Below, in pieces: positions 1-64,000 of a stretch of DNA of 64,000 nt; position 1 is the first letter of the stretch, and the number at the start of each line of letters is the position of its first letter. The notes beneath the pieces were generated by a model. It was given only the letters and a program-made list of their open reading frames with translations, made no database searches and was not told where the DNA came from. Made by a program: the position numbers and the translations under genes. Source of the DNA: Pomacea canaliculata (Eukaryota > Mollusca > Gastropoda > Architaenioglossa > Ampullariidae); contig NC_037600.1 of the NCBI RefSeq assembly GCF_003073045.1, positions 11,396,758 to 11,460,757 of the forward strand, read 5' to 3'.

Positions 1-351
1 TTTCACTGTCGCTGTCTGAAGATATCGCTGAATCAAACTGATCATCAATATAATCTTCAAATTCACTAAAATTAGATTTCACAACATCATCATCATTATT
101 TTCATCCAAATTGTATTTAGTCGGTAAATATTGCTGGCGTGATGTTATCGCTGAGAGTTCTGGTGTCTGCTGGTTCGAACTGTTATTAATTTGACTCTGT
201 AGATCTAAAACTGTGAGCACCTTCTCTACGACACTGGATCGTGAATGTTTGTATCAGTGTGTATTGAATACATCTTTCTTCTTTCAGTTCTGCCAACTCT
301 GCTTCTACAAGTTTTATTAACTTTTCTCCGCTTCGTCCAGTAGGACGACAT
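1..351 (-). pseudogene. Transposon-borne ORF, broken copy
   Basis: Reading the minus strand from an ATG at 351, the protein starts MSSYWTKRRKVNK, close to MAAYWTKRRRVNK in the copy at 56128. A one-base difference after about 13 codons shifts the frame relative to that copy. Farther down (about 230 to 1) another open frame encodes an acidic, Asp/Glu/Ser-rich stretch ending at the window edge (for example YNLDENNDDD). The function is unknown. The frame changes suggest a decayed accessory or transposase gene of the element. Confidence 0.5.
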
Positions 352-1072
352 GATGTGAACTATCAGCTGCCTTAACGTATTAGATTATGTACGAGCGCTC
401 AATTCAGAAAGTAAACTTTGACACATCACACCCAATAAGCATACATTAAATGTGTGTTGTACTAGAACACGGTATATAGCGTTTTATAATTAAGAACCTG
501 AAGTACGTGTATGGTAAACAAAGAGAAAAGATTACAACCTTGGTTTTCAAACATACAGTACATCAGCAGAGAAAATGTCGCGCCGCGTGGAATCATGGGA
601 GTACGTGCATCCACAAGAAGAATAGCAAATATTTAGTTACGTAGCATTGATGTTTTAAAAACTGCAATGATTTTAAACTATCAAACCTAGTCATAAGACA
701 AATATAACAAAGTCTTTAAAAATGCTTTTTGGTGAGGATTTTCAGTATCTACACCGTGGACTGGCTCTAAAATTCCATAGGAGAAGTGAATGCCGGCAAA
801 TCAAATAGTGACGTCTTATAAAAAATTACGTCATGACGCGCAGCCATAAAGGTTAACATTGTAAACGTTTATAAAACATTTATTTAACATTTTTGTTTTA
901 AATGTTTTATTTTCAAACATTTTAAAAATGTTTTTAAAATGTTTTACTTAAAAATGTTTTTTTGGTAAATGTTTTTAAAATGTTTTTAAAACGTTTTATC
1001 TAAAACGTAAACCTTATTACAACCATGTAAACGTTTTTAAAACGTTTTTAAAATGTTTTCATGCTATCTGGG
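1..1072 (-). mobile_element. DNA transposon copy 1 (5' part, unclassified family)
   Basis: This is the reverse complement of the block starting at 55471. The shared landmarks are the terminus CCCAGATAGCATG (here inverted at 1060-1072), a subterminal zone rich in AAAACGTTTT and AAAACATTTT motifs (about 850-1055), a shared stretch at 575-600 around CGCGGCGCG, and a coding start at 351. The element runs off the left edge. Its inner terminus abuts the last nine bases of an NHR exon at 1073. A terminal inverted repeat with dense subterminal repeats suggests a class II element. I could not find the other end, the target duplication or a transposase signature, so the superfamily is left open. Confidence 0.75.
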
Positions 1073-2385
1073 TTGTATGAAGTAAGATATGAGGCTAGAA
1101 TGATGATGATTCATGATGATTGATTGATGATTGATGATGATTGCTGACGATTGATGATGATCATTAAACTTGCTGCAGAGCAAAGTTGCTGTTATGAACT
1201 GTTCTTTTGTTTGTAAGCGTATAGACGAAAGTATAAAAAAAATCCGTATAATTTCTATTTACTTGTTTGACACAAATTTAAGTAAACCTTATTTAAAAGG
1301 GGTTGATTATAATCAGTCTGTAGTATTTCTCTGGTGACGCTTTCTGTGAAAACTCTACTAAAAGATTGGCAACAAAACAGCTGTCACATATTCGCCTGTC
1401 ATGACACTGTAATGTTCACACAGGTCATAGTGGACGCAGTATCATCTAAAGACAACAGAGTATTCGTAGGTGTGACAAGTATCCCTCCTGCATGGCTTAA
1501 TATGACGAAGTATTCCGGACACCTGTACGATGTCATGATCTACCCCAGAGTGGTCTACCAAGAGGGAGAATATGTGAGTTTCCATGGCTTTAAATGCGTG
1601 AAACTTCATTTGTTATTTGGACTAGGTGTAAAAGTTGAGGTTAATTACATGATACATTTTTTTTAAATTCTTGAAATCAGGTGTTCCCCTCGCACTTCCA
1701 GGATGCACAACTAAAAAGTATTAACCACTGCCTCTACTTAATATTTTTCAAAAGGAATAAAAGATTAATGTTTTATTTCAGAGTTAAAAGAAAATTATGG
1801 AAAAGGTTATACAAGTAGGTTATTTGAAACTTAGATTGGGGTACTCGTAACATCAAAGAAACTCACTGCAAGCATTTATTAAAAGGTAAAGGTATCAGGT
1901 ATTTGTTTTCAGGTGTCTAACACGTTAGGACAATGTCTCAAGAAACTTCAAGTCGGGAGTCGAGTTGGGGTCATGGTGGACTCATCAAACGGCCTTCACC
2001 TCTACGTCAACGGACAGGACAAGGGCATTGTATCAAATTTTGTCAAACAGCCCTGTTTTGCTTTATTTGGAATCTGGTATAAAGTAACTCAGGTGAGAGA
2101 CCTACGTACAGGCTACATTATACAAAGAAGTTTGTGATTACTTTATAAAACTCTTTTTCATAATTTTGTACGTTTGTGTCGCCCAGGAGTTTGCGGTTCA
2201 TAAATAATAAAGTAACTCTTTTGTTTCATATTTCACAGCGCTGAAATAAAGGCTCTCTTTGTCTAAAGTGTAGATTTTCTAAAATTTCTGTTTATGTTTT
2301 GTAAGTAAATCGTTTGGCATTGCACCTGCTTCATTTTGTCTTTGTTGACCAGGTGACAGCCTGTTGTAGATTAATGAGGAGATAA
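1073..2385 (+). pseudogene. NHR half-gene, 3' part of a TRIM-NHR paralog, 5' side destroyed
   Basis: Plus-strand remains of a gene of the TN family. Exon pieces are 1073-1081 (last nine bases of the first NHR exon, coding LYE, then donor GTAAGA), 1424-1573 (50 codons starting VIVDAV), 1913-2092 (60 codons with VGSRVGVMVDSSN and LHLYVNGQDKG) and 2353-2385 (VTACCRLMRR then TAA). All junctions are phase 0 and lengths match the intact paralogs at 22-54 kb. NHR modules are protein-binding folds of Neuralized-type ubiquitin ligases. The first NHR exon is cut off by the transposon ending at 1072, so a normal product cannot be made unless the missing part is supplied from outside the window. The three downstream exons remain open, which suggests recent loss. 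Confidence 0.8.
1099..1163 (+). repeat. ATG/TGA-rich microsatellite after NHR donor
   Basis: An imperfect run of ATGATG and TGATTGATG units just downstream of the donor of the interrupted NHR exon. Equivalent ATG-rich runs sit at the same intron position in all five minus-strand paralogs. Confidence 0.75.
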
Positions 2386-5300
2386 ATAATATCAGAGGAG
2401 AAATCGTCCGAGACAGCAAGAAGTGACCAAAGACGGCGCCAATGTATCTGGTTTGTTAAGCTTTTTACTGTGCAAAACAAAAAAGTATAAATGATTCACT
2501 TTTGTGTTGATGTACATGAAACAACCACGAAAAGCAATACTTTTATTACAGTGGTATAAGCTGTCCTCCATCCCTTTACACACATACAAAGAGAGAAATG
2601 AAGAAGAAACATATTTTTAGCGGAGACTGACCGATACTAATTAAGCATACAAAATATAATGTGTAAACACAACAAAATGAGTAAACAAATTAGTATCGCT
2701 AAAACTGTTTATTTCATAAAATCTTTCGCAGTTATCATTGGTTTATGGTCGTGCTGATTAATGATATGCTCATTATGAGTATGTTGCTGTACAACTACAA
2801 TTGTAATAAGAGTAAATGGCTTTATTTTCAAATTGCTTTTTATGTATTCATTATTGTGCAAAAGCAAATAAGTAGTTTTGTTTACGGTAGTTCTTTCTAA
2901 AGCTATAATATTTATATGTACAGAGAATTTACTGACTAGGCAAGCTACAGTATGTCTTTAAACTGTCGTCTGATCCGAGAGTGTTATTATACGCTTTCTT
3001 TTCGTTAATATAAATCTGTTAAGAGATATTTTTTAGTGTTTCCTATTTACGTGTAACAATATGGGATACAAATTCGGTGGGATAGACAATGAGCACAGAC
3101 AATGTGAGTTTAAAGCGAGTATAGCTACATACCTACTGAGTGCTAGTTATTGGGAGTTGTTTTGATTTTAAGCAGAAAGTCAGTCCTTGTTTATGTCATG
3201 TGACATTGTACATCTGGACACACAAGTCAGGTGACACATGCAGCGGACTCAGACCGGGTTGTGATGGTCCACTGTTTGTCAAAAAGTGTTTTTTTGCTGC
3301 CCATTGGCGTGGAGTCCACGGTCCACACTTCATGCTAATTTAGTTAATCCTGCGCACGCATTAATAAGTCAAAAGTATGATGTTTTGAAGTCGATCTGTT
3401 TCGGTCCAAGAGGAAATACATATATGCTTCTATTATAATAAATTTAATGTATTACATACAAATACTGTCTCACATTTCTCACATTTTTAAATCGTCAGGA
3501 CAAACATTACTTCTTTATTTTGTTTCCTAACGCACGTTGTTCATGTTCACCTTTGCTTTATCGTTGTGTGCGAGGTTTTCGAAAAGAGAAATCAAATATT
3601 TTGTCGGTGATTATAACCTTGTAAGTTTTGATACATCAACTGTAAATGTAAATACATTGTAAACAACACAGCGAAACAGCACACAAACCACATTTTCCAG
3701 TAAGGGACACGATTTATCTGTAGTGATGTTGATGTTCTCTTGTGAGGCAGTTTTAAATTCAAAGCTACCATGAAACATCGGAGACTTTGTACATTTACGT
3801 ATGTCTCAGTCTGTATACAGTGTTTAAAACAAGAATAAAGTATGAAAACAAGACTCATGCGCACATCGTTGCTCTAGTCTTGTTAACCACAGTCTAATCA
3901 GGTTTGTTTGAAAGACTTCAGCAATAGTTCCTACAGCCAGCACTTTGCTGAAGCCACACATCCCAAACCCCGCATCACATCAAACGCTCAGGTATGTTTA
4001 CCAGTTTCCTGTAAATATCAGAACATATTGTAAGCATTTCTAAAAATAATCTTGTCATTTAGATGAATAAAAACAAATCCCTACAAAGCATATAAAAATG
4101 TAATTTTAGTAAAACTAATCAGGCTAGTCATTATGAAAAAAGCGAGAGATATTTGCGGTGCTGCTAGCCTGGTGTTGGAAGTGGTGTGTACAAACATTAA
4201 CTGTGTGTTATAATTCTAACTGCAATTACAAGTAATTACCAAATGATGATCCAAGGACACGGTAAAATGAGTTGATTTTCTTATATTTTTAATGGCTGAT
4301 GTTGTAGTGACTGTTGATCACTATATCATCGTTCTTTCTTTGTCCTCTTTTTAATTCTGATCTTCAAAGTCTTCTCTCTCATTGTTGCTAGTAACAGCTT
4401 GGCTGGTTCATCTGTCATTACTAGTCCAAAGCAGTGGAGAGCATTTATATAATAGTTCTCTTCTTGGTGTAGTTTCATAGCGAAGATTAAGTTTTCTTTC
4501 ATACAGATTAAACACAAGGATAAGATCTTTATGCTTTAACCGCCATAAAGAATTGTAAATGTTGAATCCCATAATTTGGACAGACAACCACAAGTTTACA
4601 TTTTAGTCTTTCTGTTATGCTGTGTGACTAAACGATTTCATATGCTTTTTGAAACAACGAAAACAAAACTTAGAAATTTAAGACAAGTATGAAGAAAAAT
4701 TTGTGTCAATGTTAATTATTATAGTGTCAGAACATTTCTTTCAAACACAGTTTGCTTTTTGTATACATTCTCCGCTCTTTAAATTATATACAGTACGGTG
4801 AGAAAAGGGAAACAACTTACAGATGTTTTTACTTAACGAAAAAGTTTTTTTTTATTCTAATAAATACTCTCTAAAGGGATCATATTGAGAAGAAAACCAT
4901 GAACAGCTTCGCAAGTTTACCTCAGAAAATAGAAGAATAACAGTTATTTACAAAGTGTTCCAAGTTTTGTTCTATTGTGTTTACATGTGTCTAATTACAG
5001 AGAGAAAAAAATTACAAGCAGCTAAATGTCTGCACCTGTGTGGGTTGGAGTATCTCTGGCTTATAACTACTTGGGTGTATACGTATACAGTTTCGGCCTT
5101 TTAAAATAACTTTCCCGTAGGAGTTTTTGCTCTAAAGCCATGAATTAATAGCTTTTCAATAACGAACAGAATTCAAAATAATTCTCATGATAAACACAGA
5201 AAAGACAGGCTACACATACTAACCCAACACCCTGCATACACTTTACATAACACTTTTATAACAAATTACATCCAAAGAATGTTTCGCTAAATTACTTTAA

Positions 5301-7290
5301 AATAATCTTAATTTTTGTTCTTTATTTCTGGTCTCCATGGAGATGAGATACCATGCGATCGGCCTTCGTCTGGTAACAAATGTTTTTATTTGCACATTTC
5401 AGTAATTCAAAATGAAAGAAACCTTGTAAATTTGTGTGTATTTTTTTATTTGTTTTGTTTTTTGTTAACACATCGGTGACTCTCTTGTTCATGTGCTTTG
5501 ATTTCTTTTTTACATAAAATTCGAGCACGAGAAACAAATCATCAGAAAACGACAAAATTTCACATTGACAAAATGCTTGAGTTTCCTATAATATAAAAAT
5601 ATAATATAAAAAGTGTTTGGCTGGTCTTGGTGAAAGTCAAAATCATAAGAGGTTACTAATATATTTAAAAAACTGTCGAGCTTCATTATTATGTTCATGA
5701 TCGCGTTGAATTTTGTTTGCAGACTACATCGTCCTTAATATACACTTATTGTTGATACAAGATAACTTCCGTCTGGCTTAAAAAGATTTTAGTATCCAGC
5801 AGTATGCACGAGATAAAATAACAGGGACATTTACACCTTCAGGCTTCCCAGTTAAACTAAATGAAAAGACTGTATAATATATTTTCAGTTCTTACCAACA
5901 TCCACTGTTCTATTAATAGTTCAAGCAGTTGTCAAAAGTGTTTTGGTTTCATAATAAAAACTTCATTGTTAATAAGGGACAACGGAAAAAATATTTTAGA
6001 GCCAATAATATTAAACTGTTTATTTTAAGGAATTTCTGCAAAGTGGTACTTGTCACGCGCTGCCTGCTTACTCGAGGTCTAGGTAAGGGGAGGGAAGCAT
6101 GTGGTCCCCGCAGCTGTTCTCCCGTAGTTATGTCCCCTACCTGGGGTGAACCGGCCGATTTCGATGTTGAAGCGAGGCATTCGAATAGAAAATACCGAAC
6201 CTTACAAGAAAAAATAAATACAACAAAGTTAAATTTAACACTTGAGAAACAAATGAAACTTTTAGGTTCAAGTTATTATAGCCTGCAAGTGATGTGGAGA
6301 GTGGACTATTTTCCTTTGATATCCCTGCGCGAGTGGGTGTTTGATCGTCTGCTAAAGAGTAAATACACGTCAAATTTAAATAAAAATACCACGAAAAAGC
6401 TAAGCGCACACAACTAACGGTTTATTATTAGTTTTGATTTAGAAAAATACCACGAAAATGTCTGCTAATGCATTCAGCAACACTGGAAGATCCATAGTTT
6501 CTACGCATAAGCACACCTCGTTTCGACATCGAGACTTGCTCAATGGTCTATCTTGCTACAGAGTGCAGAGGAGTGGATCGGGTGAAAGAACGTGGCTGCA
6601 GGAGGATCTAGATGTTAGCCCTGTTAGTTACGATTGTATATGTACATCTATTTGTTTGCCGTTACAAAGAGTGTTTTGTAAGAGTTCATGTGGCGCACGG
6701 AAAGGGAGGGGGATGTCGCCTGTGACGTCACAAACACAGGTCGTGTGCAAATAGCAAGAGGCATCAAGTAGATTTTCAACAAGATATTACCGCCGACTTT
6801 GATTATCTCAGTGGATAGGCGAGCTGAGTGTGATTAGTTCAGAACTCTTCGTTGTGTGCCGTGTGCAAAGAAATGATTAGCGTTGAATAACATTACATAT
6901 ACTAACCTCTATTACTGGCTAAGGTAATTAATCGTACACATGACCAGGTTTGTTTTTTCTTCTCACTTCACCGAGATGTTAGATATTAGACTCTGGCTAC
7001 GTCTTCTAATTCCTACCCATACGTCTTTCGTTAGACAATTTCGCAGTTGTACTACAGGCTAACTCGGAAGTATGACAAGCCCTCCAGACACTTGTATTAC
7101 ATGACCGCAAAAACCGTGTTTATGAAGGTTTTACCAGGTGATACGATTATACGCATAAAAAAATGCTAGTAAGTGTACCAGTATAACTATTAACAGACAA
7201 CTCCAAAGTAAGCTTATTAGAAGTAACGTTAGAGGCTTTGTCTTTAGTCTCTGTTGCATTAAACTCATTTCAGGCACATGCAAATGCACA
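2386..7290. other. AT-rich intergenic DNA, nothing recognised
   Basis: About 4.9 kb between the NHR half-gene and the receptor. Open frames here, including one of 162 codons at 5929-6417, show no recognisable domain, no splice pattern and no paralog in the window. The block at 6045-6180 is richer in G and C than its surroundings, but I can assign no function. A possible polyadenylation signal for the receptor (AATAAA on the minus strand, plus TTTATT) is at 7295-7300. Confidence 0.5.
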
Positions 7291-7498
7291 CACCTTTATT
7301 TTCAATATACCTTTGTAAAAAATAGCATTTTTCTCTAATGAACTAAATCAATCCTGATTTTTGACATATTTGACCAACAGAAAACACAGTTATTGGAAGT
7401 AGATTTTTGCTTTTCGTTTGATCAAGTCACGTTTTCCGACTTGTTATAAATAGTACTCAGAAGGTAGCTACTAGTTCAAAAGGATATGACTCTTTCGT

Positions 7499-10400
7499 TT
7501 ACATCTCCACCTTTTGTACGATTCTTGATACATTAATTAGGTACAAAAGGCGTTTTTGTCTTTCTTCTTCTCGTGCACGGCGACGACGCTCCAAATAAAT
7601 GTTAAGTGTGTAAAGAAAAGGGTTGAGAGCAGAGTTGACGGGTAAAATAAAAATAGCCATCGCCACGTTGACCTCTCCTGCCACGGCAACATCGTACGAC
7701 GCCAGAATTCCCGTCAAACCCACAGGAAACCAGCAAAGAAAGTCCGACATCACTACGGTGACTAGACGGCGGGCTATGGTGATGTCGTTAACAGCTTTGG
7801 ATGTGTTGGACACAGACATGGAGCTGGAGCGAATAGACCAGTAAATTAGCACCTGACCCACAAAAATGAGAAGAAAGCAAATGAAGTTAAAGATAACTAG
7901 AACGATAAAAGAATACTTTCGGCCAGGAAATTCAACCCTCGATGTAGGAAGTGGAATACAAATGCTAGTCTGGCTGTAGAACTGCCAGTGTGACGTCATA
8001 GGAAGACAAGGGGTTACCGCTAGGACAAGACCTGCCACCCACACTACCCCGCATGTAAGCTGTGCTGAACGTTTTCTGAAATGGAAGGAACTAAAAGGAA
8101 AGTGAAGAACCAAAAAGCGGTCAACAGTGATCAAGAAGATCATCAGAACAGACACCTCCATGGACAACAAACACACAAAACCTGTGACCTTGCACAAGTG
8201 GCTGTTCCTCCAGCTCACGTCCTCCCACACGTAAGCCCCTCGGTACCTGTGGTCAGCTATTCCGATGATCAACAGATACACACCCATCAGAAAGTCCGCC
8301 ACGCACAAGTTGGACACGAAGACGTCATAGCCCACGTTGCCTTTTGTTTTGTGGAAGATAAAGCGGTAAAGCAACGTGCCGACATTTCCCAGTAACGATA
8401 ACGAGGCGAAGGTAGCGAGGGCGACGCGGTACACGTTGGAGCGCAGCAGATCGTCACAGGAAGACACTTCGTCCGAAGGAGCGTGACAGTTGAGCACGTT
8501 GAAGCCCTTGGGTAGTGTCGCCGGACAGCACAGCTTGTAGTTGTCAGCAAACACACTCTGCAGTCGGTCTAGAGCCTGAAATATTGCTTTTGGAAAATTG
8601 GTGAGAGGGCATTGACGCAGATCCAGCACGTGCAAGTTCATCATTTTAGGGAATCCTTGTCCTGTCACAGATTTTACTGGACTACCTGAAAGATTAAGGG
8701 TTAATAAATTTGGAAAAAAGCTCATTATTGCAAAGTCTATTTCAGAACTTCGGGTATGAGACACATCAAAAATTTTGAGAGGACTCGTATGAGTAAAATT
8801 GTGGAGGTAGAAGCTTGTTAAAGGGTTGTTGTTTATTTTCAGAAACACTATATTGTTGAGACCAGCAAAGAACCGGCCACTTATTTCAGTTAACTCATTG
8901 TAGCTCACATCCAGAGTGCGGAGATTAGGCAAAACCACTTCATGCAGTTTAGTCAGATGACAATGGACCAGACTGAGGTGAACGAGAAAAGTGTTGTTCC
9001 ACAGGTCAGCGAGGGTCATCAAGGTGCCGCTGCCATCCAGATATCGAAGGTTAGAATAGTCAGCGGCACGGAAAGTATCCGAGCAAATGAAGGCCAGACC
9101 GTAGCAGACACAACTGTGTGGACAGGTGTCGTTACACAGTAGTTCGTCATCGCGTTGAGGACAATGGTACACCCCGTCACACACGTGACTCTCGTCAACA
9201 CACACCTGAGACTGACGGCAGCGGTAAAAGCCGGGACACGTGTACCTGTCGCATTCCGCCTCGTCTTCGTGATCAGGACAGTCGTACAGCCCGTTACAAC
9301 GAAGGAAGACAGGAAGACAGACCTGGTGAAGACTGACGCACATGAAGTGGGAAACAGGACAAGTAAACGTCGACATGTCAGACATGTTGTAATGAGTCAA
9401 CAGCAGCCGTCCATCTCGATAATCAAGTTTAGTAGATGTTGAATTGAGGTCCTCAAAAAAAATTATTTGGAAAGAATTTGTGTGACACAGGTATTCATCT
9501 GCATCGTCATCACAGTCCGCTTGATTATTACAGACCATCGTGTGATCAACACACTGCAAACAATAAAAAAAAATTTTATTTATTTTTAATATAGAATATT
9601 GTAAGCGCAGTATTAAATAATGTATTTCCATACAGCTCGTTTTAAAAGTAAGCTAATTTTTTAATACTTGTAAGCCAAAAGATATAAATATGTTCTATTG
9701 TAAATCAGTGACAATAAATTTCGTAACAGTTAACTAGCAAAAGCTGTCGAAACCTAGTTTGAACAAACACTAACCTTGTTTTCGCTGCAAGGAAAAGCCA
9801 AGGGTATGTTGCATTGCGCAAACCTACAGAAATCTTCGTCACTTCCGTCTCTACAATCGTGCCGATGGTCACACACGAGTGTGTAAGGGACACTATCCTC
9901 ACCGCCACACTTAAAAGACGGCGGAAGTGGCGTCAGTTGAGCGGAACAGGAAGGCGTGGCGCCAGACTTATTGGACCAACAGGAAGAGACGTCATCACAA
10001 GCCAGGAAGACGTGAGTGAAGTGATTGGCCGGACACCGTATGTACGCAGCCTGTTGAATAGTGGGATGTGTGAATTGTAGACACAGAAACTGTCCATTTG
10101 CCTACCAGCTCAGATAAAAACATTCAGTTCACAATCATGTAGCTCACGTAGACTTACATATAGCTTAACACTAATACTTACATTGGAGAGTTTGTACGCA
10201 GATTGATGTGTGGAAATCACTGGCAACTGGATGTGATGATGTTGTCTAGTAGCGTCCGAAAGCTGGCATAGTCGATAGGTAATGGAGTAAATCATATCAC
10301 AATCGTTCTTCAAAAGGAAAAACGAAAAGTGTCCATATCCGAAGGAAATCGCTACGAAAAAAACACAATATTGTCTACCCGTGCTAAAATGTGTATTGCG

Positions 10401-13159
10401 GGTATGTGCGATAGTCTCATCAAGCCACTGTAAGTTGTGTTTATACCTGTTGAAAAAAAAAGAATTTGATAGGATTGTAATGTCACTCAAATTATAATTC
10501 GTTAGTGATACACAATATGGACGCAATGAAACGACAGATTATCTGAAAACGTGTAGAGTGGACAGTACAAGTGTACTTACATTGGTAATGTTACATGAGA
10601 CATTGTCATCAGACCAATTGCGCTGATGGTCCTTAAGTTAAACCTTCGCAACAATGCCGGCAGACGGTCTTTCATCTTTGTTGTACTCAGACTGACCAGT
10701 TGTCCTCCTCGTTGTTGACACCATTGGCTCTCATGGTACCAAGACGATTGTGTCACATCTGCTTGCGAAATACCAATGCATCTACCGTCAACCTGAACTA
10801 TCCCTTGCCTGAATGTGCCATCGCCTTGCCAACATCCAACTTCTGCTTCCCTGTCGTAACAGTCAAAGACGAAGATACAGGGAACACCTTGCCACATTTC
10901 CGGCCAGTCGCTAACCGAGCAGTTCCACCTGTCTCCTGACAGCGCAGCGGGTGGTTGTGAGATGTGATGAAACTCAAATGTTATTGTAAGGACTTCAGCT
11001 GAAAACATTTCATAACTGAAAAATTCTATAAGTACCCATCCGGAATGAAAAACTAGGGCGCTGCACACATTAGTTGGTGATTGGCATAACTCGTTTGTTA
11101 CGGTGTTGTTCTCTGTACGGAAGGTCACGTGATCACGGGTTTTATCGTAGCCCCAGCAAATATAGCGATGAAGGATGAAATGAACTACAACAATGTGATC
11201 GTCTGGAGCCTGTAGAAGTACAGATGTTTTTACAAAGGGTGGACTAGGTTCGTAGGTTCTCCAGTTTTTCATTTCGATTTTTCCTGCAAAAAATTTGGAA
11301 ATAAAATTCCTATTTTTATAGAAAAGTTTCATTTTGTTAATTTGAAAATAATCTTATATATAAAAGAAACAAAATGAGGGAAAAAAACCCCAGATACAAC
11401 ACATGCAGACATAAAACACGAGTAAATAAAGACACACATGGACCCAAGAAGTAAAAGAGAAAAAAAAAATGCTACCAGCTAGTGAAACTGTTTCTGGAAA
11501 GGAAAGTGTGTAGAACGTCTACACTAGTGCACACTGTCAAGAAACTATACCACGTGATCTCCATCACTACCCACATCAACATCATCCTGCAGCCAAACGC
11601 TCACACGTCAGTAGCTATGAACCTCGCCACATTCCTCACGAGCGAAGGACATGGCGGCGTACCTCAAAGTGCAACAAGAGAAGATTAATTCACAAATAAA
11701 GCGAACACACCAACAGTAGAATGGCTCATCTTAAAAAGGCCCCAGTACTATTCATGCGAACCCCATGGAGGTTAATACAGCTAAAGTCAAACCCCCAGAA
11801 TCACTAAAGGCAGATTCAGAAACAACAGGAACAATTTTACAGCCCCCTACTATACAAGATCTGGGAACAAGAGTTAGTACCAAGAGAATGGAAGCTACGC
11901 CACCTGGTAAAGTTTCCCAAGAAAGGAGACCTCTCTCAGTGCAACAATTGGCGGGGGATCATGCTGCTGTCCATCCCAAGTAAATTCCTATCAAGGGTAA
12001 TTCTAGAGAGATTGAAGAAGGTACTAGACAAGAGACTGAGAACAAGTAGGGTTTCGCCAGGATAGGTCATGCACTGACCACATTACCACCCTCTATATCA
12101 TAATTGAGCAGTCTGTTGAGGGTAGTCCTCCCTCTATATAACTTTGTGGGCTTTGAGAAGGCGATTTGCAGCGCAGACAAGGACGATATCTATAGCTTCT
12201 TCTTCTTGTTCTTCTTCCTGTTTTTGTTCTTCTTCTTTTTCTTGTTCTTGATTTTAGTTCTTCTTCTTCTTATTATTGTTATTAATATAAATTTGTACTT
12301 GACTTAATTAGTTAATTCTTTTCAAAGTTTTGTGCAATTTTGTCAACGCTTATATGGATGTATTGAATACAAAGTAACATACCTGATGTTGAAGAATTAA
12401 AGATGATTTCAAACTGTGGACGACTGGTTTCTGGAAGTGTAGTAATGTTCATGACCATGGTGAAGCCAGATTTTCTCATAAATTGTGTCTTAGCGACGGT
12501 TAAATGAAAGGTCACTAGATGGGAATAGGTAATAAATGACAATGGTAATTTACCTGGACACCCACTTAATAAAGTCACATTGTTGTCGTCCAGCAGGGTC
12601 ATGGTTTCAAACAGTCGCAATAGCTATTTATTTTTAACACGATCCACGACAGCCACCATCCTCGTGGAACGCTAAAGCTCCAGGTCACAAAAACCAAACT
12701 TCAGATAACAAATTATTAGGAATACCCGTTGGAATAAATGACCATGAACGTAGCCTTACTATCGGTCACGTGATACCTCACACGACGGTTAGTGCAGTTC
12801 TGAATTCTAAATAAAATAAGACCATCCATCAATTGTCCGTGTGTTGTGAGACGTGTTGTGTACTGTTACCGTACCTAACATCTCCCTGGTAACAGACTTG
12901 TTACTTACAGCAGCAAACATCCGTGTGACCGTGTCACCATGGTTACTAACGCCGGTGAGTGTGGACTCGTACTGTACGTGTGATTACCACGAGTAGAACC
13001 TAAGGAATGTTGGCTCCGGGGCTGTGTGGCCCTGTGTGCAGTCATGTCTGCCTCCCCTGACCAGACTGAACTAGTCGTGATGCTCAGAGTGTCATCAGAC
13101 AAGCTGGATGAAAGGTAAAAGAAAAGTAGTCTAATGATCGATGTCACGACTCTACCCAT
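7499..13159 (-). CDS. GRL101-like receptor: CUB, C-type lectin, LDLa, LRR, seven-helix GPCR
   Basis: Predicted coding exons on the minus strand are 12909-13159, 12726-12806, 12383-12623, 10581-11283, 10182-10446, 9775-10101 and 7499-9553. The first encodes a signal-peptide-like start (MGRVVTSIIRLLFFYL). Exons 2-4 give CUB-like sequence, with a second CUB and the start of a C-type lectin fold in exon 4 (RCIGIS, WCQQRGGQLVSL). Exon 5 continues the lectin (LQWLDETI). Exon 6 carries an LDLa repeat (DCRDGSDEDFC). The last exon has further LDLa repeats (DCPDHEDEAEC), leucine-rich repeats, then seven helices with DRF in place of DRY, CWFP in helix 6 and NPFLY in helix 7. Junction phases agree except between exons 2 and 3, where an exon or boundary is missing. 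It is presumably a surface receptor signalling through G proteins; the ligand is unknown. Confidence 0.85.
11700..12178 (+). mobile_element. LINE (non-LTR) reverse transcriptase fragment in receptor intron
   Basis: Plus-strand translation around 11852-12050 gives REWKLRHLVKFPKKGDLS, CNNWRGIMLLSIPSKF and ILERLKKVLDKRLR, the fingers/palm start of a LINE reverse transcriptase. A one-base shift near 12055 then continues as GFRQDRSCTDHITTLYIIIE. An upstream shift near 11850 links it to ALKADSETTGTIL-like sequence. Both ends are truncated. It lies antisense inside the intron between receptor exons at 10581-11283 and 12383-12623, so it is dead cargo. Confidence 0.85.
12191..12290 (+). repeat. TTC-rich polypyrimidine tract
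   Basis: About 100 bases of TTC/CTT and TTTTTC units directly after the truncated LINE fragment, in the same receptor intron. Confidence 0.85.
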
Positions 13160-16100
13160 TACACTCTGACGTTTTCTCTGTTTGGAAATAAATAAGATCG
13201 TAGAAAGAAAGTGTTTCAATCTCAGTTTCTACTCCAGAACCTTTGTGAAGAACTGGCAGAAAGCACGAGATGACAATATAAATACTTTTATTTAGTCATC
13301 ATACCTTATAAAAATATTTATAAGACGATATTTTAAAATTATTTTAACTATTTCCAGAAAACAACAATTAAAATTTATTTTCCTTACTTTATGTTAAGGG
13401 AACCAACATTTTTGCATACAACAATATCAAAAGCATCATTCAAAGAATGAAACCTAGGAAGCCTACAATGAATTTTCCATTTTGCATTAAAACTTTTTGT
13501 CGCTTTTCCATTCTTGAAAAGTAACTCTTATTTCCCGTAATACAGTAAAAAAATCTTTTCTTCTATTGCCTTCAATGCCAACAAAAAAGTAACTAAAATA
13601 TACTATTTTAAACTTACTGGGTGTAGATTTTTAAAAAAATCTTTGCAATGTATAGAATTTGAGCAAGAAAATAAATATTGAAGAAGGTGGTTTTACATGT
13701 CTTCTATTTAATTCTTGGTAGAGCTTGGTACAAAAGTACACATTCAAAACGTTTAAAAAAAGAAAGTAATACTTTATTTCAGCAGGAAAGTGTCTAAAAA
13801 ACAAGGAAACGATATGCTTAAATGATTTTACTTTTTTTAAAATTTAATTTGATTAAAATATAGGCACGTTGTTTCCAGACAATCATCCATTCCCAACATT
13901 TTTGCTGCTACAAAAAGTGAGTAAGAAAGGTAGATATACTTAGCTCGGCTTTTATGGCTCTTTGTCAACGGGAGGTGGTGCATTTAGTGAATGAGGAGTT
14001 GTCTGATAAAGAGAAGGGGTGGGTGGGTGAAAAAGAAAGATGAGGCGATACCCTGTTTACTGCGGAAGACACGACGTGAAATTTGTGGATAAATACCCGG
14101 CATCTGACTGTCGTCTTACAGAATAGGATCAGAAGCAGCTCAGGGGGATTTCTGTAAGAAAAAAAACAAAACTCGATTCAAGATGAAAATGATTTTGCAA
14201 AGCCATTGCTGTGTTTGTGAGACTGTCGAGAAAGACAAGTAAGCGAGTGAGAGGTGAGAGAGAAATGAGCAAAAGAGAGGAGGAGAGATGATATTAGATT
14301 AGGGTTCAGGCGTGTTTAGCTGTTGTTGGTTAATTAATTAAAATCGATTGTATTAAATGATGGCAATTCTTGCACCCAGCCATTGCGAAAACATTGTATT
14401 TAAAGTATAGTTATTGTGTATCACTGATTTCCGCTACATCCTAGGCACAGGTGATAGTATAATACAAAAAAACCAACAAAACTGGAGAAAAGCCTCGAAC
14501 ACTGACAATGCATTCTGGGTGCAGAGAGGAAAGAGGATTCATCGCCACCTACATTGTACAGACTTTATACAATGAATGGACGTTGTAGCTTCGTGCTTTA
14601 CAGAAAGACATTCATCGTTCAAGAAATAAAAAAACAAAAAGACAAAAGTCAAGCTCTAAAAACGGAAGGAAATATCTCACATCACTGTACATTATATGCG
14701 CCAGGTGCTGGAATTGTATTAAAGTTTAACCAAGAGATGATGAGAAATGTCAAAATCTTTATTTACGAGTGGAAACAGTAATTTGCAAAGGGAATTTTTT
14801 TCCCGTACATTTAGTCCTCGATCCATGGAGAAGAAACTAAAATATTACTTTACTACAAAATAAAGGTGTTGAAATAAGAAGAAATTAGAATGTTCCAATA
14901 TTTTGTAGTTAAGGACTAATTAACAATGATTTTTTACTTGAGAAATAATATAATATATCTTACATGCTCAGTTTTAAGTTGATTGAGATGTGGCTGTAGA
15001 TTAAAGGGCCCTTTTGATGGTAGATGTTTGTAAGAAGTTTGCTTTAATTTGGTGTTCAGTAGATTTCTGTACGACATTTACAAAAGTAGTCGACGAAGTA
15101 CACATTACTTACCCATTATAGTAAACATTCAAACATTGTACCTGCAGGAGTATTAATTGACATTTTGTAAATAAAATTATTTTGTTAAGCGATAAAGCAG
15201 AGAGTATGTACTAATTACTGTCTATACCTTTGACAGAGCTGACGAGTATGTAAATATCTTGTAGGTATCTGCTACTGGGGAGCTACAAACACCAACACAC
15301 TTTGATAGTCTGAACCGTCGGTTAATCCGTATCTCACAAGTGTGTCACAGGCTATTGCACCCAACAACGAGTTGAACAGAAATTGCTAGCTGCGTGGGAC
15401 ATCAACACTATTAATAACTGTAGTCCCTTTTTGTAGGAAGATCACTGTCCACCAGTATCACGCACTCTTATCCGTGCTCACTGTGGCGGTGGCGCTGTGA
15501 CTAACACAGGTGAGTGTGTACAGGTGAGGTGTTCATTGATAAAAGCAGGAAAAACATTTTGTCGCTCGAGTTCGTGTTTCTCTCTCAGATAAATGACTAT
15601 ACTGCCTCGATATACTGGTCTTTGAACAGGGAGGTAAGTAAGAAATACTCTTATGATCCTGCCTGCTAGAACAAATATATATGATTCAAGTGAGTTGATA
15701 AACAGCCTTTCATTCAGGCGTGTAGAATAAAAACTGATTTTCGTGAAACAAGAGCTATTCGCCTGTACAACTGTACATATTCAGAGACAACTATCGAATC
15801 AACTAACATATATCTTTTTTTCATCTTTATTAGTTAACTAATGCTTCTATATTTTGGCTCAGCCCTCTTAATGAAAAGATGTTGAGCTACAGTATACGCT
15901 CCCAACCTTTTATAAATAAAACCTTAAGCGGTCGTCTTTATTGTCACTATTTTTTTATGCATCAATCATGTCCGGTCATGTAGACAAACTGTGATTATAT
16001 ATGTATGCATGATCTTGTCAAGCTGCATAATCAGCCTGTGTTGAACATGTCATTCTAACACAAACACATGGAAGAATCTGTCAGTTCAAAAGGTGAAGGT

Positions 16101-16549
16101 AATATAGCATCCCTTTACTATGGTTTGTCATTCGTGCTTCCTACGCTACTCCCATAATACCTAAGTCCTTCAAAAGGATATGAACTCGGGAATGCTGTTT
16201 TTGGAACAATTATCGTTGATATGTACATGTATATAACATCTACCATAAAAATAGTTGCATATGGCTATCTAGTTAGGTTGGTTGAGTCAACAGTAGGCGC
16301 CTTTATAAGCTACCCTCTTTTGAGCACTGCACTAACACACAATCAGCCAGAATAGCATATGCAATTAATAAGTTTCACACACTAACAAAATAAAAAAGCC
16401 GAACAATAATTATCTACTCCAAAATCTTACATCTCCAAAAGCTCTTTGTTTACATGCAGTTTTAGTTAACAATGCTATGTTTCTTATTTATTCTTATGCA
16501 ACAGATTCACACAAACACATCATTAGCGCATAGCTTTATTAATCGCCAC
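13160..16549. other. Intergenic DNA upstream of the receptor, nothing recognised
   Basis: About 3.4 kb, AT-rich, with only short chance open frames. The receptor promoter should lie at its left end on the minus strand. I could not pick out a convincing TATA box or initiator. Confidence 0.45.
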
Positions 16550-17510
16550 GATAAGAGAGAATGTAATTGCATATGCATGAATGACTTCAAAACACCAACA
16601 AAGATTTACCCTTGTATCTCTTGGTCGAGAATGCGAGTTTCCTGGATTTCTCAAAACTGACGCTGGTTGTCCGTTTGTGTAGATGTCCTATAGTAGAGTC
16701 CCGAGTCCTGCAAAACAAAAGATAAATTTGTTGACGCCCTGCGAAGATTTTGTTGAATGAAGTCTAGTGGACAGCGCCGTTGCTGTCTAAGCATCCTGTT
16801 TTTGTCACTATGTGTGATGCAGTGCTGAATATTCATTGTATGCTAGTCCTGACTATTTATTGTTCATTCGAGAGCCATAATACATCAAATTTAGTATGTC
16901 CATCAAGCCGCAGTCACGGATGTTGAGTTAGTGTCAGCACTTGCTGACAACGCTGAAACGTCTAGGCTGCAGAACCGCCCTGCACTGTGTTGCTGACACT
17001 CGGACAAAACACGCGAGTATTTCTCTGTGCTAATCACAGCCTCGCTGTATGCCGCATCCTGCAGACTCCAGATGAACACAAACATGCTTCCAGAGTCTGT
17101 CTTCGGACGACAATGAAAAATTGTCAACAAAACAACGTCTAGACGACCTGTATCTGCCGGTCCTCGTTGAGCGGAGAATCAGACAGAAAATGCTCTAATA
17201 CATCTGATGCTTGTTTCAAGGAGGTAGACGATAGCGAAAGAAGTACATCAGAAAAGTGTGACGAAGTATGCGATCAGCTCATGAACTGGTGGAAATGCCT
17301 TAAGATGTTAAAGGAACAGACTTGCGATTTACATTTCCAGGTCAGAGTCACTCAAGTGACGTGAAGCAGCTTTTGGCAAGCGGCTGCAAGGTTACTCACC
17401 ACAAACATATCATTGTCGCGAGCCAAAGGCAGCAGCTCCATGTCTGCAATGATCCGGCAACTAGCTTCTCTCAGACAGGTCACAGCCTTGACCTTAAGTT
17501 GTATACTAGG
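16550..17510 (+). pseudogene. Dead plus-strand RING-B-box-coiled-coil copy
   Basis: The first exon of the TN family can be followed in order with stops and frame changes. A RING start (RECNCICMNDFKTP, about 16550-16610) is followed by PIVES (about 16690). Next comes first B-box sequence (SKHPVFVTMCDAVLNIHC, about 16795). Second B-box sequence follows (VFLCANHSLAVCR, about 17010), then coiled coil (EVDDSE and CDEVCDQL, about 17225-17275). After a frameshift near 17350 comes the conserved tail GCKVTHHKHIIVAS (about 17385-17425). Intact paralogs have KVTSHKHIVTR there. In-frame stops in the B-box linker and several lost cysteines rule out a working ligase. No NHR exons were found downstream. It lies opposite in strand to the main array. 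Confidence 0.85.
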
Positions 17511-18600
17511 CAGAAAATACTTGCAATGCCATTAAGGACCAGTGAGAAAGCACGTAGTGATCATGTGGGTTCTAATAGAAGGAGAGAAGAGAACACTCCG
17601 ATCGTAGAAAACTCAAGTCTGTAGCTCTGAGCCTGAGGTAATAGTGTTTGTAAGCGTGCGAATACATTAGTCACAGGTGACGTATTCAGCAATCAATTCA
17701 TGATGTCGCATTATCAGTAAACTGACTGAATTTTTTAGCTAAGATGATGTTGTTATTGCAAGAAGCAGTGCCTTAAGTTTAGCAGCAGCTTATGGAAGAT
17801 GACTCCCCGAAACTTATCAAATGCCAGCAGAAACAAGGAGTATGTGGCTGTCTTCAGAAAGTGAAAATGTTTCACAGAGACCGCTGAAGGCCAAATATCC
17901 ATATACAGTGGTAATTTACCCTTTTGTTCATACGATACTACTGCTAGCACAGAGATACAGTAAAGTATCGATGTGTACATCCTATCATACTCTAATTTTC
18001 TATCTCTCCTTTGAAATAACACATTGCAGAAGGTAAACGTTCTCAGAAACCCGTTTATTTGCTTGGCTGATCTTTTTCTAGCGAGTGCGTTGCATTCCAA
18101 TCTTTAGAAGTCTTGCCGTCGTACCCAAGATGTCCATTGCTTGAAGAACTGAGATAAATATGTCTTTGGCTGTTCTTTTTCCAAGCGTTGACCAATGTTT
18201 AAAAGCAAGAGAAGCTAAAAGTAAGAAAGAGAAACGTTACATAGCACAAATATTATAACTTAGTGATCCCATCATAAACCGTCCAGATTTGCTTTGCAGT
18301 GCCTTACGTCCCCATGTAGCATGTATATACTTCAATAGCACTCTCCCAAAAAATGTTTGTAGCAAATGGAAACAAGTTCAAAGTAATTAAAAAAAATAAG
18401 CATTAAGGATTATTACACCATCGATATGCAATGTCAGAATGAGTGTGTTGTTATTGTGGATTTTGTTTATCTATGATATATCGAGATTAACAGCAAGTGT
18501 TATTAATCCACACTTTTTTACCGCCAAAGTCTTGTCAAAGTAATTAAATGTATTCTTTTCCTTCTTCTTTGCATTCAGATTTGTCACCAGAATAGAAGAG
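17511..18600. other. Unassigned DNA before the assembly gap
   Basis: Sequence downstream of the dead family copy. I looked for NHR exon signatures (FHDNCG, VGSRVG, NGQDQG) on both strands and saw none. Overlapping open frames at 17753-18100 on both strands have no recognised content. Confidence 0.4.
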
Positions 18601-18700
18601 NNNNNNNNNNNNNNNNNNNNNNNNNNNNNNNNNNNNNNNNNNNNNNNNNNNNNNNNNNNNNNNNNNNNNNNNNNNNNNNNNNNNNNNNNNNNNNNNNNNN
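18601..18700. other. Assembly gap (100 N)
   Basis: Exactly 100 N, the usual placeholder for a gap of unknown size. Open frames running through it are artefacts. It is followed at about 18750 by a C run and an A run. Confidence 0.99.
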
Positions 18701-19654
18701 AAAAGAACAAACAAGAAAAGACGAAATAACGACAGGAAGAAACAAACAACACCCCCCCCCCAAAAAAAAAAGATCAAATTAAAGAAAACTAGCGTAGAAC
18801 CTTAGAAACATGAATCAGCTCGGTTTTAGTATCTCATTATGGTTTAAATTAGAATGACCATATTAATAATCTTGCGACACATGTGTGCGAGGAACCGCGT
18901 GACTGTCGTGAGTGTGACAGAGTGTTTAGAGAACCTTAGATGATATCGTTCTGTGGATGGCTTGTGAGTGGCGCGGTGTGCTCACTGTGGGTTATCTCGG
19001 CAATGTACAAAATAGTAGCAACACCTCGACAACACGGCACCTTATTTCTTGCTAAGCTCCGAACTATTTGTCCCCTACCCTGTTCCTCGTTCCTTACTCA
19101 CATTTTTAACGACTTTCTAATCGAAACTAGTGTTTGCTTCATCCCCTACCCCTGCACCCAGCGCATGTGGCATTGCATGCGGGTGTCCTCTAGTGTGATA
19201 TTGTAGTGGGTCATACTATTAGTTGTACTTATCGATAGGAGATATAGGATTTTGTTGTTTATTTCAAAGAGATCCTTTACAGAATTGTTTTAGTATACAT
19301 GCTTGAATATGGACCTCTTACTTCTTTTGCTATGACAGGAATTTTGAGATATTGCTTAGTATTGCCTAATGTATTCTTCTACCTTTGCTGATCATAGCAT
19401 GTTAATGACAAAGTTCTGATCTTTGGGGTGACAATTTATATAATATACAATTTATATAATATATATATATGAAAAAGTGCACATATGGATGTAAATAACA
19501 TTTTCGCTTATTTCTTTCTGCTGCAGGCATGATGAATTTTAAAAAAATAGCTTGTTTCATGCTTTGGACCCATGAGATTTAAAGGTTTGCAGTCTGGCAA
19601 TCTATGTGATACTGTGTATAGGGATATGATGACTTGCATCCATAACAAGAACTA

Positions 19655-20351
19655 CAGTGATACCTCGGTTCTCGAACATAATTCGTTCCGGAAGGACGGT
19701 CGAGAACCAAATTGTTCGAGAACCGAAGCAATGAAACCCAAAGGAATAATGGAAACTGATTAATTCGTTCAAGCCCCAGAAAATCCTATTTTACTGCCTA
19801 ATTTGTATATAATATGTAGAAAAAACATACGAGTCTCAACAAGACAAAAGAAAATAAAGTGTATTTTATTAAAACAAAAAAAATAAAATGTCTGTACAGT
19901 ACAGTAAATTGTGTTCATTTACTGTACCCTGTACCAAACTTATGTCAGGAGGGAATGAATGTGGAGGGACGAGGAAGAGGGGTTATTGTTTTGAAGGGGA
20001 ATCCTCTTTCAATAAAAAACAGAGGGTACTGCTCTTCGGGTGTTTCTGTTCTCTGTATCTTTTTGCCTGAGGAGAATCAGAATCTCTTGCTCTGCAGCTT
20101 GCTTGTCTGATTTCTTTACGAAGAATTTGTCAATTGTTTGCTGTTTTTTTCTCCTCTGCACTCACACTGATGACGCAAGCAAGGCGCGCTGGCAGAATGA
20201 ACGCCAATCGACTCAACTCGGCTCATCTCGGACGTTCGGATGTTCGAGTTCCAAATATTTGTTCGGATTCCAAGACAAAATTTTCTCGAATTTCCTGGTC
20301 GAATACCGATTTGGTCGAAAGTCAAGGCGTTCGAGAACCGAGGTATCACTG
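19655..20351 (-). mobile_element. Tigger/pogo-type non-autonomous DNA transposon
   Basis: The ends are inverted repeats: CAGTGATACCTCGGTTCTCG at the left and its complement CGAGAACCGAGGTATCACTG at the right, each flanked by TA (19653-19654 and 20352-20353), the target duplication of the Tc1/mariner/pogo superfamily. The outer arms hold further GTTCGAGAACC-like inverted motifs. On the minus strand a remnant reads TIDKFFVKKSDKQAAEQE, resembling the C-terminal tail of Tigger-type transposases, followed by a stop. The catalytic core is missing, so it is an internally deleted element. Confidence 0.85.
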
Positions 20352-20409
20352 TACTAGGTTTTGTTCTCTGTGTGTGTATATATATAGCAGTAGAAAAAAA
20401 AGCTAACCG

Positions 20410-20635
20410 CTGCAAAATGCCTCCGCCTGTTTGTCGCCGTGGTCAGCACACAGTGCAGGGTGGCTGGCAGCCAGACGTTCAGGTGTCACAGTGCTGAGTC
20501 TCTCCACAGCAATTCATGTGAGAATTTTTTATCAGCCTTTGTACGCACTGAACACAACATGCCAAAGCACTGCATGCAAATGAAATCAGCCATGACATCC
20601 TCACACACAAGAGATTTGAGCAGTTTTCTTTTCCC
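20410..20635 (-). pseudogene. Orphan B-box fragment of the TRIM-NHR family
   Basis: The minus strand matches the middle of the first exon of the TN genes, from about DVRADFICMQC (here DVMADFICMQC) through the linker and the start of the second B-box. It includes the near-invariant nucleotide tract seen in every paralog (about 20430-20500). Frame breaks and a stop occur in the linker, and homology ends abruptly at both sides. It lies just beyond the right end of the Tigger element. Confidence 0.85.
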
Positions 20636-20639
20636 ATTT

Positions 20640-21565
20640 CAAGATGTTAGACTACAGTTCACATATGCACGTGAAGGCAATGACATAACATTTCGTACGT
20701 ATTATCACGAACTTGTATTTACCGTACTGCTTGCAGACGATTGTTTTCAGTTAACTACTAGAACGGAGCTGGTGTATACAAAGCTTCCGGTTCAGACATG
20801 ACTCGCCGAGACAACAGCAGAGAATTTCGCAAGAATCTTAGCGTTGGTCTCGCTGACAGACATCAGTCCACCTACACAAGTCCGTGTATTATCGGGACTG
20901 TGTTTCCAAGACAAAGAACAGGGTTCACACATCAACCATAATTTTCAACCGAGATATCAAAACCATACAAACAGGAAAACACACCTTTAATGAGTTCAAT
21001 CTTAAAAACTATGAACTGCACAAAATCACCAAGAAATCAGTTAAACATCGATATGTCAGATAACTGAAAGTTTAAGTCGCTTCATTCTCTTGTTAGAATC
21101 ACACCTGAGTATATCAATAACATAAGTACATCAGACATGTATCTCACTGCTCTTACACTTGACAGAGCTCAGTACACATTAAAGTGCCTGTGACAGAATT
21201 TTAGTGCCTCCGCGCTTTAAAAAAATTAACAAAAGTCCATTTGCTATTAACACGTTCATTCCTGGACTAACAGGCAGTTACATTGGATTTGTTCTTTGAG
21301 GCTCTGTAGTGTTTTGAGTGGAAGTGCTCAGCATACTATCGTTGAAGCTAGTACCCTGTTTCCTCTTTTTGATTTTCTTTGATCGTATTTTAGTGGTTAT
21401 CTTATCTTTTTTTGAATCAGAAGAAAACAGATACTAACACAAATGTACCACCGCCACCGCAAGACACAGTTCAGCCGCTTTCCACAGAAAAATTGCAGGT
21501 CACTGTACAGTGCATTTCTCAACTACTGTTATGTCCTACTAAACATTTACTTATTTTTCACAAAA
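20640..21565. other. Unassigned DNA left of the duplicated blocks
   Basis: No family exon, repeat end or convincing gene recognised. The repeated block of the TN array starts at about 21570. Confidence 0.4.
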
Positions 21566-22348
21566 TTGAGTCAAAATCCAACTAAAGCAAAAAGTGTTTG
21601 GTGCGAGCTACGAAACAGTGTCTCATGAAAGTGCTTCATTCACCAACACAGTCCTGACAGTTTTTTTTTTAAATTGATAAAAACATTTTCTTCACTCAGA
21701 GGCATAGAAACCTTAAGTAATAATTTTACCTATTGGGTAGCAGAAGCAAATAAAAACGGATAAAAACTTAAAGAGACTTCACGCCTGAAAGAGTCCAACT
21801 TCTTTCATCTTCTATTCTTGAGTACATCAGTCAGTTGCTACTACCTTTAATTCCTTTCTTCCCGAATGAGGGGAACGGGAAAAGACGAGTGGAGCAGTTC
21901 CAAAAAAACCTTTGCTTACACTTCTTTTAATTGTCGATGAACAGTAATTTATGAACAGTCTTTTTAAATTTAATGAACACAGCCAGAAGCCAATGTTCGA
22001 TTCAAGGTATTTAACAAATTTACAGCAGCACTTATGTGTATACTTCTTTCGTAGTGCTTAAATAATATGCAGTCAGACTTCTTTTAATGCTAAGAAGTTG
22101 TTTTCCCTTTTACGTGTGGGGGAAAGGGGAAAGCTCTTCAAATTGTTCTTATTTGTTAATGCATTTCAGCAGGAAAAAATCATACTGAAAAACAATTTGT
22201 ACTCTTCTTGTTTTTCCATAGTAAACAGGTTGACGAAACAATTAACTGAAGCTCTCATTTCTAATGTCAACGCTCAAGTTGGTGCCAACGTCATTCACAA
22301 AAAATATTCTCGATTGACTGTCTCAGTCTTCTTGTTCTCTGATATTCT

Positions 22349-25300
22349 TTATGTTCTCATAGATGTAGGAAGGGCTGTCACCTGTAAAACAGACAACAGA
22401 GCAGCAGGTACAAAGCTTAGTGTTTTACTTATCAAACAAACGTAATGTCAACTAAATAAACTCCAGGAACTAGGTAAGACAAGTGTCTTCTCTTTATTGC
22501 TCATTAACTGCAGTTTTCTAGACACCTTCATGTTATCACCGTTAAAGAGACCGTTATAGTCTCCCCAGGCAATCCCAAACTCCTCTGTGAAATATAAAGT
22601 GTGTTTGTGTTAGGAACTCGACTGGTTACGATTGTGTAGTGTGTTGTTGTGACTGCAAGACCAGGTAACTAACCATTGTTTAGTATGGACACTAGTATTC
22701 ACTGTAAACTCATTTGAGGCATTCCCTAATAGGCCTGTGGGGCAGAAAGAGTGTGTGAAGTTTGTGAAGGAAACAGTCGTGAAGAATGTAGTTCCTAGCC
22801 CAGCCAATGGGGTTAAAGAAAGGAACGACATACAGGACAAGTCCCAAAGTTGACAGAAGAACCGCACCGAAATGTTACAAATATTACAAAGGTTCTACCT
22901 CCCTCATAGTTGTAACAGGTGGAACTACTGGAGCTGCCAACCGAGGCTCATTTGTTTCAAAGAATATTGAGATTTTACTCGGAGGCGGGGATAACTGTCG
23001 CTACTCCCAGACTAACGGAGAGGATCCACTGACGGATAATTTTCTTCCTGTGTTGTGATTAGTCTAACAACCTAGTAACCCAGAGACAAGGACACTACCT
23101 TTGCTTTTCGAAAGGCCGCATGGCGGACATCTTGAGTGAAAGTAGTTTATAGTTTATGAAAACAAATTAGTGAATCCATATCCATTATTGGACATTGGAA
23201 TTTTCTGGTTTTGAAAAACAAAACAAGCTTTAATGACTGTGACCCAAGAGGTCCTAGTTGAAAACTGTGCGATAGTGTAGAATATATAAATAGATATAGA
23301 GGAATGCATGTGTTTATGTATTTATTTTTTGTGTTTTCAACCCTGCATGACGTTTTATATTAAAATTAATCATTAAGATAAAGTGTTTGGTTGTAAGCAT
23401 ATATACATTAAGGATCATGCTTAGAAAAAGAAAATGAATTTAAAAGAAAATAGCTATTACAACAACAAATGAAGCTAACCAAGTTTTTAAAAAAAATTCC
23501 ACTATGCACTGAGACACCCACTGATCTGTTTGTTTTCTTCTGTCATTGTCAGTGTCTGCCTGTATGACTGACTGGTGTTTGTGATAACCTGTCTCTTACC
23601 TTAGTAACTGATCTGCCAATACTAAAGAGAGCAAACAAGGGTTGTGTAATATTTTTTGCTACAACGCCCTGGTCCTGTCCGTTGATGTAGAGGTGAAGGT
23701 CGTTGGATGAGGTCACCAGTACCCCGACTCGACTCCCGACTTGAAGTCTCATGAGTTTGTTTCTGAGCGGTATCCTCATCTGCATATAAATACCTGATAT
23801 TTTTATCTTATTAATAAAATATTGGGCAGAGGGTGAGCACCCCACCCTGACCTCCGTCTTTAACTGTAACACGCACTTTTTGACAAATAATTTTTGGTAA
23901 CTGAGTACGAGAAAAAATGTTCGAAATTTTTCGAAAAATGTTAGGTATGAGCAGGGTTTTCCGTGACTTGATGTACAAAAAAAGATTTTGTTTACACACT
24001 AGGGTCAGATTTATTTAGGTCAGTAAAAGCTTTCGTTCAATTTCTCCAAACGGGTTATTCCCCGGCCTCAGAATCCATTTTTACAAAATAAGTCTTAGAA
24101 CACACTTCCATTGTTTTATCCACAATTTTATAAAAGTTACTGTCCAACAAATCAAATCGCCTAAATATCTTACCCTATCTCACCTAAGTCAACATATGCG
24201 CATCCGTCTAAGGTCTCTCTTATTGGCCTCAGTCTACATATTTAGATGTCTGTAGGTTTATATTTACAGTAGCTAACTCGGGAATTACTTCCTCATTGGA
24301 AAACAAAAGAAAATCCATCAAAACCTTCAAGCATGCTTTGTGTAATAAAAAAGTGAAAATAAGTGACTGATACTCAGATTCATCTCTTACACCAAGACCA
24401 AACCACAAATCATCTGTACTCAGAGACATTAAGACTTACACGTTCTCCCTGGCGGAGGACCCGACCGGGCCTGATGATAACGGAGTGTTGCAGGTATGTA
24501 CACCACTGTGTCACAGGGAGGTGTGCAGGAGAAATTCTTGTCACACCCAGTGATAGATTGTTGTACACATCTGTTACTGAGTCCACTCTGACCTGTGTCA
24601 ACATCCCAGTGTCATGACATGTCAAGCTGTGACAGCTTATTAAGATGACTATTTGCACTAAAGGATGTCAATCTCTCAGTAAAGCCACAAGTGTGAAAAG
24701 AGAAAAAATGTATTGAGACTACTTAATCCGTCCTCAGTAAGCTGTCATCAACTTGTATTAAGGATTTTTAGAAAATGGAAACAAAATAATTCAAAATGAT
24801 TTTTTTGATTGCGTCTTTACCCTGTAAAAGAAAGAAAAGTAAATAAAAGTAATTTTATTCTATAGTCCCATTTATTACTAACAGTACTAATCCTGATTAT
24901 AATCATCATCCTTGTCATCATCATAGTTTTAGTCAAATATCTTACTTCATACAAGACGTTCTCTAACATAGGGTCACGTGACACAACCACCCCATCAATG
25001 GAGTCATCCGGCTGTATCGTCTCCGCGGTCCTGTTACCGTTCGTCAGACGAATGTTTTTTCCGCAGTTGTCGTGGATTACCAGGACTGGTGGCTGTGGGT
25101 CCAACTGTAAATAATATCCATGAAAATTATTAACAGATCTATAGTATACCGTATTTATTAACTAAAAATGTTCTGGTATTAGTGTTATGAGTTGTATTTC
25201 ATAATTATTTCTTCTGCTGAGATCTACAATCATACCCTTAGTAATGTCTTATGTGTCTAAGAATCCACTTCCCATACATTAAATCATATTATATCACACA

Positions 25301-27172
25301 TTAACCTTTACATTCGTTTGAAGAATTTACAGGCGATGACTGAATAAAACATGCATTCTGAAATAAATTTAACTAAACTATAACAGACTGTGTGTGTGTC
25401 TTTAAGTATTTATGTCAGGAAATGGGATATGAACTTTTGTGATCAGGGTTTTGCTAGGGTCCTTACATTTTGTTTCAAGCTCTAAATAACAGTCACAACA
25501 GTATTTTGATAAAGGTGTATAACAGTTTAATTTCCTCTGTTTACTTTTAGAGATGTAGAAACAAGTAATGAACAATTAGTGAAGTGTGTAGATACTTTTC
25601 GTTCACTTAAACCTTTTTACAAGAGCCTTGTCATAGAACTTGCTTCTAGTTAGATAGTGTGTGTGTGCGCGCGTTCGGTTGTATCCATTTACATTCAAAT
25701 GTACTGGGTGTGTGTATCGGTGTTAGACGTCACACGCAAAAATACAAGAAGAAAGTATGCTTTGAATCTATTACAATGCTTCCTAAAATAATACATTTCC
25801 TTAACACGTCACATGACCAGACTGTTTTCATAATGTATTTTAAGATTTCACGACCTGCTTGTTAAAACTTATGCACCCAGATGTGTCAAGAATTCAGCGG
25901 GCACAGATATATGACAAACGTGCTCTGCCTCTCTCTGTTTTGAAACACACATATCCACATACTACATATAACACCATTTTAGCTTTGTCACTAGCTGCTG
26001 ATACAAGGGAGGTTTCTCAAGAAATGGAAAATGACTCGCAAAGAAAAATATTGTTTAAATGTTACAAAAAAACCCTAAAAATTTATCAATGATTAAAAAG
26101 GATAGAATTGTACCTCTGGCTCTATCTTCAACATAAGAAGCTCGTCTTCTATCCGTCTCACAACATCTTGACAGCACTCTACACTTGACAAGGGCGTCAC
26201 CCACACGTCTCCTTGCAGGTCAGCGCTGAGGTCAAGGCTGTTTACCCTGTCTGTCAGAGCCTGTGTCATGTGTATCAGTGCAGGACGTGGTGACACTGCC
26301 ACCGCTCGCGTCACAATGTGTTTGTGTGACGTCACCTTCCCTACACGGTAGCTAAGGCCTGTCTTGACGTCACATAGCGACTTCCTGATTTTGAGATGTT
26401 GCTTGCGACACTTGTCCTTCAACTTGTTACAAACATCTTCCACCAGCTTGTGAAGACGGTCACATGTCTTGTCTACTTGCGCCATGTCCTCTTGTTCGCT
26501 AACATCAACTTCCTGTAGACGTGACGTCAGCCGACCTATAGCCTGCTCTAGCTTCTGCTCCGCTTCTGCCAGATTTTTTGTTAGGTCGGTAAGTGACTTT
26601 TGAACTGACTTTATTTCATTGTCAAGATAGTTTGTTTCTAGACATACTATGTGTTTGTTAGCCTTACAGGCTGAGCAGACAGCGAGGCGGTGCTCGCGGC
26701 AGAAGAACTCCGCCTGTTTGTCGCCGTGGTCAGCACACAGTGCAGGGCGGCTGGCAGCCAGACGTTCAGGTGTCACAGTGCTGACACTCTCCACATCGTG
26801 ACTGCGGGTGGCAGAAAGTTTTCTGTGAGCCTTTGTACACATTGTACACAACATGTCCTGACACTGCATACAGATGAAGTCCGCCCTGACGTCCTCACAC
26901 ACACAACAAAGGTGATCTTTACTCAGCACACGAGCGCTCTCCACCAGCGCTTCCATCACAAAGTCTGTCGGCAGGGCGTCAACAGTGTCGGACGAACTTC
27001 TATCTGACTGCTCTACTATAGGACATCTACACAGCGGACACCCGGCATCAGCTTTGGAGTCCATCCAGGAAATGACACATTGTCGACACAGGAGATGACC
27101 ACAGGGTAGAATCTTTGGTGTGGTGAAGTCATTGGTGCACACAGCACATTCTCTTTCGTGTTGCTCAGCCAT
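22349..27172 (-). CDS. TN-A: RING, two B-boxes, coiled coil, NHR ubiquitin-ligase-like gene
   Basis: Coding exons are 26114-27172, 24946-25104, 24440-24592, 23600-23779 and 22349-22381. They give 353+53+51+60+10 residues, all phase 0. Residues 9-48 form a C3HC4 RING (C9, C12, C24, H26, C29, C32, C45, C48), the E2-binding module. A first B-box spans about 89-125 and a second about 146-177 (C146, H149, C158, H161, C166, C169, H174). A coiled coil covers about 185-265. The last four exons make one NHR: DNCGKNIRLTNG, then LGVTRISPAH, then VGSRVGVLVTSSN with LHLYINGQDQGV, ending VTALPTSMRT. The ATG has a Kozak-like context (AAGATGG) and an acceptor 16 bases upstream, so a noncoding first exon is expected. 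It probably acts as a cytoplasmic E3 ligase with the NHR as target binder; targets are unknown. Confidence 0.88.
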
Positions 27173-27659
27173 CTTAGAATCTTCGTTACTGATGATACAA
27201 AGTATTTAAATAAGATACACTATTTGTATTTTTATGTATGGTAAAATTCTATTTAATTAAAATTTATTGGTAATTTTACAATAGGAAAATCAGTTAAAGT
27301 AAGAAATACAACACTTAAAGTGCCCGACTGCATCAAACTTTTCAATTGCTTTCGTGAATTTGGGCTTAATAACTGTTTCAAAGGTGTGACAACAGACTAA
27401 AAACTCAGCATAGCGAGGATGGCCAAGTCTCACCTCTTGGATGATCGGTGTAGTTTTTTAGATAGTGGAAAGAAAAGTGGAAGACTAATGGAAATTTACG
27501 ACCAGAGCTTCACTTTCCAAAGATACCCGGCAAGTTGAGGGACCCTGCCTGTAGGGGACTGGAGGCTGGCTGTCTAAAAAGGTATTCGTATTTTCGTGCA
27601 TCTTATGCTTATTTTGTATTTCTAACATTTCTTTTTTTGTGTTGACTTTTCTGTTTTCT

Positions 27660-28395
27660 TTCAGGTGTCAAGTTATAACTCAAATGGGAATCAACGATCG
27701 CCGGCAGGGCGGAGCATCAGTGGTCGTTCCCTTGTCGATGTCGGCTAGTTGATTGGTTGAAGAATGAGTGACCAATGGCATCTCTCGGTGTATGTGACGT
27801 TCGAATGTGCAAAGTAAAAATAAGGAACAGAGAACCAGCAGGACAAATCTCGGCACGATGTATGAGTGGATGAAGCAACTGGTCAGAAGACGGATTGACT
27901 TCAGGATGTCTAGCGCCGACTTCACGTGTACCTCGATACGAAGTCTTGAGTCAAGAGAGAAAGAAGCGGAGAAAGGTGCACTCTAAAGAACCGGAGAACT
28001 TTGCATGAAGGTGGTGTTTGTTTAGTGGCTGTGTGTTGCTTTGCACTCGTTGGAGACACCACGTGTGTGTCCCTGGACTGCGACAAGATTGACTCTGTCG
28101 CCGGGAGACGACGTTGGCAGATCGGGGAAGGACAATGGACAGACGGAGAAACAATTTCGAGGGAAAGTCATCGGGCTGCCATGATTGTTAGCAGGACTAT
28201 TGATCTTCACCAAACCACCATCATGAGCCCACAAATGCAAGAACAACCTTAACATCAGAGCTAAGATGATTAGCCTGTAAGAGTGAGTGGTAGAGATGGA
28301 GAGGTAACAGCACTGGAATAGAGGAAGTACGCTTAGCACGGATTGCCCTGAGACTCTCCCTAGAAATGTCTTTTATTGTCTGTATTTGTATTTTA
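27660..28395. repeat. Interspersed repeat upstream of TN-A
   Basis: A block of about 740 bases between the TN-A start and the TM exon, absent from the equivalent D region. A shortened relative lies at about 35003-35085 plus 35820-35845, split by a Tigger element: both hold a GTATGTGACGT motif and the tail TTTGTATTTTATTTTGT. No long open frame or recognisable protein. It may be a non-autonomous retroelement; class not determined. Confidence 0.55.
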
Positions 28396-28791
28396 TTTTG
28401 TTAAAAAATCTTGCTATACGTTACATCATCACGTCACGTTTTGTGTTGGAAGAACAGCAGGAGTTGGACTCGTGACCCACGTGATCGACGTGTGACTATT
28501 GTACGTATAGTACCCATGGAACTTATGTTGACGTGGGTAGTGAGACTTGAGGTTAACTCTCGCCCACGTGCCCGGTACCCAAGGCCTAATTTTCACTTTT
28601 CGACTAAAAATCACGAATACTACAACATACATTGACAATAAGGAGGAGAGCGTAACACTACACAAATCTTCAATGACTCAGGAGATGGTTAGAGTTGTCA
28701 GATCCTATGACAAACCATCATGTTTATATGAGAAATCCTAAGTACTTATTGCTGTGATTTAAACTTCAAAAACAAGTGTAAAATATATTAC

Positions 28792-28996
28792 CTTTAGTTT
28801 ACTCCAAAAGGAAGGTTTCAAAGTGTTCTCCGTTTGAAATAAAAATAAAGACACAAACTGAACAGGTCCACCCCCTAGAAAGCTTGCTTCACCTTTGTCC
28901 GTGATACAGTAGACTGTGATAAATATTACAGAGATAGTGATAATGAAGGGAGCTCTTAACCCAGGGACAACAACTAGAATGCTTGTCATTTGATAT
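28792..28996 (-). pseudogene. Orphan transmembrane exon, frame-damaged copy
   Basis: The counterpart of the 216-base exon at 50059-50274, with the same acceptor context (GTAG before ATATCAAATGAC) and donor (AAAG then GTAATA). It encodes a hydrophobic helix (FIITISVIFITVYC) then CITDKGEASFLGGG. An 11-base deletion near its start shifts the frame relative to the D/E copy, but an internal ATG restores the membrane frame. It lies upstream of TN-A once the 740-base repeat is discounted, at a spacing similar to the copy upstream of TN-D. Confidence 0.55.
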
Positions 28997-29423
28997 CTAC
29001 ATGTACTGCCAATGGAGATAATACTTTCTGTGTGCCACGTCACTATCTCCAATCACTTGTACAGACCGAGTGTTTATTAATGTAAGTGATTTCGTGACTA
29101 GAGTGCTGTAGAAAAAAAGCTGTTTAGTTCGATTCGTTACTAACAATCTTATCTAAGTATCCTCGTGCCTACCATCCCCTACTTGTGTAATGTTGTCTTT
29201 GTCACTAATGTCCACATTTTCTGACGACAGTAAACTTCAGTGTTGCCTCCATTAGAAGCTTATCTTCATTAGAGCTTTCACCCGTTAAAACCGTTCTTTA
29301 GAAAATCAACTGACTAATTTACACGGCAGACACACAGTTCAGAACAATAACAATATTATGACTGATTAAGCTTTGTATATTTTCAAAATGTATGATGGCG
29401 TGTGTTTGTTTAAGTATGTTGTT

Positions 29424-29743
29424 ACGAATTTAATGTTTTGTCTGTGCGAGGCCGCCGACGAAGCTATGTAACTTTGCCAGAAATAGCGGTGCTGACGTCA
29501 GGCGCATTACGTCATTTTCTGTTTTACTTTAGCATCTAGAGGTATCCATGGAAACAGGAGAGTAGCGGAGGTCCGATGTTTCTGGTGACTGGAGTGACTT
29601 TGTTACCGGAGAGATGACATCGCAGATTCTACATTTGTCTTAAACGAGCCAAGTTACCGACAGACGGAGATCAGAGGAATAGAATCTTCAACTAACCTGT
29701 TCTCTTCCTCATTTGTCATCAATCCAACCGTCACAGTCGTAAT
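29424..29743. mobile_element. Possible solo LTR
   Basis: About 320 bases present only in block B. The matching position in block C (36121-36150) runs straight through. The insertion starts TGTTACGAATTT and ends near CAGTCGTAATA, an imperfect TGTTACGA...TCGTAA(C/T)A inverted pair typical of Ty3/Gypsy LTRs. There is no internal coding sequence. A clean short target duplication was not seen, hence the moderate confidence. Confidence 0.5.
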
Positions 29744-30429
29744 ATTAGTGTTTATATTTTATTATTGATCAGTATTTATTGTCTGTGAAGAATCTGTAGT
29801 TGGATTTCCTAAAACAAAATTATTTCTGATGCGAGCTATGACTCAGTGCCTCATGAAAGTGTTTAATCCACCCACACAGTCCGGAGAGTCTCTTTCTTTA
29901 CGCAGAGCACAGAAACTGTAAGTAGTAATTGTACTTATTGGGTAGCAGAAGCAAATCACAACGGATGATTATTTTAATTGTTGATAAAGAGTAACTTATA
30001 AACAGCCTTTTGAAAATTAATGAACACAACCAGAAGCCAAAGGTCGTTTCAAGGTATGTAACAAATTTACAGCAGCACTTATGTGTATACTTTCATAGTG
30101 TTTACACAATATATTTTATTTGCTTATATAATATATCATCCCACTCCTCTACATCCTAAGAAGTTTTCTCTCTTTTCTTTATGTGTGTGTGTAGGAGGGG
30201 TAGGCAGCTCATCCATTTTTTTTTTGTTAATGTCTTTCAACTGGAAAGAATCTTACACAGATGCAATGTGTACTCGTCTTGTTTTGGATAGCAAACAGAC
30301 TGAAGAAACAAATTCAGTGGAGCTCTCGTTGGTAATATCAACGCCCAGGTTGGTGTCATCCTCAATCACAAAAATATTCTAGTTTTATTCTCTCAGCCTT
30401 CTTGGTTCTCTGATATTCTACTATTAAGT

Positions 30430-33400
30430 CTCCGGAGACCGATGTAGGGAGGGGCTGTCACCCTGAAAACAAAACAAAAACAGAGCAGCAGCGTAACAAA
30501 GCCTTAGTGCCTTTACTTATCAAACCAAACAAACGTTTGTACAAATGTTAACTTTACTAAAATAAAAAAAAGTCTTTACGCCAACTCCAGGAAATAGTTA
30601 AGACAAGTGTTGTGATTAGTCTAACAACCTAGTAACCCATAGACAAGGACACTACCTTTGCTTTTAAAAAGGCCGCATGGCGGACATTTTGAGTATGAGT
30701 AGTTTATAGTTTGTGAAAGCCAATTCCATTACCGGACGTTGGAATTTCTGGGTTTTGAAAAAAATTAATTTTCCAGACTGTGACCCAAGAGGTCCGTTAA
30801 TTGGGAAAAATGTGCAATATTGCAGAATATGTAAAAAGATATAAAGAAATTTATGTGTTTATGTATTTATTTTTTGTTTTCAACCCTGCATGACTTTCTT
30901 TAGTAAAATTGATCTTTAAGATACAGTGTTTGGTTGTAAACATATATACATTAAGGATCATGCTTAGAAAAAAGAAAAAGAATTATAAAGAAAATAACTA
31001 TTACAACAACAAATGAAGCTAATCATGTAAAAAAATTCCTTTGGGCACCGAGACACCCACCGATCTATGTTTCCTGCTATCGGTTTCAGTGTCTACTGTC
31101 CGTAGTCTGGCGTTTATGATAGCGTGCATATCTTACCTGACTAACTGAACTGGTATTACTAAAGACAGCAACCAGGATGTGTAACATTGTGCTGCAACAG
31201 GTCCTGTCCGTTTAGTAGAGGTGAAGGTCGTTGATGAGCGTCACCAATACCGACTCGACTCCCGACTTTAAGTCTCCCGAGTTCTTTTGCGAGCGGCATC
31301 GGCATCTACATATAAATACCTGATATTGTTATCTTATGGATAAAGTATTGGGCGGAGGGTGAGCACCCAAGCTTGGCCTCCGTCTTTAACTCTGTCACGT
31401 ACTTTTCCATAAATATTTTTTTTGTAACTGTGTACGATAAAAATGCTTAAAACCTTCCGAGAAATGTTAGGTAGGAGAAGAGTGATTTCAGTTTACCGTG
31501 ACTTGATGTACAAAAAAAAGAGTGTTTGATTAATGACTAGGGCCTTATTTATTTAAATCAGTAAAAGCCTTAGCTGAATTTCTCCATATGGAGTATTCCT
31601 CGGCTTCAAGAAACATTTCTACAAATCAAGGCTAATAACACACTTCCACTGTTTTAACTGCAATTTTATCAAATTTACTGTGAAAAAATAAACCTTCTAA
31701 ATATTTTTTCATATCTCACCTAAGTCAACATATGCACGTTCGTCTAAGGTCTCTCTTATTGGACTCATTTTATATATTGAGATGTTTGTAGGCTTTTATT
31801 TTCATTGAGCAAGGATTTTAATTTTAATTTGGGAATAACATTTGTCCTTAAGTTTTACGTGCTCATTAGAAAAGAAAATACAACTAAACATTCAATCATG
31901 CTTTGTGTAAAAAAAAAAACGAGAAAATAAATGAATGATACTCAGCTTCATCTCTTACACGTAGACCAAACCACAAGCCATCCACACTCAGAGACATGAA
32001 GACTCACACATGTTTGGTAGTAGAAGAGCTGACCAGGCCCGATGATAACGGAGTCTTGAAAGTCTGTAGGCCATTGTGTCACAGTCAGGTGTGCAGGAGA
32101 GATTTTTGTCACACCCAGTTCTAGCTCGTTGTATCTACCTGTTGCTGCGTCCACTCTGACCTGCGTCAACATCCCAGTGTCATGACATGTCAAGCTGTGA
32201 CAGCTCATTAGGATGACAACATGCAATAAAGGATGTCAATCTTTCAGTAAAGCTACAAGCGTGACCATAGAAAGAATGTATTGCTACTCAATTCGTCTTC
32301 TTTAAGCTCTTGTCAAACTTGTATCAACGATCTCGAAAAAAATTAGAAAAAAATTCAGACTGACTTTTTTTGTTTGTGTCTGTACCCTGTAAAATAAATC
32401 AAAATCACTAAAAATATTTGTTTATTCTGAATTCCGATTTATTAAGAACAGCTCTGATCATCATTATAATCACCATCATTGTTATCATCATAGTTTTAGT
32501 CAAATATCTTACTTCATACAAAACGTTCGCCAACATAGGGTCACGTGACACGACCACCCCGTTACCGAAGGCCTGAGGCTCTATCTTCTCCGCGGTCCTG
32601 TTGCCGTTCGTCAGACGAATGTTGGTTCCACAGTTGTCGTGGAACACAAGGACTGGTGGCTGTGCGTCCAATTGTAAGTAATATTCTTTTGTCCATGAAA
32701 ATTATTATCAATCTATCTATAAAGTTTTATAATAAATAATTAATAATAAATAATTAATAATAAAAAATAACAAAAAAAATATAAATCATTATTATACTGT
32801 ATTAAATATCTGAAATGTTTTGTCATTAGTGTTATTGCTTACATTTTATTTCAAGCTCTAAACAACAGTCACAACAGGATGTTGATAAAGATGTAGACAG
32901 TCAAATTTCGTCTGTTTGCTTGGACCGCTGTATGAACAGGTAATGGATAAGTATTTAGTGCTACTATGTAGATACTTAGCGTCCTCTTATACCTTTTACA
33001 AGAGCTTTCTTTTACTTACTGGCTTATGTTTAGATCGTGTATGTGTGTTTGCGCGCGCGCATTCGGTTGTATCCATTTAAGTCCAAATATAATGGGTGAG
33101 TAAGGTATCACACGCAAAAATACAAAACGAAAGTATGCTAAAAATCTATTACAATGCTTTCTAAAATTATACATTGCCTGAACACATGTCACATGACCAG
33201 ACTGTTTTCACAATGTATTTTAAGATCACTTAAAGATTCTGAAGACATGCTTGTTAAAAACGTATGTACCAGGATGTTCTTAGAATCCAGCTGGCATAGA
33301 TACCATAGATATGGCAAACTTGCTCTCTCTTTCTCGCTATCTCTCTTTCACTCACACATATATACACACACTAGATATAACACATTTTTCTCTTTATCAC

Positions 33401-34598
33401 TAGCTGCGGATTCAAGAGAGGGTAAAGAAAGGATTCTTAAGAAGAGAAAGATGACTAGCAAACAAGAAACTTGTTTTGATGTTCCAGGAAACCCTTAAAA
33501 AATTCAAAGTAATTAAAAATGAGAAAATTTTACCGTTAATTCTGTCTTCTGCTTCAACAAAAGGAGATCGTCTTCTATCCGTCTCACATCTTCTTGACAG
33601 CACTCTACACTTGACAAGGGCTTCACCCACACCTCTCCTTGCAGGTCAGTGCTGAGGTCAAGGCTGTTGACCCTGTCTGTCAGAGCCTGTGTCATGTGTA
33701 TCAGTGCAGGACGTGGTGACACTGCAACTGCTCGCGTCACAATGTGTTTGTGTGACGTCACCTTCCCGAGACGGATGCTAAGGTCAGTCTTGACGTCACG
33801 TAATGAATTCCTGATTTGGAGATGTGACGTGCGAGTGTTTTCCTTTAAATTCTTACGAAAATCTTTCACCAGCTTCAGAAGACGGTCACATGTCTTGTCC
33901 ACCCGCGCCATGTCTTCTTGTTCGCTGACATCAACTTCCTGTAGACGTGACGTCACCTGACCTATAGCCTGCTCTAGCTTCTGCTCCGCTTCTACCAAAA
34001 TCTTCGCTAGGTCGGTAATTGAAATTTGAGCTGACTTTATTTCATGTTCAAGATAGTTTGTTTCTCTGCATACTTTGTGTTTGTTAGCCTTACAGGCTGA
34101 GCAGACAGCGAGGCGGTGCTCGCAGCAGAAGAACTCCGCGTGTTTGTCGCCGTGGTCAGCACACAGTGCAGGGCGGCTGGCAGCCAGACGTTTAGGTGTC
34201 ACAGTGCTGACACTCTCTACATCGTGGCTACGGGTGGCAGAAAGCTTTCTGTGAGCCTTTGTACACGGTGTACACATCATGTCAAGACACTGCATACAGA
34301 TGAAGTCCGCCCTAACGTCCTCACACACACAACAAAGGTGATCTTTACTCAGCACACGAGCGCTCTCCACCAGCGCTTCCATCACAAAGTCTGTCGGCAG
34401 GGAGTCAACAGTGTCGGACGAACTTCCATCTGACTGCTCTACTATAGGACATCTACACATCAGACACCCGGCATCACGTTTGGAATCCATTAAGGTAATG
34501 ACACATTCTCGACACAGGAGATGACCACAGGGTAGAATCTTTGGTGTCGTGAAGTCATTCGTGCACACGGCACACTCTCTTTCGTGTGGCTCAGCCAT
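30430..34598 (-). pseudogene. TN-B: TRIM-NHR gene with broken last NHR exons
   Basis: Exons are 33534-34598 (355 codons), 32513-32671 (53) and 32008-32160 (51), all open and phase 0, with intact RING, B-boxes and first two NHR parts. The next exon, 31137-31305, is 169 bases instead of 180. Small deletions put it out of frame after VGSRVG and it reaches a stop before the donor. The terminal exon near 30430-30461 has an extra G at the acceptor (CAGGGTGACAG versus CAGGTGACAG) and no longer reads VTALP. A truncated protein of about 507 residues, lacking a proper NHR end, could still be made from the open exons. It could therefore be a decaying gene or a truncated form. The start is supported by paralogs (MAEPHERECAVC). 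Confidence 0.75.
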
Positions 34599-34852
34599 CT
34601 TGGAAGAATCTGAAGCTACAAAACATTCAAAGATAATGCACAGTTTGCAGCCTTAGGTTAGTGATTATCTCTGTAGAATAGAATTTAATGTGAAGACATT
34701 TAAGGTAACAAGACATAAAGGTAAATTGCATTCCTTTGTTTTTTAAGATGTATTTTCGAGTTAAACCAAAACAACAAAAACAGGAGTATAATTGAAAAAG
34801 GAGAAAGGTTTTATTAAAAAGAAAATATTTTGGCAGGTTGTCAAGAGTATAG

Positions 34853-35003
34853 GACGAACCTTGATCTGACTGCTCTAGGGAAAGACACCTACACAGTGAA
34901 CGACCGGCTTCATGTTTGGAATCCGTCTAGGAAATGACACATTGTCGACGCAAGAGATAAGAAGAAGGTTAAATCTTTAGAGTCGAATGGCCTATGCACC
35001 AGG
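34853..35003 (-). pseudogene. Orphan RING fragment of the TRIM-NHR family
   Basis: The minus strand resembles the RING part of the TN first exon. The shared string around TGACTGCTCTA, the spacing of the CACATTGTCGAC segment and the flanking AATCTTTAGAGT all align with 48950-49080 in TN-D. Frame and several cysteines are lost. It lies about 250 bases upstream of the TN-B start and ends at the older repeat that carries the Tigger element, so it marks a lost gene between TN-B and TN-C. Confidence 0.75.
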
Positions 35004-35085
35004 AGGGGCTGGATGTATGTGACGTGCAAATATGGACTAGGATAGCACTAGGACTCCCTCTACACCAGTCCCTTTATTGTATGTA

Positions 35086-35819
35086 CAGGTAGTCCTCAGG
35101 TTACGACGGTCTCGAGTTACGTCGTTTTCGTGGTTACGACACTCATTCCCACTTACAGCGACAGTGATAACAAAGCAGCGTAGTGGGCTGATTACTGAGA
35201 TGGACAGATTATTGGCGCTTTGGTTGGAAGACCAAAATCAACGCCGTATCCCTGTGAGTTTTATGGTTATTCAGGAGAAGGCTAGGGACTGTTTGAGGCG
35301 TTGAAAAGAGATAAAGGGGAAGGAAGTGAAAGTGAAGAATTTGTGGCGAGTAGGGGTTGGTTTATGAGGTTTAAGGATCGTGCCAATTTCCATAACATTA
35401 AAGTGCAAGGTGAAGCTGCTTAATTAGTGCTGATGAGAAAGCAGCAACTGAGTTTCCTAATGCATTGGCTAAGATAATTGAGGAGGGTGGTTACTGTGCT
35501 CAACAAGTGTTCTACGTGGATGAGACAGGTTTGTTTTGGAAACGTCTGCCTAACCTAACACTGTTTATTACTGTTACAGCACTTACATTACAGTATTTCA
35601 TTATTAAACGTACTGTACTACAAATATTTACTGTACTTATGTTATTGATAACTATGCAGGGTACTCTGTTGGATAGGTGTTTGGATAGGCTAAGTGTTTG
35701 CAGTACTGTACTGTTATTACGGTACAGTACTATATCAACGTATGATCCGACTTACGTCGAAATTCGGTTTACGACGCCGCGTTAAGAACGGATCCCCGTC
35801 GTAAGTCGAGGACTACCTG
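35086..35819 (+). mobile_element. Tigger-type transposon with deleted transposase
   Basis: Ends are CAGGTAGTCCTC and GAGGACTACCTG with TA duplications at 35084-35085 and 35820-35821. Inside, plus-strand frames read MDRLLALWLEDQNQRR, then after shifts EEFVASRGWFMRFKDRANFH, then FPNALAKIIEEGGYCAQQVF and VDETGLFWKR. These are the DNA-binding/linker region and the first catalytic block (VDETG) of Tigger-type transposases. Sequence after VDETG jumps to the terminal arm, so the rest of the catalytic domain is deleted. It cannot move itself but could be moved by a related enzyme. Confidence 0.92.
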
Positions 35820-36189
35820 TATTTGTATTTTATTTTGTCTAATAAATCTCTTGTTTATTACTAACAATCTTATCTAAGTATCCTCATGCCTACCATCCAC
35901 CACTTGTGTAATGTTGTCTTTGTCACTAATGTCCACATTTTTTGACGAGAGTAAACTTAAGTGTTGCCTCCATTAGAAGCTTATCTGCGTCAGACATTTA
36001 ACCCGTTAAAACCATTCGTTAGAAAGTCAGCTGACTAATTTACACGGCAGACACACAGTTGAGAACAATAACAATATCATGACTGATTCAGCTTTGTTTA
36101 TTTTCAAAATGTATATTGGCGTGTGTTTTTACTTATGTGTTTTATATTTCATTATTGATCAGTATTTATTTTATGTGAAGATTCTGTAG

Positions 36190-39100
36190 CAGGATTTCTT
36201 AAAACCAAATTATTTGTGATGCGAGCTATGAAGGAATGCATCATGAAAGTGTTTAATCCACCCACACAGTCAGGAAAGTCTCTTTACGCAGCGGAACAGA
36301 AACTGTAAGTAATAAGTTTACTTATTGGGTAGCAGAAGCAAATCACAAAGGATTATTATTTTCATTATCGATAAACAGTAACTTATGAACAACCTTTTTA
36401 AAATTAATGAACACACCCAGAAGTCAGATGTCGATTTAAGGTATTTAACTAATTTACATCAGCACTCATGTGTATACTTTCGTAGTGCTTACACAATATA
36501 TTTTATTTGTTGAAATAATGTATCATACCACTTCTCTACATGCTAAGAAACTGTTTACCCTCTTTTCATTATGTGTGTGGGACAGCAATGCATCCCATCC
36601 AGTTATTTTTCTATTTTATTTTTCTAACCCTAATATCTTTCAACTGGAAAAAATCATACACAGATGCAATGTGTACTCGTCTTGTTATGGATAGCAATGA
36701 CATTGACGAAATAAATTCACTGGAGCTCTCAGTGGTAATATGAACGCCCAGGTTGGTGTCATCGTCGATCACTCAAAATATTCTAGTTTTATTCTCTCAG
36801 CCTTCTTCTTCTCTGATATTCTTTATGTTCTCCAAGATGTAGGAAGGGCTGTCACCTGTAAAACAAACAACAGAGCAGCAGGTACAAAGCTTAGTTCTTT
36901 ACTTATCAAACAAACAAACGTTTGTACAAATGTCAACTTTACAAAAATAAAACAGTCTGTAAGCCTACTCCAGGAAATAGGTAAGACAAGTGACAAATTG
37001 ACAGAAGAACCGCACCAAATATTACAAATAATACAAATATTACAAAGGTTCTACCTCCCTCATAGTTTTAACAGGTGGAACTACTGGAGCTGCCAACCGA
37101 GGCTCATTTGTTTCAAAGAATATTGAGATTTTACTCGGAGGCGGGGATAACTGTCGCTTCTCCCAGACTAAGGAGAGGATGCACTGACGGATAATTTTCT
37201 TCCTGTGTTGTGATTAGTCTAACAACCTAGTGACCCAGAGACAAGGACACTATCTTTGCTTTGCTTTTGCTTTCGGACATCTTGAGTGAAAGTAGTTTAT
37301 AGTTTGTGAAAGCCAATTAGCGGATCCATATCCATTATCGGACGTTGGAATATTTTGGTTTTGAAAAAGCTTTAGAGACTGTGACCGAAGAGGTCCTAGT
37401 TTATTAAGAAAACTGTGCGATAGTGTCAAAGAATTCGTATGGTTATGTATTTATTTTTTGTGTTTTCAACCATGTATTACGCTCTTTAGTAAAATTAATC
37501 TTTAAGATACAGTGTTTGGTTGTAAACATATATACATTAAGGATTATGCTTAAAAAAGAGAAAAAGAATTTAAAAGAAAATAACTATGACAACAACAAAT
37601 GAAGCTAATGAAGTTTAAAAACAAATTCCACAGGGCACTGAGACACCCACTGATCTATGTTTGTTTTCTTCTGTCCGTGTCAGTGTCTGCCTGTATGACT
37701 CACTGTGGTGTTTTTGATAACCTGTGTCTCTTACCTTAGTAACTGTACTGCTAACATTAAATACAGCAAACCAGGGTTGTGTAACATTTTTTGCTGCAAC
37801 GCCCTGGTCCTGTCCGTTGATGTAGAGGTGAAGGTCGTTGGATGAGGTCACCAGTAACCCGACTCGACTCCCGACTTCAAGTGTGCTGAGACCTTTTGCG
37901 AGCGGTAACGGCACCTACATATAAATACCTGATTTTTTTTTTATCTTATTAATAAATTATTGGGTGTGAGCCCCCCACCTTGACCTCCGTCTTTAACTGT
38001 AACACGCACTTTTCGACAAATATTTTTTTGTAACTGAGCACGAGAAAAAATGCTTGAAACTTTCCGAAAAATGTTAGGTATGAGCAGATTTTGTTTAACG
38101 ACTAGGGTCTGCTTTATTTGGGTCAGTAAAAGCTTTAGTTCAATTTCTACAAACTGGTTTTCCTCGGCTTCAGAAAAGATTTTTACAAATCAAGTCTTAT
38201 AACACACTTCCATTGTTTTATCCACAATTTAGTAAAGTTACTGTCCAAAAAAATCAAACCTCCTAAATATCTTATCCTATCTCACCTAAGTCAACATTCA
38301 CGCATCCGCCTAAGGTCTCTCTTATCGGCCTCATTCTACATATTTAGATGTCTGTAGGTTTTTATTCACAGTAAGTAAAGATTTTAATTTTAACTTGGGA
38401 ATAACATTTGTCCCTAAGTTTTACTTCCTCATTGGAAAAATAGAGAAAATCCATCAAAACGTTCAAGCATGCTTTGTGTAATAACAAAGTGAAATTAAGT
38501 GAATGATACTCAAATTCATCTCTTACACGAAGACCAAACCACAAGTCATCTGCACTCACAGACAGGGAAGCTTGCCGGTAGAAGACCCAACCGCGTATGA
38601 TGATAACGGAGTCTTGCAGTTCTGTAGACCACTGTGTCACAGTAAGGTGTGCAGGAGAAATTCTTGTCACACCCAGTGCTAGCTCGTTGTTCCCACCTGT
38701 TACTTCGTCCACTCTGACCTGCGTCAACATCCCAGTGTCATGACATGTCAAGCTGTGACAGCTTATTAAGATGACTATTTGCACTAAAGGATGTCAATCG
38801 CTCAGTAAAGCCACAAGCGTGAAAAGAGAAAAATGTATTGAGACTACTCAATCCGTCCTCGGTAAGCTGTTATCAACTTGTATTAACGATTTTAAGAAAA
38901 TGAAAACAAAATAATTCAAAATGATTTTTTCATTTGCGTCTGTACCGTGTAAAACAGAAAATTAAATGAAAGTAATTTTTATTCTGAAGCCCGATTTATT
39001 AATAACATTACTAATCCTCATTATGATGATAATCGTTGTTATCATCATAGTTTTAGTCAAATATCTTACTTCATACAAGACGTTCGCTAACATAGGGTCA

Positions 39101-40228
39101 CGTGACACAACCACCCCGTCACCGTATGTATTCAGCTTTATCTTCTCCGCGGTCCTGTTACCGTTCGTCAGACAAATGTTTTTTCCGCAGTTGTCGTGGA
39201 ACACAAGGACTGGTGGCTGTGGGTCCAACTGTAAATAATATTCTTTTGTCCATGAAAATTATTAACAAATCTATAGTGTACTGTGTTTATTAACTAAAAA
39301 TGTTTGTGTATTAGTGTTATGAGTTGTATTTGATAATTACTTTTTCTGCTGACATCTACAATCAAACTCTACGGAAAGTCTTGTGTCTGTAAGAGTCCAC
39401 TTCCCATACATTAAATCCCATCACACATTAACCTTTACATTTGTTTGAAGAATTTACAGGTGAAAACGTGCATTCTGAAATAAATTTAATGAAATTACAA
39501 CAGACTGTGTGTGTATCTTTAAGTTTTTATGTAGGGAATTGGGATATGAACTTTTGTGATTAGGGATTTGTTAATTACAAGGTTAGTGCTTACATTTTTT
39601 TTATCTTTAAACAACAGTCACAAAAGGATCATGATAAAGATGTATAACAGTTAAATTTTCTCTGTTTACTTTGAGAGCTGTAGAAACAGGTAATGAACAA
39701 TTAGTTAGTGATCAGTGTAGATACTTTGTGTCCTCTTAAACCTTTTTACAAGAGCCTTCTCATAGAACTTGCTTCTGTTTAGATCGTGTGTGTGTCTGCG
39801 TTCGGTTGTATCCATTTAAGTTCTAATGTAATGGGTGTTAGGTATCACACACAAAAATACAAAAAGAAAGTATGCTTTGAATCTATTACAATATTACAAT
39901 GCTTCCTAAAATAATACATTTCCTGAACACATGTCACATGACCGGACTGTTTTCATAATGTATTTTAAGATGGTTTAAAAATTATGATGACCTGCTTGTT
40001 AAAACTTATGTACCCCCATGTGGTAAGAATTCAGCGGGCACAGATAACACAGATATATGGCAAACGTGCTTTCTCTCTCTGTTTTGAAACACACATACAC
40101 GCACACTACATATAACTCCATTTTCGCTTTGTCACTAGCTGCTGATACAAGGGAGGGAAAAAAGGTTTCTTAAGAAATGGAAAAAGACTAGCGAACAAAA
40201 ATATTGTTTAAATTCTACAAAATCCCCG
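36190..40228. repeat. Segmental duplication block C, right end cut
   Basis: Third copy of the unit. It aligns with block A through the NHR exons and on to the flank just 3' of the RING exon (40080-40225 versus 25925-26085), then stops about 40 bases before the RING donor would be expected. The sequence then changes to unrelated DNA until the RING exon at 42304. Confidence 0.8.
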
Positions 40229-43200
40229 AAGGATGAGAGAATTAATTTGACAGATCTTATCCATAGAATACTCTTCATTTAATAAACAAAGTCACTGATG
40301 TCATTCAATACCTTACCTATTACCGACCTGCAGTCAAAGACTTTTATCGAACACAAGTATATGTGAGTGTGAGCGCGTGTGCATACGATTGTATTTGTTT
40401 AAATTCAAATTTAAATTGTGGGTGAAGAAACATTTGAAATAGTGAAGCCGTTTCTTACAATTTCAGTATTTAATTCTGTTACACTTGAATGATAGGACCG
40501 CTTCCTTCTTGCACCTACACACACAATGTCCAGTTGTCATCACTTGTTCACAAAGGTGTCGACGATATGCGTGTGTAGGATATGCGCTATATAAATCTTC
40601 ACTTATCATTATTATTATATATTGTCAGAGCTTTTTCTGCAACACTGGACTGTGTTTAGTTTGTGTGTATGTGTGTAAAGGTTGTGTCTGCTTTAGTTTA
40701 AATGTTATATGCTCACTCAAATGCAACATTTACTAAACCGGTAAAAAAGTAAACCTGACCAAAATAAGGACAAATATTATAATGGAATGTTAGATGCTTT
40801 AAACTTGTTGATGACTTTCTTTAAAAAAACTGTAAATGGAAAATTATATACATACCATCTTCCAGCTGTTAGAGCTTTTACAGTTAAGGAAATGAAGCAA
40901 ATGTTCAAAACTGTTTCTATACATGTTTTATAATATATATATAGACGATGCTAAAAATATTGAAAAATTGTTACCTGGCTTTTCTTTACAAACTTTTTCT
41001 TTTTGGAAGAATCACTTGGCAGGTAAGGCTAGTAACAGAGAGAGAAGATTGAGAAATATGCGATGGACTTGGACTGCTAAATGTAATATTGCATTCTTCC
41101 CCTAAATGAGTTACTCGTGAAATTTCTAGGCGTGTAATGTGATAGAAAATAGGTGAAAAATATTTTACACAACTTACATACATACTTGCATATAGCTACA
41201 TTAATACATATATCAGGAGTAAAAGTAAAATGTGTAAAAAGATTATTTACCTTAATTTGCTTATCAGTCTTTTCCACTTTGAACGAGCAGCTTGAGAAGG
41301 AACTCTATTAACAGACAGAGAGCATTGAGAAACATGTCATTTGATGATCCCCAACTTGATTAACAGTCTGAAAACAAGACTCTTTTAAGAATTTTTCTTT
41401 GAGTTAGTTTGCGTATTTAAAAAAAGATTTTTATCATTTACTGCTTCTCTTTATTTTAATGTTTATTCTTTTCAGTTACTCTAAAAGACATTTAGTGGGA
41501 CAGAGACAGAAAAGGTTGTAAATCGTTGACTTCATTAAGTCGTTCACTTGCTTCACTGACCACAACTGATGGCTCTTATATTTGTTTCGTCTTGTACTTA
41601 GCGCAGTTAAATAATATAGATAAACATATTAAAGTTTAAAAATCTTTTATATGTATATCACCAAAAACAGTTATTTATTAAGATTGCATACTAGTTTCAC
41701 ATACCATTAATATGGAGTCTTAATTTGTCTGTTACTGAATGCATTTGATGTCGTAATTAATATAAAGGTAAAAATAGACATTTAAAAATGAATGGTTTGT
41801 CCATAAATATGCATATCTATACACTTTTATAATATAAATTAATACAAATAATACAAATTTAATGTGTAATGTATAAACCTATTACAAACATCAATATAGT
41901 ATCTTAACATACATAACAATTACTCATTACAGTGTTATCCCAAATAAAAAATTCGAATATAATTTACTAATAAATAACGGGTATAAGAATTTTCCTGAGG
42001 AATTACCCTAAGTGACTGTTACTTATACGACCAAGTTAATATAAGTATCAACCGTTATCACAAACACGCAGAGTGACACTTTTTTCTCTTTCTCTCAAAA
42101 ATGTCTACAGATTGCATATAACAGCACAGAATGGGATTTTATGTACACATAATCCTTTCTCTATCGCATTGTAACTTGGACACACTCCAGCTGGATACTT
42201 CTACCAGACAGGAAAGGACCATGAAAGAAGGATGAGGGAAAGACGAGGAAACCTGTTTTTTTTAACAAAAAACAAATTAATAATACAACAAAAGGCAGTT
42301 AACCTTTTTTTTAAACTTAGTCTTCAGCTCCTCCAATTTCAGGAGCTCGTTTTTTATCCGACCCACAACATCTTGACTCCATTCTGCACTTGAAAAGGGC
42401 TTCTCCCACACCACTTGTTTCAAGTCAAAGCTGAGGTCAAGGCTGTTGACCCTGTCTGTCAGAGCCTGTGTCATGTGTATCAGTGCAGGACGTGGTGACA
42501 CTGCCGTGGTTCGCATCACAATGTGTTTGTGTGACGTCACCTTCCCTAGACGGTTGCTCAGGGCAGTCTTGACGTCACGTAATGTATTCCTGATTTGCAG
42601 ATGTGACGTACGTGTCTTTTCCATCAACCTCATACGGAAATCTTCCACCAGCTTCTGAAGACGGTCACATGTCTTGTCTACTTGCGCCATGTCTTCTTGT
42701 TCACTGACATCAACTTCCTGTAGACGTGACGTCAGCTGACCTATAACCTGCTCTAGCTTCTGCTCCGCTTCTACCAAAATCTTTGTTAGGTGGGTAAGTG
42801 AGTTTTCAGCTGAATGTATTTCAAAATCAAAATCGCTTACTTTTAAACATTCACTGTGTTTCTGAACCTTGCAGAATTTGCAGACAACGAGTCGGTGACA
42901 GAAGCAAAAGCTGTCCGCCTGTTTGTCGCCGTGGTCAGCACACAGTGCATGGCGGCTGGCAGCCAGACGTTCAGGTGTCACAGTGCTGAGACTCTCCACA
43001 TCGTGACTGCGAGTCGCCGACATCTTCTTGTGTACTTTCGTACAGGCTGTACACAACATGACCTGACACTGCAGACAGATGAAGTCCGCCCTGACGTCCT
43101 CACACACACAACAAAGGTGATCTTTACTCAGCACACGAGCGCTCTCCACCAGCGCTTCCATCACAAAGTCTGTCGGCAGGGCGTCAACAGTGGCGGACGA

Positions 43201-43377
43201 ACTTCCATCTGACTGCTCTACTATAGGACATCTACACAGAGGACAACTGGCATCAGGTTTGGAGTCCATCCAGGAGATAACACATTGTCGACACAGGAGA
43301 TGACCACAGGGTAGAATCTTTGGTGTTGTGAAGTCATTCGTGCACACAGCACACTCTCTTTCGTGTGGCTCAGCCAT
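36823..43377 (-). CDS. TN-C: TRIM-NHR ligase-like gene with a long first coding intron
   Basis: Exons are 42304-43377 (358 codons), 39070-39228 (53), 38560-38718 (53), 37735-37914 (60) and 36823-36855 (10), all phase 0 and open. The ATG at 43377 is preferred over one 11 codons upstream because paralogs begin MAEPHERE. It carries a RING (ECAVC...CGHLLCRQC...CPLC), a B-box 1 and a B-box 2 with a variant second half (DSFCFCHRLVVCKFC, with the zinc ligands kept). The NHR holds DNCGKNICLTNG, LGVTRISPAH, VGSRVGLLVTSSN and an end VTALPTSWRT. The intron after the RING exon is about 3.1 kb, against about 1 kb in TN-A and 0.9 kb in TN-B, and contains a block junction at 40228. The RING and NHR halves may therefore come from two different ancestral units. 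Splicing across it is inferred, not proven. Confidence 0.78.
40490..40625 (+). repeat. Possible SINE tail
   Basis: Contains GTAGGATATGCGCTATATAA followed by ATCATTATTATTATAT, a 3' end common in invertebrate SINEs with short ATT repeats. No clear RNA polymerase III boxes upstream, so this is a truncated copy at best. It lies in the long TN-C intron. Confidence 0.4.
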
Positions 43378-45883
43378 CCTGGATTCTAAGTTACTGATTA
43401 TAGGAAACATACAGACACGTTAGAGGGACAATAACACAAATTTAATACAAGAAAATTAATGTAAATTGTGAAGTATTGCTTCAGGATTTTTTGCAGACAT
43501 TTCTATATTTGCTGGTTTTCTTAACCGTGCTCCGTGACATGTATGTGTGTTGTGATTACAAGAAAAAGAGCAAAGGAAGGAGAGACTAGAAAAGAAAAGC
43601 GAAGGAGCAGCAGAATAGTGAAAAGATAAAATATTTTTCTCTTTCTAAAACAAAACATGAGAAAGTCTCCTAAATAGAATATCAGAAAGTTATTCGATTA
43701 TAATACTGCTTTTATTATTTCTCATTGATGATGTAAAATTTTCCCACGATTATTCACAAATATTTTAATGTCATCAGCCTTGGCAGGTTGTTTCAGTGAC
43801 AACCTATTTTTTCGCGGACATTTACAATCGTATTAACTTTCTTATTTTAACAAAGACCAGCACCCCCCTTGATGAAATGTAAAGTAATGCTTATGTCAGT
43901 AGGTTCTCTTTTGATTATATTTATTCTCTAGAAGTTACCAACCACTAAAGCGTACTGTAAAGTAACTAAATACCTATTGACTGTCATTACACAACGACTG
44001 ACCTACCTGAGTCACACTGTAGCTCACAAAGATGGCGGTTCGCTGTATCCACTGACCCAGATGTTGGCGAATGTGTTAACGATAAGCAGTGTATTGCAAT
44101 GTTATGATACTGTTTACTTACTGCCTCTCCTTCTAATGAACGAGTCAGGTGAGGGTTGACTGCCTGGCCGGACAATATACCTCAATATTCCAGACTGAAA
44201 TGTCCAAAACGTTTTCTTTCACAACGAATTCTCGCTATCACGACAGGCGGAGCAGTGACAATAAGAATCAGGTCACGTGACGTTTATAAGAATTACATCT
44301 ACTAATCTGGGAATTCCCGTTACAGTAGTTCGATCCACTTTTCGTTTCGTTCCTTTTTTTATTTTATTTTAGAGAAATTGGCTTAGATTACAGCGATTAC
44401 TTTTTAAAAATTCTTTTGTACATATACAGTGACCTCTATCTATTTCTGTTGAACCTCGTTCAAAAACATTATATATCATGATCGGTTATTCTGCCACAAA
44501 GTAAGAAGCGTGGAGTGTGTAAAGTGGGATGGAAGACCTGATTAGACTGTGGATGGTGTGATCCAGGGCTCAATGTGTTGCATTGAATAAAAGCTGTATT
44601 CAGTAGCGTACTCATCACCTGAGAAAAGATTCTTTCTTTGTAGAAAGGTTCCAGAAAAGAAAAAAAAAAGAATAGAAATGAGATTACAAAAGTCAACACA
44701 GCGGTCGTTCGAGCTAGTCTCCGGGTGGCTCAAATATTGAGTTAGGAAGCCAACCATTTTCTGAAGGTGAATGTCGGGGAAAGTACATTCTGGCTGTAGT
44801 ATTATAAATATGCTCGGTAAAAAAAGTCAGTTGAAGTCGTCAGGTTGTCACGAATGACAATCACAAGACTAGTAGAAGATTTGGGAAACGATCTTATGTT
44901 GCAGCTAAAGTTTGAAATATTTTCGAGTGTCAGAGGAGTTTACAAAACGTAAGTGACACTGGTTAATTATTAATGTTCATTTGTGGTATAAGTACTGCAT
45001 TTGAAATTACTGAAGAAGGAAATGAAAAAAAAAATGAAAAGAGGAAATGAAAAGCATCAATGGAACAATCACTGGCGGAGACTTGCTTAGAGAAATGTCG
45101 GAAGTTGTTGATGAGCTTGGTCTGGACTGGAGTAAGTGGCGATCCCTCATGACTGTGGGACTTCATCAGTATGTTGGTGTGTTTGTTTACGTTTGTGCTT
45201 TATATTTCATTATTCATCACTATTGATTTTAGACGCATATTCTATAGAAGGCTTTTTTGGGGATATATTTTAAATTTTCTTTTGTACAATATTGAACAAA
45301 TACACACAAAGAATTGTAAATATTTTAGTAATATCGACTACGCTATATACAGGTTAACATACAATAAAGACAAAGAGCTAATAGAATTAAAGAGAATTGC
45401 ATAGTCTTACAAAACTCACTTTTGAGTTTTAAGTAGATTAATTTACTTATGAACAGTAATTTTAATTAATTAATATAGCCTGAAGCTAATGCCTATTTCA
45501 AGGAATATAAAAAACGGTTTAATTCTGCAGTACTTATGTGTATACTTCTTTTTTAGTGCTTACACAAAATATTTTATTTGCTTAAATAATATTCCGTCAA
45601 ACTCCTCAATGCTAAAGGAGTATTTCCTCCTCATTCTTCTACTTCTCTCTCTCTTTCACAGTGTGAGTAGAGCAGGGCATAGAGTTTTTAATAACCAAGA
45701 AATTAAAGGGAAAAAATAATACACAAATTAATACTCTTTTTGTTTTGCATAGAAAACAGGTTGACGAAACAAATTCATTGGGGCTCTCATTGGGGATATT
45801 CAAGCTCAGGTTAGTCACGAACATATTCTTTTTTGTTTTTCTTTGTTTCAGACTTTTTCAGACTTCTTGTTCTCTGATATTCT
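43378..45883. other. Intergenic DNA between TN-D and TN-C
   Basis: It should contain the TN-C promoter and its noncoding first exon: an acceptor (ATAATCAG) lies 16 bases before the TN-C ATG. I could not identify the first exon, a TATA box, or a copy of the TM exon. The left part of the D unit (from about 45190) resembles blocks A-C at low similarity. Confidence 0.45.
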
Positions 45884-48800
45884 TCATGTCCTCCTAGATA
45901 CAGGAAGGGCTGTCACCTGTTGCAAAAAGAATAAGGCATCAGATACAAAACCAAATGATTTAGTAATAAAGAATTTAATAAATCTCCACTCTACAAAAGT
46001 TACGCATGTAGGTCAGCATCAGGAAGCGGATAATAAAATGTTTTCCATTTTATCATTTATTAACTGCAGACTTCTGAACATTTTTACGTTATCACAGTTC
46101 AAGAGACATTCGTAGTCTCCACAGACAATCCCAGACTCCTCTGTGTAATGTAACATGTACCTGTATCTCTCACCTTAGTCACTGTACTCCAGAGATCAAA
46201 GACAGCGAAACAGGGCAGGGTGACACCTGTTGCTGCCACACCCTGGTCCTGTCCATCGATGTAGAGGTGAAGATCGTTTGATGAGTCCACCAGGACCCCG
46301 ACTCGACTCCCGACTTGAAGCCTCTGGAGACCTTTTCCTATCGGTGTCGACACCTGAAGACAAATACCTGATATCGTTACCTTCAATAAAATACAGGAAA
46401 AACAGTAAGTACTTCAGTTTTACCGCTGTCTTTAATTCAAGCATGCCTTATTTCACAATTATTTTTGTAACTGCGTACGATAAAACAGAAATGGTTGATA
46501 CCTTCCGAAAAAATAATAGGTAGTCGCAAGGGTTATTTATTTTTATCGTGACTTGATGTACAAAGAAAAGAACTCTTGATTTTCGACTAGGGGCTGATTT
46601 ACTTAGTTCAATTAAAAAATCAGTTAAATTTCTCCAAACGTAATATTCAGCAGCTTCAGGTAACATTTCCACAAATCTAAGAAAATACTTCACTTACATT
46701 CTTAAGACACACTTCTATAAAATTTACTGTGAAAAATACCAATCTGATAACAACCTAAATAACCTGTAACTGCTAAATAAATACGTCAACATATTCACAT
46801 CCGTTACTGAGGTCTATCTTACTGACTTTGTTCTAGGCAAAAACATTTTTATAAAAATTTTGGGAAATAATACAATACTTAATTTTACCTTGTGATTAGA
46901 AAAGGAAAGAATATTTCACTAAACCTTTTAGAATGTTTTGTTTAATATAAAGATGAAATAAAGTGAATGATAATCAGTTTTAACTTTTATTGTAGACCAA
47001 ACCACAAAAGCATATGTACGGACTTGTCATGAAAACTCACAAGTTTTGCCTGGTGTGCGACCAGACTGGGCGAGATGATAACGGAGTCTTTCCAGTCTGT
47101 AGAAAACTTTATCACAAGGAGACGTTCAGGAGATATCTTTGTCACTCCTAATAATAGCTCGCTGTTCTCACCTGATATTGTGTCAACTCTGACCTGTGTC
47201 AACATCACAATGTCATGACATGTCAGCCTGTGACAGCTGATTAGGGTGTTTACTTGACCTAAACGATGTCTATCTCTGACTAAAGTGAAAGTTGGGACTA
47301 TAGAGACAGACACTGTGTATTAAGACTACTTAATCCGTTCTCATTAAGCTTTTCTCAAACTTTTTCAACAATGAAAACAAAATAAAACAAAAAATAATTA
47401 AAAATGATTTTCTAAACAAATTGCATCACGGTAATTTCTGTAATAAAGCCAGTTTTATTAACATCATCATCATCATCATCACCATCATCGGTCTAGCACA
47501 ATATCTTACTTCATACAAGACATCCGCCACCATTGCATCACGTGACACGACCACCCCGTGGTAGATGGCATGTGACTTTATCTTCTCCGCGGTCCTGTTA
47601 CCGTTCGTCAGACGAATGTTGGTTCCGCAGTTGTCGTGGAACACAAGGACTGGTGGCTGTGGGTCCAGCTGTAAATAATGTCCATTTTTTGGTGGGGAAA
47701 GTGATATTTATTAATTTATTAAATAACTCGACACTTATAATGTTTGATAATAAATAGTTAAGAAAAAAAGAAATATAAATCCTTCCTAAGATCCAACATT
47801 GACTAAACGCGTGTAACATAAGTCCTGACAAGAATAAAGCTCGAAAAAAGAAAGTTGTGGTCATGTTGTCAACGATACAAAAACTTGGTGCGGAGACCAA
47901 ACTCATCATTATGTTGTCGACAGTTTCTATTTTCACGTAAAAGACTTATGTTTATTAGCTAGAGCACAGTCTGAAAAGATGATCAGAAAACGAGAAAATT
48001 GGTATTATTGCTACAATAAGAGAGAAAAGAAAAAAAGAGGTGACACAAAACACTTTACCTTTGTCTTTGTTTTCTGCTGTTCGAATGTCAGTAGCTCTTG
48101 TTCTATCCGTCCTACAACTTCTTGACAACTCTCTACACTTGATGAGGGCTTCACCCACACCTCTCCTTGCAAGTCGGCGCTGAGGTCAAGGCTGTTGACC
48201 CTGTCTGTCAGAGCCTGTGTCATGTGTATCAGTGCAGGACGTGGTGACACTGACGTCACTCGCGTCACAATGTGTTTGTGTGACGTCACCTTCCCTAGAC
48301 GGTTGCTCAGGGCAGTCTTGACGTCACGTATGGAATTCCTGATTTGGAGATGTGACGTGCGAGTCTTGTCCTTCAACTTGTTTCGAAAATCTTCCACCAG
48401 CTTCTGAAGTCGGTCACATGACTTGTCCACCTGCGCCATGTCTTCTTGTTCACTGACATCAACTTCCTGTAGACGTGACGTCAGCTGACCTATAGCCTGC
48501 TCTAGCTTCTGCTCCGCTTCTACCAGAATCTTTGTCAAGTCGTTCAGCGATTTTTGTACTGATTCTGTTTCATCGTCAAGAAAGCTTACTTTCAGACATA
48601 CTTTGTGTTTGTTAGCCTTACAGGCTCTGCAGACAGCGAGGCGGTGCTCGCGGCAGAAGAACTCCGCCTGTTTGTCGCCGTGGTCAGCACACAGTGCAGG
48701 GCGGCTGGCAGCCAGACGTTCAGGTGTCACAGTGCTGACACTCTCCACATCGTGACTGCGAGTCGCCGACATCTTCTTGTGTAGTTGTGCACATGATGAA

Positions 48801-49126
48801 CACATTTTGTCTTGACACTGAATACAAATATTTTCAGCCTTTTTGGTGTCACACACACAACAAAGGTGATCTTTACTCAGCACACGAGCGCTCTCCACCA
48901 GCGCTTCCATCACAAAGTCTGTCGGCAGGGCGTCAACAGTGTCGGACGAACTTCCATCTGACTGCTCTACTATAGGACATCTACACAGCGGACACCCAGC
49001 TCTAGGTTTTGAGTACATCCAAGAAATGACACATTGTTGACACATGAGATGACCACAGGGTAGAATCTTTGGAGTGGTGTAGTAATTCGTGCACACAACA
49101 CATTTTCGTTCTTGTGGTTCATCCAT
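45884..49126 (-). CDS. TN-D: TRIM-NHR ligase-like gene
   Basis: Exons are 48059-49126 (356 codons), 47510-47668 (53), 47041-47193 (51), 46174-46353 (60) and 45884-45916 (10), all phase 0. The RING is complete but varied (KCVVCTNYYTTPKILPCGH, CQQC, CPLC). The first B-box differs from its neighbours (CVCDTKKAENICIQC), while the linker to B-box 2 is nearly identical to TN-A. The NHR reads DNCGTNIRLTNG, LGVTKISPERL, VGSRVGVLVDSSN and LHLYIDGQDQGV, ending VTALPVSRRT. This is the most compact copy. An acceptor 16 bases before the ATG (TAAGCAG) again points to a noncoding first exon. Introns diverge more from TN-A to TN-C than those do from one another, so this is an older duplicate. Confidence 0.88.
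47461..47491 (-). repeat. ATG-rich microsatellite beside NHR donor (TN-D)
   Basis: CAT/ATC units about 20 bases inside the intron after the first NHR exon. The same position carries ATG-rich runs in TN-A (24895-24930), TN-B (32455-32490), TN-C (39015-39050) and TN-E (52398-52440). Confidence 0.8.
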
Positions 49127-50058
49127 TTTGGAATCAAAGCTTCTGCTTATACAAACACAAAGATAACAAAATTTTATGTGGTTCTCATCTGTTGAAAAAA
49201 GTGTATTTATATGCAGATTTCAAAAAAGTAAGATTTATTGCATTGAAAAGTGAGGAAGGGCGAAAAGGGAAACACATTTCCTAAAAGACAATCTGATTAG
49301 TGAGAACCGCTTTTCTCAGAATTATTTTCTTATTTTTTGATAAGTAAAAGGAAAATACAATAGAGGTAAAAGATAAGAGAAAAGACAATTAATTTTAAAA
49401 AAAAGAATAAAAAGGCTTCTTTATTATTTCTTATTAATGATGTAATATTACTTTTCCTTCTCTCTATAAACATTTAAACAGTATTGTTAATTAAGTGAAG
49501 CAGCTACTTTAAAAAGTCGTCTGAGCGGGAGCTTCCTTTGTCAAGACCGCTGATAAGGGAGGGAAGTCAGCAGGTAATATAGTGATTCATTTTCCTAGTT
49601 CTCTCCCATTGACTACTGTGTCCGCTAGTTATTACTTCGCAGCAAAGGTTCGTTGAGGTTTGTATGTTTGTCTTTCGGACTGGAAATCTGTGAGCCATGA
49701 TTGTGTTCTATAATACTTAAGTTTCTACACTCCTGATTATAAAGAATTAGAAAGCTCCTTTAATAATCCACGCAAGAAAGTGTATTAAAAAATTGATCCG
49801 TACTTCTACTGATAAAATCGTCTACAGATGATAAAGTCGTAATTCTCACACAATGTTAGCGCGACGAGACTAGTCACAGGTAAGTTGATGAATGTCACGT
49901 AGATAAGGGGCGTGTAAACATCATGTGACGACCCGACAACAGACATCATGGAATAGTTGTAGTGAACATACAGTGTTTTGATCAAAATATATTATTAATT
50001 ATTGCTATGATCTTAAATTCATGTAACAAGTAGCAAAAAACCACATTACAGTGTTTAC

Positions 50059-50274
50059 CTTTAGGTTACTCCAAAAAGAAAGTCTCAAAGTGTTCTGCGT
50101 TTGAAATGAAGATAGAGACACAAACTGAAGAGGTCCATCCCCTAGAAAGATTGCTTCACCTTTGTTTGTGATACAGCAGACTGCGATAAATACTACAGAG
50201 ATAGTGATGATAAAAGTAGCTGTCAACGCTAGGGCAACAACTAGGATGTTTGGCTGTTTGCTGTCATTTGATAT
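50059..50274 (-). CDS. Orphan phase-0 transmembrane exon
   Basis: A 216-base open segment between an acceptor (ACGTAG) and a donor (AAAG then GTAAAC), in phase 0 at both ends. It encodes 72 residues with a helix at about 9-34 (NILVVALALTATFIITIS followed by VVFIAVCC), then CITNKGEAIFLGDG and a Phe/Ser-rich tail. A paralogous copy lies at 28792-28996, which argues for a real exon. It sits about 0.9 kb upstream of the TN-D start and 0.8 kb downstream of the TN-E stop. Joining it to the TN-D first exon gives a stop at once, so its partner exons are unknown. It could belong to an alternative TN transcript with a membrane anchor, or to a separate small gene. Confidence 0.45.
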
Positions 50275-51106
50275 CTACGTGTACTGTCAATGAATGTACT
50301 TTCAATACTTTCTGTATTTTTGTGTGACATGACTATATTCACTTTACAAGCTCGAGTTTTGATTATTTGTAGTGATTGTGTGATTTTAGAAAGCTAGTGA
50401 AAAGTAATTTAGTTTGTTACGAACGATCTTATCTAAGCATCCCAATGTTGTCATCTTCCATCCACCACTTGTGTCACTAAAGTCAACATTTCTGACTGGA
50501 GTAAACACATATTTTGTCTTCATTAGAATCTTATCTTCATGAGAGATTGTTTGTGTATGTTTGTGTTTTAAACTTCATGATTGATCAGTATTGATTTCAT
50601 GTGTACACTCTGTAGAAACGCTTAGAGCCGAAGTAAATTTATATTTTATTTATTTTTTTTTATTTGTATAATATGATTCTAATAACACTTACCAATCACT
50701 CATTAGCCTTCTATCAATTGAGGAAGATCACTTAACTGTTCCCAGGTCTCAATATTATCAACCGTTTTCTCAACGTGGAATTTTCATTTCATGTGCCTGA
50801 GTAGATTGTTGATTGTTCTTTGCTGATCGCTTTAAAAAGAAGACACTATGCTGCTTGAATGACTAACTCTCTGGTGGCAGTGCAGTCTATCACAAGCCAC
50901 AGCAAAAGCGAGAGATGTGTCACATGATTTTAATATCACAGACCAAAGATCAGTATAAACAGATATATATATAAACAGATCTCTACACATCAACATTAAC
51001 GGCTTCAGTGTAATGTACTCGGGACTTAAACTGAAATCTTGAAAAAATGAGCTTCAACGCCTGTGGTAACACTGTTTTAACCGTTTTCCTCCAATGAAAG
51101 CCTTGT

Positions 51107-52397
51107 TTAGACAATCTTGACAACAGGAAGTAGCGTCACCTGCACAATAAAAATGAAAACATCCCCTGTCACTTGTGATACTTTTTTTTTTACTTAGAAT
51201 AAAATAATTTGAAGTTTGCAATTAAAAACAATTAGAAACATGTTTACCTTCAGGACGCCAGGTAAGAGCACGAACACGGCATAGCAGTGCCGAGGAATAT
51301 CACCTGTGTCGGTGTCTATCTTTTGATCGTCCAAGTAAAAGTGAAGATGATTAGATGAATCTTTCATCACTCCTATCAGCCCTTTTTCAATTGTCAAGTG
51401 TCTCCATCTTGAAAGACCGTAGTTCTGTCAAAACAGAAAGGTAGCAATAATAAACTTCGAACTAATTTGTTTGGTAGAAATATTCAAAACTTTTCAAAAG
51501 CGAGGACGCAGGAGACAATTTACAAAATAAAAAGAAAGGTTTCAGGAAAAGAGAAAATACAGGATTTTATTTAGAAATAATCGTCGTCTAAATTAGTTAT
51601 CTCTCCACTCGTCGTCTCGTCATCCCCGTATCTCGCTACATTTTCTGACAGGATGTATCGTGCTCCCTCTTTATGTCGCCATACTCGCCCCTCATGAAAC
51701 ATATATGTTGGACAGATGGTAGTGAGATAGCGAGCTGGGACTGACAATGTTTTAGCATATTTTGGTTTATATAATACTCTATACGATCATACATTTCATG
51801 AACTTAATATTATTTAAAATGTTTTTGACCTTTGACCAAATCCTGTCTTTTATTACAGGTCATTGAATAAATGAGGTAGAGAGGCTTGTAAACAAAGGAC
51901 AATTCAAAAGTCAAGCACAAGGTAATTTTACATTCGTAAAATAAAAGGTTTGAATTACTTTTTGAAGTGAGTCAAGTTTGGAGGGTTTAGTTTCTGTTAT
52001 TCCATAGTACACGAAACCTTTGGACATAGTTTTGTCTACTCTGACCTGCACACACAAAGGTAAAGTGACAAATATTTCTCTGTTTCACTACTGACTTGGA
52101 ATTACCTTTAAATTAATTAATCAGATACAGGTACTTCGTTTTCTTAAATGCTGGTTTTTAGAGCTGGAAATAGCTCTAGAAAAGATGGTTATTTCTATTT
52201 TTCTGTTATGAGAACTTTTGGTCATTGACGCAAGAACCTGTTGCATCTTTGATAATGATAATGATGTCTACTAACGTTTTTTATTTCAGTGATTAATTAT
52301 TTTACTACACGTGCATTATTCATTAAGGATGCAAAACTGCATATTTTTACATTTTTTTAATTTTAGAACATTATGGTAATTAATTTTATTGCTATTG

Positions 52398-52439
<42 letters not shown>

Positions 52440-54034
52440 AATTACCTGATATAAAACGTTTGGCTCTACCGGCCGACAAGATGCCACTACTCCAGGTCTT
52501 GCAAAATAAAGTCCATCATTTTTCTGTCCTGCAATTTTCTTGTCTAAGATCAGTGTACTGAAGATGCCAGAATTTGCATGAAAAGCCAGGTGTTGCCTCT
52601 GCACACAATGAAAACAATTTTCCTCATTTAGGATAGGATCTTGAACTTACCCATAGTAATATATGTAATAAGTATGAAAATAAAAAATATATGTATTTAT
52701 ATTTGCTTAATCGGGTCTCATTAGACCGATAAGACATTGTATCTGAGTTGTAGTTTTAAGAAAAGACTTTAAGGAAACCCTTCTTTTAATCTGACTTTAA
52801 GAAAAGTTAAAAGATAATATGATAAGGTAACAGATTTTGCTTTAATTAACAAGAAAAAACCTAGTTACATACACAACAGAGGCACAGACCGTTTCTACAG
52901 TTTTCTTTGAGGAGAAATAATAAAAAAAAGTCATTTTTATTTTACCTGAAGATCGCTTTTCATCCTTCCCAGCATTTGTAGGTCTTTCTCAATGTGTCTG
53001 ACTATGTCTTTATAGCAAGTTGTATCTAGGGAAGGATTAGCCTGGACATCAGCTTCTAGGTCAGCATCGATGTCAAGGCTGTTGACCCTGTCTGTTAGAG
53101 TTTTGGTTGCGTGTATGAGTGCAGGACACGGTGCCACCGATCGGACTCGAGCCACAATATTTTTGTGTGACATCACGGTCCCTAGTCGCCCTCCAAGTGA
53201 GGATTTAAACTCTTTGAGTGATGTCCTGACTTGCGAATGGGATAAACGGCTGATTTCCTTTAATTTGTTTCGAAAACCTTCCACCAGATTGCGAAGACGG
53301 TCACATACAGCGTCTACCTGTGACACGTCGTTTGCTTCACTGATGTCCACATCCTCCAAACAATTGTCCACCTCAGCCATCGCCTGTTCCACAAGCTTCT
53401 CCGCCAGAGAGAGTCTGTTCGTCAAATCAGTCGTTGAAGACTCAGCTGACTTCATTTCTTCGTCCATTTCTCTCATTAAGGAGCAGTTTTTGTGTTTCAT
53501 GAAGCTGCAAAGTAAACAGACAGCGAGGCGGTGGTCGCCACAAAAGTATTTCGCGTGTTTGTCGCCGTGGTCAGCACACAGTGCAGGGCGGCTGGCAGCC
53601 AGACGTTCAGGTGTCACAGTGCTGAGACCTTCCACATCGTGATTGCGAGTCGACGAAAACTTTTTATGAGCCTTGGCACACCCTGAACACAACATGTCCT
53701 GACACTGTATACAGATAAACTCCGCACTGACACCATCACATACACAACAAACAGGATCTTTATTCAGCACACGAGCGCTATCCACCAGCGCTTCCATCAC
53801 GAAATCTGTTGGCAGGGCATCGGCAATGTCAGCTGAACTTTGACCTGGTCGACCTTGTTTCTCGACTATAGGAGATCTGCACAGAGGACATCCAGCGTTA
53901 GGTTTTGAATCCATCCAGGAAATGACACATCCAAGGCAGAGAAGATGTCCACATTGTAAAATCTTTGGTGTGGTGAAGCCATTCATGCAGACTGCACATT
54001 CTAACTCCGTCGGCTGAGCAGATGATGACGCCAT
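51107..54034 (-). CDS. TN-E: divergent TRIM-NHR ligase-like gene
   Basis: Exons are 52946-54034 (363 codons), 52446-52598 (51), a second NHR exon ending at 52045, 51248-51424 (59) and 51107-51139 (VTLLPVVKIV then stop). The ATG at 54034 (MASSSAQP) is chosen by alignment to paralog starts; another lies 11 codons upstream. RING (ECAVCMNGFTTPKILQCGH, CLGC, CPLC), both B-boxes and coiled coil are intact. The NHR is much less like the others: it has AFHANSGIFSTL instead of FHDNCGKNIRL and LHFYLDDQKIDT instead of LHLYINGQDQG. The second NHR exon starts VRVDKTMSKG, reads LTHFKK, then hits a stop. A donor just before it is out of phase with the next exon, so this part is unresolved and may need another small exon. 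It is the oldest member, or the one under the most different selection. Confidence 0.75.
51571..51786 (-). other. Open frame inside TN-E intron, origin unknown
   Basis: A 71-codon open segment on the minus strand includes KYAKTLSVPARYLTTIC, YMFHEGRVWRHKEGARYI and the acidic end NLDDDYF then stop. The composition looks like real protein rather than chance. It lies between the second and third NHR exons of TN-E, where a missing NHR piece is expected. The segment GRVWR could mimic the RGWVFYR part of paralogs, but the splice phases do not fit. It may be the 3' end of a transposon gene. Confidence 0.35.
52396..52440 (-). repeat. ATG microsatellite beside NHR donor (TN-E)
   Basis: About 14 uninterrupted CAT units (ATG on the coding strand), directly after the donor of the first NHR exon. 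It is the longest and purest of the series. Confidence 0.95.
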
Positions 54035-55470
54035 CTTGGAAAAGAAACAGTCAACAGCAGTATCCAAATTAGAAAACCGAATAGAAACTACACTTCAATA
54101 ACTTTAGATTGGACCTTTTGCACTGTCAAAGGACTTAAAGTGACTTGTGGTATGTATCATAAGCTATGGTGTTAGTACTTGCAGCTTGAAATTCTTTAAC
54201 CTGAAAGCAAAAGAAATCGTGTCGTCCATCAGGAAAGCCTCCTCTGTGTGTAAAAGCTTCGACACATCCCGGAATGTCCTTTCCAAAACGGCCAGAGGCT
54301 AACACAAATTTTGTTCAGGGAGTTTCTGAAACCTTTAGAAGACTTTTTCTTTAAAGAAATCGAAGGTGAGCTCTACTACACCGGTGCAAATAAACGACCC
54401 TTCATTGGAGAGATCGAGATTGTCACATACCACCTCTTATCATATGACCTTAGTATCACCATGACCTAATCCAAGCTGTCAACTAAACCTTACACAAGAT
54501 TCCGGGTTAGCAGTTGAAGATAACGAAAAATGGATCAGATCCGAGCACATTTCTAGTACAGCCCAACCTTTTCTTATATCAGAAGTTATAAAAGAATAAA
54601 AGAAAAGGAAAGAACGAAAAAACTAAATAATTATTACAACCAGCGAACCCAAGTGCCTTTATCAACTTGGTTTTATTTATTTTTAATACTGTAAATAAAT
54701 TCAAGGCAAAAACGTTTTTTGTAAAAATGCATCTACCATCTATTTCAGGGCCATTGTCACGTGATGATGCATTTGTTTGGTTTGTTACAAGGAGTGTCTT
54801 CGCGTCAAACTTCATATTACATGGTCGCCTGGCAACACGACAAGGTGGCCCATTTCCCCACGCTGCCCTCCCAACTGTCTTCCCCATATCCTGTAATGTA
54901 CTCATCCCTTTCTTCCATTTCCTGCGTCGTGAGTGAACGAAGGTGAGTAACCTTTTCGAATAGCCACCCGGTGCATGTGTACATGCACGACCCCTGACCT
55001 TTCTACTAAGATAACAATTAAAAAACTTGTATTATTTGATAACGTCGGGTAGAAGTGATGTTTGAAGACAATTACTGTAGAAAATCTATTTTCTGCTTTT
55101 AGTGTGTTTAGTTACTTGTGAGGGCAAAGTTCTGATTAGAGCAATTAGAATAAAGACAATCGTGAAGTGGGGGATTAATTAAGCTGGCAGCACAACCGTC
55201 TGGCTGCGCCATTCAGCAACCGGTGGCCAGTTTCATCTTCCTTCGTCATCCGTTTCCTGTCCATAGTAAAAAGTTGCCCCTGGTTCGAAGCCCTTTACGG
55301 GATAAATAAACCAACTTTTTTAAAACTCTGGAGCATGACGTTAATTGCTGCTACGAATTATATACTTGTCCTTAGACGAAAAAGAATCCCAGAAAACATA
55401 TAGAGAATAAACCACTTTCAGAGGAATACGTACGTGTAAAATGAGGTAACAAGAAAAATATGTTATTTAC
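54035..55470. other. DNA upstream of TN-E
   Basis: Expected to hold the TN-E promoter and first exon, but none could be identified. Overlapping open frames on both strands at 54579-54936 have no recognised domain. At 55187-55325 a possible tRNA-derived SINE has a B-box-like GGTTCGAAGCC at about 55282, but no convincing A box. Confidence 0.4.
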
Positions 55471-58295
55471 CCCAGATAGCATGGCAACATTTTGAAAACA
55501 ATTAAAATTTGCTTACATGGAGGTAATAAGGAAAGTTTTAGATGAAACATTTTAGAAGCAATTTTTAAAAAATTTACCAAAAATCATGATGCATTTAAAA
55601 CTGAAACATGTTTAAAACACTTTAGTATTAAGAAATAAACCATTTAAAACACAACTGTTTAATAAATGTTTTATAAACATGTAAGAGTTATCCTCTATCA
55701 CTGCGCGTCATAAGGCCGCTGATGACGTAATTTTTTAAAACACCTCAACAATTTTATTCGCGTATCTTTGCGGCGTAGATACTGACAATCCTCACAAAAA
55801 AGCATTCTTAAAGGCTTTGGCATATTTGTCTTATTGAAATTTTAAAATAATTTTAGTTTATCAAACATCTATGCTACGTAACTAAATATTTGCTATTCTT
55901 CTTGTGGATGCGTGTACTCCCATGATTCCACGCGGCGCGAAAATTTTCTCTGCTGCTTACGACACATGACTGTGCGAAAAACATTAGGTTGTAAAACGCT
56001 GTATACGGTGTTCTAGTACAACACAGATTTAATGTGTGCTTATTAGGTGTGATTTGTCAAAGTATTCTTTTTTGAATAGTGCGCTCGCACATATTCTAAT
56101 ACGTTAAGGCAACTGAAAGCTCAAATCATGGCGGCCTACTGGACGAAACGGAGAAGAGTAAATAAAATTGTAGAAGCAGAGTTGGCAGAACCGAAAGAAG
56201 AAAGACAGATCTGTTTTATACACACACAATACAAACAATGGAGGGTGAGTATGCACTTTACACATTTTCCATTTATTATTATTGTTATTATTATTATTGC
56301 CTTCGTACATGTACGTGTGTTGACGCCACTACCATTACAAGTTATGTACTAACTGCTTGTATTTTTGATTCATTGCTGTTCCATTATCTATGGCTGAAAG
56401 TGTAACAGGACCACTTTATTGTTTAATCATTTTGTTTATGATGTATATTTGTTTGTGTTTTATTTTCTTAAAATTTCCTTCATGGATTATAGTTTAATAA
56501 CATTTTATTTTTATGGCATCATAACATTGCATACCAGAGAAGTAGATTGCAGTCAGTACAGTCATGTCAGCTTAACAGTAATTGCTTACTATGTTTCCTT
56601 CATTCACCATAATTCCTTAAGTATACAAGTTGGACATAAGTAAATGCAGTCATAATCTCTGGACTAAATATGACAGATAAATTCAAAAGTTTAACTCACT
56701 GGCATGAAGACAAAAACGTTAGCCTTTCTGGGAAGGGTTCTTGAATGATGGTTTATTTTTTTCAGTACACAAAGATCGCAGCAAAATGGCCACCGAGTAA
56801 GATGACAAAATATGTGAAGAAGGGAACTCTGCCAGTTAGATGTACCTGGACTCTGCATGATGTTTGCATTTCGGATTCAAAGGGGTACTTTTATACTGTT
56901 TGTTCATTGTCATATATAGATGTATATTCATAGATTGGACGTTGCATCAGCCTGGTTAATATTGTTTTGGTCAGTCTATTGATACAGTTTAAAAGTATTG
57001 TTCTTATTTTTTTTTTTTTAAACTTTGGGATATTGTCTGTCTTTCACATAGACCTTGCTTCAGGTTTATTGTGGTTACAGACTGGAACATACAGCCATAT
57101 GACCATTAATATCTAAATGCTCTGTGGTCTCAGTGAACAGACTGATTTTTCATGTAAAATTTGCACAGTATTGTGTGGTAAAACAGTGCATGTCATTATT
57201 CAGGATGTATTTTATAACTTTGAAAAGAAATTGCCTTTTCAGAGGAGTATTAGGTTGTCAGATTAGCAGTTGTTAATAGCTAGTATACACCAGATCTTGA
57301 AGCAACAGATGTTTCTTGTTTGAATTATAGAATAACAGAGATCAAGGAATTCAAAGGTTTGGAGAACACCTGACAAAATCAGCACAGATTCCCATTATTG
57401 TAATTTTTCGAAAATGCCCAAGTGCTGTTAATGGGGCATCTGTATGAGTCCAGTAATTAGAACTTTTGTGGTCTTGACCCATGAAATGAGATTGGCTGTT
57501 TAGCAATAACCACGGCAATCCCAGTTCGTCATTTCAACAGTTCATTACAATTTTTCACGAGGGTAATATTGATATTATGATTGGTATAGCATAGGAATTT
57601 TTTACTATTTTATTCTTCAATCTTTTACTTAAGAATTTCTTAAATTTTCAGAACTTGTCATTTAAATGCACACTTCTTAATATTTGGTATGCTTGTTAAT
57701 TATATTAGGGCGAGACAGCTCACAAAAGAGATCAGTACATCCAGCAGCACCACTGACATACTCGCTACAACCAAAAGTGATAAACAACCTTTTATGCCCA
57801 CAGGTGAATGCACTAACCACCAGAATATTGGCGTCATCATGTGAGCACCCCTGTGGCCAACATATTGATGCTCTGCAAAGAATACAAGAGGAGACAGACC
57901 TAAAACTGCAGCAGTAGAAGGCGGTATCCGGGGAGTTTCTAACGAAGGTAATGCAGAAAATTTTATATTATGGCTTTTTGCCTATTCCATTTTGCTGTGA
58001 ATTCCCTTTCACAATCTGATGTCGCAGATAGTGTTGGTTACTTACTGCTTCTCAACCACCATTGATAGGCTTTTACCCATAGTCAAAGTATTTGAAGGTG
58101 AATTGTCAATCACAGTGCTATATTCATGCTTTTGCAGCATTAGTCCAGCACATTCTCAAACAAGGGACAAACTTAAAATTGATTCTCCACGATATGCTGA
58201 ATCATTTGACTGCTCTGATAAGCAAAGACAAACCTGCTCCAGCACTCTGGCAGGGGCTGTTAGAGCTGCAAGGATGCCTTAATGATGACTCATAA
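55471..58295 (+). mobile_element. DNA transposon copy 2 (unclassified family)
   Basis: Starts CCCAGATAGCATGG, followed by subterminal AAAACATTTTA-type repeats (55490-55690), then the shared GCGGCGCG zone near 55935 and the coding start at 56128. All of these match copy 1 at the left edge in inverted orientation. The right end is not clear: no inverted ATGCTATCTGGG was found by eye, so the end given is the last plausible coding segment. Confidence 0.65.
56128..56883 (+). CDS. Transposon-borne spliced ORF, N-terminal part
   Basis: Exon 1, 56128-56244, encodes 39 residues from MAAYWTKRRRVNKIVEAE to HTQYKQWR with donor GTGAGT. Exon 2 starts at 56766 after TTTTTTTCAG and reads YTKIAAKWPPSKMTKYVKKG then WTLHDVCISDSKG to about 56883. 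A basic start followed by a KWPP...KKG...W pattern recalls the N-terminus of proteins with DUF4806, which are often transposon-linked; this is a weak resemblance. Later candidate segments are near 57780-57917 and 58143-58295 (LVQHILKQGTNLKLILHDML). The first exon is shared with the copy at 1-351. Function unknown. Confidence 0.5.
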
Positions 58296-60230
58296 ATTAC
58301 TTGTATGTAAAGCAGATTTCATTGAAAACAGAAAGACATGGGGAAAAGCAGAAGCACCATGGAACTTAAACAAGATGTGTGGTGTGAGACTTTTTTTTAG
58401 TCTGTTTTTAAACTGTAAACCTAATAACCTTTAATATACAAATCCCAATTTTTCCATCTTTATTATCTTCAGAAGCTGTACAGAAGAACAATGGGTGCAT
58501 GGAGGCTTCAGATACATCATCGAAGAGAGCAGCAGCAGAAAGAGACGGGGTAGAAAGCAGAGGAGAGAACGAAACTAAATGCTAGCATATTTCAAGGAGG
58601 TGACAACTGTGTTTCTGTGCCTTGTGAATTTTCTGGACTGTACTGTAGTAGTATGGCAGAATTGTGTAGCTACGTTTCCTCATTGGGATTTGGCATGCTG
58701 AGCTGCTGTATATACATTTTATTCATTTTTGGAAAATCACCTTGGCTTGTCCAGCTTTTTGCTGCACTGTGTCAACCTCTGTATACCAAACGACTGTGTG
58801 CTAGTTCCCTCTCCCTCCTCACCCCTGCAACCAGTTCATCACCTATTTTCTGATCTTCCAAGATATTGAAATTAAAAACTGTGACATAGTTATCCTCATC
58901 TTCAATTAAGGCCAGGCACCTGAGGTAAAAAATTTTTTTAACTTTTTATGGGATAGCGTAGAATTTCGTAGTCACCTTAATTAAAAAAAACATTTGGTCT
59001 AGACATCTGTACTATATTAGTCGCCTCTCCGTATTCGCAAAAAACGTACTCTTCTTTCAAAAGGTCTTTACATACTTGAACCAGAGCCTTGATCTTCTAG
59101 TATTGTGCATAGCTCTGTTTTCTCTCTCTCTTTTCTTTTGAGTGTGAGAGAGAGACATGAACTGACTTTTGTATTACACCAAAGAATTGCTTTCAGGTCT
59201 TGCAATTATTATTACTTTGATTTCTAGAAAACTTTGAACATTAACATTAATGGTGTATATTATCAGCACCTTAAAGAGACTTTTTAAGTTGTCTAAATAC
59301 GCTAGATAGGCATCAAAAGTAACTCTGATTATTTATTACTAGAATAGTAATACATGTATATCAGAAAATAGAGAAGACCAAAGATTCATACCTAATACCT
59401 CTTTCCGACCGTACATGAGAAAACTACCACATTGATGACTATCACTTAGGTCCTTACAAATGCATGAAAGGTCCTTATGAGGTTTTTGCCTGTCACCATC
59501 CCTGATCTCTGGGAACCCTGGAAAACTTTCGAAGAGCGTTGGTTCATGTAGCCTATGACCCCGTCACGTTGGCATGAATTCTGATTGGGTATATGCAAAG
59601 TATGTTTATGCATGCATCCATATCAGGACATTACCGATCCTTTGTCTTGTCTAGAAAAGAGCTCAAATCATAGCGTGAGAACCTTCTATCTGCCTTGACC
59701 TAGCCTTTGTTTGAAAGGTGACTGAAAGCTCTATCCAACAATATGCAATGTGACAGTTTCTCAAATAGCGGAGTGTGTTGCTGTGTCCCAAACATTCTTT
59801 ATTCTCACTAATTCTGCTAAATTTAAGGTTTTTGAAAACTAACTTTGATAGGCTAGTATGTCAGCAGAAACAAAGAAAAATGAGAAAATAAAATTGACCA
59901 TTTCTCAGGAGAAAAAATTCCAAATAATCAGTGTTGCTATAAAGAAAGGTATTTTCGTTCAGAAGAATTGAAACCATTTTCTCTTTATTTTACTCCAGTT
60001 TTGGTTTCTCTGTTATCGCCTCTGTGCATGATGCTCCTACTTCTTGTTTTCGTTCCTTTAATTTCTTCCATTACATGTGTAAGATGCTGATATCTTGATA
60101 TCTTTTACCTTGACTTGTATTCTTTTTTTTTATTTAATCTGACTCTTTTGCGCCCACCCATGTATAACCTGATGCTGTGGAGATATTATTATTGATCAGT
60201 GGTTTACCCAAGCTAGCCTCTATCTATCTA
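58296..60230. other. Unassigned DNA
   Basis: About 1.9 kb with no recognised gene. A short basic/polar open stretch at 58475-58579 may be the last exon of the transposon gene. A GA-rich microsatellite lies at about 59130-59155. Confidence 0.4.
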
Positions 60231-60395
60231 ATCCTCTTCATACATCAAGTTGCACATAAGGCCTCAACCAGATTCCGCCACTGATGTCGATTCATCTGAA
60301 ACCTGCTCTAGGTGACCCCATGTCCAGCCCTTTCCTTTCATCTCCCTTTCCACTGTTCTTCTCCACATATCTCACATATCTTTATATTGACTGAG

Positions 60396-60960
60396 TCAAT
60401 GCTGTGTTGGAGCCCGCTGATGTTTTGCACCAAGGACTGGTAGAAGGTATGTATTTGCTGTGAGATAAAAAATTCGTTCATTCACTGTTCTTCTCCAAGT
60501 TTCCTTTGGGCGGCCTCGTTTTCTTCGGCCGTCTGGAGTCCATCGCAGGGCAACTCTGGAGAGGTCTGCTGGCAAAGCACATGTCCAATCCATTGCCATC
60601 GTTGAACCTGCGTGGTGATGGACTCGGTTTCAGCTCCGGTGGAGTTCTTCATTGTTATTAAATAACCAGGAGCAACAGTTTATTAAGCAGAACCTGGAGT
60701 GGAGAATGTCATGGTTTGGATCTCGTACATCTCGCGCTTGTACCTGCTTGGTGATGGACTCAGTGTCAGTTCTTTTTGGAGTTCCTGGTTGGTGGTGGTA
60801 TTTGGCCAAAAGATGTTAAGTATGCGCCTGAGGCATCTGTTTTGGAAGACTTCAAGCTTGTTACTGATGGTTTTGGTCATCTTCCATGATTCTGATCCGT
60901 AAAGCAGGGGGCTGATCACATTTGACTTGAAGATTCTCAGCTTGATCTTCTGGCTGATGT
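60396..60960 (-). mobile_element. LINE 3' fragment (end of reverse transcriptase ORF)
   Basis: The minus strand encodes LLYGSESWKMTKTISNKL, EVFQNRCLRRILNIFWPN, then in other frames WQWIGHVL and VALRWTPDGRRKRGRPKETW. These are the familiar C-terminal motifs of a LINE reverse transcriptase ORF. Frame changes and an internal partial duplication (the motif GTGATGGACTC occurs twice, near 60616 and 60750) mark it as dead. It may belong to the same broad LINE group as the fragment at 11.7 kb. Confidence 0.85.
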
Positions 60961-61930
60961 TTTTTGCCTTCCATGTGCTCCTGAGCTAGCCTAAGTTTGT
61001 GCAAAGTTTGGAAGAAGATGGCTCCTTCTTTCTAAACAAAATATATTTAATGTGGATTGTAAAATTTTAACACAAAATGTCGCCCCTCAGCTATGCTGAC
61101 AGTGCCTACATCGGAAGAGCTTTCATTGACATAGTTTTGGGGACAGGCTTTCGTGCACCTCCTTACAAATAACAATAGGTACATGAACGAAGTTCTGTTT
61201 TTGGGGTTTGTTTTTGTTTTGTCTTAGCAATAATGTCAACATTTAAGGTTTTAAAAAACTTTTGTTTAGAGAAATCGACTTTTTATTTTTCAATAACTTT
61301 TAATCAAGCTTAGGATGCTAATGATGATGCAGCATCACATGCTATTTGCCATTAGCAACAACAATGTAAAAATAACTATACTTAGCAAACCACTAAAGGT
61401 CATAACAGATTTTTATAGAGTCTTAAAGATATTAATCATTGACAGCATGTGTGAAGCAAAAAGACCTGGGCTTGTATTCAGGGACGTTGGTTAAGCCTTA
61501 ACCGATGCTGGTCACGTGACTAATCGTCGGTTAGTGCGAACACGGCATATTTAGGGGCCCAAATTTGCGCTAACCGATGACCCCTAACCGTCGTCAACTT
61601 AACGATGGTGTCCCCCACCGTTAAGGTCAGGGGCGCCTCAAGAAAATAGCGGTTGTGGGGTGCCTCGGTCAAATTCAAGATAACACCGTATTTGCATACT
61701 TCAACATATGATAAAACAGATTCCGGGGTGTTTTTGTTGAAAAATGTATCCTTTGATGCTAAATAAAATCATTTTTCACACCTGCCCTAACTAATTTTAT
61801 CTCCAAGCCTTGTGCTGATACCGAAAATGGCTCTTGTTTGAGCCTTGGTTACGCACGCGACGATCGCACGAAGGCCGACATGTTGTATCCCGTTTAAACC
61901 GGCATTCTCTCCCCTAGCTCACTATTCAAG
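60961..61930. other. Unassigned DNA with inverted CGGTTA motifs
   Basis: No gene recognised. At about 61495-61625 several copies of TAACCG and CGGTTA occur in both orientations around GGTCACGTGAC. This could be a decayed foldback element. Confidence 0.35.
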
Positions 61931-62340
61931 TCAAAGGCCAATGCTACTAATAGCTTTCAAGCTATTTTTAACCGAACCATGTCTGGTGGTTCTTTTCTGG
62001 CCCAAGGGTGGTGCCCAGCCTAATGCACCCATTGGGAGTAATAGATTCCGATGAAGTCTCCGTTTTGGTCCAGAGCCATCCTCTCGTTGGACCACATACA
62101 CCGGTATACCGTTCAATTTGTCCAGCACGACAAAAACTCCTTCCTCCCAGCGATCATCCACTTTGGATGTAATACATGGCCCCATGTTTCTGACCAGGAC
62201 TCTGTCTCCCACTTCTAAGGTCGCTGCCAAAGCTCCTGCATCATACCTTATCTTGTTCTTTTCCATTTGCTCTGTGGCCGTTCTGTATGCACTACGGAGG
62301 TTTTCTTTCAGGTCCTGCACATACTGCCTGCAGCTCTTCC
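61931..62340 (-). mobile_element. Ty3/Gypsy integrase C-terminal fragment
   Basis: The minus strand reads KNKIRYDAGALAATLEVGDR, VLVRNMGPCITSK, DDRWEEGVFVV and PVYVVQREDGSGPKRRLHRN, ending LLLPMG and a stop at 61931. This is the tail of a Gypsy polyprotein after the integrase core, including the GDRVLVRN motif. It continues in frame from LINE sequence to its right, with the junction near 62340. Confidence 0.85.
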
Positions 62341-63125
62341 CAGCAATCCCACCACCACATCTATCTCCAGACCTGGGATTGTGAATGAACGAGTATCCCA
62401 CGGGAGTGATTGGCTTGATAACAAGTTCATCTCCAGCCTCCCTAAGCCACGTCTCAGTGAGCAACAGCAAATCCAGTGACTTGTCAATAATCATATCGTG
62501 AATGTCCACAGCCTTCCTGACGACAGACTGGGCGTTGAGGAGGCCACATAAGAGTTGAGTCTGAACTATCCTACTCTCAGACGAACTTGTAATATCTAGC
62601 GTTTCTGATGTAAGGGGGTCAACACTAGACCCATCTTCATTCACAATAGACGTACAGTGAGTGAAGGGACAGGTCTGTGAACTGGAAAGGGAATGCCGGA
62701 GTAGGGGAAGTGGGCGGAGGAACAGCAGTAATACTGGTGTCACAAGAAATTAATGAGATGTCAATAGGCACAGGGTTGACATCATTCACCAACACAGTGG
62801 TGGTAGGGCCATCAAGGACAGATGCAATGGAGCATGAAGAATTACAGGAACAGAGCCGTAGCCCCAAAGACAAACTTTCCACAGAGGCAGCAAGTCCTGG
62901 AGGCTCACTGGTGCCAGAGCTTGGTGCTAACACTTGCACTAAGTCTGAACGGGAATAAGCAAGTCTACATGCACGCACTTTCCTCCCACCACGTACTCCA
63001 CGCACAGTTGTCTGATTAATTAGTCCAAGTTTTCTGCAATATGACAGCAAGTTAATATCCAATACACCAGACACATTTTTGGCAAGGACTTTTAACACAG
63101 AAGCAGAGTAGTGTAATTGACTCAT
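62340..63125 (-). mobile_element. LINE 5' ORF with endonuclease start, truncated
   Basis: A 162-codon frame from 63125 (MSQLHYSASVLKVLAKNVSG, RGVRGGRKVRACRLAYSRSD) ends at 62637. An overlapping frame then carries LLCGLLNAQSVVRKAVDIHD, SLDLLLLTETWL and GYSFIHNPRSGDRCGGGIAG, the first blocks of a LINE apurinic-type endonuclease. A frameshift between 62640 and 62743 separates the two parts. The endonuclease stops at about 62342, where Gypsy sequence begins, so most of the LINE is missing on its 3' side. Confidence 0.8.
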
Positions 63126-63770
63126 GAAAGGTGGCTAAAAAGGAACACAATTGTGAGAGAGACAAAAACTGCTGCTACTAAGCGCATAGAACACCACTGA
63201 CCCACCACTAACTGACGATCTTTCAAACATAACAAACAGTTTGGTACTCAATGTGAGCACACAAACATGAGGCAATCCTGTTAATCACTAACCCCAGAAC
63301 TAAAGCGGCACCATGAGAAGCGAAAACGTGACAGCAGCATCAAAACAAAAGCAGGACGACATAAACCACGTATCGATGACAACAGGCAATAATCATCAGC
63401 GACATAAGTGAAATGTATAGATCGAAGATCTAGTATGCAGAAATTTCAACAATAAAAACACAGGTCCACAATTCAGAAAATGGGAAAAACGCAATGCTCA
63501 GCAGTATTGGAAAAGTTACAATTGTGTGTGGGCACAGGCAATCCAGGTGATGCACAGATCTAAAATACGGCAAGATGGCGCAGACATTATAATGGAAATA
63601 AAATGCTCCAGATAATAGATAGAAGTCGCAAAGACACAGCAACCAATCCAGAGAGATAGAAAATGATCTCACAGAGTCACTGAGCACTGGTACACAAAAT
63701 CTGACGCAGATAAACAGGCAAAGACGAATATTACCGAAGAGCTGACACTAGGCAGGTAGTTAAAGGGACA
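63126..63770. other. Probable LINE 5' leader or unassigned DNA
   Basis: Lies between the LINE ORF start and the Gypsy reverse transcriptase fragment. No open frame with recognised content. It may hold the LINE 5' untranslated region and the insertion boundary. Confidence 0.35.
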
Positions 63771-63774
63771 TCAC

Positions 63775-64000
63775 TCTCATCAGTCCGAACGGGGTGGTAA
63801 ATGCAGAAATCTTGTTCGCTCGCTCGGACAGAGGTACCTGGTAATATGCCTTTGACAAATCGAGGGTAGTGAAAACCTTAGCCCCACTCAATGTTAAAAA
63901 CAATTGTTCAATTTTTGGTAACGAATAACTGTCCCTCACTGTCCGTGCATTCACCCTCCTGTAATCTACACACATGCGCAGTGCCCCATTCTTCTTCCTC
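63775..64000 (-). mobile_element. Ty3/Gypsy reverse transcriptase fragment
   Basis: The minus strand from the window edge reads LRMCVDYRRVNARTVRDSYS, LPKIEQLFLTLSGAKVFTTL, DLSKAYYQVPLSE and FTTPFGL. This is the start of a Gypsy reverse transcriptase palm, including the TTLDLSKAYYQ block. Homology breaks after FTTPFGL near 63775. The element continues to the right outside the window. With the integrase tail at 61931-62340 it may be one element interrupted by a LINE. Confidence 0.9.

Follow-up and report, generated by a model that had tools for sequence, protein, structure and literature searches.

A tandem array of genes joining a TRIM module to an NHR domain in Pomacea canaliculata: a probable TRIM class of caenogastropod snails

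A stretch of 64,000 nucleotides from the snail Pomacea canaliculata (GCF_003073045.1, NC_037600.1, positions 11,396,758-11,460,757 of the forward strand; hereafter "the window") contains a tandem array of minus-strand genes in which a RING, B-box and coiled-coil (RBCC) module is joined to a C-terminal NHR. We consider it likely that these genes belong to an RBCC-NHR class of TRIM proteins found in caenogastropod snails and provide a panel of target-specific ubiquitin ligases; that their likeliest use is in defence is our guess. The TRIM plus NHR architecture, put forward in the original prediction, is supported alike by the gene models, by annotation made independently, by a contig with a single ORF and by an AlphaFold model.

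Results

Organization of the array

Five long minus-strand exons encode a RING, two B-boxes and a coiled-coil region, as had been predicted, with the RING and zf-B_box models above the Pfam cut-off in all five. Each was also expected to be followed by four phase-0 exons that together specify one NHR. Such exons, bounded by AG/GT junctions, are present in genes 1, 3, 4 and 5, and all four spliced regions match Neuralized, although the NHR of gene 5 is short and divergent; the expectation fails for gene 2, in which this part is broken (Table 1). The 3′ exons of the neighbouring genes were located by searching the window with the exons of gene 4. A chance origin of the array is excluded by the Neuralized E-values and by best matches that are 75-100% identical to annotated proteins.

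Table 1. RING genes, exons and remnants in the window
Feature	Position	Strand	Details
Gene 1	22349..27172	-	five exons, 527 aa; e1 (RBCC) 27172-26114, e2 25104-24946, e3 24592-24440, e4 23779-23600, e5 22381-22349
Gene 2, decaying	32008..34598	-	e1 34598-33534, e2 32671-32513, e3 32160-32008
Gene 2 e4 remnant, broken	near 31320-31201	-	
Gene 3	36823..43377	-	five exons, 534 aa; e1 43377-42304, e2 39228-39070, e3 38718-38560, e4 37914-37735, e5 36855-36823
Gene 4	45884..49126	-	five exons, 530 aa; e1 49126-48059, e2 47668-47510, e3 47193-47041, e4 46353-46174, e5 45916-45884
Gene 5	51107..54034	-	five exons, 512 aa; e1 54034-52946, e2 52598-52446, e3 52045-51959, e4 51424-51248, e5 51139-51107; stop codon ends at 51107
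Candidate further exon of gene 5, or relict of one	51640..51740	-	like NHR middle; absent from annotated protein
e3 and e4 of a further member	1403..2095 (about)	+	NHR end of annotated protein P0013
Decayed RBCC exon	16553..17414	+	with stops; window search
Decayed B-box-region fragment	20412..20608	-	window search
Decayed RING fragment	34753..35031	-	upstream of gene 2; window search and self-comparison

The gene 5 protein is identical over 512/512 residues to an annotated protein (P0045, C0Q70_17867). Its middle exon measures 87 bp, compared with 153-159 bp in the other genes, and a nearby segment resembling the middle of an NHR is a possible further exon; the six-exon model containing it scores 35.0 bits against Neuralized (1.7e-8), versus 33.8 bits (3.8e-8) for the annotated protein without it. 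No full-length database match above 85.5% was found for genes 1, 3 and 4 in the protein search, and their splice models therefore rest on homology and splice signals. Gene 2 is a decaying copy: its exon 2 has AA in place of an AG acceptor, exon 4 is disrupted, no exon 5 could be located, and two substitutions occupy usual RING positions, a W-to-L change in the helix and a P-to-L change ahead of the last cysteine. In its annotated counterpart, P0016 (99% over 459), exon 2 starts four codons further on and the reading frame runs into the intron that follows exon 3.

Tandem growth and decay, also part of the original prediction, are borne out by gene 2, by the exon remnants and by tandem self-matches of the window, in which introns and intergenic DNA match from unit to unit. 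The plus-strand exons and the decayed RING-exon fragments of Table 1 go beyond the features originally predicted. Probably the window covers just one section of a larger array. Among the matches listed in the search with the gene 4 protein are 27 distinct locus tags (C0Q70_17818 to C0Q70_17870) on a 24.3 Mb sequence and 13 (C0Q70_03789 to C0Q70_03808) on a 45.2 Mb sequence.

Several other features share the window. An ORF at 7499-9652 (minus strand), with LDL-receptor A, leucine-rich repeat and rhodopsin-type 7TM matches in Pfam, encodes an LRR-containing GPCR, and the ORF upstream of it (9754-10101) looks LDL-receptor-repeat-like by eye. A short hydrophobic ORF at 28759-29052 (minus), which the Pfam scan left without a match, lies inside the tandem-unit repeat and has a second copy at about 50055-50548 (minus); the repeat copies at 28788-29277 and 50055-50548 are 73% identical in DNA. 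Probable retroelement remnants lie on the minus strand at 60683-60985 (DUF6451 in Pfam) and at 61931-62749 (no Pfam match; by eye a mosaic of retroelement pieces). Outside the RING genes, 55471-56237 and 246-1072 are inverted copies, 73% identical over 854 columns, and 100 N at 18601-18700 mark an assembly gap to the left of the five genes.

The N-terminal half is a TRIM module

The N-terminal RING matches zf-C3HC4 at 1.2e-9 to 4.1e-7 in all five exons, and zf-B_box covers two stretches in each gene; in some relatives Pfam makes no zf-B_box call. Across 34 aligned proteins, C92, C101, C104, C109, C112, H116 and H125, as well as C146, H149, C158, C166, C169 and H174, are invariant, and we take these B-box positions to be zinc ligands. 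A long coiled-coil helix of about 110 residues (183-292) follows in the AlphaFold model, whose pTM of 0.39 means that it does not predict the arrangement of the domains. Consistent with a TRIM module, profile positions 15-283 match TRIM28 and positions 11-299 match TRIM25. The usual E2-contact residues of the RING are mostly kept, and the RBCC-NHR proteins would act as E3 ubiquitin ligases; the linchpin Arg is absent from 7 of the 34 proteins.

The C-terminal half is an NHR

Neuralized (PF07177) is the only model above cut-off in the four spliced regions, reaching 4.9e-25 in gene 4, 1.7e-26 in gene 3, 1.4e-24 in gene 1 and 1.7e-8 in gene 5, whose region was scored here in the six-exon form; NHL, MATH, filamin, PHD-bromo, FN3 and the other TRIM C-terminal domains give no match above cut-off in these regions. 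SPRY, the domain expected of class IV TRIMs, appears below cut-off in two of the four (0.0093 and 0.087) and is unlisted in the other two. When the model is compared by fold, the C-terminal domain is predicted to be similar to SPRY, and it could be proposed that these are ordinary class IV TRIMs whose SPRY has diverged so strongly that it merely looks like an NHR. This proposal is very improbable: three of the four domains reach 1.4e-24 to 1.7e-26 against Neuralized while SPRY stays below threshold, and the closest solved structure, both by sequence profile and by fold, is an NHR of NEURL4 (2e63). Furthermore, of the NEURL4 repeats tested, the final NHR in a fragment from the tuatara scores highest, at 126 bits.

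Identifying the domain as an NHR does not make these proteins members of the Neuralized family, in which two or more NHRs are expected and the RING, if present, is C-terminal; the snail proteins have one NHR stretch and an N-terminal RING. Likewise, NEURL4 (KIAA1787) has the NHR in common with them, but its fragments show several NHRs where each snail RBCC-NHR protein has one, and to our knowledge NEURL4 lacks a TRIM module.

The two halves belong to one protein

Because exon 1, when read through its donor, soon meets a stop, the RING-B-box genes and the NHR genes might be pictured as separate, alternating neighbours whose fusion is an artefact of gene prediction. Database entries of both kinds would fit this picture: many submitter-annotated Pomacea proteins (C0Q70_...) have a RING and B-box without an NHR, and some other Pomacea entries, named "neuralized-like protein 4", have an NHR without a RING. 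Nonetheless, we regard it as exceedingly unlikely. The phase-0 GT/AG junctions are in frame in all four intact genes, gene 5 is annotated as a single protein, and proteins with both RING and NHR occur in five species among the matches listed. In addition, P0220 is a single continuous ORF of 705 residues with a RING and an NHR (Neuralized 6.3e-20) on a contig of 2,484 bases. This contig looks like cDNA, since introns separate the RING and NHR parts in all five window genes; that its source label, "lgn", denotes assembled sequencing reads is a guess.

Trees of the two halves also speak for a joined RBCC-NHR protein. In trees built from the RBCC and from the NHR parts of 38 proteins (Babylonia P0122, whose NHR match is short, was left out), several Littorina, Babylonia and Nucella groups are shared, among them Babylonia P0084 and P0120 with Nucella P0221 and Babylonia P0216 and P0217 with Nucella P0125, and the main Pomacea group is kept apart in both. 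These shared groups fit an old fusion; against it, the two trees disagree in their deeper branches. The NHR tree sets four divergent Pomacea members (P0087, P0048, P0070 and gene 5) apart from the remaining TRIM NHRs, but by their RBCC parts they are placed within or next to the Pomacea group. The 38 TRIM NHRs form one group relative to six NEURL4 repeats with a support of just 0.47, which makes a single origin of the NHR part tentative.

Distribution among gastropods

The gene 4 protein search, which scored the 7,996 candidates sharing most words, listed 117 proteins, 77 of them named Pomacea canaliculata. Taken together with a profile search (best 120 of 137 matches, P0002, a member of its own alignment, not being among them) and a search with the NHR region (397 candidates scored), it gave 226 distinct proteins among the matches listed. 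At least 51 of these carry both a RING model and PF07177, and 50 have a species name: Pomacea canaliculata 21, Littorina saxatilis 17, Babylonia areolata 6, Nucella lapillus 4 and Batillaria attramentaria 2, these being counts of clusters that include isoforms and one two-unit read-through (P0001) rather than numbers of genes. Most of the remaining entries among the matches listed show a RING or B-box model but no PF07177, and they often have the length of exon 1. P0001 (C0Q70_17824), a Pomacea entry of 925 aa with two consecutive RBCC units, each with a partial NHR, probably represents two adjacent genes merged by annotation.

All five species belong to the Caenogastropoda, in keeping with the lineage-specific family originally envisaged, and the sole named non-caenogastropod protein among the 19 matches of the NHR-region search is tuatara NEURL4. 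The reach of the three protein searches was limited, however, and absence outside the Caenogastropoda is therefore weak evidence. Database names for the family are inconsistent and include TRIM33-like, TRIM45-like, transcription intermediary factor 1-alpha-like, MID2 and neuralized-like protein 4.

Variation and selection

Variation among the copies rises toward the C-terminus. Column entropy was averaged over 20 Pomacea sequences, comprising 17 database proteins, some of which are fragments of the NHR end, together with the gene 1, 3 and 4 models; the mean is 0.34 in the RING, 0.12 in the linker, 0.41 and 0.61 in B-boxes 1 and 2, 0.56 in the coiled-coil helix, 0.93 after the helix and 1.06 in the NHR. 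Within the NHR it is 0.76 in strands and 1.32 elsewhere, the variable residues being placed by sequence and secondary structure only. Median identity among 14 near full-length Pomacea sequences is 91% for the RING, 78% for the B-boxes, 75% for the coiled coil and 59% for the NHR, which is the least identical part in 79 of 91 pairs. Between gene 3 and P0012 the RBCC parts are 98, 90 and 98% identical and the NHR 71%, which is the pattern that exchange should produce if it maintains a uniform exon 1 but lets the NHRs differ.

Selection on the NHR is less clear-cut. For genes 1 and 3 the untrimmed NHR gave dN 0.188 and dS 0.072 (ratio 2.62, Fisher 0.003), with dN above intron divergence (Fisher 0.0009), and exon 1 of the same pair gave 0.62. 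The untrimmed values took in doubtfully aligned codons at the e3/e4 border, and trimming these weakened the Fisher P to 0.024 (dN 0.129, dS 0.050, ratio 2.59, bootstrap 0.005; uncorrected for six pairs). Given intron divergences of 0.088 and 0.121, the trimmed dN lies at or slightly above the neutral level. The other five NHR pairs, trimmed, have ratios of 0.62, 0.56, 0.46, 0.49 and 0.48. By exon, untrimmed, the ratios are 0.33-0.38 in five of six pairs and 1.06 in the sixth for exon 2; 1.88, 3.50, 1.45, 0.69, 1.04 and 1.08 for exon 3; and 4.48, 0.60 and 0.46 in three pairs for exon 4. The diversifying signal, seen in one pair of six and uncorrected, may be called suggestive. The immune role put forward for the family is no more than suggested: variability is concentrated in the NHR loops, but NHR dN/dS is above 1 in just that one pair.

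Discussion

How might such proteins work? The coiled coil would dimerise the protein; the NHR, whose overall fold is that of the SPRY found in many TRIMs, would bind a target through its variable loops; and the RING would recruit an E2 and ubiquitinate what is bound. Tandem duplication and mosaic exchange would keep the ligase half alike as the NHR half diverges, yielding ligases with different targets. Candidates for these are proteins of parasites or viruses, or rapidly changing proteins of the snail itself. More tentatively, the family may be the caenogastropod counterpart of the SPRY-TRIM sensors, arrays of ligases in which a NEURL4-type NHR sits on a TRIM module, the effector half being almost invariant, the hypervariable NHR loops sensing parasite or viral proteins, and the two halves being re-paired by exchange; we would not yet favour this narrower version.

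It is also worth considering that the family, though genuine, acts in development, signalling or reproduction instead of defence, for example by ubiquitinating membrane or gamete proteins in the manner of Neuralized, with its variability reflecting relaxed constraint following duplication. Neuralized contacts Notch ligands and their regulators through its NHR, reproductive genes likewise expand and vary, and dN/dS is below 1 in five of the six NHR pairs. On the other side, tandem arrays, pseudogenes and a conserved ligase half with a variable binding half resemble class IV TRIMs of fish and mammals (accessible part of PMC3137616), which is a likeness only. On balance we think such a role rather unlikely and prefer a ligase panel used in defence.

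Neuralized and NEURL1 consist of NHR repeats with a C-terminal RING. They share with the snail proteins the combination of NHR and RING in one protein, but the snail RING is N-terminal, of TRIM type and accompanied by B-boxes and a coiled coil, and the NHR is single. Class IV TRIMs (fintrims, TRIM5/TRIM25) resemble the snail family in having a RING, B-box, coiled coil and C-terminal beta-sandwich and in forming tandem multigene sets. In fish, their variability is likewise concentrated C-terminally, and positive selection acts on the B30.2 of class IV families, according to the part of PMC3137616 accessible to us. The snail domain differs in being an NHR by sequence, with SPRY below the Pfam cut-off, and named members so far are caenogastropod only, among the matches listed. 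The TRIM-cyclophilin fusions, in TRIM5 of some monkeys and in a zebrafish fintrim with cyclophilin A as replacement domain (same part of PMC3137616), also set another recognition domain on a TRIM module; there, however, SPRY was replaced in single genes, whereas RBCC-NHR is a family across several caenogastropod lineages.

TRIM classes are defined by the C-terminal domain, and an NHR class appears to be unprinted as far as the open-access literature searched extends. No description of RBCC-NHR proteins was found in its titles and abstract openings, a body of text largely exclusive of subscription journals and preprints, and the claim of an undescribed class stands to that extent. Term searches of the texts on TRIM origin (PMC3503706) and fish TRIMs (PMC3137616) returned no mention of neuralized or NHR. 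In molluscs, the accessible portions of two studies report 22 TRIM-type genes in the Aplysia immunome, with NHR appearing among the domain names in a figure legend (PMC9334734), and bivalve expansions that include B-box and RING orthogroups (PMC8382680).

If the class is confirmed, names such as "TRIM33-like", "TRIM71-like" and "neuralized-like protein 4" would be corrected. Snails would then have added to the TRIM module another domain from the fold group of SPRY and multiplied the resulting gene in tandem, in parallel to the vertebrate expansion with SPRY, which would provide an independent case for testing how ligase families turn into recognition repertoires.
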